Source of the DNA: Pseudomonadota bacterium
Lineage (GTDB): Bacteria; Pseudomonadota; Gammaproteobacteria; Burkholderiales; Thiobacillaceae
Assembly: GCA_029558905.1 (NCBI GenBank)
Contig: JAKQCX010000035.1
Span: forward strand, 186,001 to 250,000
Direction: 5' to 3'
Length of the DNA: 64,000 nt
Shown in pieces: positions 1 to 64,000 of the stretch. A program made the translations under genes and the position numbers. Positions within the stretch are counted from its first letter, which is position 1, and each line of letters opens with the position of its first letter. The notes under the pieces were generated by a model. The model did not search any database. It was not told where the DNA came from and saw only the letters and a program-made list of their open reading frames with translations.

Positions 1-949
1 GGGCACCCGTCAGGCGACCCGCCGCATCCACCACCAGCAGTCCGTTCACCTTGGTCTGCTCCATGACGCGCGCCGCCTCCACGGCCAGCACATCCTGGGA
101 GATGGTGAGTGGACCGTTTTTCATCACCTCGGCGATCTTCACGTCACGCAGATCCACGTCCCGGTCGAACAGGCGGCGCAGATCGCCATCGGTGAAGATG
201 CCGGCCAGACGCCCGTCGGCCCGGGTCACGGCGGTCATGCCCAGGCCCTTGTGGGTCATCTCCATGAGCGCGTCCCGGAGGCTGGCGGTGTCCGCCACCA
301 CCGGCAGGTCGGCGCCGGCATGCATCAGGTCGCGTACGTGCACCAGCAGGCGGCGCCCCAGGGCGCCGCCTGGATGGGTGCGGGCGAAGTCCTCGGCGGT
401 GAAGCCCCGCGCGAACAGGGTGGCCACCACCAGGGCATCCCCCAGGGCCAGGGCCGCGGTCGTGCTGGCGGTAGGGGCCAGGTTGTGGGGACAGGCCTCC
501 TGCTCCACCCGGGCCTCCAGGTGGATGTCCGACTGGCGCGCGAGGGTGGATGCGGAATTACCGGTCATGCCGATCAGGCGGGCTCCGCGCCGCTTGATGA
601 GGGGCACGATGCTGGCGATCTCCGGACTTTCGCCGGAGTTGGACAGGGCGATGACCACATCCTCGCCGGTGATCATGCCCAGGTCGCCATGGCTGGCCTC
701 CGCCGGATGCATGAAGAAGGCGGGGGTGCCGGTACTGGCCAGGGAAGCGGCGATCTTGCTGCCGATATGGCCCGACTTGCCCATGCCGGAAACCACTACC
801 CTGCCCCGGCAGGCCAGCAGCGTCTCCACGGCGCGCAGGAAGGCATCTCCCAGATGGGCGCCGAGCTTGAGCACCGCCGCCGATTCGATTTCCAGCGTGC
901 GGCGGGCGATGTCGAGGATCGCATCGGAGGTGGGGAGGGTCGATGTCAT
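1..949 (-). CDS. kdsD: Arabinose-5-phosphate isomerase KdsD (KpsF/GutQ family), 3' end outside window
   Basis: Converts ribulose 5-phosphate to arabinose 5-phosphate, the first step of Kdo synthesis for LPS, in the cytosol. The ATG at 949 opens a frame that is still open at base 1 (316 codons seen; the family is about 325-330 residues, so only a few C-terminal residues are missing). Visible are an N-terminal SIS domain with GMGKSGHIG, SHGDLG, ALSNSGES and THPGGALG, which hold the expected Lys, His and Glu catalytic positions, followed by two CBS repeats from about residue 205. It is divergent from the antiporter gene. In beta- and gammaproteobacteria kdsD normally leads into kdsC-lptC-lptA-lptB, which would lie left of the window. 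Family assignment is secure. Confidence 0.95.
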   Translation of the reverse strand, partial: MTSTLPTSDAILDIARRTLEIESAAVLKLGAHLGDAFLRAVETLLACRGRVVVSGMGKSGHIGSKIAASLASTGTPAFFMHPAEASHGDLGMITGEDVVIALSNSGESPEIASIVPLIKRRGARLIGMTGNSASTLARQSDIHLEARVEQEACPHNLAPTASTTAALALGDALVVATLFARGFTAEDFARTHPGGALGRRLLVHVRDLMHAGADLPVVADTASLRDALMEMTHKGLGMTAVTRADGRLAGIFTDGDLRRLFDRDVDLRDVKIAEVMKNGPLTISQDVLAVEAARVMEQTKVNGLLVVDAAGRLTGA

Positions 950-1047
950 AATGGGCCGAGAGTATAGCGTTTGCGCGAACGGTAGGCAGCGCGCGGCAAG
1001 CGTATAACATGGCCCCGCTGCTTGCCGTTCACCGCGCACACCCGCCC

Positions 1048-3003
1048 ATGCCCACCACACTGGAACTGACCCTGATCCTGTTGAGCGCCGGCGTATTCGT
1101 CGTTGCCGGGCTGAAGGCCGCCGGCCTGCCGGCCCTGCTGGGATATGTACTCATCGGCATCGGCCTGGGCCCTTTTCTGCCACACGTGGAGCATGAATCC
1201 CCCACTGCCCGTCTGGCAGAGTTCGGGGTGGTCTTCCTCATGTTCTCCATCGGCCTGGAATTTTCCCTCTCCCGTCTGCGGTCCATGCGCCAGGCGGTGT
1301 TCGGTCTGGGGGGGCTGCAGGTGGGTGTCACCATGTTCGTGGTCATGGCGCTGGGGCTGCTGCTGGGCCTGCCCTGGGAGGCAGGCCTGGCCCTGGGCGG
1401 GGTGCTGGCCATGTCCTCCACCGCCGTGGTCAGCAAGCTCCTGGCCGAACGCGACGAGCTGGGCAGCGATCACGGGCGTCTCATCCTCGGGATACTGTTG
1501 TTCCAGGACCTGGCCGTGGCCCCCCTCATCATCTTCGTGCCGGCCCTGGCAAAAAGCGGCGGCATGGGGGAAGCCATGCTGCTGGCCACGCTCAAGGCCA
1601 GCCTGGCCCTGGTCTTGATCCTGGCCCTGGGGCAGCGTCTCATGCGGCCCTGGTTCCAGTGGGTAGCCCAGGCCAAGTCCGGCGAGCTGTTCATGCTCAA
1701 CGTGCTGCTGGTCACCCTGGGCCTGGCCTATATCACCGACCAGGCCGGCCTGTCCCTGGCCCTGGGCGCCTTCCTGGCGGGCGTGCTCATCGCCGAGACC
1801 GAATACCGCTATCAGGTGGAATCGGACATCCGTCCCTTCCGCGACGTGCTCATGGGACTCTTCTTCGTGACCGTCGGCCTGATGCTGGACCTGCGCGTGG
1901 TGGCCGGCAACTGGATGGAGGTATTCGGCGTCCTGGCGCTGCTTATCCTGGGCAAGGGCCTGGTGATCGGTCTGCTGACCGGTCTGTTCACCCATTCCTG
2001 GCCCGTGGTGGCGCGGGTCGGCCTCAGCCTGGCGCAGGCCGGGGAATTCGGATTCGTGCTGCTCGGACTGACTGCCGGCAATGCCCTCATCGGACGCGAC
2101 CTGCACCAGACCATCCTGGCCGCCATGGTGTTGTCCATGCTGGTCGCGCCCGGCCTGTTTCTCGCCGGCGCGGCCCTGGCCAGGCGTCTGGAGGGCGGCG
2201 CCTGGATGGAACAGGCGCGCGAGGTGCACGAAATCGCGGCGCGCGCCTTCGGCAAGCACAAGCACGTGATCCTGTGCGGCTATGGCCGCAGCGGCCAGAA
2301 CCTGGCACGCATGCTGGAGACCGAGCAGGTGCCCTTCATCGCCCTGGACGACGATCCCCGGCGCGTGCATGCGGCAGCCCAGGCGGGAGACGCCGTGGTG
2401 TTCGGCGATGCCACACGGGCGGAGGTGCTCATGGCCGCCGGGGTACACCGGGCCCGGGCCGTGGTGGTCAGCTTCGCACACACCCCTTCCGCCCTGCAGA
2501 TCATCTCCGCCGCCCATCGCCTGAAACCGGATGCGCCAGTCATCGTGCGCACCGTGGACGAATCCAGCCTGGACCAGCTGCGCCAGGCAGGCGCGGCGGA
2601 AGTGGTGCCCGAAGTCATGGAAGGCGCGCTCATGCTGGCCTCACAGACCCTGCTCATGGCTGGCGTCCCCCTGTCGCGCGTGCTCAAGCGCATCCGCCAC
2701 ACGCGGGAAGCCCGCTATGGCGCCCTGCGGGGCTATTTCCGTGGTCTCACGGACGAGGACGAGGACGCGCGCGGCGAACGCCTCGCATCCATCCTCCTGG
2801 GTCCAGGGTTCTGGGCGGCGGGACGGCGCCTCGCCGAGCTGAGCCTGTCCGATCTGGGTGTGGATCTGGTGAGCCTGCGGCGCTATGGTCAGTCCGGTAT
2901 GGGTACGGATCCGGAGACCGTTCTGCGTGAGGGCGATGTGCTGGTGTTGCGCGGCGAGCCCGAGACCCTGAGCGCGGCGGAACTGCGCCTGAGCCAGGGC
3001 TGA
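1048..3003 (+). CDS. Kef/CPA2-type monovalent cation:proton antiporter with TrkA-N domain
   Basis: Inner-membrane K+(Na+)/H+ antiporter or glutathione-gated-type K+ efflux protein. About the first 390 residues are a Na/H exchanger domain with roughly 12-13 hydrophobic segments. A cytosolic RCK/TrkA-N Rossmann domain follows, with the nucleotide-binding motif VILCGYGRSGQ at about residue 406, and the last ~90 residues look like a TrkA-C domain. An in-frame ATG also exists at 1009; the start at 1048 (MPTTLELTL) was chosen because family members begin a few residues before this hydrophobic stretch. No Shine-Dalgarno clearly decides between them. The gene is divergent from kdsD, a common betaproteobacterial neighbourhood. 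The transported ion cannot be read from sequence; kefB or kefC would be an over-call. Confidence 0.9.
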   Translation: MPTTLELTLILLSAGVFVVAGLKAAGLPALLGYVLIGIGLGPFLPHVEHESPTARLAEFGVVFLMFSIGLEFSLSRLRSMRQAVFGLGGLQVGVTMFVVMALGLLLGLPWEAGLALGGVLAMSSTAVVSKLLAERDELGSDHGRLILGILLFQDLAVAPLIIFVPALAKSGGMGEAMLLATLKASLALVLILALGQRLMRPWFQWVAQAKSGELFMLNVLLVTLGLAYITDQAGLSLALGAFLAGVLIAETEYRYQVESDIRPFRDVLMGLFFVTVGLMLDLRVVAGNWMEVFGVLALLILGKGLVIGLLTGLFTHSWPVVARVGLSLAQAGEFGFVLLGLTAGNALIGRDLHQTILAAMVLSMLVAPGLFLAGAALARRLEGGAWMEQAREVHEIAARAFGKHKHVILCGYGRSGQNLARMLETEQVPFIALDDDPRRVHAAAQAGDAVVFGDATRAEVLMAAGVHRARAVVVSFAHTPSALQIISAAHRLKPDAPVIVRTVDESSLDQLRQAGAAEVVPEVMEGALMLASQTLLMAGVPLSRVLKRIRHTREARYGALRGYFRGLTDEDEDARGERLASILLGPGFWAAGRRLAELSLSDLGVDLVSLRRYGQSGMGTDPETVLREGDVLVLRGEPETLSAAELRLSQG

Positions 3004-3025
3004 GCCCATCCTGGACGGACGGCGC

Positions 3026-3163
3026 TCAGCGGGCCGAGGTGGATACCGCCTGGCTGGCCTGTCCCGCGCCCTCTTGCCATTTCAGGATGCCGCCCACCAG
3101 CAGGCCCAGCACCAGCAGAAGTATGGCCAGCTCCAGCAGGGTAAAACCGGATCGTGTGTGCAT
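3026..3163 (-). CDS. Tiny prepilin-like ORF with class III signal peptide (45 aa)
   Basis: A 45-codon frame, too short for ordinary ORF calling, starts at ATG 3163. After a short basic leader (MHTRSG) it carries FTLLELAILLLVLGLLVGG, a textbook type IV prepilin/pseudopilin N-terminus: Gly before the cleavage site, Phe+1, Glu+5, then an unbroken hydrophobic helix. About 20 more residues (KWQEGAGQ...STSAR) follow before the stop. No globular domain is present, so this is either the stump of a decayed minor pilin or a genuine micro-pilin. It sits alone on the minus strand between the antiporter and a histidine kinase. Upstream ribosome binding is weak. The pattern is clear; whether the gene is functional is inference. 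Confidence 0.5.
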   Translation of the reverse strand: MHTRSGFTLLELAILLLVLGLLVGGILKWQEGAGQASQAVSTSAR

Positions 3164-3344
3164 GCCGCGCACAAGCAAATCCCGAGCCAATCATGGGAGT
3201 CAGAAAAATCAAGCACTTGCCCGCCACCCCGGGGACGACCGCTGGCGATACCTCGTCGCGCGTGTCGAAGTCCCCATGCCGTAATGTGGTGGCGTGCCAG
3301 CGCACACCTCAAGTCCGGAATCAGCACGTCGATAAGGCTGCCAC

Positions 3345-5045
3345 ATGAACGTCATGCCCCCTGTCCCCGCCAAGCTGTTGCAACGTCATGGCAACCGAAT
3401 ATTGGCGCTGATGCTGGTGCTGCTGCATGCCGCCTTCGTCTGGGGGCATGGCGAGCCCTGGGGGCGCTTTCTCATCCTGGCGCACTACCTGGTCTTTCTC
3501 GTCTGGCAACCGTTCTTCAGCGGCCTGCAGCGCCTGGGCAATCTCCGGATCCTGGGGGTACTGGCGGCGGGGGGGGTGCTGATGCTGCTGAACTCCCTGC
3601 TGGCGGCGGCCTTCTGGACCGTGCTGCTGGCCGGCCTGCTGGCGGGGGTGGCCATGGGCCTGCGTTCCGCCCGGGAGCGGACCGGCATCTGGCTGGGCGT
3701 GCTGTACCTGCTCCTGCTGCTGTTCCTGTGGCTGCTGCCCCAGGGCTTCGGCCTGGCCATGCGGGGCGCGCGGCAGGTGACCCTGTGGCGCGACAGCATG
3801 CTGATCCTCCCCCTGATCATGGTCGTGTTCCCTTCACCGGAGATCCGGCGTCACGTGGGCGTGGTGGACCTGCTGTATACCCTGTTCTTCGAGCTGTTCA
3901 TCGCTGTGCTCGCCCTGGGCAGCTATGCCGCCATGCGTCTGATGGACACCGATTACGGCCATGGCGTGCTCATGAGCCTGACCACCCTGGCTGCATCCCT
4001 GCTGCTGATCACCTGGCTCTGGCAGCCACGCGGCGGTGATTCCAGCCTGCGCAACCTGTTCTCCCGCTATGTATTGTCCCTGGGTCTGCCCCTGGAGGAA
4101 TGGCTCGGTGACCTGTCCGACGCGGCGGAACGGGTCAGTGATCCGGAGCGCTTCCTGCGCGCGGCCATGCTGGGCTTCACCTCCCTGCCCTGGTCCACCG
4201 GAGTCACCTGGAAGACCCCCCGCTCGCGCGATGCGCTGGGAGAGCACAGCCCGCACGCCGAGTCCTTCCGCCATCTGGACGTGGAAGTCACCTTCTTCAC
4301 GGATGGTCCGGCAAACCCGGCCTTTTCCCTGCACCTGCGCCTGCTCACCGAGATCATCGGCTACTTTTACGCGGCCAAGCGGCGTGAACAGGAAATGCAG
4401 GCCAACGCCTACTCCCAGGCGGTATACGAGACCGGCTCGCGCCTGACCCACGACGTCAAGAACCTGCTGCAATCCCTGAAGGCCCTGTGCTCGGCAGCGG
4501 AATACAGCCAGCCGGAACAGGCCGCCTCCCTGCAGACCCTGATGCAGCGCCAGCTGCCGCAGGTGGCCAAACGCCTGGAAATCACCCTGGACAAGCTCAA
4601 GGCCCCGGCCCAGTCGGTCGACAAAAAGCAGATCCTGGCGCGTGAGTGGTGGCGCAACGTGAAAAACCGCTATGCACAGGAACGTCTGGTATTCGACATC
4701 GATGATGTGGATTCGGCCCTCTGGCTGCCCCAGGAACTGTTCGACAGCGTGGCCGACAACCTGGTGCAGAACGCCCTGCGCAAGCGAGTAGGGGAACCGG
4801 AGATCCGCATCCGTGTCGCCCTGGCGACCCATCCCCTGCCCACCCTGACGGTATGCGATACCGGCCATGCGGCAGGCGAGGAGGTGGTGGGCAAGCTGTT
4901 CCAGGCCCCGGTTACCACCCATGACGGCCTGGGCATCGGTCTGTACCAGGCCGCCAAGCAGGCCCAGGAAGTGGGCTATCGCCTGGAGTTGTCCAGCAAC
5001 CGGGAAGGCTATGTGTGCTTCACCCTGTGGCAGGAAACCCTGTAG
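3345..5045 (+). CDS. Orphan membrane sensor histidine kinase (PrsK-like architecture)
   Basis: 566 residues. The first ~230 contain about seven hydrophobic segments. A soluble region follows, then a kinase core: H-box SRLTHDVKNLLQSL with the phospho-acceptor His near residue 369, N-box DNLVQNAL, a degenerate G1 box (DTGHAAG instead of DxGxG) and G2 DGLGIGLYQAA. This layout (multi-TM sensor, linker, HATPase) resembles PrsK, the kinase associated with PEP-CTERM/exosortase systems, but I cannot confirm the subfamily. No response regulator is adjacent; the flanking genes are on the other strand or end far upstream. The start at 3345 follows a short purine-rich site (ATAAGG). Ligand and partner are unknown. 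Confidence 0.8.
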   Translation: MNVMPPVPAKLLQRHGNRILALMLVLLHAAFVWGHGEPWGRFLILAHYLVFLVWQPFFSGLQRLGNLRILGVLAAGGVLMLLNSLLAAAFWTVLLAGLLAGVAMGLRSARERTGIWLGVLYLLLLLFLWLLPQGFGLAMRGARQVTLWRDSMLILPLIMVVFPSPEIRRHVGVVDLLYTLFFELFIAVLALGSYAAMRLMDTDYGHGVLMSLTTLAASLLLITWLWQPRGGDSSLRNLFSRYVLSLGLPLEEWLGDLSDAAERVSDPERFLRAAMLGFTSLPWSTGVTWKTPRSRDALGEHSPHAESFRHLDVEVTFFTDGPANPAFSLHLRLLTEIIGYFYAAKRREQEMQANAYSQAVYETGSRLTHDVKNLLQSLKALCSAAEYSQPEQAASLQTLMQRQLPQVAKRLEITLDKLKAPAQSVDKKQILAREWWRNVKNRYAQERLVFDIDDVDSALWLPQELFDSVADNLVQNALRKRVGEPEIRIRVALATHPLPTLTVCDTGHAAGEEVVGKLFQAPVTTHDGLGIGLYQAAKQAQEVGYRLELSSNREGYVCFTLWQETL

Positions 5046-5064
5046 CCCGCATGTCCCGCGGGCT
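5044..5064. terminator. Hairpin spanning the convergent stop codons of the kinase gene and pdxJ
   Basis: A perfect 7-bp stem (AGCCCGC/GCGGGCT) with a 7-base loop contains the last bases of the kinase stop and the first base of the pdxJ stop. There is no T-run on either side, so it is at best a weak bidirectional transcript-end structure. Confidence 0.3.
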
Positions 5065-5807
5065 CAGCAGCCCCGGGCCTGGAGCATGAGCCGCTTCATT
5101 TCCGCCACCGCATTCTCCCAGCCCGTGAACAGGGAGCGAGCCACGATGGCATGCCCGATATTGAGCTCGCGCACCCCGGGAATGGCGGCTATGGCCTGGA
5201 CGTTGTGGTAGGACAGGCCATGGCCGGCATTGACCTCCAGCCCCAGGGCCAGCCCCTGCGCCACCGCGTCCCGTATGCGTCGCAGCGCCTGCTGCCGGAC
5301 GGGGCCCTCTGCCTCGGCATAAGCGCCGGTGTGCAGTTCCACCACCGGCGCGCCGGTGGCCCGCGCGGCCTCCAGCTGATGCATGTCCGCGTCGATGAAC
5401 AGGGAAACGCGAATGCCCACCTGCGCCAGCCGCGTGCAGGCCTGTTGTACCTGGACAAACTGGCCGGCCACGTCCAGCCCCCCTTCCGTGGTGAGCTCCT
5501 GGCGCCGCTCCGGCACCAGACAGACATCCTGGGGACGCACCTGGCAGGCGATGGCCAGCATCTCCTCGGTGATGGCCATCTCCAGGTTCATCCTGGTGGC
5601 CAGCAGGCCGCGCAGGGCATGCACGTCCGCGTCCTGGATGTGGCGCCGGTCCTCCCGCAGATGCAGGGTGATGGCATCCGCGCCGGCTGTTTCCGCCAGC
5701 AGCGCGGCCTGAACGGGGCTGGGATAGGGGGTGCCGCGGGCCTGGCGCAAGGTGGCCACGTGATCGATGTTGACCCCCAGGTGGATGGGGGAAAAGGCAG
5801 GGCTCAT
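5064..5807 (-). CDS. pdxJ: Pyridoxine 5'-phosphate synthase
   Basis: Condenses 1-deoxyxylulose 5-phosphate with 3-amino-1-hydroxyacetone phosphate to form pyridoxine 5'-phosphate (DXP-dependent vitamin B6 pathway, cytosol). It is 247 residues long, the normal size. The conserved start [17 protein letters not shown] is followed by [12 protein letters not shown], EIATxE-type and AGHGLSYHN-like segments of the TIM barrel. It is the last gene of the era-recO-pdxJ group; its ATG overlaps the recO stop (ATAG arrangement at 5804-5807), so it is probably translationally coupled. Confidence 0.97.
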
Positions 5808-6508
5808 AGTCTTTGCAGGTCGATGAGGAGTTGCCGGGTCGCAAGGGGTTTCTCGCCCAGATAATGCGTCAGAAGTCCGCGCAGGAGGAGTTTACCCTCC
5901 GCCAGGGTGACCGCGTCGCCAAGATCGCCCCGGGCCAGATCCAGCAGCACCCGACCCAGATAGGTGGGCGCGCCCGGCTGAACGGGTACCACCCCCACGC
6001 CGTAGGCGTAGCCATAGCGCGCCGAAGCCTGGATGCCGCTGCCATCCGCCATATGGCCCAGGGGCTGGGCATAGCCCAGCTCGGAGAGCAGGACCAGCTC
6101 GAAGCGGCGCAGGACGGGCTCCACGTCCGCCGCACCGGAAAGCCCCGCCAGAGCGGTGCGATAGTGATCGAACAGGGCCTCGTGGGGATCTCCTTCCGGC
6201 AGCAGGCGCAGCAACAGCTCGTTCAGATAGAAGCCGCACATGAGGCCATGGCCGCGCGGGCATGGCTCCCCACCATGCCACTCGGCGGCATGCAGGGTGC
6301 GCAGGCCGCCCTTGCCGAACCAGGCCAGGGACAGGGGCTGGAAGGGCACCAGCCGGGCCTTGAGGGACGCGGATGGACGCCGTGCGCCCCGGGCCACCAG
6401 GCCCAGGCGTCCATGGTGGCGGGAGAACACATCCACAACGAGACTGGTCTCGCGCCAGGGGCGGGTGTGCAGGATGAAGGCCGTCTCGCCGTCGACCCGC
6501 TCACTCAT
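5804..6508 (-). CDS. recO: DNA repair protein RecO
   Basis: RecFOR-pathway mediator that loads RecA on SSB-coated single strands. The N-terminal OB-fold begins with [15 protein letters not shown], which aligns with the characteristic RecO opening, and the protein is of typical length (234 aa). The usual zinc-finger cysteines are mostly absent, as in many proteobacterial RecO proteins. The start at ATG 6508 fits the family N-terminus; a GTG at 6514 overlapping the era stop as GTGA is an alternative and would couple translation. It lies in the operon era-recO-pdxJ. Confidence 0.95.
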
Positions 6509-6510
6509 CG

Positions 6511-7413
6511 TCACTCGTAGCCAAACCGCCGGATCTGACGCACATCATCCGCCCAGCCCCCTCTCACCTTTACCCACAGCTCCAGGAAAACCTTGTGCCC
6601 GAACAGCCTTTCCATGTCCTGGCGCGCCTCGCTGGCGATGCGCTTGATGTGCTCCCCCTTGCGGCCCAGGAGGATGGGACGGTGAGCCTCCCGATCCACC
6701 CACACCACGGCGCCTATACGGGACAGGCCGGGCGCTTCCTCGTAGCGCTCGATGCTTACCGTCACGGCATAGGGGATTTCATCGCCGGTGAGGCGGAACA
6801 CCTTTTCCCGCACGATCTCCGCCGCCAGGAAACGAGAGGGGCGGTCGGTGATGTCGTCCGCATGGAACCAGGGCTCTCCTTCCGGCAGGTAGGGCTTGAG
6901 GATGGCGGGCAGCCGGGCCGCGTCCCTCGTCTGCCTGGCGGAGAGCGGCACGATCTCGGAGAAGTCGAAACGCTGGGCCATTCCTTGCAGGAAGGGCAGC
7001 AGGTCTGCCTTGCTGGCCACGCTATCCACCTTGTTCACCACCAGTACCACGGGCCTGTCCCGGGGCAGCAGAGGCAGGATGTGCGCATCGTCGGGGGTGA
7101 ACCTCAGGGCCTCGACCAGCCACAGCACCACATCCACCTCTGCCAGGGCCTGGGTGACAGCCCGGTTCATGGCCTGGTTCAGTGCATTCTTGTAATGGGT
7201 CTGAAAGCCCGGGGTGTCCGCGAAGATGAACTGGACACCCTCCTCGGTACGTACCCCCAGGATGCGGTGGCGGGTGGTCTGGGGCTTGCCGGACACGATG
7301 CTGACCTTGGCCCCCACCAGGGTGTTCACCAGGGTGGACTTGCCCACGTTGGGACGCCCCACGACGGCGATAACGCCGGTGCGGAAGGGGTGGGACGCGG
7401 CCTCCGGACTCAC
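6511..7413 (-). CDS. era: GTPase Era
   Basis: Essential Ras-like GTPase that binds 16S rRNA and assists 30S maturation. It has G1 GRPNVGKST, G3 DTPGF and G4 NKVD, and a C-terminal KH domain with GRKGEHIKRI. The 300-residue length equals that of E. coli Era when the GTG at 7413 is taken as start; this GTG overlaps the rnc stop (GTGA). The open frame continues upstream to 7635, but that part is rnc read in another frame and was excluded. Coupling with rnc upstream and recO downstream is the standard arrangement. Confidence 0.97.
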   Translation of the reverse strand: MSPEAASHPFRTGVIAVVGRPNVGKSTLVNTLVGAKVSIVSGKPQTTRHRILGVRTEEGVQFIFADTPGFQTHYKNALNQAMNRAVTQALAEVDVVLWLVEALRFTPDDAHILPLLPRDRPVVLVVNKVDSVASKADLLPFLQGMAQRFDFSEIVPLSARQTRDAARLPAILKPYLPEGEPWFHADDITDRPSRFLAAEIVREKVFRLTGDEIPYAVTVSIERYEEAPGLSRIGAVVWVDREAHRPILLGRKGEHIKRIASEARQDMERLFGHKVFLELWVKVRGGWADDVRQIRRFGYE

Positions 7414-8117
7414 GCCTGCTCCTGCTCCACGCCCCTTGCGCCATATCCCTCGAGGATCGCCAGGGCAGCGGCCGCGGCCTGCTGCTCGGCGGCCTTGCGG
7501 CTGCCGCCCTGGCCATGGGTCACCACGTCCAGGGCATCGATGCGACATTCCACATGAAAGGTCTGGGCATGGGCCTGGCCCGTGGTATCCAGCAGGCTGT
7601 AGCTGGGCAGACCATGGCGCCGGGGCTGAAGCCACTCCTGCAGGCGGGTCTTGGCATCCTTGCCCTGGGCAGCGGGGTCGATGCCCGCCACCATGGGGCC
7701 GAACAGACGCTCCACCATGGCCCTTGCGGCATCAAAACCCGCATCCAGCAAGGCCGCACCCAAGAGGGATTCCAGGGCATCGGCCAGGATGGAGGGGCGC
7801 TGGGCCCCACCGCTGCGCATCTCCCCCTCCCCCAGACGCAGATAGCGACCCAGCTCCAGTTCCAGGGCCACGCCATGCAGGGAATCCTGATTCACCAGGT
7901 TGGCCCGCAGCCGGGACAGGCGTCCCTCGGGCAGTTCGGGAAAACGCTGGAAGAGCATCAGACCCACCACGCAATTGAGTACGCCATCGCCCAGGAACTC
8001 CAGGCGCTCGTTGTTGCGCACGCTGTGGCTGCGATGGGTCAGGGCCTGCAGCAGCAGGCCTCGATCGGACCAGGCATGGCCCAATCGCCGCTCCAACCCG
8101 GCCATGACAGTGGACAT
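7410..8117 (-). CDS. rnc: Ribonuclease III
   Basis: Double-strand-specific endoribonuclease that processes pre-rRNA and other structured RNAs. The 235-residue protein has the catalytic signature NERLEFLGDGV near residue 37, the second acidic motif in ADALESLLGA, and a C-terminal double-stranded RNA-binding domain (about 155-225) ending in SRKAAEQQAAAAAL. It is located between DUF4845 and era and overlaps the era start. Confidence 0.97.
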   Translation of the reverse strand: MSTVMAGLERRLGHAWSDRGLLLQALTHRSHSVRNNERLEFLGDGVLNCVVGLMLFQRFPELPEGRLSRLRANLVNQDSLHGVALELELGRYLRLGEGEMRSGGAQRPSILADALESLLGAALLDAGFDAARAMVERLFGPMVAGIDPAAQGKDAKTRLQEWLQPRRHGLPSYSLLDTTGQAHAQTFHVECRIDALDVVTHGQGGSRKAAEQQAAAAALAILEGYGARGVEQEQA

Positions 8118-8126
8118 GGGCTGGAT

Positions 8127-8486
8127 TTACTTGGATTCCCGTTCCGCCTTGAAGTCCATGCACAGATGGATCTCTCGCCAGAACGGCTCCTTCACGCTGT
8201 ATTCCGCAGTGAGCTTGTAACCCGCCTGGGTGGGTTCGATGACCAGATCGGCACCGGTCACCGTCTTGATGTTGTTCAGGTTCAGTTCCTTCACGAAACG
8301 GGAACGGATGGTCTGGGGCGTGAGCCTTTCATCTCCCAGGGATTGCAGGGCGTTCTCCATGATGTGCTCCAGGGCCCAGTAGTCCATGTAGGCGGGCACG
8401 ATGCGCGCCGCGGCGTAGACCATGAAGATGATGAGCAGCAGCAGTAGGAGCAGGCCGCCGAGCGACATACCGAGTTGTTTGCGCAT
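8127..8486 (-). CDS. DUF4845 membrane protein
   Basis: 119 residues with one N-terminal transmembrane helix (about 8-28) followed by a small extracytoplasmic domain. Its position between lepB and rnc, its size and its RIVPAYMDYW segment match the DUF4845 family, conserved at this site in beta- and gammaproteobacteria. No biochemical role is established. The start at 8486 (MRKQ) lies 19 bp after the lepB stop and is preceded by a GGAGGGGGA-type ribosome-binding site. Confidence 0.85.
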   Translation of the reverse strand: MRKQLGMSLGGLLLLLLLIIFMVYAAARIVPAYMDYWALEHIMENALQSLGDERLTPQTIRSRFVKELNLNNIKTVTGADLVIEPTQAGYKLTAEYSVKEPFWREIHLCMDFKAERESK

Positions 8487-8505
8487 GATGTTCCCCCTCC
8501 AGTGT

Positions 8506-9342
8506 TCAGTCGATGCTGCTGCCGATTCTTTCCGGTCGGGAAAGTGTACTCAGCATGTGCAGGAAGTCATCGAAATTCCACCAGATGAAGAAGGCGCGGC
8601 CGACAATATTCTCGTCCGGCACGAAGCCCCAGTAGCGGGAATCATTGGAGGCGTCCCGGTTGTCCCCCAGCATGAAGTAATGCCCGGCGGGCACGGTACA
8701 CCTGAAGCCGGACTCGCTGTAACTGCAATGGTCCCGATAAGGGAAGTTGCCCGCCACCTCGTACACCCGCACCGGCGGCTCGCCGGCCAGGGTCATGGCC
8801 GTGTGATTGTGCGTCCCCAGCTTCTCGCTCCAAGTATCGCCGCGCACGAAGTTGAGCCCCTGGCCCATGTACTCGAACCTGCCCTTGGGCCGCATGGTCA
8901 CGGGTTCGCCATTGATGCTGAGGCGCTTGTCGACGTACTCCACCACGTCCCCGGGCAGACCCACCACGCGCTTGATGTAATCCATGGAGGGGTCCATGGG
9001 AAAGCGGAACACCATCACGTCCCCCCGGGCCGGCCGGTTCAGGTCCAGGACCTTTTTGTTGATCACCGGCAGGCGGATGCCATAGGTGTACTTGTTCACC
9101 AGGATGAAATCCCCCACCAGCAGGGTGGGCAGCATGGAGCCGGAAGGGATCTTGAAGGGTTCCACCAGGAAGGAGCGCAGCAGGAAGACGATGAGGATCA
9201 CCGGGAAGAAACTCTTGGAGTAATCCACCAGGATGGGCAACTTGGCGCCGGCGGCGCGCCGCCGTGCCAGGAACAGGCGGTCGATGAGCCATATGCCACC
9301 GGTGATCAGCAGGGCCAGGAACAGGATGAGGGCGAAGTTCAC
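8506..9342 (-). CDS. lepB: Signal peptidase I
   Basis: Inner-membrane serine protease that removes Sec signal peptides. 278 residues: two N-terminal hydrophobic segments, then the box-B motif PSGSMLPTLLVGD with the nucleophilic Ser, box C VNKYTYGIRLP, box D RGDVMVFRFP with DYIKRVVGLPGD holding the general-base Lys, and box E GDNRDASNDSRYWG. It directly follows the lepA stop, the classical lepA-lepB operon. Confidence 0.97.
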   Translation of the reverse strand: MNFALILFLALLITGGIWLIDRLFLARRRAAGAKLPILVDYSKSFFPVILIVFLLRSFLVEPFKIPSGSMLPTLLVGDFILVNKYTYGIRLPVINKKVLDLNRPARGDVMVFRFPMDPSMDYIKRVVGLPGDVVEYVDKRLSINGEPVTMRPKGRFEYMGQGLNFVRGDTWSEKLGTHNHTAMTLAGEPPVRVYEVAGNFPYRDHCSYSESGFRCTVPAGHYFMLGDNRDASNDSRYWGFVPDENIVGRAFFIWWNFDDFLHMLSTLSRPERIGSSID

Positions 9343-11136
<1,794 letters not shown>

Positions 11137-11167
11137 AAAAAACAGAGGCACCCCGTCAAGGTGCCTC
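11137..11167 (-). terminator. Rho-independent terminator or attenuator immediately before lepA
   Basis: On the minus strand a perfect 8-bp stem (GAGGCACC/GGTGCCTC, arms 11167-11160 and 11152-11145) with a 7-base loop is followed by TGTTTTTT. The T-run ends one base before the lepA GTG at 11136. It would end the rpoE-to-mucD transcript. Because nothing separates it from lepA, it could also act as a leader attenuator or block lepA initiation. Confidence 0.75.
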
Positions 11168-11247
11168 GCAGATCGAAAGGCGACGGATTTTACCCGAAAG
11201 ACCGGAAAAACCGCTGTTTCCCCAGCCTGGCCCGGGAGTCTTCCGGC

Positions 11248-12618
11248 TCAATCCAGGCGCAGGGATACATAGTGCGCGCTGTCGCCGCGCTTCACCAGCA
11301 GGGCCACCCGCTGCCTCTTACCGTCCACCAGGCGGGCCAGTTCGGCCGCGCTGTTCACCTCCTGGTTGTTCACCGCGAGGATCACGTCACCGGCCTCGAT
11401 ACCGGCCCGCGCGGCCGCCCCCGTGGCCTCTTCCACCAGCACACCCGCGCTGATCTTCAAGGCCTGCTTCTGGGCATCTCCCAGTGCGGAAACCACCAAG
11501 CCGGCGCGATTTTTCTCCTGTGTCTGGGGCACCTGCGCCACGCGATCCTCCTCCGGCATGCTGCCCACCTTCACGCTCACCTCCCGCTGGCCGCCCTTGC
11601 GCCAGGTGGTCAGTCTGGCCACGCTCCCGGGCTTGGTAGCCCCCACCATGCGCGGCAGATCGATGGACTGCCGGATGGGCTGGCCGTTGTACTGGAGGAT
11701 GATGTCGGAAGCCTGGATACCGGCCTTATCGGCGGGACCACCGGCCTCCACCTCGGCCACCAGGGCACCTTCCGCCTTCTTCAGACCGAAGGACTCGGCC
11801 AGATCCGCGGTCACCTCCTGGATCATGACCCCCAGACGGCCCCGCTCCACCCTGCCCGAAGCCTTGAGCTGGCCGGCGATGTCCATGGCCACGTCGATGG
11901 GAATGGCGAAGGACAGGCCCATATAGCCACCGGAGCGCGAGAAGATCTGGGAGTTCATGCCCACGACCTCACCCCGCATATTGAACAGGGGACCACCGGA
12001 GTTGCCCGGGTTCACCGCCACATCGGTCTGGATGAAGGGCACGTAGTTCTCCTGCGGCAGGGTGCGACCCTTGGCGGAGACAATGCCGGCGGTGACGGAA
12101 TTCTCGAAGCCGAAGGGCGCGCCCACCGCCAGCACCCACTCCCCCACCCGCAGGGCGTCGGGGTTACCGATGGTCACCCTGGGCAGGTTGTCGGCATTGA
12201 TCTTGATGAGGGCCACATCGGTGCGGGCATCCTTGCCCACCACCTTGGCGCGGAACTCCCGCTTGTCGTGCAGCTTCACCACCACCTCATCCACCTCGTC
12301 CACCACATGGGCATTGGTCAGGATGTAGCCGTCCGCGGAAATGATGAAGCCGGAACCCTGTCCATGCCGGGGCGGCGTGCGCTCCGCGCGGTTGGGATCC
12401 AGGTCCGGCGGCAGCATGCGGCGGAAAAAATCGAACATCTCTTCCGGTTCCAGCCGGCGCTTGCCACGCAAGACCGGGCGCCCTTCCTGCAGCGTGGTGA
12501 TGTTCACCACGGCAGGGGACTGACGCTCCGCCAGGTCGGTGAAATCCGGGAGTTGCGCCTGGGCAGGCAGTGCCAGAAGACCCAGGCTCAGGCTCATGAA
12601 AGCAAACCATCTGTGCAT
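11248..12618 (-). CDS. mucD: Periplasmic serine protease/chaperone DegQ/MucD (DO family)
   Basis: HtrA-type quality-control protease of the periplasm. 456 residues from ATG 12618: a Sec signal peptide ending LPAQAQ, a trypsin-like domain with the catalytic His in TNAHVVD, Asp in RTDVALIKI and Ser in GNSGGPLF, then two PDZ domains (about 265-350 and 365-450). It closes the sigma-E operon rpoE-rseA-mucB-rseC-mucD and is a likely effector of envelope stress. The long upstream open frame to 13011 is a shadow of rseC and was removed. Confidence 0.95.
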   Translation of the reverse strand: MHRWFAFMSLSLGLLALPAQAQLPDFTDLAERQSPAVVNITTLQEGRPVLRGKRRLEPEEMFDFFRRMLPPDLDPNRAERTPPRHGQGSGFIISADGYILTNAHVVDEVDEVVVKLHDKREFRAKVVGKDARTDVALIKINADNLPRVTIGNPDALRVGEWVLAVGAPFGFENSVTAGIVSAKGRTLPQENYVPFIQTDVAVNPGNSGGPLFNMRGEVVGMNSQIFSRSGGYMGLSFAIPIDVAMDIAGQLKASGRVERGRLGVMIQEVTADLAESFGLKKAEGALVAEVEAGGPADKAGIQASDIILQYNGQPIRQSIDLPRMVGATKPGSVARLTTWRKGGQREVSVKVGSMPEEDRVAQVPQTQEKNRAGLVVSALGDAQKQALKISAGVLVEEATGAAARAGIEAGDVILAVNNQEVNSAAELARLVDGKRQRVALLVKRGDSAHYVSLRLD

Positions 12619-12650
12619 GAGATACCTCGTCTGATCAGGGATTGAAGAGC

Positions 12651-13094
12651 TCAGGTCCTGCCGGCGCAACTCGCGCCGCCACGCCGCAGGATGACCGGCT
12701 CGACGGGTGGGCCCCGGCGGAAACGCAACCACAGGGCGGCCAGCAGGATTCCGCACAGACCCCCCAGGATGGCGCCCGGTTCCCGCAACGATTCGGGAGC
12801 GAGCATGCGCCCCAGGATGGCCGCGGCCAGCAGGACCAGGAGCGGCACCACATAGGCCGCGGCCGCGGCCCGCAACAGGGAACCTTCCGGCAACCCCACC
12901 ACCACCGTCTCGCCCGGGCGAGCGTCGATGGCGTTGCGTACCGGATATTCCATCTTGTCCGGGTGCCAGAAGCGGTTGAACATCGAGGAAGAGCACCCCT
13001 GGCCATGGCATGCCCCGCAGGACTGCGGTGCCTCGCTGACGACCCAGGCGGAATGGCCGTCGACGCGCGTGACCCGGGCGGGTGTTTCGATCAT
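12651..13094 (-). CDS. rseC: SoxR-reducing system protein RseC family
   Basis: 147 residues: an N-terminal cytosolic part with a Cys cluster (CGACHGQGC, about residues 26-34), then two close transmembrane helices (about 80-125). This matches RseC, which in E. coli positively modulates sigma-E and takes part in reduction of SoxR. The ATG at 13094 overlaps the mucB stop, and mucD follows 32 bp downstream, so it is a member of the sigma-E operon. Confidence 0.88.
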   Translation of the reverse strand: MIETPARVTRVDGHSAWVVSEAPQSCGACHGQGCSSSMFNRFWHPDKMEYPVRNAIDARPGETVVVGLPEGSLLRAAAAAYVVPLLVLLAAAILGRMLAPESLREPGAILGGLCGILLAALWLRFRRGPPVEPVILRRGGASCAGRT

Positions 13095-14038
13095 GGCCGT
13101 GGGCTCAGGCTGGTGGCGAGGGCCTCCACCGTAGGCCAGGGGGCCTCGCCCAGGACCGTGGCCTGCAAGTCGCCCACCTGACGCTTGATCATGTTGATCA
13201 TGCCCTGCCGGCTCTGCCCCCTGATGGTTTCCACCGGCCGGGTGGCGGGCTCCAGAAAGAGGGATACATGCGTGAGGCCATCACTGAAGACCCAGTGCTC
13301 CACCTCGCCGGCATGGTTCGCCAACTGGCGCTGCACGGCGGCGATTCGGCTGAACCCGGGCGGCAGCGCCGTCACCTCGACACGCGCGTGGGCCACGGGT
13401 CGCGCCGCCTCGGGAATATCCGGCATGACCGGCATGGGCCGGCGATCCACCCGGGGTGCGCCCCCCAGCCTGATCTCGGCGAAGCTGTACTGCATGAGGG
13501 GCTGACCGTCGCCGTTCACCATGATCGCCCGCAGGGGAAAGGCCGTGATCTTGTCCACGCACAGCACGTAACCCCAGCGAAACACGTCCCGGGGGAGGAT
13601 TTCCACGTTGTTGCACTCGCGTCCGGCCACCCGGTCGCTCCCGCTGGGGCGCACGTTGTACCAGTTGACCAGGGGTGCGGCATTTTCCGGTAGTAGATCG
13701 GGAAAATGCCGCCGATTGAGGCGTTTTTCCAACCGCAGCTGGGAACCGCTCGTCACCAGGGTGACGGAAACCTGTGGATTGCAGCGCACCTCCCGATGAT
13801 CGCCATCCACGCTGAGCAGGCGGCTTTCCATGTTGCTCCCGCTGGGCCGTCCGCTCACCGACAGGGTCTGGGTGTTCCCACCCTGGCGCAGGACGAACAG
13901 CCCCTCATAGCCCAGGCGGCGCGATGCATCGGAAATCCTTTGCAACCAGGCCGCGGCCTCCGGCGCGGGAAGCGTATCGGCGGCCCGGGCCGGTGCGGTG
14001 AGGGCGAGGACCGGGGCCAGCAACCAGGCCCAGGTCAT
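13091..14038 (-). CDS. rseB: Sigma-E regulatory protein MucB/RseB
   Basis: Periplasmic lipid/LPS-sensing negative regulator that binds the RseA periplasmic domain and shields it from DegS. 315 residues: a signal peptide (cleavage near ARAAD), a LolA-like N-terminal domain and a smaller C-terminal MucB/RseB domain. The start at 14038 overlaps the rseA stop (ATGA), indicating translational coupling and probably balanced stoichiometry with RseA. Confidence 0.93.
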   Translation of the reverse strand: MTWAWLLAPVLALTAPARAADTLPAPEAAAWLQRISDASRRLGYEGLFVLRQGGNTQTLSVSGRPSGSNMESRLLSVDGDHREVRCNPQVSVTLVTSGSQLRLEKRLNRRHFPDLLPENAAPLVNWYNVRPSGSDRVAGRECNNVEILPRDVFRWGYVLCVDKITAFPLRAIMVNGDGQPLMQYSFAEIRLGGAPRVDRRPMPVMPDIPEAARPVAHARVEVTALPPGFSRIAAVQRQLANHAGEVEHWVFSDGLTHVSLFLEPATRPVETIRGQSRQGMINMIKRQVGDLQATVLGEAPWPTVEALATSLSPRP

Positions 14039-14541
14039 GGGCGGGACTCCGTCAGGGAGACCCGGGTGAACTGCATCTCCGCGGGGGCGATGACGGCCTG
14101 CGCGAAGTCCTGGTGCGCCGCCAGATAAGGCTGCACATCCATGGGCGGGGCGTCATGGGCCGCCAGGGGCAGGGCCGGCCCCTGCTCTGGCAGGCGGCTC
14201 CATACACCCCAGGTGATGACCACCACGACGGCGGCGGCCAGCCACAGGCCGGGGCGCCGACCGGGGGTCGCGCGCATGGGAGCCAGCAGGGTGGGTTCTC
14301 GCTCCAGACGATGCATGACGCGTAGCGTCAGATCAGGTGCCACGGGGCCATCGCACAGGCCGCGCAGGGCATCGCCCACGGCGCAGTATTCGGCCAAGCG
14401 TGCCCGCATGTCGGCGTCGTCGCGCAAGCGTCGCAAGGTCTGTCGCGCCTGCTCCCGTGTCAGCTCCCCATCCAGCAGGGCGGACAGCGCCTCTTGTTCG
14501 TTTTCCTGTGGGAAATCCCGGGACGTGGATTTGGTCATCAT
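14035..14541 (-). CDS. rseA: Anti-sigma-E factor RseA/MucA
   Basis: Single-pass inner-membrane anti-sigma factor. The N-terminal cytosolic part includes EALSALLDGELTREQ, the sigma-binding signature, a transmembrane helix lies at about 97-114, and the rest is periplasmic. The start at 14541 is preceded by GAAGGTGG; ATG 14538 is adjacent, and a GTG at 14550 would overlap rpoE. It is 168 residues, a normal size. Regulated proteolysis by DegS- and RseP-type proteases is expected from the family; those genes are not in the window. Confidence 0.93.
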   Translation of the reverse strand: MMTKSTSRDFPQENEQEALSALLDGELTREQARQTLRRLRDDADMRARLAEYCAVGDALRGLCDGPVAPDLTLRVMHRLEREPTLLAPMRATPGRRPGLWLAAAVVVVITWGVWSRLPEQGPALPLAAHDAPPMDVQPYLAAHQDFAQAVIAPAEMQFTRVSLTESRP

Positions 14542-14543
14542 GC

Positions 14544-15143
14544 TTACCACCTTCGATCCTCCGGTGTGCCCAGAATGGGACGCAGCTTGGCGGCGATGGC
14601 CTCGCGCGCCCGGAAGATCCGGGAACGCACCGTCCCGATGGGACAGGCCATGGCCTCGGCGATCTCTTCGTAACTCATGCCTTCGATCTCTCTCAGGGTA
14701 ATGGCCTGGCGCAGTTCCACCGGCAGGGCCTGCACCGCTTCATTAACGGCATAGGCCACCTGTTTGGACAGAAGTTCCGACTCCGGCGTGCTGATGTCCT
14801 GGGTCATGAGCCGGTCCTCGGGGTCGTCCTCCTCGTCCATGGCCTGCTCCGACAGGGTCGGCATGCTCCGGCCCCGGGTTGCCAGGTGGTTCTTGGCGGT
14901 ATTCACCGCGATACGATAGAGCCAGGTGTAGAAAGCCGCATCTCCGCGGAACTGGGGCAGGGCCCGATAGGCCTTGATGAAGGTCTCCTGGGCCACGTCC
15001 TCCACCTCGTCCGGGTCGCGGATCATGCGCGACAGCAGGCGCAGGAGCTTGCGGCGGTATTTCTCCACCAGCAGCCCATAGGCATGCTTGTCCCCCTCAC
15101 GTACCCGTTCGACCAGTTGCAGGTCGAGTTCCCGGTCACTCAC
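14544..15143 (-). CDS. rpoE: RNA polymerase sigma factor RpoE (AlgU)
   Basis: Extracytoplasmic-stress sigma factor. 199 residues from GTG 15143 (VSDRELDLQLVERVREGDK), preceded by an AGGACA ribosome-binding site. Region 2 includes DVAQETFIKAYRALPQFRG and TWLYRIAVNTAKN; region 4 includes LPVELRQAITLREIEGMSYEEIA and GTVRSRIFRARE. It heads rpoE-rseA-mucB-rseC-mucD. The frame stays open far upstream through nadB, but that part is antisense shadow. Confidence 0.97.
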   Translation of the reverse strand: MSDRELDLQLVERVREGDKHAYGLLVEKYRRKLLRLLSRMIRDPDEVEDVAQETFIKAYRALPQFRGDAAFYTWLYRIAVNTAKNHLATRGRSMPTLSEQAMDEEDDPEDRLMTQDISTPESELLSKQVAYAVNEAVQALPVELRQAITLREIEGMSYEEIAEAMACPIGTVRSRIFRAREAIAAKLRPILGTPEDRRW

Positions 15144-15287
15144 GTTCTGTCCTGTCCCTGAAGTTAGACGGGTTGCGCTGCCCACCCGGACGGCTTTGCT
15201 TTCAGTCCGGGCACGAGTATAACCGCGCCCATCCGGGTGCTCGTGAACCGGCACCCCTGCTCCTGTGTGCCTCTTTCCCTGTCCAGC

Positions 15288-16868
15288 ATGCAACGCTTCG
15301 ACGTCCTCATCATCGGCTCCGGCCTGGCGGCCGTCACCCTGGCCCTGTCCCTGCCTCGGAGCCTGCGTATCGCCATGATCACCAAGAAGCGCTCCCAGGA
15401 CAGCGCCAGCGCCTGGGCACAGGGGGGCATCGCCGCCGTCATGGGGAAAGAAGACGCCCTGGCGGACCACGTACGCGATACCCTGGTGGCCGGCGCCGGC
15501 CTGAGCGACGAGGCGGTGGTGCGGCATGTGGTGGAATCGGGGCCGGCGGCCATCGAGTGGCTCATCGGGCTGGGGGTATCCTTCGATCGCCAGGACACCG
15601 GCTTCCACCTGACCCGGGAAGGGGGGCACTCCCATCGCCGGGTTCTGCACGTGGCCGACGCCACGGGGCAGGCGTTGCAGGAACGGCTGCTGACCCTGCT
15701 GCGTCAGGAAGGCCACATCCAGCTGCTGGAGCAGCACATCGCCGTGGATCTGATCACCGACCGGCATCTGAGCCAGCGAGGTCTGGGCCGCCATGTCTAT
15801 GGCGCCTACGTACTGGACACCCAGGCCGATCGCGTGGAGACCATGGGAGCGGGCTGCACCGTGCTGGCCACTGGCGGGGCGGGCAAGGCATTCCTCTACA
15901 CCACCAATCCGGACACGGCCACGGGCGACGGCATCGCCATGGCCTGGCGCGCCGGCTGCCGGGTGGCGAACATGGAATTCATCCAGTTTCACCCCACCTG
16001 CCTGTACCACCCCCATGCCAAGTCCTTCCTCATCACCGAGGCCATGCGGGGGGAAGGCGCCCTGCTGCGCCTGCCAGACGGCACCCGTTTCATGCCCGAG
16101 CACGACGAGCGTGCGGAGCTGGCACCCCGGGACGTGGTGGCCCGCGCCATCGACCTCGAGATGAAGAAGCGCGGCCTGGACTGCGTCTTCCTCGACATCA
16201 CCCACAAGCCCGCCAAGTTCATCGTCAGCCACTTCCCCACCATCCACGCGCGCTGTCTGGAACTGGGCCTGGACATCACGCGGGCATGGATCCCCGTGGC
16301 GCCCGCCGCGCATTACACCTGCGGCGGTGTGGTGGTGGACCTGGCCGGGCGCACGGATGCCAAATACCTCTATGCCATCGGCGAGACCACCTGCACCGGG
16401 CTGCATGGCGCCAACCGCCTGGCATCCAACTCCCTGCTGGAGTGCCTGGTCTACGGCCGTGCGGCGGCGGTGGATATCGCCGCCGCCGAGGCGCCGCCGG
16501 CCCGCGACCTGCCCGCCTGGGATGAAAGCAGGGTGACGGACGCGGACGAGGAGATCGTCATCGCCCACAACTGGCACGAGCTGCGCCGCTTCATGTGGGA
16601 CTACGTGGGTATCGTGCGCACCAGCAAGCGTCTGGAGCGGGCCAGCCATCGCCTCAAGCTGCTGTCCGACGAGATCCACGAGTACTACAGCAACTTCCGC
16701 ATCGGCAACGACCTGATCGAGTTGCGCAACCTGGTTCTCACCGCCGATCTCATGGTGCGCTGCGCCAAGCTGCGCCACGAAAGCCGGGGTCTGCATGCCT
16801 CCCGGGACTATCCTGGGCTGCTGCCCGAGGCCCGCGACACCGTGCTGGATCCGGCTTCCTACACCTGA
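15288..16868 (+). CDS. nadB: L-aspartate oxidase
   Basis: FAD flavoenzyme that oxidises L-aspartate to iminoaspartate, the first step of de novo NAD synthesis. 526 residues from ATG 15288 (MQRFDVLIIGSGLAAV, FAD-binding). Further motifs are AWAQGGIAA, HSHRRVLH, EFIQFHPT, HYTCGGVVVD and GLHGANRLASNSLLE, and a C-terminal helical domain. An earlier in-frame start at 15237 would add a leader not seen in the family. It is divergent from rpoE with a 144-bp gap, an arrangement seen in many proteobacteria. Confidence 0.96.
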   Translation: MQRFDVLIIGSGLAAVTLALSLPRSLRIAMITKKRSQDSASAWAQGGIAAVMGKEDALADHVRDTLVAGAGLSDEAVVRHVVESGPAAIEWLIGLGVSFDRQDTGFHLTREGGHSHRRVLHVADATGQALQERLLTLLRQEGHIQLLEQHIAVDLITDRHLSQRGLGRHVYGAYVLDTQADRVETMGAGCTVLATGGAGKAFLYTTNPDTATGDGIAMAWRAGCRVANMEFIQFHPTCLYHPHAKSFLITEAMRGEGALLRLPDGTRFMPEHDERAELAPRDVVARAIDLEMKKRGLDCVFLDITHKPAKFIVSHFPTIHARCLELGLDITRAWIPVAPAAHYTCGGVVVDLAGRTDAKYLYAIGETTCTGLHGANRLASNSLLECLVYGRAAAVDIAAAEAPPARDLPAWDESRVTDADEEIVIAHNWHELRRFMWDYVGIVRTSKRLERASHRLKLLSDEIHEYYSNFRIGNDLIELRNLVLTADLMVRCAKLRHESRGLHASRDYPGLLPEARDTVLDPASYT

Positions 16869-16887
16869 TCCTCCTGGCGACGACGTC

Positions 16888-18381
16888 TCAGGCCTGGGCG
16901 GCCCGCTTCGCCAGGAAATGCACCAGCAGGGGCACGGGCCGGCCGGTGGCGCCCTTCTCCTTGCCACCCTTCCAGGCCGTGCCGGCGATGTCCAGATGGG
17001 CCCAGTGGTACTTTTCCGTGAAGCGTGACAGGAAACAGGCGGCGGTGATGGTGCCCGCGGGGCGACCGCCGATGTTGGCCATGTCGGCGAAGTTGCTCTT
17101 CAGCTGTTCCTGGTAATCCTCCCACAGCGGCAGCTGCCAGCAGCGGTCGTGCGCCGCATCACCGGCCTGCAACAGCTCGCGCGCCAGGGCGTCGTGGTTG
17201 GCCAGCAGCCCCGTGGCCACATGCCCCAGGGCGATGACACAGGCGCCGGTGAGGGTGGCGATGTCCACCACGGCGGCGGGTGCGTAGCGCTCCGCGTAGG
17301 TGAGGGCATCACACAGGATGAGCCGTCCCTCGGCATCGGTGTTGAGCACCTCGATGGTCTGCCCGGACAGGGTGGTGACCACGTCGCCTGGCTTGTTTGC
17401 CCGGCCCGAAGGCAGGTTCTCGCAGGTGGGAATCAGCCCTACCACGTTCAGGGGTAGCTGCAGCGTCGCCACGGCCTGCAGCGTACCCAGCACCGAAGCG
17501 GCACCGCACATGTCGTATTTCATTTCATCCATCTCCGCCGCTGGCTTCAGGGAGATGCCGCCGGAGTCGAAGGTAATGCCCTTGCCCACCAGCACCACAG
17601 GCTTGTCCCCCTTCTGGCCGCCCAGGTGTTCGAGGATGATGAAACGCGGCGGCTCGTCGCTGCCCTTGGCAACGGAAAGGAAGGAACCCATGCCCAGTTT
17701 TTCGATCTGACCGCGACCCAGCACCTGCACCTTGAGGCCCGTCTCCTTGCCCAGGGCCTTGGCCTGATCGGCCAGATAGGTGGGGGTGCAGAGGTTGCCC
17801 GGCATATTGCCCAGATCCTTGGCCAGGCGCATACCGGCGGCGATGGCCCGCCCCCGGGTCGCGGCAGCCGTGGCCGCCGCCAGGTCGCCGCGGGCAGCTA
17901 CCGCCAGGGCCAGCCTACGCGGCCCCTTGCGTGTCTCCGGGGCCTTGCTCTTCATGCGCTCGAAACGGTAGCTGCCCTCCTCCGCCAGAAGCACGGCCTG
18001 CTCCACATTCCAGGCCAGATCGCGCCTCTTCACCGGGATTTCCGTCAGATACACATGGGCATCGCCCACGCCCGTATCCACGAGGGCCTTCACGGCGGCG
18101 TGCATCGCATCCCGATAGGCCTTGTCATGCAGATCCCGCTCCCTGCCCAGGCCCACCAGCAGCACGCGCTCGGCGGTCACGCCCGGCACGCTGTGCAGCA
18201 GCAGGGTGCTGCCCGTCTTGCCGTCCATGTCGCCACGCCGGAGAATGTCGGCCACATAGCCTTGGGCAGCCTGATCGATGATGCGGGCGGCCAGGCTGAG
18301 CTTCCTGTTCTCGAACACGCCCACCACCACACAGGCCGTACGCTGTTTTTCCGGGCTGCCGCTCTTGATGCTGTATTCCAT
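16888..18381 (-). CDS. pepA: Leucyl aminopeptidase PepA
   Basis: Hexameric, bimetal (Mn/Zn) M17 aminopeptidase; in E. coli it also binds DNA at carAB and cer sites. 497 residues. The start MEYSIKSGSPEKQRTAC at 18381 matches E. coli PepA and is preceded by GGAGAG. Metal and catalytic motifs are VGKGITFDSGGI, MKYDMCGAASV and NTDAEGRLILCD. It is divergent from lptF across 175 bp, the same arrangement as in E. coli. Confidence 0.97.
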   Translation of the reverse strand: MEYSIKSGSPEKQRTACVVVGVFENRKLSLAARIIDQAAQGYVADILRRGDMDGKTGSTLLLHSVPGVTAERVLLVGLGRERDLHDKAYRDAMHAAVKALVDTGVGDAHVYLTEIPVKRRDLAWNVEQAVLLAEEGSYRFERMKSKAPETRKGPRRLALAVAARGDLAAATAAATRGRAIAAGMRLAKDLGNMPGNLCTPTYLADQAKALGKETGLKVQVLGRGQIEKLGMGSFLSVAKGSDEPPRFIILEHLGGQKGDKPVVLVGKGITFDSGGISLKPAAEMDEMKYDMCGAASVLGTLQAVATLQLPLNVVGLIPTCENLPSGRANKPGDVVTTLSGQTIEVLNTDAEGRLILCDALTYAERYAPAAVVDIATLTGACVIALGHVATGLLANHDALARELLQAGDAAHDRCWQLPLWEDYQEQLKSNFADMANIGGRPAGTITAACFLSRFTEKYHWAHLDIAGTAWKGGKEKGATGRPVPLLVHFLAKRAAQA

Positions 18382-18556
18382 GTATCTCTCCATGTGTGCG
18401 TTGGGTGTGCCGGATGGCATGCCGGCGGATTATTCGTGGCCCGTTCCGGTGAGTCAAAGCCGGGCGGCGGACTGCTGTTGGGTACACGTCCGCGATTTCC
18501 ACCCGGAATCCGGGCTTCCGTCCCCGGCGGGCCGGATACCGCCCCACCACTGACCG

Positions 18557-19627
18557 ATGTCGCGCTTCGACCGTGCCCTTACGCGGGAAATGGCGGTCAT
18601 GTCCGCCTCCGCCCTGGCCGCGCTGCTGTCCATCTTCCTGGTGGTGGCCCTGGTACGCATCCTGGGGCGGGCCGCCTTGGGCGTACTGGAAACCGAGGCC
18701 GTGCTGCCCATGCTGGCCTTCGGCGTGTTGCGCTTCCTGCCCGTGTTGCTGTCCCTGGCCCTGTTCATCGGCGTGTTCATGAGCCTGTCACGCATCTGGC
18801 GGGACAGCGAGGCCATCATCTGGATGGGAGGTGGCGTGGGACCCTGGGGCTGGACCCGGCCGGTACTGCTGTTCTCCCTGCCCATGGTGCTGCTCATCGC
18901 CGGTGTAAGCTTCGAGGGGCTGCCCTGGGCGGCCAAGACACAGGCGGCCTACGAGCACATCCTCAAGACCCGGGACGAGGTCTCCGGGCTGGCGCCGGGC
19001 ATGTTCACGGAATACGGTCAAGGCAAGCGCGTGCACTTCGTCGAATCGGTTTCCGTGGACGGCCTGCGTGTGGGGAACGTCTTTGTGCGCTCCCAGTTGC
19101 ATGGGCGCACGGACGTGATCGTGGCGCGCCAGGGACATGTGCGCACCCAGGAGAATGGGGAACGGTTCCTGGTGCTGGAGGCCGGACGCAGATACGAGGG
19201 CAATCCCGGCGAGGCGGAATTCCGCATGGGGGAATTCGACAGTTATGCGGTGCGCATCCAGCCCCAGAGCCAGGACGAGATCCGCAACAGTCCGCGCATG
19301 CTGTCCACCCTCCAGCTCTGGTCGAACCCCACTGCCGTGAACATGGGTGAATGGGTCTGGCGCATGGGCTACCCGCTCAGTACCCTGCTCCTGGTGCTGC
19401 TGGCCATCCCCATGAGTTATGTGAATCCCCGCGCCGGCCGCTCCCTCAACGTGGTTTTCGCCATTCTCATCTATGTGGCCTACTACAACTTCGTCGGTCT
19501 CTCCGAAGGCTGGGTCACGCATGGCAAGCTGGTCGCCTGGCAGGGTCTGGGCCTGGTGCATGGCGGCATGCTGCTGCTGCTGACCCTCTTCTTCCGGCAA
19601 CGCTTCCGGGGCCCCTGGGCACGATGA
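18557..19627 (+). CDS. lptF: LPS export permease LptF
   Basis: Inner-membrane component of the LptB2FGC ABC transporter that extracts LPS and passes it to LptC/LptA. 356 residues: an N-terminal set of three transmembrane helices, a periplasmic beta-jellyroll domain (about 130-260) and a C-terminal set of three helices, ending in a basic tail. The stop overlaps the lptG ATG (ATGA). No clear Shine-Dalgarno precedes the ATG at 18557. Confidence 0.95.
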   Translation: MSRFDRALTREMAVMSASALAALLSIFLVVALVRILGRAALGVLETEAVLPMLAFGVLRFLPVLLSLALFIGVFMSLSRIWRDSEAIIWMGGGVGPWGWTRPVLLFSLPMVLLIAGVSFEGLPWAAKTQAAYEHILKTRDEVSGLAPGMFTEYGQGKRVHFVESVSVDGLRVGNVFVRSQLHGRTDVIVARQGHVRTQENGERFLVLEAGRRYEGNPGEAEFRMGEFDSYAVRIQPQSQDEIRNSPRMLSTLQLWSNPTAVNMGEWVWRMGYPLSTLLLVLLAIPMSYVNPRAGRSLNVVFAILIYVAYYNFVGLSEGWVTHGKLVAWQGLGLVHGGMLLLLTLFFRQRFRGPWAR

Positions 19628-20694
19628 GCATCCTGTTCCGCTATGTCTCCCGGGAGATCCTGACGGCCTCCCTGCTCGCCCTTCTGGCCCTGCTGGGTCT
19701 GTTTTCCTTTTTTGATTTCATCAGTGAACTCGGCGACACCCACGCCACCACCTACACCCCCCTGAGCGCACTGGTCTACGTCGCCCTGTACATCCCCGTG
19801 CGCCTGTACGAACTGATGCCCGTGGCCCTGCTCATCGGCAGCCTGTTCGCCTGGAACCGGCTGGCCCTGGCATCCGAATTCAGCGTCATGCGTGCCGCGG
19901 GCCTGTCCATGTACCGCCTGGTGTCCTGGATGCTGGCCTTGGGGCTGGGTCTGGGCATGCTGACCCTGGGGCTGGGCGAGTACCTCACGCCTTACTCCGA
20001 ACAGGCGGCCAAGCAGCTCAAGGCCCGGGCCACCACCGGTGTGGTGGCCCGGGAGTTTCGCACGGGTCTGTGGGCCAAGGACGGCAACACCTTCATCAAC
20101 GTGCGTGTGATGCGTCCCGATGCCAGCCTGCTGGACCTGAACCTGTATGTGTTCGACCGGGATTTCCACCTGCGCGCCTTGCGCCACGCGGCACAGGCCG
20201 TGTGGGCGGATGGGCGCTGGACACTGCGGCAGGTGTCCGAGACGGTCATCGAGCCCGGACGCACGCGCACCGTGCGCCTGCCGGAGCAGACATGGGAATC
20301 GGCCATCACGCCGGACCTGCTGGCGGTCCTGATGGTCACACCGGACCGGATGTCCATATCGACCCTGCGCGCCTATGTCCATCACCTGCGGGGCAACAAG
20401 CAGGATGCCGGTCGTTATGAGATCGCCTTGTGGAACAAGGTCATCTATCCGGTGGCCGCCCCCGTCATGCTGCTGCTGGCCCTGGCCTTCGCCTACCGTC
20501 CACCCCGGTCAGGGGGCACCGGCGGGCGGCTGCTCACCGGGGTGTTGCTGGGACTGGGCTTCCACCTGCTCAATCGTCTGCTGGCCCAGGTGACACAGCT
20601 GCTGGACTGGTCGCCACCCGCTGCCGCCTTGACCCCCGTGCTGATGTTCGCGGCCGCGGCCAGCATGGCGATCTGGTGGCAGGAACGGCGTTGA
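19624..20694 (+). CDS. lptG: LPS export permease LptG
   Basis: Partner of LptF in the LPS exporter. 356 residues with the same 3-TM/jellyroll/3-TM layout; the N-terminal MSILFRYVSREI and the internal SEFSVMRAAGLS coupling-helix motif, which contacts LptB, are visible. The ATG lies inside the lptF stop, so the two permeases are translationally coupled. lptB, lptC and lptA are not in this window and probably lie beyond kdsD to the left. Confidence 0.95.
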   Translation: MSILFRYVSREILTASLLALLALLGLFSFFDFISELGDTHATTYTPLSALVYVALYIPVRLYELMPVALLIGSLFAWNRLALASEFSVMRAAGLSMYRLVSWMLALGLGLGMLTLGLGEYLTPYSEQAAKQLKARATTGVVAREFRTGLWAKDGNTFINVRVMRPDASLLDLNLYVFDRDFHLRALRHAAQAVWADGRWTLRQVSETVIEPGRTRTVRLPEQTWESAITPDLLAVLMVTPDRMSISTLRAYVHHLRGNKQDAGRYEIALWNKVIYPVAAPVMLLLALAFAYRPPRSGGTGGRLLTGVLLGLGFHLLNRLLAQVTQLLDWSPPAAALTPVLMFAAAASMAIWWQERR

Positions 20695-20780
20695 GGGGAC
20701 AGCGAGCGGGCCAAAATCCGTGATTCCACACGCCCTACGGGGTTTCCTGGGTGGCATGCCTTCGTCGTCACGTGGCGCCC

Positions 20781-21215
20781 TCAGGCCGTTCCCCCCGCGC
20801 GTGGCGGGCTGTTGACCAGACGGGTCCCGGCCAGATGATCCTGCAGGAACTGGCCGTCGGCGCGCAGCAGTGCCACCCACCAGCCCATGCCGAGGCTGGC
20901 GAGATTGGCACAGGCCAGAAGGTAACGCAGCCAGGCCCGCGACCAGGAAGGTACGGCACCTGCGCGGGTCTCGAGGCGGAACCTCCAGGTCTTCATGGCC
21001 AGGGTCTGGCCCTTGCGCCAAAACAGCGTGAAATACAGCCCCGCCACCCCCACCACATAGGCCTGCATGACGAGCCGTGAAACCGCCGGCTCCAGCCCCT
21101 GGATCAGACCCACGAACGGGAAGGCCGCCACCAACAGCACCCCGGACAGCAACAGGCTGTCATACAGCACGCACAGCAGGCGCCGTCCCAGGGAAGGTGT
21201 ATCGCTACGATTCAC
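20781..21215 (-). CDS. RDD family membrane protein
   Basis: 144 residues from GTG 21215 (VNRSDTPSLGRRLLCVLYDSLLL). The Arg and Asp of the RDD motif are visible (GRRL...YDSLLL, then QDHLAGTRLV near the C-terminus), with about three transmembrane segments. The GTG overlaps the stop of the DUF3106 gene (GTGA). It is the last gene of a four-gene coupled unit headed by a sigma factor. RDD proteins have been linked to ion transport in a few cases, but no function can be assigned here. Confidence 0.8.
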   Translation of the reverse strand: MNRSDTPSLGRRLLCVLYDSLLLSGVLLVAAFPFVGLIQGLEPAVSRLVMQAYVVGVAGLYFTLFWRKGQTLAMKTWRFRLETRAGAVPSWSRAWLRYLLACANLASLGMGWWVALLRADGQFLQDHLAGTRLVNSPPRAGGTA

Positions 21216-21622
21216 CTGCCACCGGCGTCCCCGGACGCAGGTGTAAATTCTTCGCACAGCGCGTCCAGCCAGCGTTGCTTGATCCTGGCCTGATCCTCGG
21301 GTGACAGTTTTTGTATGCGGCTCAGATTCTGGCGTGCCGCCTGGCGCTGTTCCTGGGTGAGATGCGCCCAGGCCCTGAGGCGTCTTTGCAGCAACCGCTG
21401 CTGTGACGGGGTCAGGCTGGCATAGCGCTTGGCCACGGCCAGGAGCCGATCCTGCTGTTCTTCCGGAAAACGGTCCCAGTCCCGTGCCAGCGGTGCCAGG
21501 GCGGCGCGCTCCTGGGCATCCAGCCGCGCCCAGGGGTGCCCGGACGCAGCCTGGGCCTGGCAGGCGACCAGGCCCAGCAGGAGGGCCAGCACAAAGCGGG
21601 AGGTCAGGTATCCGTCAGGCAT
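21212..21622 (-). CDS. DUF3106 secreted protein, Spy/CpxP-like composition
   Basis: 136 residues: a Sec signal peptide (VLALLLGLVACQAQA, cleavage near QAAS), then an all-helical, charged domain with repeated LTPSQQ/LTQEQR/LSPEDQ turns. That pattern recalls periplasmic LTxxQ stress chaperones such as Spy and CpxP. It fits DUF3106. The start overlaps the previous gene by 19 bases, and its stop overlaps the RDD start. A periplasmic sensor or chaperone role alongside the adjacent sigma factor is inference. Confidence 0.75.
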   Translation of the reverse strand: MPDGYLTSRFVLALLLGLVACQAQAASGHPWARLDAQERAALAPLARDWDRFPEEQQDRLLAVAKRYASLTPSQQRLLQRRLRAWAHLTQEQRQAARQNLSRIQKLSPEDQARIKQRWLDALCEEFTPASGDAGGR

Positions 21623-21996
21623 ACGGCTTCCACGTTTTCCCGGGTCACCAGGCTCCAGTCCGCGAACACCTGCGGCGGCAGCTGGCCGGTCAGCAGCTGG
21701 ATGTCCAGCTCGCTGGTATCCGGACTGGCCGGCGGCGACGGCATGGGCATATGCATGACCAGCCAGCCAGCCCCCAGCAACAGGGTGGCCAGGCCCATGC
21801 TCCACAGGGCGGGATGTCGCCTGAACGCCAGAACGCCACCGCCCGCATGCCGGGCTTGCAACGTCGAGAGCGCTGCGCGCCGGTTGGCGTAGAGCCGAGA
21901 CAGGGTCTTGTCGTCCAGCCGACGGATGCCGGCATCGAGGGTGCCGATAACCTGTTTGACGAGGGAAAAATGATCCCCGGGTACTGGTTCGTTCAT
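21604..21996 (-). CDS. DUF3619-like single-pass membrane protein, putative anti-sigma factor
   Basis: 130 residues: a cytosolic N-terminal helical part (about 1-55, including LDAGIRRLDDKTLSRL), one transmembrane helix (about 62-80) and a short periplasmic tail with TSELDIQLLTGQLPPQVF. Size, topology and position immediately after a sigma factor resemble the betaproteobacterial DUF3619 family. The ATG at 21996 overlaps the sigma stop as ATGA. Topology and coupling suggest an anti-sigma factor; this is inferred, not shown by a known domain. Confidence 0.65.
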   Translation of the reverse strand: MNEPVPGDHFSLVKQVIGTLDAGIRRLDDKTLSRLYANRRAALSTLQARHAGGGVLAFRRHPALWSMGLATLLLGAGWLVMHMPMPSPPASPDTSELDIQLLTGQLPPQVFADWSLVTRENVEAVCLTDT

Positions 21997-22556
21997 GGTG
22001 TGAGTCCCATTTCCTTGAGCTTCCGGGCCAGGGCGTTGACGGCCCGAAAGCTGTGAGTTTTAACACTTCCCTGGCTACAGCCCATGATTTCCGCGCTTTC
22101 CGCCACATCCATGCCCTCCCAGTAACGTAACAGGAAGGCCTGACGTTGACGTGCCGGCAGCTCCGACAGAGCCTTTTCGATCATGCCCAGATGCTGGTTT
22201 TCCGCCACCGTCTGCTCCGGCGAAGGCGATACATAACCCTCCGCGCTGGCTGCCAGGCTCTCCAGGGTCTCCGGGCTGCCTTCGTCCTTGTCGCGCAAGG
22301 GGGAAACCAGGCGTACCCAGAAATCACGCACCCTGGCGCGCCGAAAATGGTCATGGATGCAGTTCTGCAGGATGCGCTGGAACAGCATGGGCAACTCACC
22401 GGCAGGTTTGTCGGCGTAGCGCTCCACCAGTTTCATCATGGCGTTCTGCACCACGTCCAGGGCACTGTGATGCTCGTGGATGGCATACAGGGCGTGCTTA
22501 TAGGCGCGCCGTTCCACTTCCGCCAGAAAGTGCTCGATCTCCAGAGGGGTAGCCAC
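21993..22556 (-). CDS. ECF-type RNA polymerase sigma factor
   Basis: 187 residues from GTG 22556 (VATPLEIEHFLAEVERRAYKHAL). Region 2 is recognisable (ALDVVQNAMMKLVERY, LPMLFQRILQNCIHDHFRR) and region 4 is clear (LSELPARQRQAFLLRYWEGMDVAESAEIMGCSQGSVKTHSFRA). An upstream ATG at 22625 exists but would add residues not expected for the family and intrude on the rplU promoter. It leads a coupled cassette with DUF3619-like, DUF3106 and RDD genes. The regulon is unknown. Confidence 0.85.
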   Translation of the reverse strand: MATPLEIEHFLAEVERRAYKHALYAIHEHHSALDVVQNAMMKLVERYADKPAGELPMLFQRILQNCIHDHFRRARVRDFWVRLVSPLRDKDEGSPETLESLAASAEGYVSPSPEQTVAENQHLGMIEKALSELPARQRQAFLLRYWEGMDVAESAEIMGCSQGSVKTHSFRAVNALARKLKEMGLTP

Positions 22557-22609
22557 GAATGTCCAGGGGATGCGAATGCGCCTATATATACCAAAGGCCG
22601 GGCGTCGAT

Positions 22610-22638
22610 TTGCAAAGAATGGCACGTTTGCCTAAAAT
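22610..22638 (+). promoter_or_regulatory. Sigma-70-type promoter for rplU-rpmA
   Basis: -35 TTGCAA (22610-22615), a 17-base spacer and -10 TAAAAT (22633-22638), 38 bases before the rplU ATG. It would give a leader of about 30 bases including the GGAGG ribosome-binding site. Confidence 0.6.
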
Positions 22639-22676
22639 GCCGCGTTTCCGAATCGATTCAGTAGCTGGAGGCGGGC

Positions 22677-22988
22677 ATGTACGCAGTTATCAAGACCGGT
22701 GGCAAGCAATACAAGGTGTCCGCCGGCGGCACACTCAAGGTGGAGAGCCTGCCCGCGGATGTCGGTGCCGAAGTGGAAATCCAGGACGTGCTGTTGGTGG
22801 CGGATGGAGACGACATCAAGGTGGGCACGCCCATGCTGGCCGGCGCCTCCGTGAAGGCCACCGTACTGGCGCATGGCCGCCACGCCAAGGTCACGATCTT
22901 CAAGATGCGCCGTCGCAAGCACTATCGCAAGACCCAGGGACATCGTCAGAACTACACGGAAATCCGTATCGACGGCATTTCCGCCTGA
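22677..22988 (+). CDS. rplU: 50S ribosomal protein L21
   Basis: Large-subunit protein that binds 23S rRNA. 103 residues starting [18 protein letters not shown]; the C-terminal [21 protein letters not shown] is also diagnostic (matched in parts). A GGAGG site precedes the ATG. rpmA follows 15 bp downstream, the universal rplU-rpmA pair. Confidence 0.98.
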
Positions 22989-23003
22989 TCAGGAGCACAT
23001 AAC

Positions 23004-25493
<2,490 letters not shown>

Positions 25494-25546
25494 AGGGCAG
25501 GATTGCGGCGAAGGGCAAAGGCGAGCGGTTTCGGCCGAGGCCACCG

Positions 25547-26725
25547 TCACCCGGCCTCCCGATCCCAGCCCTGAGCGAAACCCGCCAGGCCCATGGCCCC
25601 GCGCACCACACCGTAAGCCAGCCAGGCACCCAAGCGCTCATGCCATGGGATGTGCTCCCAGTTCAGGCGCTGGAGGCACTGGCCATCCTGACAGAGGAGG
25701 CTTTCCAGGCTGTGGCGCAGTTCCTGCGCGAAGGCCCGGTCGTACACCACCACATTGGCCTCGCGGGCCAGCAGCATGCTGAAGGGATCGAGGTTGCTGG
25801 AACCCACCGTGGCCCAGACACCGTCCACCACTGCCACCTTGGCGTGCAGTTCACTGATGCCGTACTCATAGATCTCTACCTTGTTTTCCAGGAAGTAACG
25901 GTAGAGGGCCTGGCCCGCGGCGCGATACAGGGGGTGGTCGGTATAGCCCTGCAGGATGAGGACCACTCGCACGCCCCGTCGGGCCGCCTCCACCAGGGCA
26001 TGACGAAAACGAAAGCCGGGCAGGAAATAGGCATTGGCGAGCACGATTTCCTGGCGCGCGGCGCGGATGGCACGCAGGTAGGCCGCTTCGATGGCACGCC
26101 GGTCCCGCAGATTGTCGCGGGCGACGAATCTCGCCTGCTGGTCGCCCACGGCGTCGAGCACGGGCTTGAGTCCGGCGTATTCCCCCCGGCGCAGCCCGAA
26201 ATGGCTCCACTTCACCAGGCGCCAGAGACGACGCGCGCTGGCGTACACGTCGGCCACCACCGGGCCCTCGATGCGCACGGCATAGTCCCGCCGGGGGTGG
26301 GTCAGACGCCCTTCGTCGAGATCGTCGATGATGTTGATGCCGCCCACGAAGGCCACCCGCGCATCCACCAGGGCCAGCTTGCGGTGCATGCGGCGCAGGC
26401 GATGACGATGGTGCCGCAGGGGCATGCGCAACTGCCAGCGGTCGGGGCGGAAAATGAGGAGATCCACCCCGGCATTGCGCAGCTCTCTCGCCAAGTCCCT
26501 GGGCAGGCTGCGGGCGCCAAAGCCGTCCAGCAGCAGGCGCGTGGCCACCCCCCGTCGGGCCGCCTCCATCAGGCAGTGCGCCACGGCGCGGCCGACCCCA
26601 TCCGCGCGAAAGATGTAGCTCTCCAGATGTACCTGGTGCTGGGCCTGGTCGATGGCCGTCATCAGGGCGGGAAAGTAGGCCGCACCATCCTGCAACAGGG
26701 TCAGGCGGTTGCCTGGCCGGATCAT
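25547..26725 (-). CDS. clsB: Cardiolipin synthase ClsB-type phospholipase D family protein
   Basis: 392 residues with two HKD motifs, MHRKLALVD (about 138) and LHAKVAVVD (about 295), each followed by the GG/GSSN signature. Size and lack of N-terminal transmembrane helices fit ClsB rather than ClsA. ClsB makes cardiolipin from two phosphatidylglycerols or from PG and PE. It is followed upstream by an endonuclease/exonuclease/phosphatase gene (26755-27519), the same pairing seen for E. coli clsB-ybhP, which supports the call. Confidence 0.88.
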   Translation of the reverse strand: MIRPGNRLTLLQDGAAYFPALMTAIDQAQHQVHLESYIFRADGVGRAVAHCLMEAARRGVATRLLLDGFGARSLPRDLARELRNAGVDLLIFRPDRWQLRMPLRHHRHRLRRMHRKLALVDARVAFVGGINIIDDLDEGRLTHPRRDYAVRIEGPVVADVYASARRLWRLVKWSHFGLRRGEYAGLKPVLDAVGDQQARFVARDNLRDRRAIEAAYLRAIRAARQEIVLANAYFLPGFRFRHALVEAARRGVRVVLILQGYTDHPLYRAAGQALYRYFLENKVEIYEYGISELHAKVAVVDGVWATVGSSNLDPFSMLLAREANVVVYDRAFAQELRHSLESLLCQDGQCLQRLNWEHIPWHERLGAWLAYGVVRGAMGLAGFAQGWDREAG

Positions 26726-26754
26726 GGCATGCGATTGCCGTCCGATGCGGGACC

Positions 26755-27519
26755 TCAGGCCGCCACGGCGTGGGGGTTCAGCTGCGCCGTGAGGGCGGCG
26801 TGGTCCGACAGGCGGCGCCAGTGCTGGCCATGCAGCACATGGGCCTCGGTCACGCCAAAGCCGCGCATGTAGATGCGATCCAGGGAAAACAGGGGCAGGA
26901 CGGCGGGAAAGCTACGCGCCGGCCGGCCATGCGTCACCTCGAAGACCTCCCGCAGACCCAGTTCGTCGGCCAGATAATCGCCGGCCCGCTGCCGCCAGTC
27001 ATTGAAGTCCCCGGCAATGATGAGGGGGGCGTCGTCCGGCACCATGCCGCGGATACGCTCGCTCAACTGGTGGATCTGCTTGCGCCGTCCGGATTCATTC
27101 AGGGCCAGGTGCAGGCAGATGGCATGCAGGGGCTGGCGCAGGTGCGGCACATCCAGCTCGCAATGCAGCATGCCCCGGCTCTCGAATGCATGGGCGGAGA
27201 TATCCACATTCTCCCAGCGCAGGATGGGATAGCGCGACAGGATGGCGTTGCCATGATGGCCATGGTCGTACACGGCATTCTTGCCATAGGCCGTGCCCTG
27301 CCACAGCTCCCCGGCCAGGAACTCGTGCTGGGCCCCGCCGGGCCAGGCATGAAAACGGCCGGCGTGGCGGGCATGGTGGCCCTGCACCTCCTGCAGGAAA
27401 ACCACGTCCGCATTGATGACCCGCAGACGCGAGCGCACTTCGTGCAGCACCAGACGGCGATTGAAGAAGGAAAGCCCCTTGTGGATGTTGTAGCTGGCGA
27501 TACGCAGATGGTTTTTCAT
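26755..27519 (-). CDS. Endonuclease/exonuclease/phosphatase family protein (YbhP-like)
   Basis: 254 residues from ATG 27519 (MKNHLRIASYNIHKGLS). EEP-fold motifs: SYNIHKG, LQEVQGH (metal-binding Glu), HLALNESGR, GDFNDW and a C-terminal SDHAALTA. The family hydrolyses phosphodiesters or phosphomonoesters; here the partner clsB suggests a membrane-lipid-related substrate, but none is known. The ATG overlaps the stop of the lipoprotein gene (ATGA). Confidence 0.85.
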   Translation of the reverse strand: MKNHLRIASYNIHKGLSFFNRRLVLHEVRSRLRVINADVVFLQEVQGHHARHAGRFHAWPGGAQHEFLAGELWQGTAYGKNAVYDHGHHGNAILSRYPILRWENVDISAHAFESRGMLHCELDVPHLRQPLHAICLHLALNESGRRKQIHQLSERIRGMVPDDAPLIIAGDFNDWRQRAGDYLADELGLREVFEVTHGRPARSFPAVLPLFSLDRIYMRGFGVTEAHVLHGQHWRRLSDHAALTAQLNPHAVAA

Positions 27520-27920
27520 GGTCGTTCGGTGGCGGATCCCGGTGCCCCGGGCTTGCCGGGCTGGTCCGCTTGGCTCTTGTCGATGGGCTCCTGCCCGCCT
27601 TTTGGCTTCCCGTCCGGGCGTGGAGCAATGGGTTGACCCGACTCGGAGATGGTGGGTTCCATGGCCTCCAGATTGTTCTGCATCATGTATTCGTTCATGT
27701 CCTTCCAGCCCGCGAACACGGCCGGCTTGGAGGCATCCGGGTTGAGGCGGAAGCAGTCCTCTATGCCCCGCCCGGCATGGCGGCATGCGCTGCCGATGGC
27801 CTTGCCTTCGGCCTCGATGCGGGCAGGGTCGGGAATGCCGGCGCGTTCCTTGATCTGATCACAGGCCGGCAGCGAGAAGGCACACAGCGCCGCCAGCGCC
27901 AGTCGCGTGGATCTTCGCAT
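27516..27920 (-). CDS. Small putative lipoprotein
   Basis: 134 residues from ATG 27920: basic start MRRSTR, hydrophobic stretch and lipobox LPAC near residue 19, then a polar, proline- and glycine-rich C-terminus that looks disordered. Three further cysteine-containing segments (GSACRHAGRGIEDCFRL) suggest a small folded core about residues 40-60. I do not recognise the family. It is translationally coupled to the EEP gene, suggesting a joint envelope role with clsB. Confidence 0.7.
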   Translation of the reverse strand: MRRSTRLALAALCAFSLPACDQIKERAGIPDPARIEAEGKAIGSACRHAGRGIEDCFRLNPDASKPAVFAGWKDMNEYMMQNNLEAMEPTISESGQPIAPRPDGKPKGGQEPIDKSQADQPGKPGAPGSATERP

Positions 27921-27977
27921 CGGGCCAGGCCCCCCCCAGTGCGCACCCGGCCCAGGCTTCCTTCTTGCCGGCATGGA

Positions 27978-28565
27978 CTAACGCATCCAGCTGCGCAGCA
28001 CGCCCTTGTCGCGCATGCGCCGTTCCGCCTCGCGGCCCACGGCCTCGAAGCGTTTCTTCACCTCGTCCTCGACAAAATAATCGGATACCAGGGGAGGAAG
28101 GGGGGCCAAGGGCACGATGCGGGAGCGGTAGACCAGCTTCACGGGTGCCGTGTCGCCAATGATCTGCCATTCGCCGGACATGGTGAGCACCTTGCCCGAC
28201 ACGGAACGAAAACGGATGTGCCGATTGGGGCTTTCCTCCATGAGCAGGATCACGTGGTCCGGCATGATAAAGGCGAACAGCCCCGCATCAGCGATCTGTT
28301 CCACCCGCTTGGGAGTCCCCGGTGGGGAGATCACACGGCTGGAGACCATGTCAGGGATGAAACTCGCCAGACGGTTGTAGTCCGTGAGGGTCGCCCATAC
28401 GGTATCCGCGTCCGCCTGCAGCATCTGGCTGGCCTCCACCCGCACTCCGGACAGCCCCGTACTGGCCGTGACCTTGGCGGCCGCGGCCTGGGCCGCGGCC
28501 GCTCCCAGCACGAAACTCAGGACCAGAACCTGGCCCAGGCGTGTAACGAGACGACTTGGCGGCAT
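27978..28565 (-). CDS. Periplasmic SRPBCC/START-like (polyketide cyclase-type) protein
   Basis: 195 residues from ATG 28565: a Sec signal peptide rich in Ala (ending near AAAAQAAAA), then a SRPBCC fold of the coenzyme-Q-binding/cyclase type (ADADTVWATLTDYNRLASFIPD is the usual opening of the helix-grip fold). A hydrophobic ligand or lipid-binding role is likely for the fold but not proven. It is 57 bp upstream of the lipoprotein gene, probably in the same transcript. Confidence 0.78.
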   Translation of the reverse strand: MPPSRLVTRLGQVLVLSFVLGAAAAQAAAAKVTASTGLSGVRVEASQMLQADADTVWATLTDYNRLASFIPDMVSSRVISPPGTPKRVEQIADAGLFAFIMPDHVILLMEESPNRHIRFRSVSGKVLTMSGEWQIIGDTAPVKLVYRSRIVPLAPLPPLVSDYFVEDEVKKRFEAVGREAERRMRDKGVLRSWMR

Positions 28566-28862
28566 CACTTGCCGGCCCTCCTTTCGGTGTCCTTCAACGG
28601 GCTTTCCACTGGGCCCGCACCTGTCACGCGGCACCCGCCGGTGACGGGCAAGGGCAATTGGCTCAAATCCGTGTGCATGCCGAAGACCCGCTCCTGGGAA
28701 TACATCGCGACCACTCCAAAGTATATCCAGCCTGGCCCATGTGCAGGGCCTCGCCCGCTGGAACGCCCAGGTTTGCCCGGCGCGCCATGGTGGAAGCGAG
28801 ACCATGACCCATGGCACGTCCGGCCGGCGGCCGGGATGCGGGGGACGGGCCCACGCACCGCT
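28566..28862. other. Intergenic gap, no gene recognised
   Basis: About 300 bases between the START-like gene and the dgt stop. Open frames here are short and unlike any family I recognise. It should contain the promoter of the SRPBCC-lipoprotein-EEP-clsB group and the 3' end of the aroB-dgt transcript, but no clear promoter or terminator could be picked. Confidence 0.4.
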
Positions 28863-29999
28863 TCAGGCCAGCTCCTCGATGTCGTGGAGCCGGCGGTGCT
28901 CGCGGATGGCATAGCGATCCGTCATACCGGCGACATAGTCGGCCACCGCCCGATGGAGGTCCACCTCCGCCCGCTGCCGGTATTCGGGCGGCAGGAGCGA
29001 GGGCTGATGGGTGAAGGCAGTGAACAATTCGCGCAACAGGCGGCGGGCCTTGTTGCTCATGCGTTCCACCCGGTAATGGCGGTAGAGGTTATGGAACAGG
29101 AAGCGCTTGAGCTCCAGACTCTCCTCCCGCACCGCCGGGCTGAATGCCGCCAGGGGCGGGCATTGCCGCACGTCGTCGATACTTTTGGGCCGGTGCCGCT
29201 CCAGGTTGCGGCGGGTCTGCTCCACCAGGTCCACCACCAGGGTGTTGATCATGCGCCGCACGGTCTCGTGGATGAGGCGCCGGTCGGTGAGGGCGGGATA
29301 GCGGTCCCGTACCTGGGCCAGATGGCGGGCGAACAAGGTCACACCCTCCAGCTGTGCCAAATGGATGAGTCCGGAGCGCAGGCCGTCGTCGACATCGTGG
29401 TTGTTGTAGGCGATCTCGTCCGCCAGATTGGTGATCTGGGCCTCCAGGCTGGGCTGTCGCCCTATCAGGAAACGCTCACCCACGTCTCCCAGCTTTTCCG
29501 CGTTCTTCTTCGAGCAATGCTTGAGGATGCCTTCACGCGCCTCGAAGGTGAGGTTGAGGCCCTCGAACTCGGCGTACTTCTGCTCCAGCGTATCCACCAC
29601 GCGCAGGGACTGCAGGTTGTGTTCGAAGCCGCCGTGGTCCGTCATGCATTCATTGAGCACGTCCTGGCCCACGTGGCCGAAGGGGGTATGGCCCAGGTCG
29701 TGGGCCAGAGCGATGGTCTCGGTGAGGTCCTCGTCCAGGGCCAGCATGCGGGCCAGGGTGCGACCGATCTGCGCCACCTCCAGGCTGTGGGTCAGACGGG
29801 TACGGAACAGGTCGCCCTCGTGGTTCACGAACACCTGGGTCTTGTATTCCAGGCGGCGGAAGGCGGTGGAATGGACGATGCGGTCCCGGTCGCGCTGGAA
29901 TTCGGAACGGGGCATGGCGAGGGGCTCCGCATGCCGGCGTCCCCGGCTGCGGGCACCATGCGCGGCGAATACCGCCAAGCGGGCCGTTCCCTCAGGCAC
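28863..29999 (-). CDS. dgt: Deoxyguanosinetriphosphate triphosphohydrolase-like protein
   Basis: HD-domain dNTP triphosphohydrolase. 378 residues from GTG 29999, which overlaps the last 8 bases of aroB; this start includes the conserved SRGRR segment ahead of [18 protein letters not shown]. Metal-binding HD motifs are [22 protein letters not shown] and [14 protein letters not shown]. The shorter family of about 375 residues is often annotated dgt-like because its substrate preference differs from E. coli Dgt. The aroB-dgt order is typical of betaproteobacteria. Confidence 0.93.
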
Positions 30000-31080
30000 G
30001 CGCCACGGCCCCGGCGAGGGTGGCCCGCAGGGCGGCCGGGTCATAGTCGGCGCTGACGAAGGCCTCGCCCAGGCGCTTGAGCAGCACGAAGCGCATGCGC
30101 CCCCCCTCCACCTTCTTGTCGATGCCCATGGCACCCATATAGGCGGCCTCGCCCAGGTCCGGTGCCACGGTGGGCAGGCCGGCGCGGCGGAACAGTTCGG
30201 CCATGCGTTCTACCTGGGCCTGGTCGAGAAGGCCCATGCGCCGGGACAGATCCGCCGCCAGCATCGTACCCGCCGCCACCGCCTCGCCGTGCAGCCAGGC
30301 GCCGTAGCCCATGCCCGCCTCGATGGCATGGCCGAAGGTATGCCCCAGGTTGAGCAGGGCGCGCTGGCCCGCCTCGCGCTCATCCGCCGCCACCACTTCC
30401 GCCTTGTGCTGGCAGGAGCGATGGATGGCGTGGATCAGGGCCTGCGTGTCCCGCGCCCGCAGACGATCCATGTTGGCCTCCAGCCAGGCGAGGAAATCCG
30501 CATCCCGGATCAGGCCGTACTTGATGACCTCCGCCAGGCCTGCGGACAGCTCCCGGTCCGGCAAGGAATCGAGGGTATCCGTGTCCGCCAGCACCAGACT
30601 GGGCTGGTGGAAGGCGCCGATCATGTTCTTGCCCAGGGGGTGGTTGATGCCGGTCTTGCCCCCCACGGAGGAATCCACCTGGGCCAGCAGGGTGGTGGGC
30701 GCCTGCATGAAGGGCATGCCGCGCTGGTAGCAGGCGGCAGCGAAACCGGTCAGGTCGCCGATGACCCCGCCCCCCAGGGCGATGAGGGTGGTCCTGCGCT
30801 CCGCCCGCTGACCGAGCAGGGCATCGAAGATGGTGTTGAGGGTCTGCCAGTTCTTGTAGGCCTCACCGTCGGGCAACACCACGCTGTCTACCTGCACCCC
30901 GGCACTGCGCAGGGCCTGGCTCAACCGCTCCAGGTACAGGGGCCCCACGGTGGTGTTGGTGACGATCACCACCCGCCGCTGCCTCAGGTGGGGCAGCGCC
31001 AGCCCGGCCTGGTCCAGCAGCCCGGGGCCAATGTGGATGGGATAGGAACGCTCGCCCAGGTCAACGCCGAGGGTCTGCAT
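29992..31080 (-). CDS. aroB: 3-dehydroquinate synthase
   Basis: Converts DAHP to 3-dehydroquinate in the shikimate pathway (NAD+, Zn/Co). 362 residues from ATG 31080 ([15 protein letters not shown]), equal to E. coli AroB. ATG 31092 is four codons upstream and has a slightly better purine context. Visible: [12 protein letters not shown] (NAD-binding), the metal-binding Glu in GLAEVIKYG, and the His ligands in [12 protein letters not shown] and [10 protein letters not shown]. aroK, its usual upstream partner, is missing; the divergent exosortase locus begins instead. Confidence 0.96.
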
Positions 31081-31168
31081 GGAAGTCTGCATTCAATTTC
31101 TCTGCCTGGTTGCCGATAAGCCGGATGCCGATGCTGTCTAGTACACTCGCTCACCCGGCGTGAGGCCC

Positions 31169-31174
31169 ATTATA
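31169..31174 (-). promoter_or_regulatory. -10 box for aroB-dgt
   Basis: A perfect TATAAT reads on the minus strand 89-95 bases before the aroB start. No good -35 lies 16-18 bases upstream, so the assignment is tentative. Confidence 0.35.
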
Positions 31175-31216
31175 TCGGCGCATCCGTCCGGGCATCCGGA
31201 TACGAAACCCAAGACC

Positions 31217-31291
31217 ATGCAGCCTGAACACCACCCTGGCGTCTACCCCGCCACGACCCCCGCCCGCATCGCCGCGGAGGCTGCGTGGTGA
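31217..31291 (+). CDS. Possible 24-codon leader ORF overlapping the exosortase start
   Basis: ATG 31217 opens 24 codons (MQPEHHPGVYP...EAAW) whose TGA overlaps the xrtA GTG at 31288 as GTGA. No clear ribosome-binding site precedes it and the peptide matches nothing I know. It may be chance in high-GC DNA or a coupling leader. Confidence 0.2.
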   Translation: MQPEHHPGVYPATTPARIAAEAAW

Positions 31292-32799
31292 CCATGCATC
31301 CGGCGACCCGCGACTGGTGGAAGGCATTCGGCCTGATCGCCCTGGTCTGGGCAGCTCTGTTCCTGCTGCTGCGTCCCACCGGCGCCGACATGGTGGCCAT
31401 CTGGGAACGATCCGAGACCTACGCCCACGGCTACGTGGTGCTGCCCATCGCCCTCTGGCTGGTGTGGCGCAAGCGCCACCTGCTCATGGCCAGCCCGGTG
31501 GCGCCAGACTGGCGCGTCCTGGCCTTTGCCCTGGTCGCCGCCACATGCTGGCTGTTGGCCCGGATCATGAGCGTGAACGTGGTGGAACAGTACGCCTTCG
31601 TGGGTCTGCTCATCTGCGCGGTGTGGCTGCTGCTGGGCAGCAAGGCCGCGCGCGTGATGCTCTTCCCCCTGGGCTACCTGCTGCTCATGGTGCCCAACGG
31701 CGACAACTTCCTGCCGCAGCTCATGAACATCACCGCCGACATCACGGTGTTCATCCTGCGGCTCTGGGGCCTGCCCGTATTTCGCGAAGGCACCTTCTTC
31801 TCCCTGCCCAGCGGCGACTGGAGCGTGGTGGAAGGCTGCTCCGGCATCCGCTACATCATCTCCTCGGTCACCCTGGGTGTGCTGTATGCCTATCTGACCT
31901 ATCGCACGCTCTGGAAGCGCATCGCCTTCAGCATCGCCGCCTTCGTGGTGCCCATCCTGGCCAACGGCATGCGCGCCACCCTCATCGTCCTCATCGCCCA
32001 CTATTCCGACATGAAACTGGCCCTCGGGGTGGACCACTTCATCTATGGCTGGGTGTGGTTCGGGGTGGTCATGCTCCTCATGTTTGCCGTGGGCAACATC
32101 TGGCGGGAAGACACCCTGGCCGAAGAGCACCAAGCCCCCCCCGCCTTGTCTCCGAAGCTGGGCATCCTTCCCGCCGGGACGCTGCTGGCTCTGGTGGCCC
32201 TGTTCGCCTGGTATGCGCATCACCTGGGCAACCGTCCCCCCCTGCCCTCGCCGCTGGCGCGGGTGGCCGTGCCCGCAGGCTGGAGCGAGTCCCCCACGCC
32301 CGTCACCGAATGGACGCCCAGCTGGGCCGGCCTGGACGATCAACGCAGCCTGCACCTGCAAGGCGATGGCGCGCGCGTCATGCTGTACCTGGGCTGGTAC
32401 AGCACCCAGCGCCAGGGCTCGGAGCTGATCAACTTCGACAACCAACTCGTGCCGCAAAAGCATCCCGTCTGGCGCAAGCCCACGGAACGCGCGCGCGACA
32501 TCGTCATCGGCGGCCAGACGCTGCATTTGCGTGAGGCCACGGTGGATTCCCGTTCCCTGGGCCAGCGCCTGCTGATCTGGTACTGGAACCGCATTCCCGG
32601 CGAATCCACCACCAATACCCTGGAGGTCAAGCTGGCCCTGGGCCTGCGGGAATTGCGGGGTGCGGACGATGCCGGCGCGGTGGTGATCCTCGCCACCCCC
32701 TATGTGGATCAGCCCAGCGAGGCGGAGGCGGTGTTGCGCCGCTTCGTGGCCGCCCTGCAGCCCGTCATGAACCCCGTGCTGGACAAGCGGCAGCCATGA
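31288..32799 (+). CDS. xrtA: Exosortase A fused to EpsI-like domain (XrtA-EpsI)
   Basis: Inner-membrane transpeptidase-like enzyme that processes PEP-CTERM proteins. The first ~280 residues form about eight transmembrane segments carrying the conserved Cys in VEGCSGIRY (about 184), Arg in ANGMRATL (about 229) and His in GVDHFIYGW (about 250). The remaining ~200 residues form an extracytoplasmic EpsI domain (YLGWYSTQRQGSEL...), a known XrtA fusion. GTG 31288, 7 bases after GGAGG, is the best start; GTG 31285 and ATG 31294 are alternatives. Its stop overlaps the next glycosyltransferase (ATGA). No PEP-CTERM substrate was seen in the window. Confidence 0.95.
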   Translation: MTMHPATRDWWKAFGLIALVWAALFLLLRPTGADMVAIWERSETYAHGYVVLPIALWLVWRKRHLLMASPVAPDWRVLAFALVAATCWLLARIMSVNVVEQYAFVGLLICAVWLLLGSKAARVMLFPLGYLLLMVPNGDNFLPQLMNITADITVFILRLWGLPVFREGTFFSLPSGDWSVVEGCSGIRYIISSVTLGVLYAYLTYRTLWKRIAFSIAAFVVPILANGMRATLIVLIAHYSDMKLALGVDHFIYGWVWFGVVMLLMFAVGNIWREDTLAEEHQAPPALSPKLGILPAGTLLALVALFAWYAHHLGNRPPLPSPLARVAVPAGWSESPTPVTEWTPSWAGLDDQRSLHLQGDGARVMLYLGWYSTQRQGSELINFDNQLVPQKHPVWRKPTERARDIVIGGQTLHLREATVDSRSLGQRLLIWYWNRIPGESTTNTLEVKLALGLRELRGADDAGAVVILATPYVDQPSEAEAVLRRFVAALQPVMNPVLDKRQP

Positions 32800-33947
32800 C
32801 GGACGGCCGCCCGCTTATCGCCCATGTGGTCTATCACTTCGGTACAGGCGGCATGGAGAACGGCATGGTGAACCTGTTCAACCACTTGTCGCCGGAACAC
32901 TTCCGACATGCAGTCATCAACCTGGCGGGCTACGGCGACTTTCGCCGGCGCATCACCGCCCAGGATGTGGCCTTTTTCGACCTAAAAAAACGCCCCGGGC
33001 ACGACTACAGCTGGATGCCCCGCCTGTCCCGCCTGCTGGCGGAATTGCGGCCCGCCATCCTGCACACCCGCAACCTCAATGCCCTGGAAGCCCAGTTCGT
33101 GGGCGCCACTCGCCGCGTGCGGGGGCGGGTGCATGGCGAGCACGGCCGGGACGTGAGCGACCTGGAAGGCCGCAACTGGAAATACAACCTGCTGCGCCGG
33201 GCCGCCCGTCGGGTAGTGCACCGCTACATTGCCGTCAGCCAGGACCTGGCGGGCTGGCTGCGGGAAGCCGTACACGTGCCGGCCGCGCGCATCCACCAGA
33301 TCTACAACGGCGTGGACCAGGCGCGCTTCCACCCCCGTGACGCGGACACCCTCCCGCCCGCGGAGGCCGCCACATTCCTGCGCGGGGCCCGCTGTGTCAT
33401 CGGCAGCGTGGGCCGCATGGCGGCGGTGAAGGACTACCCCACGCTGGCGCGGGCCTTCATCCATCTCTGCCGGCACAGTCCGGAGCCGGCCGGTCTGCGG
33501 CTCGTCATCGTCGGCGACGGCACGGCCCGGGCCGAATGCCAGGCCCTGGTGGATGCAGCCGGCCTGGGTGGCCAGGCCCTGTTTCCCGGCGACCGCAGCG
33601 ACACTGCCGATTGGCTGCGCAGCTTCGATGTCTTCGTCCTGCCCTCCCTGGGGGAGGGCATCTCCAACACCATCCTCGAGGCCATGGCCACCGGCCTGCC
33701 GGTAGTGGCCACCCGGGTGGGCGGTACGCCCGAGCTGGTGCGGCAAGGGGTTTCCGGCAGCCTGTGGACCCCCGGCGACGTGGCCGGGCTGGCGCATCTG
33801 CTCAGCGCCTATGCCGCCGACCCCTTGCGCCGCCAGCGCGAAGGACTGGCCGGCCTCGCGCGTGCGGCACAGGACTTCTCCTGGCTGCGGGCGGCCGCGG
33901 CCTATGAATCCGTCTATACAAGCCTTTTGCACCCAAACCATGACTGA
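32796..33947 (+). CDS. XrtA-associated sugar transferase (TIGR03088-like, GT4)
   Basis: 383 residues. The opening PLIAHVVYHFGTGGMENGMVN and the motif RVHGEHGRDVSDLEG are characteristic of the exosortase-A-associated TIGR03088 glycosyltransferases. The C-terminal Rossmann domain contains IGSVGRMAAVKDYPTL, VIVGDG and the GT4 EX7E region PSLGEGISNTILEAMA. It presumably transfers a sugar from a nucleotide donor to a lipid-linked oligosaccharide at the cytosolic membrane face. It is coupled to xrtA and overlaps wecB by 8 bases. Confidence 0.9.
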   Translation: MTDGRPLIAHVVYHFGTGGMENGMVNLFNHLSPEHFRHAVINLAGYGDFRRRITAQDVAFFDLKKRPGHDYSWMPRLSRLLAELRPAILHTRNLNALEAQFVGATRRVRGRVHGEHGRDVSDLEGRNWKYNLLRRAARRVVHRYIAVSQDLAGWLREAVHVPAARIHQIYNGVDQARFHPRDADTLPPAEAATFLRGARCVIGSVGRMAAVKDYPTLARAFIHLCRHSPEPAGLRLVIVGDGTARAECQALVDAAGLGGQALFPGDRSDTADWLRSFDVFVLPSLGEGISNTILEAMATGLPVVATRVGGTPELVRQGVSGSLWTPGDVAGLAHLLSAYAADPLRRQREGLAGLARAAQDFSWLRAAAAYESVYTSLLHPNHD

Positions 33948-35037
33948 GATCCTCTGCATCGTCGGCGCCCGGCCCAATTTCATGAAGATCGCCCCCATCA
34001 TGGCGGCCTTCAGTGCCCGGGGCATCCAGGCCAAACTGGTGCACACGGGCCAGCATTACGACCCGGCCATGAGCGACAGCTTCTTCGACCAGCTGGGCAT
34101 TCCCCGGCCGGATGTGAACCTGGAGGTGGGTTCCGCCAGCCATGCGGTGCAGACCGCCGAGATCATGCGCGCCTTCGAGCCGGTGCTGGACCTGGAACAA
34201 CCCAAGGCCGTGCTGGTGGTGGGGGACGTGAACTCCACCATCGCCTGCGCCCTGGTGGCGGCCAAGAAGGGCGTCAAGGTCATCCACGTGGAGGCGGGCC
34301 TGCGCAGCTACGACCGGGCCATGCCCGAAGAGATCAATCGGGTGCTCACGGACCAGCTTTCCGAGCTGCTGTTCACCACCGAACAGGCGGCCCTTGCCAA
34401 CCTGCAACGCGAAGGCATCGACCCCGCCCGGGTGCACTTCGTCGGCAACGTCATGATCGACACCCTGCTGGGCCACCTGGAACGCGCCGTGCCGGCGGCC
34501 CAGACCCTGGGCGGCATGCCGGCCCGGGGCTATGCCGTGGTCACCCTGCACCGGCCCTCCAACGTGGACGATGCCGCCGTGTTCGAGGGCCTGCTGACCA
34601 TCCTGGCCCGGGTGGCGGAGCGCATGGACGTGGTGTTTCCCATCCACCCCCGCACCCGAGGTACGGCGGAGAGATTCGGCTTCAATAGCCTGCTGGAGTG
34701 CCCGGGCATGCGCCTGCTGCCCCCGCAGGGCTATCTGGAGATGCTGGGCCTGACCCGCGACGCCAGCGTGGTCATCACCGACTCCGGCGGCCTGCAGGAA
34801 GAGACCACCGCCCTGGGGGTACCCTGCATCACCGTGCGGGACAACACCGAGCGCCCCGTAACCCTCACCGAAGGCACCAACAGCCTCACCGGCCCGGATC
34901 CGGAAAGAATCTGGCCCGTGTTCGAGGAGATCATGGCCAGCGGTGGCAAGCGCGGCCGCATCCCGGAATTCTGGGACGGCCGGGCGGCGGATCGCATTGC
35001 CGGCCTGCTGCGGGGCTGGCTGGATGCGTTGAACTAG
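33940..35037 (+). CDS. wecB: UDP-N-acetylglucosamine 2-epimerase (non-hydrolysing)
   Basis: Interconverts UDP-GlcNAc and UDP-ManNAc. 365 residues from ATG 33940 ([19 protein letters not shown]). Other motifs are [47 protein letters not shown] and TDSGGLQEE. It overlaps the upstream glycosyltransferase gene by 8 bases. It suggests ManNAc or ManNAcA-type sugars in the glycan made by this locus, although no wecC-type dehydrogenase is present. Confidence 0.95.
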
Positions 35038-35055
35038 GAAGGCGGCACGACAGTC

Positions 35056-36960
35056 ATGTGCGGCATCACCGGCATCTTCGACCTGCGCGGCCAGCGCCCC
35101 ATCGACCGGGACGTCTTGCAGCGCATCAACGACATGCAGTGGCATCGCGGCCCCGACGAAGCGGGCCTGCACCTGGAGCCGGGCCTGGGCTTCGGCCACC
35201 GGCGCCTGTCCATCATCGACATCGCTGCCGGCCAGCAGCCCATGTTCAACGAGGACGGCAGCGTGGCCGTGGTGTTCAACGGCGAGATCTACAACTTCGT
35301 CGACCTGATCCCGGAGCTCACCACCCTGGGCCACAGATTCAGGACCCGCTCGGACACCGAGACCATCGTCCACGCCTGGGAGCAGTGGGGCGAGGACTGC
35401 GTGCACCACTTCCGCGGCATGTTCGCCTTCGCCCTGTGGGACCGGAACCGGCAGGTGCTGTTCATGGCGCGCGACCGGCTGGGGGTGAAGCCGCTGCACT
35501 ACGCGGTCACCGAGGACGGCTTCCTGGTGTTCGGCTCGGAACTGAAGAGCCTCACCGCCTGGCCGGGCTTTCGCCGCGACATCGATGACGAGGCGGTGGA
35601 AGACTACTTCGGCTACGGCTACGTGCCCGAACCGCGCACCATCTACAGGTCGGCGCTGAAGATGCCTCCGGGTCATCGCCTGCTCATCAAGCACGGCCAG
35701 CCCGTACCGGCGCCGCAAGGATACTGGGACGTGCCCTTCCAGCCCGTGGGCGCCCTCAGCCTAGAGGCCGCCGAATCCGAGTTCATCGCGCGCTTCCGGG
35801 AGGCGGTGCGGATCCGCATGGTGGCCGAGGTGCCCCTGGGGGCCTTCCTCTCCGGCGGCGTGGATTCCTCCGCCGTGGTGGCCATGATGGCCGGGCTATC
35901 CGACCAGCCGGTGAAGACCTGCTCCATCGCCTTCCCGAACCCAAGGTACGATGAATCCGCCTACGCCCGGCAGGTGGCGGAGCGCTACCGCACCGACCAC
36001 CACATCAACCTGGTGGAGTCCGACGACATCGGCCTGGTGGACGAACTGGCCCGGCTCTACGACGAGCCTTATGCCGACTCATCCGCCATGCCCACCTACC
36101 GGGTGTGCCAGCTGGCACGCAGGGACGTGACCGTGGCCCTGTCCGGCGACGGCGGCGACGAGAACTTCGCCGGCTACCGGCGCTACCGCTGGCACTCCTA
36201 CGAGGAGCGCATGCGCCGCCTGCTGCCCTATGGCGTGCGCAAGCCCCTGTTCGGCTTCCTCGGCCGTGCCTATCCCAAGGCGGACTGGGCCCCCAGGGTA
36301 TTGCGTGCCAAGACCACCTTCCAGGCCATGGCCCGCGACACGGTGGAAGGCTACTTCCACGGCGTCTCCATCATGGGTGACGAGCTGCGCGACAAGGTCT
36401 ACAGCGCCGCCTTCAGGAAGCGTCTGAACGGCTACCGGGCGGTAGAGGTGCTGCGCCGTCACCACGCTCGCTCCCCGGTGCGTGACGGCGATGCCGTCTC
36501 CCAGGTGCAGTACCTGGACATGAAGACGTACATGGTGGGCGACATCCTCACCAAGGTGGACCGGGCCAGCATGGCCCATGCCCTGGAGGTGCGCGTGCCC
36601 TTCCTGGACCACCAGCTCATGGAATGGGTCTCCGGCCTGCCGGTGGACTACAAGCTCCGGGGCGCCGAGGGCAAGTACATGCTCAAGCGGGCCATGGAAC
36701 CCTTTCTTCCCCACGACATCATGTACCGCCGCAAGATGGGCTTCTCCATCCCCCTGGCCGAGTGGTTCCGGGGGCCGCTGAAGGGCAGACTCTACACGGC
36801 GCTGGCCTCGCCGCGCATGGCCGACACCGGCCTGTTCGACATGGCCTTCCTGAAACGCATGGCCGACGACCACACCCGGGGGGTGCGCGATCACAGCGCC
36901 GCCCTGTGGTCCCTGTACATGTTCGAGGCCTTTCTGCGCAACAGCGGGGGCCAGACATGA
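35056..36960 (+). CDS. asnB: XrtA-associated glutamine amidotransferase (AsnB-like)
   Basis: 634 residues. An N-terminal Ntn glutaminase domain has the catalytic Cys at position 2 (MCGITGIFD) plus HRRLSIID and VFNGEIYN; the C-terminal asparagine-synthetase domain has the PP-loop LSGGVDSSAV and LSGDGGDENFAGY. It matches the exosortase-A-associated amidotransferase group (TIGR03108 type), thought to amidate a sugar or protein carboxylate during EPS assembly rather than to make asparagine. It starts 18 bp after wecB. A repeat element lies just downstream. Confidence 0.92.
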   Translation: MCGITGIFDLRGQRPIDRDVLQRINDMQWHRGPDEAGLHLEPGLGFGHRRLSIIDIAAGQQPMFNEDGSVAVVFNGEIYNFVDLIPELTTLGHRFRTRSDTETIVHAWEQWGEDCVHHFRGMFAFALWDRNRQVLFMARDRLGVKPLHYAVTEDGFLVFGSELKSLTAWPGFRRDIDDEAVEDYFGYGYVPEPRTIYRSALKMPPGHRLLIKHGQPVPAPQGYWDVPFQPVGALSLEAAESEFIARFREAVRIRMVAEVPLGAFLSGGVDSSAVVAMMAGLSDQPVKTCSIAFPNPRYDESAYARQVAERYRTDHHINLVESDDIGLVDELARLYDEPYADSSAMPTYRVCQLARRDVTVALSGDGGDENFAGYRRYRWHSYEERMRRLLPYGVRKPLFGFLGRAYPKADWAPRVLRAKTTFQAMARDTVEGYFHGVSIMGDELRDKVYSAAFRKRLNGYRAVEVLRRHHARSPVRDGDAVSQVQYLDMKTYMVGDILTKVDRASMAHALEVRVPFLDHQLMEWVSGLPVDYKLRGAEGKYMLKRAMEPFLPHDIMYRRKMGFSIPLAEWFRGPLKGRLYTALASPRMADTGLFDMAFLKRMADDHTRGVRDHSAALWSLYMFEAFLRNSGGQT

Positions 36961-36993
36961 ACCGCCTAATGCCCCTGGCCGGGTCGCGCCCCG

Positions 36994-37083
36994 TTTTGCA
37001 AAAGGGGGACAGGGTGGGTTCCTGCTGCGCCGGCGCAGCATTGCCGTGCCGGAATCCCCCTCTATCTCCCTTTGGAAAAGAGA
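36994..37083. repeat. Palindromic MITE/REP-like intergenic repeat
   Basis: Imperfect inverted arms (36994-37022, TTTTGCAAAAGGGGGACAGG...; 37051-37083, ...TCCCTTTGGAAAAGAGA) flank a perfect 18-bp palindrome at 37023-37040 (TGCTGCGCCGGCGCAGCA). The AAAGGGGGA/TCCCCCT arm type is common among dispersed bacterial intergenic repeats. It fills the gap between the amidotransferase and the next glycosyltransferase. Confidence 0.65.
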
Positions 37084-37117
37084 GAAGTGCACCCCACCAT
37101 CCATTGACGTTTTCTGC

Positions 37118-38335
37118 ATGAGCCTGCGCGTCCTGCACGTCTTCGACCACTCCCTGCCGCTGCACTCGGGCTATACCTTCCGCAGCGCCAACATCCTGCG
37201 CGGTCAGCGCCGCCTGGGCTGGGAAACCTTCCATCTCACCAGCCCCAAGCAGCTCGATGCCCAGGGCCTGGAAGAGGAGGCGGACGGCCTGCGCTTCTAC
37301 CGCACGCCCCGCCCCGGCGGCCTGGCCAGCAGGCTGCCGGTACTGAACCAGTGGGCCCTCATGGAGGCCACCGAGGTCCGTCTCATGGACCTGGCCAAAC
37401 GGCTGCGCCCGGACCTGATCCACGCCCACTCCCCCGTGCTCAACGCCTGGCCCGCCATCCACGTGGGCCGTGCCCTGGGCATCCCTTCGGTCTATGAGAT
37501 CCGCGCCTTCTGGGAGGACGCCGCCGTGGACCACGGCACCCAGCAGGAGGGCGGCCTGCGCTATCGCCTCACCAAGTCCATGGAAACCCGGGCAGTGCGC
37601 GCCGCCAACCAGGTGGTCACCATCTGCCAGGGCCTGCGCGGCGATCTCATCGCCCGCGGCATCCCCGCCGGCAAGATCGGCGTGGTACCCAACGCCGTGG
37701 ACATCGAGCACTTCCAGCCCAGCACCGGCGCCGATCCCGGGCTGAAGGCTAAGCTGGGCCTGGCGGGTTGCCGGGTGATCGGCTTCCTGGGTTCCTTTTA
37801 TGCCTACGAGGGTCTGGACCTGCTGCTCGCCGCCCTGCCGCGGATCCTGGAGCAGGCCGCGGACGTGCGCGTGCTGCTGGTGGGCGGCGGCCCCCAGGAG
37901 GCCAACCTCAAGGCCCAGGCGCAAGACCTGGGCTTGAGCGACAAGGTGGTGTTCGTGGGCCGGGTGCCCCACAGCGAGGTGGGCCGCTACTACGACCTGG
38001 TGGACCTGCTGGCCTACCCGCGCCACGCCATGCGCCTCACCGACCTGGTGACGCCGCTCAAGCCCCTGGAGGCCATGGCCCAGGGTCACCTGCTCATTGC
38101 CTCCGACGTGGGCGGCCACAGGGAACTCATCGAGGACGGCAGCACCGGTTTCCTGTTCCGCGCCGAGGATGGGGAGGACCTGGCGCGCAAGGCCCTGACG
38201 GCGCTCGACCTGCCCGACCGGGGTACGGCCATTCGCGCCAACGGCCGACGCTTCGTGGAAACCGAGCGCAACTGGGCGCGCAGCATTGCGCACTATCGCG
38301 CCATCTATGGGGCCGCCCTTGGCCGCACACTCTGA
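37118..38335 (+). CDS. XrtA-associated glycosyltransferase (TIGR04063/Daro_2409-like, GT4)
   Basis: 405 residues from ATG 37118 (MSLRVLHVFDHSLPLHSGYTFR). This opening, together with YEIRAFWEDAAVDHGT, is typical of the exosortase-A-associated Daro_2409 family. The C-terminal GT-B domain shows VIGFLGSFYAYEGLDLL, LLVGGGP and the donor-binding region LTDLVTPLKPLEAMAQG. It likely acts on the lipid-linked repeat unit in the cytosol. The repeat element upstream may weaken coupling to asnB. Its 3' end overlaps the next gene by 29 bases. Confidence 0.9.
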   Translation: MSLRVLHVFDHSLPLHSGYTFRSANILRGQRRLGWETFHLTSPKQLDAQGLEEEADGLRFYRTPRPGGLASRLPVLNQWALMEATEVRLMDLAKRLRPDLIHAHSPVLNAWPAIHVGRALGIPSVYEIRAFWEDAAVDHGTQQEGGLRYRLTKSMETRAVRAANQVVTICQGLRGDLIARGIPAGKIGVVPNAVDIEHFQPSTGADPGLKAKLGLAGCRVIGFLGSFYAYEGLDLLLAALPRILEQAADVRVLLVGGGPQEANLKAQAQDLGLSDKVVFVGRVPHSEVGRYYDLVDLLAYPRHAMRLTDLVTPLKPLEAMAQGHLLIASDVGGHRELIEDGSTGFLFRAEDGEDLARKALTALDLPDRGTAIRANGRRFVETERNWARSIAHYRAIYGAALGRTL

Positions 38336-39410
38336 ACCCCGCACGCCGCCGGGCCGACTGGCCCTGATAGGCCCGCTGCCACCACCCTCGGGCGGCATGG
38401 CCAACCAGACCCTGCAGCTCGCGCGTCTGTTGCAAGGCGAAGGGGTACGCGTGGAAATCGTGCAGGTCAACGCCCCTTACCGGCCGGCCTGGACGGGTCG
38501 TGTGCCGGTGTTGCGCGCGGCCTTCCGCCTGCTGCCCTATCTCCATCGCCTGTGGTGCGCGGCCGGGCGCAATCAGCTGTTCCACATCATGGCCAACTCC
38601 GGCTGGTCCTGGCACCTGTTCGCCGCACCGGCCATCTGGATCGCCCGTCTGCGCGGCATTCCCGCGGTCGTCAATTACCGGGGCGGCGAGGCGGAACCCT
38701 TTCTGCGCAAGTCGGCAGGCGCAGTACGCTTCTCCATGCGCCGCGCCGCCGCGCTGGCAGTGCCCTCCGGCTTTCTGCGGGAGGTCTTCGCGCGCTTCGG
38801 CGTGGACGCCCGCATCGTGCCCAACATCATCGATCTGGAGAAATTCCATGCCGGCAATGCGCATCCTGCCGGCATCCACGTGCTCGTGGCACGCAATCTC
38901 GAGCCGCTCTATGACATCGCCAGCGCCCTGCGCGCATTCGCCCTGTTGCGCGAGCGCCATGCCGGTGCACGCATGAGCGTGGCCGGATCGGGCCCGGAAC
39001 GGAACCACCTGGAACGGCTCGCCGAAGAGCTCGGCATCGGCGGGCGGGTCCGCTTCACCGGCCGCCTCGACAGCGAGGCCATGGCCGTGCTTTATCGCGA
39101 GGCCACCCTGAGCCTCAACCCATCCCTGGCCGATAACATGCCCAACTCGGTGCTGGAGGCCCTGGCCTGCGGCCTGCCCGTGGTCAGCACCGACGTGGGC
39201 GGCGTACCCCATCTGGTGCGCCACGAACATACCGCGCTGCTGGTGAAGCCCGGCGACGCCGAGGGCATGGCGCAAGCCATGATCCGCCTGATCGAGGACG
39301 AGACCTTGCGAGCGAACCTGATACGCAACGGCAGCGAGCACGTACGCGCCTTCACCTGGGAACGGGTAGGCGAGAAGTGGATGGGCCTCTACCGTGAGGT
39401 GCTGGCATGA
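38307..39410 (+). CDS. Glycosyltransferase family 4
   Basis: 367 residues; ATG 38307 is inside the end of the previous gene, and a TTG at 38316 is an alternative. N-terminal PLPPPSGGMANQTLQLAR is a GT4 acceptor-domain opening; the C-terminal domain carries VARNLEPLYD, VAGSGPERN, LNPSLADNMPNSVLEALA (EX7E-type) and STDVGGVP. Sugar specificity cannot be read. The stop overlaps the next start (ATGA), tying it to the PaaK-like gene. Confidence 0.88.
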   Translation: MGPPLAAHSEPRTPPGRLALIGPLPPPSGGMANQTLQLARLLQGEGVRVEIVQVNAPYRPAWTGRVPVLRAAFRLLPYLHRLWCAAGRNQLFHIMANSGWSWHLFAAPAIWIARLRGIPAVVNYRGGEAEPFLRKSAGAVRFSMRRAAALAVPSGFLREVFARFGVDARIVPNIIDLEKFHAGNAHPAGIHVLVARNLEPLYDIASALRAFALLRERHAGARMSVAGSGPERNHLERLAEELGIGGRVRFTGRLDSEAMAVLYREATLSLNPSLADNMPNSVLEALACGLPVVSTDVGGVPHLVRHEHTALLVKPGDAEGMAQAMIRLIEDETLRANLIRNGSEHVRAFTWERVGEKWMGLYREVLA

Positions 39411-40801
39411 GGTTGCCCGCCGCCATCGCCGGCCGCCTGGTGTATCCCCTGCAGGAACGCGTATTCAGACGCTCGACCTTCTCCGATCTCGCCACACTTG
39501 AGCGCAGCCAATGGCTGACGCGGGGGGCGCTCGAGGACCTGCAGCGACGCAAGCTACGCGAGTTGTTGGAAGTGGCCCACGCCCATTGTCCCTGGCATCG
39601 CCGGCGCATGCAGGCGGCCGGGCTGGCGCCGGACGACCTGGGCGAGCTCGCCGATCTGCGCCGCCTGCCCACCATGGACAAGGCCGAGGCCGCTGCCCAC
39701 CGGGATGAGCTGGTGTGGAAGGGCGTGCCCGGCGGCGCCTACCCGTACAACACCGGCGGTTCCAGCGGCCAGCCCCTCATCTTCCATTTCGGCCGCGGGC
39801 GCCAGGCCTCGGACGCCGCCGGCCGCATCCGCGCGCGGCGCTGGTGGGGCGTGGAGGTGGGCGAGCCGGAGGTCTACATCTGGGGCGCCCCCGTTGAATT
39901 GAACAAGACCGACTGGGTGAAGACCGTGCGGGACCGCCTCCTGAACCAGCTGGTGCTCAACGCCTTCGCCATGTCTCCGGAACGCATGGACCGTTATCTG
40001 GATGCTCTGGAATCCTTCCAGCCACGCTGCATCTACGGCTATTCCAGTTCCGTGGCCCTGCTGGCTGCCCATGCCCGGGAGCGGGGCCACCGGCCGCGCC
40101 TGCCCAGGCTGCGGGTGGTGTGCACCACGGGCGAGCCCCTCTACGATCACCAGCGCAGCCTGATTTCCGAAGTCTTCGGCGTAGCCGTGGCCAACGAGTT
40201 CGGCAGCCGCGACATCGGCTTCACCGCGCACGAGACCCCCCATGGCCAGATGCTGCTCATGAGCGAGAGCATCATCCTGGAAGTGCTGGACCCCCAGGGC
40301 AACCCTGTGGCCCCGGGCCAGACGGGCGAGGCGGTGATGACCGGCCTGTGTTCCCAGGCCCAGCCCTTCATCCGCTACCGCACCGGCGACATGCTGCGCA
40401 TGAGCCCGGAGACGGACCGCGACGGGCGCGGCCTGCATGTGATCGCCGAGGTGATGGGTCGGCAGACCGATTTCCTGGTGCGTGCCGACGGCACCATCAT
40501 GCACGCCCTGGCGGGCATCTACGTGCTGCGCGCCGTAGATGGGGTGGGGGAATTCAAGCTGATCCAGCATGACCGGCTCAACCTGGAGGCGCAGGTCGTG
40601 CCCAATGCGCGCTGGCGGGCGGACGGGGCGCGAGCCATCGAAACCGGGCTGCGGGCACGCCTGGGTGACGACGTGACCATCCATGTGCGTCTATTGGATA
40701 CCATTCCGCCCGAAGCCTCCGGCAAACACCGCTATGTTGTCAGCCACGTGCGGCTGGAAGGCGGTCTCGAGCAGGCCGCCGGCCATCCGCAACCTCAATA
40801 G
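39407..40801 (+). CDS. PaaK/CapK-like adenylate-forming enzyme
   Basis: 464 residues resembling phenylacetate-CoA ligase-type AMP-binding proteins: phosphate loop YNTGGSSGQP (about 120), GYSSSVALLAAHA, TTGEPL, NEFGSRDIG (A5-like) and RYRTGDM, with a C-terminal lid ending PEASGKHRYVV. CapK-type homologues occur in many polysaccharide loci with unknown substrate. It may activate an acyl or amino-acid group used to decorate the glycan; that is inference. It is coupled to the GT4 gene before it and followed 12 bp later by the toroid protein. Confidence 0.82.
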   Translation: MRLPAAIAGRLVYPLQERVFRRSTFSDLATLERSQWLTRGALEDLQRRKLRELLEVAHAHCPWHRRRMQAAGLAPDDLGELADLRRLPTMDKAEAAAHRDELVWKGVPGGAYPYNTGGSSGQPLIFHFGRGRQASDAAGRIRARRWWGVEVGEPEVYIWGAPVELNKTDWVKTVRDRLLNQLVLNAFAMSPERMDRYLDALESFQPRCIYGYSSSVALLAAHARERGHRPRLPRLRVVCTTGEPLYDHQRSLISEVFGVAVANEFGSRDIGFTAHETPHGQMLLMSESIILEVLDPQGNPVAPGQTGEAVMTGLCSQAQPFIRYRTGDMLRMSPETDRDGRGLHVIAEVMGRQTDFLVRADGTIMHALAGIYVLRAVDGVGEFKLIQHDRLNLEAQVVPNARWRADGARAIETGLRARLGDDVTIHVRLLDTIPPEASGKHRYVVSHVRLEGGLEQAAGHPQPQ

Positions 40802-40813
40802 AACCCGCAAGCA

Positions 40814-42022
40814 ATGGACATCGCCAAACTCGTCGGCCTGCCCTTCCGCTACCAGCCCTGGCGCCCCCGTCACCTGCGCCTGATCCTGGCGGACCTCACC
40901 CAGCCCGCCGCGCGGGAGCAGCGTGACCACAAGACCCATCTGGCCGCCGCCATCGATTGGCTGTGCCATGCCCAGGACATGCGCGACGGCAGACCGGATG
41001 CAGGCGGCGTCTCGGCCGGCTGGAGTTTCGAGGACGGCTGGCTGCCCAGCTACCCGGAAACCACGGGCTACATCATCGAGACCTTCCTGGCCGCCGCTAA
41101 GATCCTCGACCGCCCCGAACTGGTGGAACGGGCGAACCGCATGCTCGATTGGGAACTGTCCCTCCAGGCCCCGGACGGCGCCTTTCCCGGTCACTTCGGC
41201 GAGCCCGGCTCCCATCCGGTGATCTTCAACCAGGGTCAGATCATGCACGGCCTGGTGGCGGGCCACACCCAGTTGGGCCGACAGGACTGTCTGGAGGCCA
41301 TGGTCCGCGCCGGCCACTGGTTCATCGGCCAACAGGATACGGACGGCTGCTTCCGCAGGTTCGAGCACAACGCCACACCCCACGTCTACAACACCCGCGC
41401 CACATGGGCCCTGCTCTCCGCGGGCCTGGTAGCCGGCGAGCCGGCCCTGGTGGCGGGCGCACGCCGCAACCTGGACTGGGCCCTCGGCCAGCAGACCCCG
41501 TCGGGCTGGTACGCCACCAACGCCTTCGTGCCCGGACGCTCGCCCTTCACCCACACCATCGCCTACGCCATGCGCGGCTTCCTGGAGTGCGGCGTTCTCC
41601 TGGGCGAGCAGCGCTACATCGATTCCGCCCTGCAAGCCGGCCGGGCCATGGCCCGGGCCCAACGCCAGGACGGCTGGCTGGCGGGCACCTACAAGGACGG
41701 CTGGGTGGCTGATGCCGGCTACGCCTGTCTCACCGGCATCGCCCAGATGAGCCTCAACTGGACGCGCATGGCCCAGGTCGCTGGCGACACCACCTTCCGT
41801 ACCCACGCCCGCGCCGGCCTGGCCTACCTCAAGTCCACCCAGCGGCTGGACGCCACGGACAAGACCCTGCGGGGCGGCATCGCCGGCTCCAGTCCCATCT
41901 GGGGGGATTACTCCCGCTTCGAGTATCCCAACTGGGCCGCCAAGTTCTTCGCCGATGCCCTGATGATGGACCTGGCGGACATCGCCATCCCTCCCGTACC
42001 CGGGGTGAAGCCCCATGGCTAG
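40814..42022 (+). CDS. Alpha/alpha-toroid protein (prenyltransferase/squalene-cyclase-like fold)
   Basis: 402 residues built of repeated helix pairs with HAFDGxF/QDTDGCF/QRQDGWL-type turns, the QW-like pattern of alpha/alpha toroids (terpene cyclases, prenyltransferases, polysaccharide lyases and epimerases). No signal peptide. Terpene-cyclase DxDD is not evident, so a true cyclase is unlikely; a sugar-acting or scaffolding role is possible. Databases often call such proteins prenyltransferase. Its stop overlaps the formyltransferase start by 8 bases, implying coupled expression. Confidence 0.7.
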   Translation: MDIAKLVGLPFRYQPWRPRHLRLILADLTQPAAREQRDHKTHLAAAIDWLCHAQDMRDGRPDAGGVSAGWSFEDGWLPSYPETTGYIIETFLAAAKILDRPELVERANRMLDWELSLQAPDGAFPGHFGEPGSHPVIFNQGQIMHGLVAGHTQLGRQDCLEAMVRAGHWFIGQQDTDGCFRRFEHNATPHVYNTRATWALLSAGLVAGEPALVAGARRNLDWALGQQTPSGWYATNAFVPGRSPFTHTIAYAMRGFLECGVLLGEQRYIDSALQAGRAMARAQRQDGWLAGTYKDGWVADAGYACLTGIAQMSLNWTRMAQVAGDTTFRTHARAGLAYLKSTQRLDATDKTLRGGIAGSSPIWGDYSRFEYPNWAAKFFADALMMDLADIAIPPVPGVKPHG

Positions 42023-42848
42023 GCTGCGCGTCATGGTCCTGTGCGGCCGCAGTCCCCGGCATCTCTTCGTGGCCAACGCCCTGTGCGAGGCGGCGGAGGT
42101 GCTGGCCATCGTCCAGGAGAACGGCTCCGAGTTCTCCTGGAAGAAACTGGCCCGGACCCTGCGGCCGGGCAATTTCGTGCGCAAGGCCTGGCGCTGGCTG
42201 CGGGACAGACGCCGCTACACCGGCAACCGTGAGGGTGAATTCTTCTTCGGCAACGGCCCCGCGCGCCTGGACCGCCCGGAACTGGTGCGGGCGTTCCCCC
42301 ACATCAACCACCCGGACGTGGTGCAGCTTGCCCGTGAACTCCAGCCCGACATGCTGTGCGTGTTCGGCACCTCGCTCATCCGGGGCGACCTGCTGCGGGA
42401 AGGCCGCCTGGGCATCGCCAACCTGCACGGCGGCCTGTCGCCGGAATACCGGGGCGCAGACTGCACCTTCTGGGCCCTGTACAACCGAGAACCACAGAAG
42501 GTGGGCTGCACCCTGCACTGGATCGACGCCGGCATCGATACCGGCCGCCTCATCGCCCATATCAGCCCGAGGGTCGAAGCGGACGACGACGAACTGCGCC
42601 TGTTCTGGCGCAGCGTGCGGACCAGCGCGGGGGTCTACGCCGAATTCCTGGCCCGCACGGCGGCAGGCGAAGACTTCGGCCAGGGCCAGCCGCACAGGGG
42701 CCGGCTCTATCAGGTGAGGCAACGCGGTCTGCGGCATGAAAGACGGGTTGACAAGCTGCTGCGGGACGGATTGCTGCGGAACCTGGCGCTGGACAGGCGT
42801 GTGACCTGGTTTCCCGCGCAGGCCGCCGCGGACGCGCGACAAGGCTGA
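42015..42848 (+). CDS. Formyltransferase family protein
   Basis: 277 residues with a formyltransferase core: IANLHGGLSPEYRGAD holds the catalytic His and the SPxxRG loop, and HWIDAGIDTGRLI supplies the catalytic Asp. The cofactor should be 10-formyl-THF. In a glycan locus the likely substrate is an amino sugar nucleotide (compare sugar N-formyltransferases), giving N-formyl decorations. No aminotransferase for the amino sugar is in the locus, so the acceptor is uncertain. Confidence 0.85.
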   Translation: MARLRVMVLCGRSPRHLFVANALCEAAEVLAIVQENGSEFSWKKLARTLRPGNFVRKAWRWLRDRRRYTGNREGEFFFGNGPARLDRPELVRAFPHINHPDVVQLARELQPDMLCVFGTSLIRGDLLREGRLGIANLHGGLSPEYRGADCTFWALYNREPQKVGCTLHWIDAGIDTGRLIAHISPRVEADDDELRLFWRSVRTSAGVYAEFLARTAAGEDFGQGQPHRGRLYQVRQRGLRHERRVDKLLRDGLLRNLALDRRVTWFPAQAAADARQG

Positions 42849-42857
42849 GGCAGCGCC

Positions 42858-44159
42858 ATGCGCGACATCCTCGTCACCGCCATCATCCTCGTCTGGCTGC
42901 TGCTCATCCTGCGGCGCGCCCACTACGGCGCCTATCTGTGGGCCTGGCTCAGTTACATGAACCCCCACAAGCAATGCTGGGGCTTCGCCATGAACATGCC
43001 TTTCGCCTACGCCTCCTTCCTGGTGACCGCCGTATCCATGCTGCTGAGCCGGGAACCCAAACGCATCCCCTGGACCCGGGAGACCATCCTGCTGGTGTTT
43101 TTCATGCTGTGGATGACCCTGACGACCACCCAGGCCTTCTACGCCGATCTGGCCTGGGAGCAGTGGAACAAGGTCATCAAGATCCAGGCCGGCACCTTCA
43201 TGACCCTCATGCTCATCACCAGCAGGGAGCGGCTGCGTGTCTTCATCTGGATCATCGCCCTGTCCCTGGGTTACTACGGCATCAAGGGCGGCATCTTCAC
43301 CATCGTGCATGGCGGGCAATATCGGGTGCAGGGACCCTCCGGAACCTTCTTCGAAGGCAACAACGAAATGGCCCTGGCCCTGATCATGACCGTGCCCCTG
43401 ATACGCTACCTGCACCTCACCGAAACCCGCCACTGGCTCAAGCTCGGTCTGGCTGGCGCCATGTTCCTCACCACCATCGCCGCCTTCGGCAGCCAGTCGC
43501 GCGGCGCCCTGGTGGCCATGGCGGCCATGGCCACCATGCTCTGGCTCAAGAGCCGCAACAAGCTCATGACCGGGCTGCTCATCGGGCTTAGCGTGTTCAC
43601 GGCCGTGTCCGTCATGCCGGCGGAATGGTTCGAGCGCATGCACACGATCAAATCCTATAAGGAGGACGCCTCCGCACAGGGTCGCATCAATGCCTGGTGG
43701 ACCGCCTTCAACGTCGCCAGGGACCGCATCACGGGTGGCGGCTATGAGATGTTCCGGCCCGGGGTATTCCAGGCCTATGCACCCAACCCGGGTGACGTGC
43801 ACGACGTGCACAGCATCTATTTCGAGGTCATGGGCGAGCACGGCATCCCGGGCTTCTTCATGTTCATGATGCTCATGGCCTTCACCTGGTTCAAGGCCGG
43901 CAGGATCATCCGTGCCTGCAAGCGGGACCCGGACAAGAAATGGGCGGCCGACCTCGCCGCCATGCTGCAGGTCAGTCTGCTCGGCTACGCCACCGGCGGG
44001 GCCTTCCTGGGACTGGCCTATTTCGACTATTTCTATCACCTGATCACCCTGGTGGTCATTGCCTGGGTACTGGTCTTCAGGCCGGACTTCTATCTGGCCA
44101 AGGGCGGAGCGCCGCCCCTGCCATCGAGGCCGGACGGCGTCAAGCCGCGTCCAGTCTGA
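42858..44159 (+). CDS. Putative O-glycosylation ligase, exosortase A-associated (Wzy/O-ligase family)
   Basis: 433 residues, about ten hydrophobic segments with a large periplasmic loop (about 260-330: ASAQGRINAWWTAF...HDVHSIYFEVMGEHG), typical of Wzy_C/WaaL-type enzymes. The N-terminal YGAYLWAWLSYMNPHKQCWGF is a hallmark of the exosortase-A-associated PEP_O_lig group (TIGR03097). It would polymerise or transfer lipid-linked glycan to protein in the periplasm. It begins 9 bp after the formyltransferase. Confidence 0.9.
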   Translation: MRDILVTAIILVWLLLILRRAHYGAYLWAWLSYMNPHKQCWGFAMNMPFAYASFLVTAVSMLLSREPKRIPWTRETILLVFFMLWMTLTTTQAFYADLAWEQWNKVIKIQAGTFMTLMLITSRERLRVFIWIIALSLGYYGIKGGIFTIVHGGQYRVQGPSGTFFEGNNEMALALIMTVPLIRYLHLTETRHWLKLGLAGAMFLTTIAAFGSQSRGALVAMAAMATMLWLKSRNKLMTGLLIGLSVFTAVSVMPAEWFERMHTIKSYKEDASAQGRINAWWTAFNVARDRITGGGYEMFRPGVFQAYAPNPGDVHDVHSIYFEVMGEHGIPGFFMFMMLMAFTWFKAGRIIRACKRDPDKKWAADLAAMLQVSLLGYATGGAFLGLAYFDYFYHLITLVVIAWVLVFRPDFYLAKGGAPPLPSRPDGVKPRPV

Positions 44160-44204
44160 AGCCATGCAAGCCAGCCGTATCCCACTTCCGACCCAACCGT
44201 GTCC

Positions 44205-45023
44205 ATGCTGAAAGTCGTCAAGAACCTCTACGATTACCGCGAGCTGATGCTGACGCTGGCGTGGAAGAACATCGCCCTGCGCTACAAGCAGGCCTACCTG
44301 GGCATCGCCTGGGCCATCATCAAGCCAGTCACGCTCATGCTCATCTTCACTCTGGTGCGTGCATTCGTGGGCATAGAGAGCGGAGACGTGCCTTATCCCA
44401 TCCTGGTATTCGCCGCGCTCCTGCCCTGGACCTTCTTCCAGGAATCCACATCGGATGCGGTGAACAGCGTGGTAGGCAATACGGCGTTGATCAAGAAAAT
44501 CTACTTTCCGCGCGAGATCTTCCCCATCACTTCGGTGATGACCAAGCTGGTGGAACTGGGCATCAATTTCTTGATCCTGGCCGGACTGATGGTGTGGTAC
44601 GGCATGCTGCCTTCCATCCATATCCTTTGGGTACCGCTGCTCCTCGTCTATACGGTGTTGGCGGCCTTGACCATCGCCCTTGCCGGAGCCGCCGTAAACG
44701 TGTACTACCGCGACGTGGGCCAGGCTCTGCCCGTGCTGCTTTCCCTGCTGATGTACGCCTCGCCCGTCATCTATCCGCTGCAGCTCGTCAAAGACAAGCT
44801 GCTGACCCAGCAGGCGGCCGGGGAATGGTCGAATGCGCTCTATACGATCTACACGCTGAATCCACTCGCCGGCATCATCGATGCCTTCCAGAATGCAGTC
44901 CTCAGGGGTACGGCCCCCGATCCGCATGCCATGCTGCCCGGCATGGTTTCTATCCTGCTGCTGCTGCCGCTGAGCTACCTGTACTTCAAGCGCGCGGAAA
45001 GTTTCTTCGCCGATGTCATCTGA
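44205..45023 (+). CDS. wzm: Polysaccharide ABC exporter permease (Wzm-like)
   Basis: 272 residues, ABC-2 type membrane protein with six transmembrane helices; the start LMLTLAWKNIALRYKQAYLG and LKKIYFPRE-like loop (LIKKIYFPREIFP) are Wzm/KpsM/TagG hallmarks. ATG 44205 chosen; a GTG at 44199 is possible. With the downstream ATPase it exports completed lipid-linked glycan across the inner membrane. Confidence 0.92.
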   Translation: MLKVVKNLYDYRELMLTLAWKNIALRYKQAYLGIAWAIIKPVTLMLIFTLVRAFVGIESGDVPYPILVFAALLPWTFFQESTSDAVNSVVGNTALIKKIYFPREIFPITSVMTKLVELGINFLILAGLMVWYGMLPSIHILWVPLLLVYTVLAALTIALAGAAVNVYYRDVGQALPVLLSLLMYASPVIYPLQLVKDKLLTQQAAGEWSNALYTIYTLNPLAGIIDAFQNAVLRGTAPDPHAMLPGMVSILLLLPLSYLYFKRAESFFADVI

Positions 45024-45032
45024 GCCCCGACG

Positions 45033-46256
45033 ATGCCCATAATCGAAGTCGAACACCTCACCAAGGAATATCGTCTGGGTGCCATGCAGGGCTTAAAGCA
45101 GGCCCTGCGGAACGCAGCTGCCAGGCTCACGGACAGGACCGTCACGGAGCGTCCTTTGTTCAAGGCGCTGGATGACGTCAGTTTTTCCATCGAACCCGGC
45201 GAGGTGGTCGGCATCATCGGCCACAACGGCGCAGGCAAGAGCACCCTGCTCAAGATACTGGCGGGCATCAGCAAACCTACGGCGGGCCGGATGAGGGTGG
45301 AGGGCCGCATCGCACCGCTGATCGAAGTGGGCGCCGGCTTCGTGCCTGACTTCACCGGACGCGAAAACGTCTACCTCAACGGCAGCATCATGGGGCTGCC
45401 CAGAAGGGAAATAGACCGCAAGTTCGACGAGATCGTGGACTTCGCGGAAATGGCGGAATTCATCGATACACCGGTCAAGCGCTACAGCTCCGGGATGCAG
45501 GTAAAACTGGCCTTCGCCGTGGCCACCAGCATCGCATCCGAGATCCTGATCGTCGACGAGGTACTGGCCGTGGGGGATCTGGCCTTCCAGCGCAAATGCT
45601 TCGACCGCATGGAAGACCTCATCAAACGGCAAGGCCGTACCGTACTGCTGGTCAGCCACAATATTCGCCAGGTCGAGCGCATCTGCCACCGCGTCCTGCT
45701 CATGGACCACGGCCATGTGGCGGCGGACGGCCTGCCCAGTGAAATCTGCACCCGCTTCTACAGCGAGAACGACGAAAAGATCAAAAGGCAATCCGCCCAC
45801 GCGGCGCGCGCGCGCGAGCAAACCACAGGCGATGTGGAGAATGCGCGCGTGGAACTCATCGATGACGCAGGAAATGTCACCGACCGGCTCCATTTCGGCG
45901 AAAGCGCACGCATCAGGCTTTCCTTCGATACGCGGATCCCACTCGTCAACCCCACTTTCGGGATCGGCATACACACCACGGATTTTCTTTATCTCGCCAC
46001 GGAAAACACCCACGAGCGTTTCCAGGGCATGACCCTTCCAGTGGGGCACCATACCCTGGAAATGACCATACCCGTCTTCCCTTTCCTGCCAGGGGCCTAT
46101 TCGGTCCGGGTCGGAATCAACTCGGGTGAGCTCAGCCATGTAAGGTATTACGCGGAATCCCTGGCCACCTTCCGGGTCCTGATTCCCGGACAGCGCATCC
46201 GGGGGAACATGAAGGAGGGATTCGTATCGCTCGCCCCGCAATGGGCGCTGTATTGA
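45033..46256 (+). CDS. wzt: Polysaccharide ABC exporter ATPase with C-terminal glycan-binding domain (Wzt-like)
   Basis: 407 residues. ATPase domain: Walker A GHNGAGKST (about 65), signature RYSSGMQVKLAFA, Walker B ILIVDEVLAVGD and the H-loop SHN. A C-terminal beta-sandwich (about 260-400) resembles the Wzt carbohydrate-binding domain that recognises a modified chain end in O9a-type export. This implies that the exported glycan has a specific non-reducing-end cap, possibly the methyl, formyl or acyl group added by neighbouring enzymes. It is 9 bp after wzm. Confidence 0.93.
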   Translation: MPIIEVEHLTKEYRLGAMQGLKQALRNAAARLTDRTVTERPLFKALDDVSFSIEPGEVVGIIGHNGAGKSTLLKILAGISKPTAGRMRVEGRIAPLIEVGAGFVPDFTGRENVYLNGSIMGLPRREIDRKFDEIVDFAEMAEFIDTPVKRYSSGMQVKLAFAVATSIASEILIVDEVLAVGDLAFQRKCFDRMEDLIKRQGRTVLLVSHNIRQVERICHRVLLMDHGHVAADGLPSEICTRFYSENDEKIKRQSAHAARAREQTTGDVENARVELIDDAGNVTDRLHFGESARIRLSFDTRIPLVNPTFGIGIHTTDFLYLATENTHERFQGMTLPVGHHTLEMTIPVFPFLPGAYSVRVGINSGELSHVRYYAESLATFRVLIPGQRIRGNMKEGFVSLAPQWALY

Positions 46257-46298
46257 ACCCGTATTCCTGACCCGCGCACCATATACGAGTCCTTACGC

Positions 46299-47984
46299 AT
46301 GATGACCAAACGCGACGCCGGCCCAGTCTTGGCAAGCCACTACTACCACTACGCCAGACAGGAAATACTCGATCTTGTGCCACTTGACGCGAGACGCGTA
46401 TTGGATATCGGCTGTGGTGCGGGTCGGCTGGGACATGCCATCAAACTGCGCCAGGATGCCCAGGTGCACGGCATCGAAATGGTGCCCGCTGCAGCCACCC
46501 AGGCAACGGAAGTCCTGGACCACGTATGGGCCTGCCCGGTCGAGGAGGCCCTGGACGAAGTGGCGGACTGCGGCTACGACTGCATCGTTGCCGCGGACGT
46601 GCTCGAACACCTGCAGGATCCCTGGGGGACGCTGGCAAGGATCCGCACCAAGCTGGGTACGGGCGGCAAGCTGGTGGCCAGCATTCCCAACGTCATGAAC
46701 TGGATGGTGCTCAGCGACCTGTTGGAAGGCCGGTTCGAATACCAGACCGAAGGAATCCTCGATAGAACCCATTTGCGATTCTTCACGCGTAAGAGCGTCG
46801 AGGAACTGTTCTGGAGTGCGGGATTCCATATCAAGCACCTCGGCACAACCAGGCGCGGCTTGTCGCCAACACACCACATCCTGGACGCGATGGAAAAGGA
46901 GGGCCTTAGCGGAGATCGGCTCAGACAGGACGGCAATACCTTTCAATTCTTGGTCGAGGCAGAGATCCCGGAGACAGATCCTCACCCAAAGGTTGCCGTC
47001 ATCGTCTTGAACTGGAACGGAAAGAAAGACACCATGGAATGCCTGGAGTCTGTGCTATCCATTGACTACCCAAACTTCGAGGTGATTGTGGTTGACAACG
47101 GCTCCACCGATGGCTCCCAAGCCACGATAAGGGAAAGATTTCCCGCTGTTGCCCTAATAGAGACCGGCCTTAATCTCGGCTACGCAGGTGGCAATAATGT
47201 GGGAATTCGAAGGGCCCTGAGCGATATCAACACCAAATATGTACTAATACTCAACAATGACCTAACCGTTGACAAACATCTGATAACGAATCTGGTGGGC
47301 GCCGCCATCCTGGACCCGAAAATCGGTCTTGCCGGGCCGATCAATTACTATTTTGACGAGCCTGACAAGATATGGGCATCGTATGCCAGGCAGCGTAGGG
47401 TCGGTATACCGGGACATAACCTGAGCACCAATGACATATGCACACCCTGCCGTCACGGGATAATGCAGGTCGATGCCCTCGTTGGAAGTGCCATCATGAT
47501 AAAAAGGCCGGTATTCGAGACAATTGGCCTGCTAGACGAGGATTTCTTCCTTTGCTACGAGGAATTCGATTTTGCCATGCGCGCGAGGAACGCCGGCTAC
47601 AAAATCATCGCGTGCTCCGCGGCTGCGGTCTGGCACAAGATCGGCCAGGCACTTGGGGCGGATGAATCCCCTATGCGCACATATTTCAATACGAGAAACC
47701 GCCTGCTATGGGCGAAGAAACACCTGGATAGACGGCAAAGGAGCGTGCTTCTTCGCAACAATATCAGCGCCATTCTGAAAACAATACCACCGCTCAAATT
47801 ATCGACGACTGGCCATAAAAACCCAATGAAAGGCCTCGTCTGGTCAATCAACACGTGGATCAGGCAGACGAAGAGAAACATGGAGAACCCCGGAAATCTG
47901 GCAAGATTCCATGCGGTCAAGGATTACGTATTCAGTAACTTCGGGGACTGCCCAAATAAGATTAGAACACTGCAGCGCACCTGA
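46299..47984 (+). CDS. SAM methyltransferase-GT2 glycosyltransferase fusion
   Basis: 561 residues in two modules. About 1-225 is a class I methyltransferase: VLDIGCGAGRLG (SAM motif I), DCIVAADVLEHL and FFTRKSVEELFWSAGF, a UbiG/Methyltransf_23 type. About 230-530 is a GT2 domain: VAVIVLNWNGKKDTMECL, VVDNGSTDGSQ, LNLGYAGGNN, ILNNDL (DxD-like), EEFDFAMRA. This could be a chain-capping enzyme that transfers and methylates the terminal residue, consistent with the Wzt glycan-binding domain. Base composition falls clearly from about 46970 on, so the GT half may have a different origin. Confidence 0.9.
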   Translation: MMTKRDAGPVLASHYYHYARQEILDLVPLDARRVLDIGCGAGRLGHAIKLRQDAQVHGIEMVPAAATQATEVLDHVWACPVEEALDEVADCGYDCIVAADVLEHLQDPWGTLARIRTKLGTGGKLVASIPNVMNWMVLSDLLEGRFEYQTEGILDRTHLRFFTRKSVEELFWSAGFHIKHLGTTRRGLSPTHHILDAMEKEGLSGDRLRQDGNTFQFLVEAEIPETDPHPKVAVIVLNWNGKKDTMECLESVLSIDYPNFEVIVVDNGSTDGSQATIRERFPAVALIETGLNLGYAGGNNVGIRRALSDINTKYVLILNNDLTVDKHLITNLVGAAILDPKIGLAGPINYYFDEPDKIWASYARQRRVGIPGHNLSTNDICTPCRHGIMQVDALVGSAIMIKRPVFETIGLLDEDFFLCYEEFDFAMRARNAGYKIIACSAAAVWHKIGQALGADESPMRTYFNTRNRLLWAKKHLDRRQRSVLLRNNISAILKTIPPLKLSTTGHKNPMKGLVWSINTWIRQTKRNMENPGNLARFHAVKDYVFSNFGDCPNKIRTLQRT

Positions 47985-48010
47985 TAACCTACCGCTCACA
48001 TCAGATTCCA

Positions 48011-49084
48011 ATGTCAGCGCGCACAACCAAAACCCTCTTATTGCCCCATGCAGTCGACGGCAACCTCTACACCAGGGAGCTCGGACGCGCCTACAGGGCG
48101 GCGGGCTGCGACCTCATATACGGCGGCGATAATCTTGTGGAAAACGGCATCGATGTCGACGTGCTGCATCTGCAGTGGCCGGAAGCCCTCTACAGGTGGA
48201 TGGGCAGTGGCCCCCTGGAAGAGCGCGCCGAACGGTTCATCTCGGGCTTGGACAGGCTGAAGGAGCGCGGCACCAGGGTAGCCTGGACCATACACAACCT
48301 GATTCCCCACGACCACCCCGACAGCCGCTTCGATCACGAGGTCTATCAGCGGGTGCTCGAGCGCGCGGACCTGCTGGTGCATCACTGCCCGCTCTCCCAA
48401 AAACTGTTGAAGGTGCGCTACAGCGTACCGGCAGCGGCACAGCACCTCGTCACACCGCATGGTCACTATCTTGCCTACCCCCATGGCATCAGCCGCCGGG
48501 AGGCGCGCGCCCGGCTGGGCATCCCCGAGCAAGCCTACGTCTACCTGCAGTTCGGCGCGATCCGAGGCTACAAGGGGTTGAACACCCTGCTGGATGCCTG
48601 GCGGAAGACACGGATCCCAAACAAATGGCTGCTGGTGGCGGGCAGATATCAGCCCCCTGTCGGCAGGCACGCCTGGAAGGAAAGGCTGCGCATGCTGCTG
48701 GCCGGCCGCAACCGCCGCATCACGCTGCATTTGCACAGCATTCCCGCGGATGACATCCAGGTCTACCTGTCCGCGGCGGACTGCATGGTGCTGACCCATT
48801 CGCGCGGGCTCAACTCGGGCGTGGCCATCCTCGGCATGACCTTTGGCACCCTGGTGGTGGGCCCGGACATGGGGTGTATCGGCTGGGTGCTGGGCCAGGG
48901 CCGGAATCTGACCTATCCGGCAGGCGACCGGGAAGCCCTCGTCACCGCCATGGAACAGGCCCCCGCTCTCGATGCGTCCGCAGCGGGCGCGGCCAACCGG
49001 ACCGTGGCGACCGCCTGGTGCTGGGAGGACATGGCCCGGGCGGTGCTAGACCACCCTGCCATGCAAAGGGCGCTCAGAACTTGA
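48011..49084 (+). CDS. Glycosyltransferase (GT-B, GT4-like)
   Basis: 357 residues. N-terminal LLLPHAVDGNLYTRELGRAYRAAG, WTIHNLIPHDHP and TPHGHYLAYPHG, then a C-terminal domain with YLQFGAIRGYKGLNTLLDAW, LLVAGRYQPP and a SRGLNSGVAILGM donor region where a normal GT4 has EX7E. It is probably a GT4 relative with a diverged active site. Specificity is unknown. The stop overlaps the next start (TTGA). Confidence 0.82.
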   Translation: MSARTTKTLLLPHAVDGNLYTRELGRAYRAAGCDLIYGGDNLVENGIDVDVLHLQWPEALYRWMGSGPLEERAERFISGLDRLKERGTRVAWTIHNLIPHDHPDSRFDHEVYQRVLERADLLVHHCPLSQKLLKVRYSVPAAAQHLVTPHGHYLAYPHGISRREARARLGIPEQAYVYLQFGAIRGYKGLNTLLDAWRKTRIPNKWLLVAGRYQPPVGRHAWKERLRMLLAGRNRRITLHLHSIPADDIQVYLSAADCMVLTHSRGLNSGVAILGMTFGTLVVGPDMGCIGWVLGQGRNLTYPAGDREALVTAMEQAPALDASAAGAANRTVATAWCWEDMARAVLDHPAMQRALRT

Positions 49085-50415
49085 GGCTGACTGCCCGGAA
49101 ACTGCTCTGGGGCGCGGCGACGCGCCTGAGGCTGCTGGCGCGCCGGCAGTTGCCCGCCTGGCGGCGCTTTCGCGCCGCCGATGCCGCCAGACCCGCGCCC
49201 GCGGTGACGACCGGCCGGCGCCTGCTGCTGCTGACCTGGGAATTCCCTCCCCAGGTCACGGGCGGGGTCTACCGCCCCCTCTCCTTCGTGCGCCATGCCG
49301 CCGCTTCGGGCTGGCAGGCGGAAGTCGTCTGCGGCCCGGCGCCGGACCTGCCCAGCGAGGCCGGGCACCATCTCGCGGGTCTGTTGCCGGCGGACGTGCC
49401 GGTGACACGGGTGGGCGCAGATACCGGCCCCCATCCCTGGCCCCTGCCGAAACTCGACGGTGGCATCCTGCATGCCCTGTCCCTGTTCGAGGCCGCCGCC
49501 ACCCGCATCAGGCCTGGCCAGGGGGGAGTCATCCTCGCCTCCGGCCCTCCCTTCGCCAGCTTCGTCGCGGGTTACTGGCTGGCCCGGCATACGGGCTGGA
49601 AGCTGGTACTGGACTATCGCGACGAGTGGACCGAAAACCCGCATGGTGTTGTGCGATGCGATCGCACCAACCGGAAGTGGGAGACCCGCTGTCAGGCCAG
49701 GGCAGACGTCGTGCTGTTTACGACACGCGCACAGCTCGAGCACCAGGTTGCCACGTTTCCTGAGCTGGAACGCTCCAAGTGCGAGATCGTCTACAACGGC
49801 TGGGAATCCTCAGACTTCGAATCGATGGCCGATCTCCCTGCCGGAGCGTTGACATCGCGCGACCTGATGGCGCTGACATTCGTAGGCAATCTAGGGCCGT
49901 GGTGGGAGATCGAGACCTTCCTTGCCGATGCCGTCGAAGCCCTGAAAATCCAACCCGAGCTCACGAGACGCCTGCAGATCCGTTTCGTGGGACGCATAAA
50001 TCCAGCGGTGGCCGCGGCAATCAAGCGGTTTTCCCCTCCGCTGTCCATCGTGACCACCGGCGAGTTGCCCAAACCCGCGGCACTTCGTGAAATGCTGGAG
50101 GCCGATGCCCTGCTGCTGCCCAATCCACCTCGCCTCGCACGCTATATCGCGGGCAAGACCTATGAATATGTGGCCGCCGGCCGGCCGATTCTGGTACACG
50201 GCACGGGCGGGGAAATACAGCGGATTGTTGATCCCTTGGGCATGGCGGTTGTCGTCGCGCAGCGGGCGCCTGGTCTCCTGGCGGAGGCCTTGACGCGCAC
50301 CCTGGCGTCGGTCGGCAGGGATGACGACAAATCACGGCACTGGCTCACTGAACGTACACGCGAGTCCAGCGCGCGTCATCTGTATGCACTGCTGGACCGG
50401 ATGACCATGGTTTGA
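49081..50415 (+). CDS. Glycosyltransferase (GT-B fold)
   Basis: 444 residues if TTG 49081 is used; that codon overlaps the previous stop (TTGA) and no ATG or GTG lies near the N-terminus except a GTG at 49201. After a basic N-terminus, LLLLTWEFPPQVTGGVYRPLSFVRHA is a clear GT4-like opening, followed by LDYRDEWTENPHG and, in the C-terminal domain, LTFVGNLGPWWEIE, RFVGRINP and YIAGKTYEYVAAGRPIL (the K-E donor motif). Specificity is unknown. Confidence 0.85.
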   Translation: MRLTARKLLWGAATRLRLLARRQLPAWRRFRAADAARPAPAVTTGRRLLLLTWEFPPQVTGGVYRPLSFVRHAAASGWQAEVVCGPAPDLPSEAGHHLAGLLPADVPVTRVGADTGPHPWPLPKLDGGILHALSLFEAAATRIRPGQGGVILASGPPFASFVAGYWLARHTGWKLVLDYRDEWTENPHGVVRCDRTNRKWETRCQARADVVLFTTRAQLEHQVATFPELERSKCEIVYNGWESSDFESMADLPAGALTSRDLMALTFVGNLGPWWEIETFLADAVEALKIQPELTRRLQIRFVGRINPAVAAAIKRFSPPLSIVTTGELPKPAALREMLEADALLLPNPPRLARYIAGKTYEYVAAGRPILVHGTGGEIQRIVDPLGMAVVVAQRAPGLLAEALTRTLASVGRDDDKSRHWLTERTRESSARHLYALLDRMTMV

Positions 50416-50734
50416 GGGGAGGACATGTCACCGAAACACCTCGACGTGATTGCACCCGCCACGCGGCACCGGCGAAGTGGGTGGCCGTCCTTGACCGCAC
50501 CGGCCTTGCGCATCCTCCATGCCGGCAAGCACCCGCCCTGCCCCTTGGTTCGGGAAGGGAACGGTGTGCCACGCCCATCGCTTGCTGCCCGGCGACCCAC
50601 GGGAGCGCCACCAGGCCTGGCCTGCCAGTCCGGCTCAGACCAGGTTTCAGAAACTGGGCACACGGATCGCCCCATGGTGCCAGGACTCACCCGTGGCCCC
50701 GTCTTGATGCCCGTCATGCGCGGAAAGGAAGGAC
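50416..50734 (+). pseudogene. Gap with possible decayed coding sequence
   Basis: About 320 bases without a convincing gene. A GGGGAGG site precedes an ATG at 50425 that opens a 107-codon frame of low-complexity, Arg/Pro-rich translation; it includes LRILHAGKHPP, reminiscent of the start of a GT4 glycosyltransferase, but no continuation is found. It may be the stump of a deleted glycosyltransferase or just an untranslated spacer. Confidence 0.25.
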
Positions 50735-51895
50735 ATGTCCGCGGGTGAAAGGGTATTCGGCCTGGATTTGTTGCGCGCCGTGGCGATCATGGTAGTCGTG
50801 TACGGGCATGGCATGCATTTCGTCTCGCCGGATCTGCCGATCGAGCTGCTGACCCTGCCAATCCTGGACGGCGTCACTCTTTTCTTCGTGCTGAGCGGGT
50901 TCCTGATCGGCCGCATATTGCTAAAGACCATCAACCACGAGCAGTTCAACGGCCGCATGCTGCTTCAATTCTGGATTCGCCGCTGGTTCAGAACCCTGCC
51001 GAATTACTACCTCGTGCTGACGCTCATCATCCTGACTGCCTTGATCACGGGTGACCGGACGCCGCCAATGCCGGAAAACATGCTTCCCTACTATCTGTTT
51101 TCCCAGAACCTGGCGTGGCCCCATCCAGAGTTCTTCGGCGAGGCATGGAGCCTGGCCATTGAGGAATGGTTCTACCTGACCATTCCGATCCCGCTGTTGA
51201 TCATTTCAAAAGCAAAAAAACTGGACCTGCGCCGGTTCATGTGGCTGTACATCTTCGCCGTTATCGCCGGATCCACCCTGCTGCGGATCTATCTGGTCAG
51301 CATCCATGGTTTCGACAACAAACACGACTGGAATTATGGGCTCAAGATGCAAGTAATCACCCGCATGGACAGCCTCATACTCGGTGTCCTGGGTGCCTAC
51401 GTCAGCCTTTATCACAAGGATATCTGGATCAAGGCGGGACACCCGTTGATATTCTGGAGTGGGGTCGCGCTGCTGTTATTCGACCGGGGCATGCGCCTGC
51501 ACGAGGACAACATGACTTACCTGAACTACCTTGCCCTGTCCATCACTTCTATCGCCACACTCATGCTGCTGCCCAGGCTTTCCACATGGCAGGCAATGCC
51601 GGGCCCCATTGGCAAGGCCATCACCTTCATCAGCGTCATCTCCTATTCCATGTACCTCATCAACCAAGCCTTGATCGCGGAAACCATCATGCCCTATCTA
51701 ATGCCGCGCATGATGCACCTCCTGTGGAGGCTCGGTGACCATGTTCACCTTATCCAGTACACCCTGTTTTGGGTTTTCACCATTGCCGGTTCGGCCATGC
51801 TTTACCGCTACTACGAAAAACCAATGACCCATTTGCGCGAACGATTCTCCAGAGGACGCCACACCCCTGCCCAGGCCTTCCAGCGCACCAGCTGA
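50735..51895 (+). CDS. Acyltransferase family 3 (OafA/YrhL-like) membrane protein
   Basis: 386 residues, about ten transmembrane segments. The N-terminal GLDLLRAVAIMVVVYGHGMHF contains the R...H acceptor pattern of acyltransferase-3 proteins; FFVLSGFLIGRIL, FWIRRWFRTLPNYY and EAWSLAIEEWFYL are further hallmarks. Such proteins O-acetylate or otherwise acylate surface glycans from acyl-CoA. A GGAAGG site lies before ATG 50735. Base composition is lower in GC than neighbouring genes, suggesting transfer. Confidence 0.92.
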   Translation: MSAGERVFGLDLLRAVAIMVVVYGHGMHFVSPDLPIELLTLPILDGVTLFFVLSGFLIGRILLKTINHEQFNGRMLLQFWIRRWFRTLPNYYLVLTLIILTALITGDRTPPMPENMLPYYLFSQNLAWPHPEFFGEAWSLAIEEWFYLTIPIPLLIISKAKKLDLRRFMWLYIFAVIAGSTLLRIYLVSIHGFDNKHDWNYGLKMQVITRMDSLILGVLGAYVSLYHKDIWIKAGHPLIFWSGVALLLFDRGMRLHEDNMTYLNYLALSITSIATLMLLPRLSTWQAMPGPIGKAITFISVISYSMYLINQALIAETIMPYLMPRMMHLLWRLGDHVHLIQYTLFWVFTIAGSAMLYRYYEKPMTHLRERFSRGRHTPAQAFQRTS

Positions 51896-51906
51896 GCACT
51901 GCAGAT

Positions 51907-53079
51907 ATGCGCATCCTCTATGTCAGTGCACGCCCGCCCTATCCCTTCTTTTTGGGCGGGGCGGTGCGCTGTGCCCATCAGTTGCTGCGTGACCTGGCGC
52001 AGCAACTGGGGCAGACCTGCATGGCGGCGGGAGGGGCGGATTACGCCGTGACGCCTTGGTCCTGGCCCGTCCCGGAGGATTACGCAACGCTCGGGATTCG
52101 GGAGAAAAGTCCTGCTCCCCTGGTCTCTCGACTGCCTGCGGGCGAGGGGTATGCCACGCTGGACTGCGGTTATCCTGTGGGTGTGCTGCCTGATTTCCGC
52201 CAATCCCTGGAGGCCCTCATCGATGACTTCCGGCCTGACCTGGTGTGGGCCCAGTTGGAAGGCGCACTGGTAGCCCTGCAAATCGCCCGGCGCAAGGGAG
52301 TGAAGGGCCTATATTTCGTGCACGATGCGGAATTCGACCCGGCGGAGTTGCGCACCGTGGTGGACCTGGGCTGCAGCCTGGTGGCCAGCAGCCATTTCCT
52401 GGCGGCCAAGGCCCTGGTCGCCACGGGCCAGCGCGCCCATGTGGTGCATCCGCCCATGGACCTGTTCTTCGACACCCGTGGCGATGCGCAGGGCTTCGTC
52501 ACGCTCATCAACGCACACAAGGTGAAGGGCCTGGACACCTTCCTGGAGCTGGCCCAGCGTCTACCGCATGTGCGCTTCCTGCTGCAGGAATCCTGGAAGC
52601 TGAAGGAAGATGCCCTGGCGGTCCTGCAGGACCGCTTGGCGGGACTGCCCAACGTGACCTTCCGGCACCGGGTATCGGACATGCGCCAGCTGTACCGCCA
52701 GACCCGTCTGCTGCTGGCCCCGTCCGTGTGGGAGGAGGGCTTCGGCATGGTGGCGGTGGAGGCCCAGTCCTGCGGCATACCGGTCATCGCCAGCGCGCGT
52801 GGCGGATTGCCGGAGTCGGTGGGTGACGGCGGCCTGCTCATCAAGGATTACCGGAACGTGGATGCCTGGGTGGCGGCGGTGGAATCCGTGCTGGGCAGTG
52901 CGGCCAGATATGCCGAGCTGTCCGGCCGGGCCCTGGCCCATGCGCGCTCCGCCGATTTCTCCCCACCGGAACTGGCGCGCCGATTTCTGACCGCCTGCCA
53001 GGCACCCGCCCCCGGGGTCGGTGGACTGGCCCGGGGCCTGCGCGCCATGCGGCGCAGCGCAGCGGGCCTTTGGCGTTGA
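51907..53079 (+). CDS. Glycosyltransferase family 4
   Basis: 390 residues from ATG 51907 (MRILYVSARPPYPFFLGGAVRCAHQLL). The C-terminal domain shows VTLINAHKVKGLDTFLELA, FLLQESW and the donor-site region PSVWEEGFGMVAVEAQSCGIPVIASARGGLPE, a full EX7E motif. It is the last gene of the exosortase A locus; GC is again high and matches the surrounding chromosome. Specificity is unknown. Confidence 0.88.
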   Translation: MRILYVSARPPYPFFLGGAVRCAHQLLRDLAQQLGQTCMAAGGADYAVTPWSWPVPEDYATLGIREKSPAPLVSRLPAGEGYATLDCGYPVGVLPDFRQSLEALIDDFRPDLVWAQLEGALVALQIARRKGVKGLYFVHDAEFDPAELRTVVDLGCSLVASSHFLAAKALVATGQRAHVVHPPMDLFFDTRGDAQGFVTLINAHKVKGLDTFLELAQRLPHVRFLLQESWKLKEDALAVLQDRLAGLPNVTFRHRVSDMRQLYRQTRLLLAPSVWEEGFGMVAVEAQSCGIPVIASARGGLPESVGDGGLLIKDYRNVDAWVAAVESVLGSAARYAELSGRALAHARSADFSPPELARRFLTACQAPAPGVGGLARGLRAMRRSAAGLWR

Positions 53080-53161
53080 CTGACAGCGGTCGCCTGGATA
53101 CTTGGTCGCCCTGAACAAGGTGCAAGTCATTGATCCATCATGAAGTTTTTCTGGTTGATGG

Positions 53162-53386
53162 GTGCATGATTTGCAAGGTATGGTTTTGCCAGCACCTGTT
53201 TTCTTGCAAATTCTTCCGAGCAAACTGGGTTGGGAGCCGGGCATCTCGAACGGCGGCGGCATCAAGCCCAAGGGCATGCACTGGCGCACCTTCGAGCGGC
53301 TGAAGACCGAGCATGACGCGCTGGTCGGTGAATCTCTCGCCGGCATGGCAAAGCGGTTTGGATTGCTGGACAGGTTCATGGATTGA
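53162..53386 (+). pseudogene. C-terminal remnant of an unidentified protein
   Basis: The frame translates as nonsense-like sequence, then a coherent tail GGIKPKGMHWRTFERL...HDALVGESLAGMAKRFGLL before its stop. The tail looks like the end of a real helical protein, but its body is missing upstream, so this is probably leftover from a deletion or insertion next to the tRNA genes. I cannot name the family. The rest of 53080-53440 holds nothing else I recognise. Confidence 0.35.
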
Positions 53387-53440
53387 ATCTGTTTCGCAAA
53401 ACCACGAGTTGCCCGTCAGTTACCCGCCGAGACAAATGAA

Positions 53441-53470
53441 AAGGGCCTGCATTTCTGCAAGCCCTTGTTT
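53441..53470. terminator. Hairpin terminator downstream of the tRNA pair (bidirectional)
   Basis: AAGGGC-TGCA/TGCA-GCCCTT stem with one C/A mismatch and a TTTC loop. On the minus strand it is followed by TTTTCATTTG, on the plus strand by GTTTTT. It lies 16 bases after the 3' end of tRNA-Glu and would terminate the tRNA transcript; it may also stop transcripts leaving the exosortase locus. Confidence 0.7.
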
Positions 53471-53485
53471 TTCCAGCGTTTGTTC

Positions 53486-53561
53486 TGGCGTCCCCACGGG
53501 GATTCGAACCCCGGTTACCGCCGTGAAAGGGCGATGTCCTAGGCCTCTAGACGATAGGGAC
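53486..53561 (-). tRNA. tRNA-Glu (TTC)
   Basis: 76 bases including encoded CCA. Acceptor GTCCCTA pairs with TGGGGAC, the anticodon loop CCCTTTCACGG gives TTC, and the T arm is GGGGTTCGAATCCCC. It closely matches the E. coli tRNA-Glu sequence. It is downstream of tRNA-Ala in one unit. Confidence 0.97.
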
Positions 53562-53603
53562 TGATGAGGCCGAAGATCCGGTTGCCCGAACCTTCTCGAT
53601 TCC

Positions 53604-53679
<76 letters not shown>

Positions 53680-53764
53680 ACACGCGAGTCGCGCATTTTA
53701 TTGCCGCTTCACGGGCTTGTAAAGCAGAGGTTGGCGCCGCCGCGCTTGCACTATAGTGACCGCC

Positions 53765-54703
53765 ATGCGCATTGCCCTGATCACTCCATATTTGCCGGTC
53801 GGCCGTAACGGCAACGCCCACACGGCGGTGCGCTGGCGCGCCTTTCTGCGTCAGGCCGGGCACCAGGTGGGGATGACGCTGGATTGGCGGTCAGAGCCCG
53901 CCCAAGCCATGATTGCCCTGCATGCGCGCCGCAGTCATGCAGCGATTGTAGGCTTCGCCCGGGCACACCCCGAGCGTTCCCTGGTCGTGGTGTTGACGGG
54001 CACGGACCTCTACCGCGACATCCGTACGGATGCACAGGCCCAATATTCCCTGCAACTGGCCCATGTCCTGGTGGTGCTGCAGGAGCAGGGCGTGGCGGAA
54101 TTGCCATTGCCCTATCACGCCAAGACACGTGTGATCTATCAGTCCGCGCCTGCTCTGCCACCCCAGCCCAGGCCTACCCGTCATTTCAGTGTGGGCATGG
54201 TGGCGCATCTGCGCCACGAGAAGGACCCCTTTCGCCTGGTCGCGGCTCTGGAGCATCTGCCCGCGGCCAGCCAAATACGCGCTTGGCACGTGGGCGGCGA
54301 GATACAGCCGGGTCTGGCCGCGCAGGCACGTGTCCTGGCGCAACGGCAGCCCCGCTGGCGCTGGCTGAATAGCCGGCCCCATGGCGAGGCCCGCCGGCGT
54401 ATCGCCCGCAGTCACCTGCTGGTGGTGCCTTCGCGCATGGAGGGCGGCGCCAATGTGATCTGCGAGGCGGTGACTGCTGGTACGCCCGTATTGGCCTCGA
54501 ATGTACCAGGCAATGTCGGCATGCTGGGCACGGACTACGCAGGCTATTTCCCCTTGGAAGACGATCGGGCCCTGGCAGCCTTGCTCTTTCGGGCGGAAAC
54601 CGATGCCGGTTTCTATGCCCACTTGGTGCATCAGTGCGCCCTGCGGGCCCCCCTGTTCGATCCGCACCGGGAGGCGGGGGCCGTGCAGGCCCTGCTGACA
54701 TGA
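53765..54703 (+). CDS. SenB-like glycosyltransferase (TIGR04348 type)
   Basis: 312 residues from ATG 53765 (MRIALITPYLPVGRNGNAHTAVRW); a GTG at 53756 is an alternative. Motifs ALHARRSHAAI, VVVLTGTDLYRDI and the C-terminal VPSRMEGGANVICEAVTAGTPVLAS match the TIGR04348 group, whose member SenB makes a selenosugar (SeGlcNAc from UDP-GlcNAc and selenophosphate) in selenoneine biosynthesis. Neither senA nor senC (selenophosphate synthetase) is in the window, so the selenium role is only a possibility. The stop overlaps the rlmH start (ATGA). Confidence 0.8.
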   Translation: MRIALITPYLPVGRNGNAHTAVRWRAFLRQAGHQVGMTLDWRSEPAQAMIALHARRSHAAIVGFARAHPERSLVVVLTGTDLYRDIRTDAQAQYSLQLAHVLVVLQEQGVAELPLPYHAKTRVIYQSAPALPPQPRPTRHFSVGMVAHLRHEKDPFRLVAALEHLPAASQIRAWHVGGEIQPGLAAQARVLAQRQPRWRWLNSRPHGEARRRIARSHLLVVPSRMEGGANVICEAVTAGTPVLASNVPGNVGMLGTDYAGYFPLEDDRALAALLFRAETDAGFYAHLVHQCALRAPLFDPHREAGAVQALLT

Positions 54704-55167
54704 AACTCACCTTGCTGGCTGTGGGCCACAGGATGCCAGCCTGGGCCGAGCAGGCCACGGCGGAATATCTCAAGCGCCTGCCCCATGAGGCGCGCATGAC
54801 CCTGGTGACGGTGAAGCCGGAGCGGCGTATCGGACAGCCCGTCGCGACCATCAGGTCCAGAGAGGCGGCGCGCCTGCGGGAAAAAATCCCCGCCGGCAGC
54901 CGCCTGGTGGTCCTGGACGAGCACGGCCGGCAGACCAGCACCCGGGAGTTGGCGGGCTTGCTGGCAGACTGGCTGGCGGCCGGCAAGGATACGGTGCTGC
55001 TGATCGGAGGCGCCGATGGCCTGGCCCCCGAGCTGCTGGCGCGCGCGGAGCACCAGCTGGCCCTCTCGCGCCTGACCCTGCCCCACGCCCTGGTGCGAGT
55101 GCTGCTCGCGGAGCAGGTCTATCGTGCCATCAGTATGCTGCGCGACCATCCCTACCACCGTGAATGA
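54700..55167 (+). CDS. rlmH: 23S rRNA (pseudouridine1915-N3)-methyltransferase
   Basis: SPOUT methyltransferase acting on the assembled 70S ribosome. 155 residues, the same length as E. coli RlmH: MKLTLLAVGHRMPAW start, LVVLDEHGRQTSTRE, and knot motif LLIGGADGL with the C-terminal RAISMLRDHPYHRE. Coupled to the SenB-like gene. rsfS, its usual upstream partner, is absent here. Confidence 0.96.
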   Translation: MKLTLLAVGHRMPAWAEQATAEYLKRLPHEARMTLVTVKPERRIGQPVATIRSREAARLREKIPAGSRLVVLDEHGRQTSTRELAGLLADWLAAGKDTVLLIGGADGLAPELLARAEHQLALSRLTLPHALVRVLLAEQVYRAISMLRDHPYHRE

Positions 55168-55247
55168 CGGGCTCGCCGGAGAGCGATATCGATCCGGCGC
55201 GGCGTGTAGGGAAAAAGTCGGCGGGAAAATGACGCACAATACCTTCC

Positions 55248-55856
55248 ATGCCTCGCAATCTGTATCTCGCCTCCCGCAGCCCGCGGCGTCTGGAGTTGCT
55301 GCGCCAGGTGGGCCTGCATCCCACGATCCTGAGCCTGCGCGGCAGTCTCGGCCGTCTGGACGTGGACGAGTTGCCTCTGCCCGCTGAGTCCGGCATGGAA
55401 TACGTATCGCGTTTGGCGCGTCGGAAGGTCGAGGCCGGGGTATCCGCACAGCAAAGGCGGGGGTTGCCACCCTGGGCCATCGTGGCCGCGGATACCACCG
55501 TCACCCTGGACGGACGGATTCTGGGCAAGCCCGCCGACGCGGAGTCCGCCGCCACCATGCTGCGCCTGTACTCCGGCCGTACGCATACGGTATGGACGGC
55601 CGTGGCGGTAGCCTTCCAAGGGCAGGTGCGAATGGCGCTGAATGACAGCCAGGTGCGCTTCAGGCCTTTGTCTGAGGACGAGATCGCGGCCTACATCGCC
55701 AGCGGCGAGCCCTTCGACAAGGCGGGTGGCTATGGTATCCAGGGGCGCGCGGCCCTGTTCATCGAGCACCTGTCCGGCAGCTATTCCGGCGTGATGGGCC
55801 TGCCCTTGTGTGAAACGGCCCGCATCCTGCAGGAGGTGGGCTTCGAGATGTGGTGA
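55248..55856 (+). CDS. maf: Maf/YhdE-like nucleoside triphosphate pyrophosphatase
   Basis: 202 residues: LYLASRSPRRLELL opening, VAADTTVTLDG (catalytic Asp), LYSGRTHTVWTAVAV and DKAGGYGIQGRA. Maf proteins hydrolyse dTTP/UTP or modified nucleotides to the monophosphate. The YhdE (dTTP/UTP) subgroup fits the location before rng. Start ATG 55248. Confidence 0.93.
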   Translation: MPRNLYLASRSPRRLELLRQVGLHPTILSLRGSLGRLDVDELPLPAESGMEYVSRLARRKVEAGVSAQQRRGLPPWAIVAADTTVTLDGRILGKPADAESAATMLRLYSGRTHTVWTAVAVAFQGQVRMALNDSQVRFRPLSEDEIAAYIASGEPFDKAGGYGIQGRAALFIEHLSGSYSGVMGLPLCETARILQEVGFEMW

Positions 55857-55869
55857 GCGTGAAGTGGCG

Positions 55870-55917
55870 AGTGGCAAGGGGGGTGCCTGACGGTCGTCTC
55901 GCTTCCCGCTTGCCACT
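55870..55917. repeat. Inverted repeat between maf and rng
   Basis: Perfect 9-base arms AGTGGCAAG (55870-55878) and CTTGCCACT (55909-55917) around 30 bases. It carries the GTGGCGAGTGGCAAG-type motif often seen as small dispersed repeats. No T-run, so not a clear terminator. Confidence 0.4.
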
Positions 55918-55937
55918 ACCCATCAGCCGGAAATGCC

Positions 55938-57389
55938 ATGAGTGAAGAGATTCTCATCAATGTCACGCCGCAGGAGACCCGGGTAGCGGTGCTCCATCTG
56001 GGCGCGGTGCAGGAACTGCACATCGAACGCAGCAGCCAGCAGGGCCTGGTAGGCAATGTGTATCTGGGCAAGGTGTCCAGGGTGCTGCCCGGCATGCAGT
56101 CCGCCTTCGTGGACATTGGCCTGGACCGCGCCGCTTTCCTGCACGTGGGCGACATCCTGGAAGCCCGTTGCGACAACTGCCCACAGCCCATCGAAAAGGT
56201 CCTGCACGAAGGGCAGAGCATACTCGTGCAGGTCATCAAGGACCCCATCGGCGCCAAGGGCGCGCGCCTGTCCACACAGATCAGCATGGCGGGTCGGTTT
56301 CTGGTATTCCTGCCGCAGGAAACCCGCATCGGCATCTCCCAGAAGATCGGGGATGAGGCCGAGCGGGAGCAGCTGCGGGAACGCTTGAACCGGCTGTTGC
56401 CGGAAGGCGGCAAGGGTGGCTTCATCATTCGCACCGTGGCCAATCTAGCGGAGGAATCGGAGCTGGCCGCCGATGTGGAGTATCTGTATGCCCTGTGGGA
56501 CGCCATCCAGGCCCGTTCGGAGAACACCCCCGCGCCTGTGGCCATCTATCAGGAGCTGGATCTGGCGCACCGGGTGCTGCGTGACTTCTCCAGCGCCGAT
56601 ACGACCCGCATCTTGGTGGACTCCCGCGAAACTCATGCGCGCATCAAGAGTTTTGCCGAGGAATTCACCCGCAATATGGTAGACAAGATCACCCACTACG
56701 TGGCAGAGCGGCCCTTGTTCGATCTCTACGGCGTGGAGGACGAGATCGAGAAGGCCCTGGGCCGGCGCGTGGACCTGAAGTCCGGTGGCTATCTCATCAT
56801 CGACCAGACCGAGGCGCTGACCACCATCGACGTGAACACGGGCGGGTTCGTCTCAGGGCGCAGCTTCGATGAAACCATCTTCAAGACCAATCTCGAAGCG
56901 GCCCATGCCATCGCGCGGCAACTGCGCCTGCGCAATCTGGGTGGCATCATCATCCTGGACTTCATCGACATGGACAGCGCCGAGCACAAAGAGGCCGTGC
57001 TGGCGGAGCTGACCAAGGCCCTGTCCCGGGACCGCACACGCATGACCCTCAACGGCTTCACCTCCCTGGGCCTGGTGGAGATGACGCGCAAGCGCACGCG
57101 GGAGAGCCTGAGCCATGTACTGTGCGAGTCCTGTCCCACCTGCCAGGGCCGCGGCCAGATCAAGACCGCGCAGACCATCTGCTACGAGATCCTGCGTGGC
57201 CTGATCCGGGAAGCACGTCAATTCAACGCGCGGGAGTTCCGGGTGATGGCCTCGCAGGCGGTCATCGATCTGTTCCTCGACGAGGAATCCCAGAGTCTGG
57301 CGCAGCTCTCGGATTTCATCGGCAAACCCATTTCCCTGCAGGTGGAGACCCTGTTTTCCCAGGAGCAGTACGACATCATCCTGCTGTGA
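55938..57389 (+). CDS. rng: Ribonuclease G
   Basis: Endoribonuclease of the RNase E/G family that matures the 16S rRNA 5' end and degrades some mRNAs. 483 residues: S1-like domain (VGNVYLGKVSRVLPGMQSAF), catalytic Asp residues in TTIDVNTG and DFIDMD, and the Zn-link CPTCQGRG. It lacks the long scaffold of RNase E, fitting RNase G. It ends 25 bp before the convergent dynamin-like gene. Confidence 0.96.
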   Translation: MSEEILINVTPQETRVAVLHLGAVQELHIERSSQQGLVGNVYLGKVSRVLPGMQSAFVDIGLDRAAFLHVGDILEARCDNCPQPIEKVLHEGQSILVQVIKDPIGAKGARLSTQISMAGRFLVFLPQETRIGISQKIGDEAEREQLRERLNRLLPEGGKGGFIIRTVANLAEESELAADVEYLYALWDAIQARSENTPAPVAIYQELDLAHRVLRDFSSADTTRILVDSRETHARIKSFAEEFTRNMVDKITHYVAERPLFDLYGVEDEIEKALGRRVDLKSGGYLIIDQTEALTTIDVNTGGFVSGRSFDETIFKTNLEAAHAIARQLRLRNLGGIIILDFIDMDSAEHKEAVLAELTKALSRDRTRMTLNGFTSLGLVEMTRKRTRESLSHVLCESCPTCQGRGQIKTAQTICYEILRGLIREARQFNAREFRVMASQAVIDLFLDEESQSLAQLSDFIGKPISLQVETLFSQEQYDIILL

Positions 57390-57414
57390 TGCATGGGTCT
57401 GTCCGGACGCGGGG

Positions 57415-59379
57415 TCAGCCCTGAGGGACCACGGGGCTGTCCGGCTGCTGCAGGGGTTGCACCGGCAGGCCAGTGAGCATGGAAAACTCCTTGACGATAC
57501 CTTCGATGGTCTCGAGCTGGTGACGCAGCTTGGTCATCTCGTTGTTGACGATGGTGCTGCGCTCCTGTAGCGAGCCCAGGTTGGCGTGCACCTTGTTGAG
57601 GTTTTCCAGGCGCCGCTCGAGCTGAGCCTTGTGCTCGTGGATGCGGGCCACGATCGGATCCAGCGTGAGGCGCAGCCAGGTTTCCGTCTCGATGTGCACC
57701 TGTTGGAAGACGATGCGGGCCTGGGCCACCAGGGCGATATAGAACTTTTTGATCATGAAGCGCTTCTCCAGCATGATGTTGAGCGGATCGGCGCAAAATT
57801 CTTCGGTGCTCACCAGCAACTCGTCCAGACGTGCGCGGTAGCGGTTCAGGTTGAGCAGGGGTGGGTTGGCCTCCTCCAGACCGTGCACCTCATGAAAACG
57901 CTGGTAGGCGGTATGGAGCAGCTGGGTGATGGCGGCGCATTGCTTGCTGGCGAAGTCGAATTCCGCACCCATGCGCTGGATCAGGGTCTGCATGCCCTTG
58001 ATCAGGCCGGCGGTGGTCCAACTGCCGCTGATGTCGAGCATGGAGGCCTCGATGATCTTCTCCATGCGCGGGTGTTCCAGGTGCGAGAGCAGCTCCTGCC
58101 CCTGTTCGCCGATGATCTTGCGCGTAACGTTGAAGTTGCGCATGGTCACTTCGTAGTTGCGCTTGTCCTCCAGCATCCTCTCACGCAACTGGCCGATGAT
58201 CTGCTGGTTCTTGCCGGACAGGGCCTGCAGGTCACGCAGGCTCTGGTGCGCCGTCATGAGGCGCTGGAAGGCGGTTTCTCTGGCCTGGCTGATGAGGGGG
58301 CCCATCTCGCGGATCACGGATTCGCGCATGATCTTCTCGCGCGACGGGATGATCTCCCGCGCCAGCAAGACCTCCAGGGCCTGGATGCCGGAACGCTTGA
58401 GCAGATCCAGATCGCCGCGCACCTTGGCCACCAGGGCCTTCTGAGCGGAGATGGCCAGCACGCTGGCAGGGGCGATGTTGAGCTGGCTGGCGGTGGCCTC
58501 GATCTGGCGCTGGATGGTGCGGCCGATTTCCTCCGGGGTCTTGAGGTCATCCCAGAGCATGTCGATCTTGTTCAGCACGGCATAGTGCTGGCTGGCGTGC
58601 TTGGAAACCCACTTGTTCCAGATCTCGTAATCGGACTGGGTCACCCCCGTATCCGTGGCCAGCAGGAACAGCAGGGCATGGGCATTGGGAATGGCGGACA
58701 GGGTCAGTTCCGGCTCCGCCCCCATGGCGTTCAGACCCGGTGTGTCCAGAATGGCCAGGCCGGATTCCAGCATGGTGTGCGGGTAGTTGATCATGGCATA
58801 GCGCCAGGCGGGAATCTCCACCCGGTCCTGATCCTTGATCATGTAGGACAGGTTCGGATCGTTCTCGTCCCACAGGCCCAGGGCGCGTGCCTCCACCTTG
58901 AACACCACCTTGGTCTCCGCCAGCTTGCGCATGGCAGTGGTCATGGCGCTGGGGTCGCCCACATCCAGCTTGACGGTGTTCCACTCCACCGGCAGGGCCT
59001 TCAGCGCGGTGATGCTTTCGTCACGGAAACGGGTCTCTATGGGCAGCAGGCGTATATAGGGCTCACTGCCGGGCTCGTAGTAGATCTCCGTGGGACACAT
59101 GGTGGTGCGCCCCGCATCCGAGGGCAGCAGGCGCTGCTTGAAATCGGAGAAGAACAGAGCGTTGATGAGCTCCGTCTTGCCACGGCTGAACTCTGCGACG
59201 AAGGCCAGCATCAGACGGTCCCGCTTCAGGTTCTCGGTCAGGTCAAAGATGCGCAGCAGCAGTTCGGGCTCGAACTGCGTGTAACGCTCGATCCAGTCCT
59301 TGAAGTCACCAATGACCTTGACAAGGCGATCGCGCCGGTTCTTGAACCGGGAAATCCCGCTTTCCAGCCCGAAATTCAT
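57415..59379 (-). CDS. Bacterial dynamin-like GTPase
   Basis: 654 residues from ATG 59379 (MNFGLESGISRFKNRR). GTPase motifs: G1 AEFSRGKTEL (about 63), G3 LDTPGLN and G4 LNKIDM, then a long helical stalk with coiled coil (LERRLENLNKVHANLGSLQERSTIV). Dynamin-like proteins remodel or protect membranes; this beta/gamma-type family is uncharacterised. No obvious transmembrane paddle. It runs toward rng (convergent) and lies downstream of, but not overlapping, no other minus gene for 28 bp. Confidence 0.85.
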   Translation of the reverse strand: MNFGLESGISRFKNRRDRLVKVIGDFKDWIERYTQFEPELLLRIFDLTENLKRDRLMLAFVAEFSRGKTELINALFFSDFKQRLLPSDAGRTTMCPTEIYYEPGSEPYIRLLPIETRFRDESITALKALPVEWNTVKLDVGDPSAMTTAMRKLAETKVVFKVEARALGLWDENDPNLSYMIKDQDRVEIPAWRYAMINYPHTMLESGLAILDTPGLNAMGAEPELTLSAIPNAHALLFLLATDTGVTQSDYEIWNKWVSKHASQHYAVLNKIDMLWDDLKTPEEIGRTIQRQIEATASQLNIAPASVLAISAQKALVAKVRGDLDLLKRSGIQALEVLLAREIIPSREKIMRESVIREMGPLISQARETAFQRLMTAHQSLRDLQALSGKNQQIIGQLRERMLEDKRNYEVTMRNFNVTRKIIGEQGQELLSHLEHPRMEKIIEASMLDISGSWTTAGLIKGMQTLIQRMGAEFDFASKQCAAITQLLHTAYQRFHEVHGLEEANPPLLNLNRYRARLDELLVSTEEFCADPLNIMLEKRFMIKKFYIALVAQARIVFQQVHIETETWLRLTLDPIVARIHEHKAQLERRLENLNKVHANLGSLQERSTIVNNEMTKLRHQLETIEGIVKEFSMLTGLPVQPLQQPDSPVVPQG

Positions 59380-59407
59380 GAATTCTCCCCCACTTCGACC
59401 TGCATCC

Positions 59408-59695
59408 TCACCGCCCCAGCCTGTCCGCGACGGCATCCAGCGGCAAACGGACTGCCAAAACCTTCCTGCGGGACTTCTCGCCGCGCAGGATTCTAACCCC
59501 ACTGCGGGGTACGCCAAGCGTTCTGGCCACGAAATCCAGCAGGGCGGCATTGGCGGCCCCCTCCACCGCCCGGGCGGCGATACGGATCTTGAGAGCGTAG
59601 CCGTACAGGCCGACCACCTCGCACTGCGCAGCCCCGGGCTGTACGTGTACGGTGATGCAGGTGTCCTGCCCCACGGGCCGCAGATAGGAGGTCAC
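59408..59695 (-). CDS. yggU: DUF167 protein YggU
   Basis: 95 residues from GTG 59695, overlapping the yggT stop (GTGA). DUF167 features: ITVHVQPGAAQCEVVGLYG, LKIRIAARAVEGAANAAL and ILRGEKSRRKV. The small alpha/beta protein has no established function but is strongly conserved beside yggT. Confidence 0.93.
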   Translation of the reverse strand: MTSYLRPVGQDTCITVHVQPGAAQCEVVGLYGYALKIRIAARAVEGAANAALLDFVARTLGVPRSGVRILRGEKSRRKVLAVRLPLDAVADRLGR

Positions 59696-60273
59696 CACAC
59701 CAGGCCGTGGGCCAGCCGTTCCAGCCCGGTAACGGGCACGATGAGGCACAACTGGATGACCACGAGGGCGGCGATCGGGCTGATGTCCACGCCACCCACA
59801 GGTGGAATGATTTTCTGGAAGGGGGCCAATACCGGCCGCGCCAGGGCATAGAACACAGGCGCATGGGGCGAGAACGGGTTGACCCAGGACAGCACCGCCT
59901 GCAGGATCACCAGGCCCATGAGCACGTACAGCACCAGGCGCAGGGTGGCGGCCAGTCCCAGGAGCAGGAAACCGGGCAGTACCTGGATACCCGCCGCGCC
60001 GAAGGGGTAGCCCATCAGCCAGCTCACGGCCAGGACGCAGAGCAGTTCCGTCAACAGGAGCGACAGCAGGCTGGACCAGTCCACGCCGAGGAAACCCGGA
60101 ATCGCCCGACGCAGGGGACGCACCGCAAAGTCGGTCACCTTTCCCACGAAGCGCGCGAAGGGATTGTGGTAGGGCACCCGGGTCCACTGCATCCAGAAGC
60201 GCAGAAAAAAGGCGCAGCCCAGCAGGTCCAGTCCGGTACGCACGAGGAACTGCAGGGCTTCGAGCAGCATCAT
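59692..60273 (-). CDS. yggT: YggT family membrane protein
   Basis: 193 residues with two YGGT repeats, each a pair of transmembrane helices and a WMQW/PFARFVGKVTDFAVRPLRR or NPFSPHAPVFYALARPVLAPF segment. Family members are linked to osmotic or cation homeostasis and to division in different bacteria. ATG 60273 overlaps the proC stop (ATGA). Confidence 0.93.
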   Translation of the reverse strand: MMLLEALQFLVRTGLDLLGCAFFLRFWMQWTRVPYHNPFARFVGKVTDFAVRPLRRAIPGFLGVDWSSLLSLLLTELLCVLAVSWLMGYPFGAAGIQVLPGFLLLGLAATLRLVLYVLMGLVILQAVLSWVNPFSPHAPVFYALARPVLAPFQKIIPPVGGVDISPIAALVVIQLCLIVPVTGLERLAHGLVW

Positions 60274-61079
60274 GCCTGCCCGAAATGGTCGCCCATTTCC
60301 TGGGCCCGGATCGCAGCGGACCGGGCGGCGCGCACGATGGCGGCACGCACACCGGCATCCTCCAGGGCCTGGATACCCTGCTCCGTGGTCCCTCCCCTGG
60401 AGGTGACCCGCGCGCGCAATTCGTTGGGTGGGGCGCCATCCTTCGTGGCAAGGCTCGAAGCCCCCAGAAAGGTCCGCAGGGCCAGATGGCGCGCGGTTTC
60501 CCCGCTCAGGCCCAGCTCCCGACCCGCCTGTTCCAGGGCCTCGATGAAATAGAAGACGTAGGCGGGGCCGCTGCCGGAAATGGCGGTCACCGCGTCGATC
60601 TGGGCCTCGTCCTCCACCCACACCACGCTGCCCACTGCCGTCATGACGTGGTGGGCCATATCCCGCTGCGCCGTGCTGACCCCGGACTGGGCGTACAGGC
60701 CCGTGACGCCCTCACCCACCAGGGCAGGAATATTGGGCATGGCCCGCGCCACGGCGGCATGACCGCCGAGCCAGCGGCTGATGTCCGGACTGCGTATCCC
60801 GGCCGCCACGGAAAGCACCAGTTGCCTGGCCTGCAAGGCAGGCAGGGAGGCAAGCACGTCTTTCAACTGCTGCGGTTTCACCGCCAGGACGATCACGTCC
60901 GCTCCGGCAGCCGTCGCCGCGTGTTCCTCCGCCGCGACACCGAACTCGTGTGACAACCAGGCCCGTCGTTCGGCCAGGGGCTCGACCACGGCGATGGCGC
61001 TGGGCCGGTAACCCTGGTGCAGCAGACCGCCGATGATGGCGGCCGCCATGTTGCCGCCGCCGATGAATCCCAGTTTCAT
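60270..61079 (-). CDS. proC: Pyrroline-5-carboxylate reductase
   Basis: Last step of proline synthesis, NAD(P)H-dependent. 269 residues: GFIGGGNMAAAIIGGL Rossmann motif, VLAVKPQQL, ARAMPNIPALVGEG and the signature VTSRGGTTEQGIQALE. It overlaps yggT and is 11 bp after yggS, the standard yggS-proC-yggT-yggU order. Confidence 0.97.
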   Translation of the reverse strand: MKLGFIGGGNMAAAIIGGLLHQGYRPSAIAVVEPLAERRAWLSHEFGVAAEEHAATAAGADVIVLAVKPQQLKDVLASLPALQARQLVLSVAAGIRSPDISRWLGGHAAVARAMPNIPALVGEGVTGLYAQSGVSTAQRDMAHHVMTAVGSVVWVEDEAQIDAVTAISGSGPAYVFYFIEALEQAGRELGLSGETARHLALRTFLGASSLATKDGAPPNELRARVTSRGGTTEQGIQALEDAGVRAAIVRAARSAAIRAQEMGDHFGQA

Positions 61080-61089
61080 GTACGTTCTT

Positions 61090-61794
61090 TCATTTACGTT
61101 CCTTATTGGTTTGCTTGCGTGCACCGAAGATGGCGCTGCCCACGCGCACCAGGGTGGAGCCCGCCGCGACGGCCACTTCCAGGTCATCGGACATGCCCAT
61201 GGAAAGCGTGTCCAGGTCGAAGCCCGCCAGCCTCGCCTGCTGCAGCAGGTCGGCCAGAGCCTGGAAACGGGCCTGCAGCACGGTGGCATCCCGGGAAGGC
61301 TCCGGAATGGCCATGAAGCCGCGCAGGCGCAGACGGGGCTGCGCGGCCACCATTTGCGCCAGGGCCAGGGCCTCTCCCAGCGGCACACCGTGCTTGCTGG
61401 TCTCGCCGCTGACGTTGACCTGGATGCAGACGTTCAGGGCAGGCAGGTGGGGCGGGCGCTGTCGCGCCAGACGCTGCGCGATTTGCCCACGCTCGACACC
61501 GTGCACCCAGGCGAAACGCTCCGCCACGGGACGGGTCTTGTTGCTTTGCAACGGGCCGATGAAATGCCACTCGATGGCCAGATCCGCCAGTTCGTCCATC
61601 TTGTCCAGGGCTTCCTGGACATAGCTCTCGCCGAAGCGGCGCTGTCCGGCCGCCCAGGCCTCGCGTACGGCTGCCGCCGGAAAGGTCTTGCTGACCGCCA
61701 GGAGTGTCGCACAGGAAGGGGGCCTGCCAGCCTGTCTGCACGCCTCGTCGAGACGCTTTTCACATGCTTGCACGGCGATGGCGATTGCGCCCAT
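61090..61794 (-). CDS. yggS: PLP homeostasis protein YggS (YBL036C family)
   Basis: PLP-binding alanine-racemase-like barrel that controls vitamin B6 and amino-acid pools, not an enzyme in most tests. 234 residues: LLAVSKTFPAAAVREA holds the PLP Lys, then GESYVQEAL, WHFIGPLQSNK, VNVSGETSKHG and LSMGMSDDLEVAVAAGST. It is divergent from pilT with only 46 bp between. Confidence 0.96.
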   Translation of the reverse strand: MGAIAIAVQACEKRLDEACRQAGRPPSCATLLAVSKTFPAAAVREAWAAGQRRFGESYVQEALDKMDELADLAIEWHFIGPLQSNKTRPVAERFAWVHGVERGQIAQRLARQRPPHLPALNVCIQVNVSGETSKHGVPLGEALALAQMVAAQPRLRLRGFMAIPEPSRDATVLQARFQALADLLQQARLAGFDLDTLSMGMSDDLEVAVAAGSTLVRVGSAIFGARKQTNKERK

Positions 61795-61840
61795 AATGGG
61801 CCGAACTCCCTAGGAAAATCACCCAAATCAGGGAATTATA

Positions 61841-62878
61841 ATGGATATTTCCGAGCTTCTTGCGTTCTCGGTCAAGAACAAGGCATCCGATCTGCACCTC
61901 TCCGCTGGCCTGCCACCCATGATTCGGGTACACGGCGATATCCGTCGCATAAACGTCCCGGCCCTGTCCAACCAGGAAGTGCGCGCCATGGTGTACGACA
62001 TCATGAGCGACGCCCAGCGCAAGAGCTATGAAGAGTTCCTCGAGGTGGACTTTTCCTTTGAGCTGCGCGACGTGGCACGCTTCCGGGTCAACGCCTTCAA
62101 CCAGGAACGCGGTGCCGGCGCGGTGTTCCGTACCATTCCCAGCGTGGTGCTGACCCTGGAAGAACTGGAAGCGCCGAGGATATTCAAGGACATCTCCGAG
62201 AACCCCCGTGGCCTGGTGATCGTCACCGGGCCCACCGGCTCGGGCAAGTCCACCACCCTGGCGGCCATGGTGGATTACGTCAATGAAAACAAGTACAGCC
62301 ACATCCTCACCATCGAGGATCCCATCGAATTCGTGCACAAGAGCAAGAAGTGCCTGATCAACCAGCGCGAAGTGGGCCCACACACCCATGGCTTTGCCCA
62401 GGCCCTGCGCTCCGCCCTGCGGGAAGACCCGGACGTGATCCTGGTGGGCGAGATGCGCGACTTGGAGACCATCCGCCTGGCCCTGACCGCGGCGGAGACC
62501 GGTCACCTGGTGTTCGGCACCCTGCACACCTCTTCGGCGGCCAAGACCATTGACCGCGTGGTGGACGTATTCCCGGCCGCAGAGAAGGAAATGGTGCGCT
62601 CCATGCTGTCCGAGTCCATCCGCGCGGTCATTTCCCAGACCCTGCTGAAACGCAAGGACGGCAGTGGCCGGGTGGCGGCCCACGAGATCATGATCGGCAC
62701 CCCGGCCATTCGCAACCTGATCCGGGAAAACAAGATCGCCCAGATGTACTCGTCCATCCAGACCGGCCAGAGTCTTGGCATGCAGACCCTGGACCAGGGT
62801 CTGACCGACCTGGTGCGACGCAATCTCATCGCCAGCCAGGAAGCCCGGGCTGTGGCCGTGAACAAAGACATGTTCTGA
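61841..62878 (+). CDS. pilT: Type IV pilus retraction ATPase PilT
   Basis: Hexameric retraction motor for twitching motility and DNA uptake. 345 residues: N-terminal PAS-like part (SDLHLSAGLPPMIRVHG), Walker A GPTGSGKSTT, Asp box ILTIEDPIEFVH, Walker B VILVGEMRDLETI, His box ETGHLVFGTLHT and the C-terminal AIRNLIRE (AIRNLIRE motif needed for retraction). The divergent gene is yggS; pilU follows after 12 bp. Confidence 0.98.
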   Translation: MDISELLAFSVKNKASDLHLSAGLPPMIRVHGDIRRINVPALSNQEVRAMVYDIMSDAQRKSYEEFLEVDFSFELRDVARFRVNAFNQERGAGAVFRTIPSVVLTLEELEAPRIFKDISENPRGLVIVTGPTGSGKSTTLAAMVDYVNENKYSHILTIEDPIEFVHKSKKCLINQREVGPHTHGFAQALRSALREDPDVILVGEMRDLETIRLALTAAETGHLVFGTLHTSSAAKTIDRVVDVFPAAEKEMVRSMLSESIRAVISQTLLKRKDGSGRVAAHEIMIGTPAIRNLIRENKIAQMYSSIQTGQSLGMQTLDQGLTDLVRRNLIASQEARAVAVNKDMF

Positions 62879-62890
62879 GACGGGAGTGCC

Positions 62891-64000
62891 ATGAATACCC
62901 TGGCGAATGTGCATGAATGGCTGCGCTTCATGGTGGTGCGCAAGGCATCGGACCTGTTTCTCACCGCCGGCTTTCCGCCCGCCATCAAGTTGAACGGCAA
63001 GATCACGCCCATCGCCAATCAGACCCTGACCCCCACGGATACGGGCCTGCTGGCCAAAATCCTCATGAATGAATCCCAGCAGCGGGAGTTCGAGGCCCAT
63101 CACGAATGCAACTTCGCCATCCAGGCGAGCGACATCGGCCGTTTCCGGGTCAACGTCTTCCAGCAGCAGGGCCGCATTGGCGTGGTGCTGCGCCACATCC
63201 TCACCCAGATTCCCAGACTCGAGGATCTGAACCTGCCTCCCAATCTGCAGAACATCACCATGATGCCGCGCGGACTGGTCATCGTCTGCGGTGCCACTGG
63301 CTCCGGCAAGTCCACCACCCTGGCGGCCATGGTGGGTTACCGCAACCAGAACGCCCAGGAGCATATCGTCTCGGTGGAAGATCCCATCGAGTACGTGCAC
63401 ACGCATGGCAAGTGCATCATCACACAGCGGGAAGTCGGCGTGGATACGGAGACATGGGAAGCCGCCCTGAAGAACACCCTGCGCCAGGCACCGGACGTGA
63501 TCATGATCGGCGAGATCCGCGACCAGGAGACCATGCAGTACGCCATGGCCTATGCGGAGACGGGTCACCTGTGTGTATCCACCATTCACGCCAACAACGC
63601 CAACCAGACCCTGGATCGCATCCTCAGCTTTTTCCCCAAGGAGCGGCGCGAACAATTGCTGCTGGACCTGTCCCTCAACCTGCGCGCCATCGTCTCCCAA
63701 CGTCTGCTGCCGCGCGTGGATGGCAAGGGCCGCATCCCGGCGGTGGAAATCATGCTCAACTCGCCCCTGATCGCGGACCTGATCCTGCAGGGACGCATGG
63801 ACGAGATCAAGGACATCATGGGGCGTTCCCGGGACCTGGGCATGCAGACCTTCGATCAGGCGCTGTTCGACCTGTATACCCGTGGCGCGGTCACCGCCGA
63901 GGATGCCCTGCGCTTCGCGGATTCCTTCAACGACCTGCGCCTGCGCATCAAGCTGCACGTCAAGAGCGAACGGGGAGAAGCCCCACACACCGGCACGGAA
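62891..64000 (+). CDS. pilU: Type IV pilus retraction ATPase PilU, 3' end outside window
   Basis: PilT paralogue that assists retraction. 370 codons are seen and the frame is open at the edge; family proteins are about 380 residues. Motifs: SDLFLTAGFPPAIKLNGK, Walker A GATGSGKSTT, VSVEDPIEYVHTHG, VIMIGEIRDQET, ETGHLCVSTIHA. It starts 12 bp after pilT, probably in the same operon. Confidence 0.97.
   Translation, partial: MNTLANVHEWLRFMVVRKASDLFLTAGFPPAIKLNGKITPIANQTLTPTDTGLLAKILMNESQQREFEAHHECNFAIQASDIGRFRVNVFQQQGRIGVVLRHILTQIPRLEDLNLPPNLQNITMMPRGLVIVCGATGSGKSTTLAAMVGYRNQNAQEHIVSVEDPIEYVHTHGKCIITQREVGVDTETWEAALKNTLRQAPDVIMIGEIRDQETMQYAMAYAETGHLCVSTIHANNANQTLDRILSFFPKERREQLLLDLSLNLRAIVSQRLLPRVDGKGRIPAVEIMLNSPLIADLILQGRMDEIKDIMGRSRDLGMQTFDQALFDLYTRGAVTAEDALRFADSFNDLRLRIKLHVKSERGEAPHTGTE

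What the first reader, a model, noticed from the sequence alone, without database searches (positions are those of the whole stretch)
31285..53079. XrtA glycan island with a non-standard gene set
About 22 kb on one strand starts with XrtA-EpsI and has the expected XrtA markers (TIGR03088-like and Daro_2409-like transferases, amidotransferase, O-glycosylation ligase). It also uses a Wzm/Wzt exporter with a glycan-binding domain and lacks a visible chain-length kinase (Wzc/EpsG), an EpsL-type porin, PrsR/PrsT and any PEP-CTERM target. Combining an ABC exporter that reads a chain-end mark with a protein O-ligase and a sorting enzyme suggests a pathway in which a capped glycan is exported and then linked to sorted proteins. 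Flanks are housekeeping (aroB, tRNA genes).
Basis: partly seen in the sequence, partly recalled or inferred. Interest (0 to 1): 0.75.

Follow-up and report, generated by a model that had tools for sequence, protein, structure and literature searches.

The report
Split exosortase locus beside glycan exporter
This stretch is one half of a known bacterial protein-sorting and slime-making system whose other half sits elsewhere in the same genome, joined at a variable site to a separate sugar-chain exporter; the pairing is uncommon and mildly interesting, but the genes said to be missing are not missing.

Summary
The island is real (31285-53079, one strand, between aroB and tRNA genes), but "non-standard gene set" is mostly an effect of seeing one window. 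Elsewhere the same 2.6-Mb draft genome has 11 PEP-CTERM proteins, PrsK/PrsR/PrsT with EpsB2, and the XrtA-type chain-length protein, kinase, export protein, outer-membrane protein, ATPase and FemAB; a separate XrtB locus holds EpsL. In several relatives these genes run straight into the XrtA block; here the locus is split.

The Wzm/Wzt block is the unusual part: 3 of 27 genomes with the XrtA-type ligase have it within 25 kb. Relatives explain it: the site beside aroB is a glycan hot spot. In the genus (20 sites read of 21 found) it holds wzm or remnants in 7, xrtA in 1, both here, neither in 11. GC3 falls from 0.88 to 0.76 between the modules. So two modules meet at one site.

Whether they form one pathway is open. 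This genome shows no other Wzy_C ligase candidate outside exosortase-type loci, but 11 of 16 genomes with both ligase and Wzt_C do. Wzx/ABC complementarity (Fisher 0.0013) does not survive the tree.

The parts
29992..31092 (-). aroB, left flank and the neighbour of the glycan hot spot
   Evidence: TIGR01357 395 bits, cut-off 305
31285..32799 (+). xrtA-epsI fusion, exosortase A (module A starts)
   Evidence: TIGR03109 332.5 bits, cut-off 208; TIGR02914 122.9; about 190 bp head-to-head from aroB
32796..33947 (+). TIGR03088-family glycosyltransferase (stp2)
   Evidence: 481.7 bits, cut-off 409
33811..35037 (+). non-hydrolysing UDP-GlcNAc 2-epimerase (wecB type); true start probably near 33949
   Evidence: TIGR00236 295.7 bits, cut-off 210, match begins at residue 47
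35056..36960 (+). XrtA-system amidotransferase
   Evidence: TIGR03108 1065 bits, cut-off 817
37046..38335 (+). TIGR04063-family glycosyltransferase (stp3); match begins at residue 28, so the true start may be later
   Evidence: 624.7 bits, cut-off 442
38286..39410 (+). GT4 glycosyltransferase
   Evidence: PF00534 123 bits
39407..40801 (+). PaaK/CapK-like adenylate-forming protein
   Evidence: best NCBIfam NF045666 98.7 bits, below cut-off; PF00501 26.2, below cut-off; 73-82% identical in G001, G003, G007, G019, G022, 41-44% in others
40814..42022 (+). conserved (alpha/alpha)-toroid protein, role unknown, possibly a sugar epimerase-like enzyme
   Evidence: PF13243 26.4 bits (cut-off 26.1); model mean pLDDT 69, best PDB match a cellobiose 2-epimerase, TM 0.63, 17% identity
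42015..42848 (+). formyltransferase-domain protein
   Evidence: PF00551 54.7 bits
42858..44159 (+). TIGR03097 putative O-glycosylation ligase, Wzy_C family (module A ends)
   Evidence: 532.8 bits, cut-off 188; PF04932 74.3
44199..45023 (+). Wzm, ABC-2 permease (module B starts)
   Evidence: PF01061 54 bits; 10 of 399 order genomes score 463-564 bits against the profile of this subfamily, next full-length match 205
45033..46256 (+). Wzt, ATPase with C-terminal glycan-binding domain
   Evidence: PF00005 84.1, PF14524 56.7 bits; PDB 8dku 1.9e-56 over 45-370
46299..47984 (+). methyltransferase-GT2 fusion, candidate chain-end or backbone enzyme
   Evidence: PF13489 69.7 and PF00535 78.7 bits
48011..49084 (+). 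GT4-like glycosyltransferase
   Evidence: PF00534 38.4 bits
48874..50415 (+). weak GT4-like protein, start uncertain
   Evidence: PF13692 29.4 bits, cut-off 27
50735..51895 (+). acyltransferase-3 membrane protein
   Evidence: PF01757 79.9 bits
51769..53079 (+). GT4 glycosyltransferase, start uncertain (module B ends)
   Evidence: PF13692 75.3 bits; 61% and 55% identical partners next to Wzm/Wzt in G323 and G273
53486..53679 (-). tRNA-Glu and tRNA-Ala, right flank
   Evidence: ARAGORN

Best explanation
The island is two glycan modules joined at a variable site next to aroB. Module A (31285-44159) is the distal half of the ordinary XrtA/PEP-CTERM exopolysaccharide system; its proximal half is on contig C17, its regulators and first sugar transferase on C32, and its PEP-CTERM targets are scattered. 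Module B (44199-53079) is an ABC-transporter-dependent polysaccharide cluster of the kind that in relatives lies head-to-head with aroB without XrtA genes. Most likely working: B's glycosyltransferases build a chain on undecaprenyl-PP in the cytoplasm, an end mark (perhaps methyl) is read by the Wzt C-terminal domain, and Wzm/Wzt flips the chain. A periplasmic Wzy_C-type ligase then joins it to an acceptor, lipid A-core or a surface protein; in this genome the visible candidates are TIGR03097 here or its C26 paralogue. XrtA separately cuts PEP-CTERM tails and hands the new C-termini to the XrtA-system product. Shown here: gene content, the split, the hot spot, the composition step, and the lack of another Wzy_C candidate in this draft genome. 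Inferred: lipid carrier, cap, ligase substrate, acceptor.
For: The canonical set is present but split: TIGR03007, TIGR03018, TIGR03027, TIGR03016, TIGR03015, TIGR03019 and TIGR03087 on C17, and PrsT, PrsK (read as a cut fragment) and EpsB_2 on C32, all over cut-off; PrsR 738 bits on C32; 11 PEP-CTERM over cut-off. C17-type genes run straight into xrtA..ligase in G001, G003, G006, G022 and G027. aroB sites: in the genus 20 of the 21 sites found were read (no site found in G008 and G018, the partial G004 site not read): wzm head-to-head in 7 (G005 remnants plus another wzm, G007, G010 another Wzm, G016, G017 a fragment, G019, G022), xrtA head-to-head in 1 (G009), both here, neither in 11. Seven further sites outside the genus, picked partly because a hit lay near: wzm within 4 kb in 3 (G027, G033, G315), xrtA in 1 (G030), neither in 3. 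GC3 0.877 for module A, 0.755 for B, 0.804 for the rest of the window. Ligase tree: G000, G006 and G014 are not one clade, p-AU 1.3e-36, and a Wzx-type genome (G003) falls inside the G006/G014 group. Own Wzy_C matches: TIGR03097 on C12 and C26, plus two below cut-off, beside the C26 gene and in the XrtB locus.
Against: The modules lie on one strand 40 bp apart with no promoter-like match on that strand between them (sigma-70 consensus scan only), so they may be co-transcribed. Wzm of this subfamily also lies near XrtA-system genes away from aroB in G006 and G014, near PrsR/PrsK/EpsB_2 in G273 and near a TIGR03097 paralogue in G323: with this one 5 of the 16 genomes in which I saw this Wzm (three of the 16, G064, G338 and G080, were poorly read by my gene caller); not tested for chance. 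Among 27 genomes with the ligase, strong Wzx and Wzt_C tend to replace each other. For the ligase step: 11 of 16 genomes with both ligase and Wzt_C have a further Wzy_C protein that could serve, PF04932 may miss divergent WaaL proteins, and this genome is 89.8% complete.
Confidence: 0.57

Rival explanations
1. One pathway: Wzm/Wzt has replaced the XrtA-type Wzx flippase, and the end-capped glycan is the glycan that TIGR03097 and XrtA join to sorted proteins.
For: Exporter complementarity among 27 TIGR03097 genomes: Wzx+ABC 4, Wzx only 10, ABC only 12, neither 1 (Fisher 0.0013); at 90% or more completeness 4/10/10/0 of 24. Strong PF13440 Wzx tracks the ligase: 14 of 27 with it, 2 of 34 without. 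No PF13440 match and only weak PF01943 matches (28.5 and 19.6 bits) in this genome. ABC near XrtA-system genes at several unrelated sites. A second, unrelated Wzm/Wzt near TviB/TviC-like genes on C3 could make the O-antigen.
Against: Only 3-4 independent changes on the ligase tree, 0-1 of them informative: no phylogenetic support. Thresholds (400 and 150 bits) were set after seeing gaps in the score lists. Of the 16 genomes with this Wzm, 8 besides this one have it (or a fragment) at aroB without XrtA genes there, and 9 of 34 genomes without the ligase have ABC and no strong Wzx. The XrtA-type chain-length protein is kept in 12 of 12 ABC-only ligase genomes, which suits a Wzx/Wzy-like route.
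Confidence: 0.25
2. The Wzm/Wzt block is simply the LPS O-antigen cluster, ligated to lipid A by a WaaL not recognised here, and its nearness to XrtA is coincidence (overlaps with the best explanation, differing in the ligase).
For: The same Wzm subfamily stands at aroB without XrtA genes in 8 other genomes; neighbouring genes and Wzt C-domains differ between genomes as in O-antigen clusters; Wzt_C also occurs in 10 of 34 genomes without the XrtA-type ligase; 11 of 16 genomes with both ligase and Wzt_C have a further Wzy_C protein.
Against: No Wzy_C match outside exosortase-type loci in this genome, and none outside the ligase and its paralogue locus in G007, G008 and G016; G017 has one on an unread contig, G014 one elsewhere (these six were picked because one search had shown few matches). 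A second ABC polysaccharide cluster exists on C3.
Confidence: 0.38
3. The split and the joint are assembly or binning errors of a draft genome.
For: The genome is a 35-contig draft, 89.8% complete.
Against: The island is internal to a 277,823-base contig with housekeeping genes on both sides.
Confidence: 0.04

Closest known systems
XrtA/PEP-CTERM exopolysaccharide system (Haft et al. 2006, PMC1569441, passages read)
   Same: XrtA, TIGR03088, TIGR04063, TIGR03108, CapK-like protein and TIGR03097 here; PrsK/PrsR/PrsT, EpsB_2, chain-length, kinase, export and FemAB genes and PEP-CTERM targets elsewhere in the genome. The paper's table gives Thiobacillus denitrificans EpsH as Tbd_0290 and Tbd_1792 and PrsK/R/T as Tbd_0195-0198, so a dispersed set is already on record.
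   Different: Block next to aroB, cut off from its C17 half and followed by Wzm/Wzt; 8 of 27 ligase genomes have a Wzx within 15 kb instead.
ABC-transporter-dependent O-antigen clusters (Wzm/Wzt with glycan-binding domain; PDB 8dku and 7k2t, their source organism recalled as Aquifex)
   Same: Permease, ATPase with C-terminal domain, several glycosyltransferases, a methyltransferase domain
   Different: No kinase-methyltransferase terminator recognised; no conventional WaaL found in this draft; next gene upstream is an XrtA-type ligase
Porphyromonas type IX cargo anchoring to A-LPS (Veith et al. 2020, PMC7468200, passages read)
   Same: Works-like analogy: sorted C-termini joined to an amino-acid-modified sugar; that paper links VimA to TIGR03019 and PGN_1234 to TIGR03108, both present in this genome
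   Different: Different sortase and secretion route; no such linkage for XrtA in what I read

Membership tests
XrtA/PEP-CTERM exopolysaccharide system | Exosortase A | tested here: met
   TIGR03109 332.5 bits, cut-off 208
XrtA/PEP-CTERM exopolysaccharide system | PEP-CTERM target proteins in the genome | tested here: met
   11 over cut-off, none on C12
XrtA/PEP-CTERM exopolysaccharide system | PrsK, PrsR, PrsT | tested here: met
   C32: PrsK fragment 365.9/300, PrsT 783.8/312, PrsR 738.4/502.6
XrtA/PEP-CTERM exopolysaccharide system | XrtA-type chain-length protein, tyrosine kinase, export protein, outer-membrane protein | tested here: met
   C17: TIGR03007, TIGR03018, TIGR03027, TIGR03016, all over cut-off
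XrtA/PEP-CTERM exopolysaccharide system | Cleavage and anchoring of PEP-CTERM proteins by XrtA | not testable with these tools
   needs a mutant and surface proteomics
ABC-dependent polysaccharide assembly | Wzm permease and Wzt ATPase | tested here: met
   PF01061 54 bits, PF00005 84 bits
ABC-dependent polysaccharide assembly | Wzt C-terminal glycan-binding domain | tested here: met
   PF14524 56.7 bits, cut-off 30.4
ABC-dependent polysaccharide assembly | Chain-end modifying enzyme | tested here: inconclusive
   methyltransferase domain fused to GT2 at 46299-47984; no kinase family matched in the proteins scanned; activity unknown
ABC-dependent polysaccharide assembly | Transfer to lipid A by WaaL | tested here: inconclusive
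   in this genome only two TIGR03097 proteins over cut-off and two weak Wzy_C matches; 11 of the 16 ligase genomes with Wzt_C have a further Wzy_C protein
Single XrtA-ABC protein glycosylation pathway | Exporter co-conserved with the XrtA block | tested here: not met
   Wzt_C within 25 kb of the ligase in 3 of 27 genomes (contigs end early in some, e.g. G001); carriers not one clade in the ligase tree
Single XrtA-ABC protein glycosylation pathway | Glycan from module B on PEP-CTERM proteins | not testable with these tools
   needs glycoproteomics

The most novel reading that the evidence does not exclude
In this family the XrtA-linked TIGR03097 protein is a true ligase that takes chains delivered either by a Wzx flippase or by Wzm/Wzt, so the exporter of the XrtA glycan is exchangeable; here an ABC-exported, end-read chain is what is joined to PEP-CTERM proteins or to the glycolipid they are anchored to.
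Probability: 0.19. Interest if true: 0.65.

Novelty: new variant of a known kind. Interest (0 to 1): 0.36.

Why it matters
What TIGR03097 joins to what, and what XrtA attaches its cut proteins to, are open questions as far as I know (from memory). Genomes that keep the ligase but use an ABC exporter, in which no periplasmic polymerase should be needed, are a natural test of whether it is a polymerase or a ligase. The aroB hot spot and the split also show that single-locus reading of XrtA gene sets misleads.

Tried and rejected
- "Missing genes": rejected by genome searches.
- "EpsL should be here": rejected; EpsL, EpsE, EpsF, EpsD and XrtB form a separate locus on C23.
- [quoted passage not shown]: the one representative annotated (G005) is a MetH-type methionine synthase.
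- "Ligases of ABC-type loci form their own clade": rejected (the group came from gene order, but the tree had been seen). Wzm tree: unresolved, p-AU 0.51, no conclusion; left out of it were the Wzm of G010, G005 and C3 and the G017 fragment; a first build with G010 was also unresolved.
- Exporter complementarity: significant by raw counts, not on the tree. Thresholds (400 bits ligase, 150 bits Wzx) were chosen after seeing score gaps; the weak PF13440 matches in most genomes I took for MurJ-like, untested. Genomes without a strong ligase (34 of 61) were tabulated apart, none discarded.
- "The XrtA-type ligases are the only ligases in ABC genomes": first drawn from six genomes that I had picked for few matches; one search shows further Wzy_C proteins in 11 of the 16 (G005, G006, G009, G010, G014, G019, G022, G027, G033, G050, G051), none in 4 (G000, G007, G008, G016), unclear in G017.
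- Structure of the ligase: mean pLDDT 47.5, not used. Structure of the 40814 protein: pLDDT 69 from a two-row alignment; the fold search gives only a fold class.
- tRNA flank as a shared border: no tRNA in 19 relative loci.
- The search for related loci with the ligase gave only two loci. Paper searches for XrtA with Wzm/Wzt or ABC export listed nothing describing it; I saw the first 20 of 98 and 25 of 42, and the library lacks most subscription journals.
- My simple gene caller misses genes (for example the Wzx of G009, and most genes in the loci of G338 and G064); the aroB-wzm-xrtA neighbourhoods were checked with tblastn.

Full report
WHAT IS THERE. The XrtA-type genes run from 31285 (XrtA-EpsI, TIGR03109 332.5 bits) to the TIGR03097 ligase ending at 44159. 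Wzm (44199) and Wzt (45033) follow after 40 bp, then a methyltransferase-GT2 fusion, GT4-type transferases and an acyltransferase up to 53079. aroB is about 190 bp away, head-to-head with xrtA; tRNA-Glu and tRNA-Ala lie to the right. The exosortase carries the Cys, Arg and His motifs that I recall as catalytic (sequence printed; motif knowledge recalled, no call).

THE MISSING GENES ARE ELSEWHERE. The window is C12:186001-250000 of a 2,605,569-base draft in 35 contigs, 89.8% complete. That genome has 11 PEP-CTERM matches over cut-off, none on C12. PrsR is on C32 (738 bits), beside PrsT, PrsK and EpsB_2. C17 carries TIGR03087, TIGR03019 FemAB, TIGR03015 ATPase, TIGR03016 outer-membrane protein, TIGR03018 kinase, TIGR03007 chain-length protein and TIGR03027 export protein, all over cut-off. 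EpsL, with EpsE, EpsF, EpsD, XrtB and a B-type EpsI, forms a separate XrtB locus on C23. In relatives such as G001, G003, G006, G022 and G027, C17-type genes run directly into xrtA, the amidotransferase, stp3 and the ligase. G009 and G030 share the present arrangement of xrtA next to aroB, and their chain-length genes are on other contigs. The published table of Haft et al. (PMC1569441, passages read) puts T. denitrificans EpsH (Tbd_0290) and PrsK/R/T (Tbd_0195-0198) about ninety locus tags apart, so dispersion is not new.

THE EXPORTER. Wzt_C occurs at E 0.001 or better in 26 of 61 genomes (own plus 60 relatives; 23 over cut-off). Within 25 kb of a TIGR03097 match of 400 bits or more it is found in 3 of 27 genomes: this one, G006 and G014; some contigs end early (G001 about 0.5 kb after the ligase). 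A strong Wzx lies within 15 kb of the ligase in 8 of 27 (G002, G003, G009, G015, G021, G030, G036, G056). In G005 and G019 the gene after the ligase is a roughly 1250-aa frame, and in G016 and G022 one glycosyltransferase comes first; the G005 copy is MetH, and I saw no exporter there. A profile of the three XrtA-adjacent Wzm proteins found 28 of 399 order genomes at E 1e-40 or better; ten of these score 463-564 bits, and the next full-length match is 205. So this is a distinct, uncommon Wzm subfamily.

THE aroB HOT SPOT. aroB was found in 58 of 61 genomes. I read 27 sites: 20 of the 21 found in the genus, and 7 outside it, the latter picked partly because a hit lay near. In the genus wzm is head-to-head with aroB in 7 (G007, G016, G019 and G022 with this subfamily; G017 a fragment; G005 remnants plus a different wzm/wzt; G010 a different Wzm), xrtA in 1 (G009), both in this genome, neither in 11. 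Outside the genus: G033, G027 (a glycosyltransferase between) and G315 (3.6 kb away) have wzm, G030 has xrtA, and G032, G036 and G050 have neither. Here the xrtA..ligase block lies between aroB and wzm. GC3 is 0.877 for module A, 0.755 for B and 0.804 for the rest of the window. The likeliest history is that two modules came together at this site.

ONE PATHWAY OR TWO. For two: the exporter is not co-conserved with the XrtA block, the ligases of the three ABC-adjacent loci are not one clade (p-AU 1.3e-36), and a Wzx-type genome (G003) falls inside the G006/G014 ligase group. For one: this Wzm subfamily lies near XrtA-system genes at other sites too (G006, G014, G273 near PrsR/PrsK/EpsB_2, G323 near a TIGR03097 paralogue), with this one 5 of the 16 genomes in which I saw it (three of the 16 poorly read). 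Among the 27 ligase genomes strong Wzx and Wzt_C replace one another (4 both, 10 Wzx only, 12 ABC only, 1 neither; Fisher 0.0013), while in the 34 without the ligase they do not (1, 1, 9, 23; p 0.51). On the ligase tree there are only 3-4 independent changes, so this is a lead and not a result. As to the ligase: in this genome the Wzy_C matches are the two TIGR03097 proteins and two below cut-off, one beside the C26 paralogue and one in the XrtB locus. Of the 16 genomes with both ligase and Wzt_C, G007, G008 and G016 are alike, G017 has one match on an unread contig, and the other 11 have at least one further Wzy_C protein. TIGR03097 is thus the visible candidate here, but relatives have alternatives, and this draft may lack one.

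KNOWN OR NEW. Both modules are known kinds. Haft 2006 proposed sortase-like cleavage by EpsH (passages); [quoted passage not shown] I found no paper on XrtA with Wzm/Wzt (listings only; 41 and 70 seen in part). I call it a new variant of a known kind, of moderate interest.

OTHER CORE GENE. The 402-aa protein at 40814 is conserved at 68-85% identity in G001, G003, G007, G019, G022 and G033, has only marginal Pfam matches and a modelled (alpha/alpha) toroid (pLDDT 69) whose best PDB match is a cellobiose 2-epimerase (TM 0.63, 17% identity). It deserves its own study.

Noticed in passing
own genome C26:17076-23646 (L047, L048): A second TIGR03097 ligase (269 bits) next to a PEP-CTERM gene, a VanZ-like protein and an 857-aa frame with a weak Wzy_C match; TIGR03097 matches of 198-295 bits occur in 13 of the 23 genus genomes. 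It looks like a dedicated ligase plus target pair.
   Followed up: partly
own genome C23:7203-17543 (L049): XrtB locus (XrtB, EpsI-B, EpsF, EpsE, EpsL, EpsD, WcaJ-type transferase) with its own PEP-CTERM gene.
   Followed up: partly
own genome C3:8409-14932 (L171): A second, unrelated Wzm/Wzt pair (Wzm about 30% identical) near TviB/TviC-like sugar enzymes (below those models' cut-offs), possibly the O-antigen cluster.
   Followed up: partly
L236 (G005) and L241 (G017), beside aroB: Broken remnants of wzm next to aroB, a sign that this site turns over repeatedly.
   Followed up: no
window 40814-42022: Conserved protein without a clear family, modelled as an (alpha/alpha) toroid similar to sugar epimerases.
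   Followed up: partly
window 53756-54703: Selenosugar synthase SenB (TIGR04348, 414 bits, cut-off 300) just right of the tRNAs.
   Followed up: no
window 47000-47999: GC drops to 0.51 inside the methyltransferase-GT2 gene, against about 0.65 for the window, suggesting a recent foreign piece.
   Followed up: no
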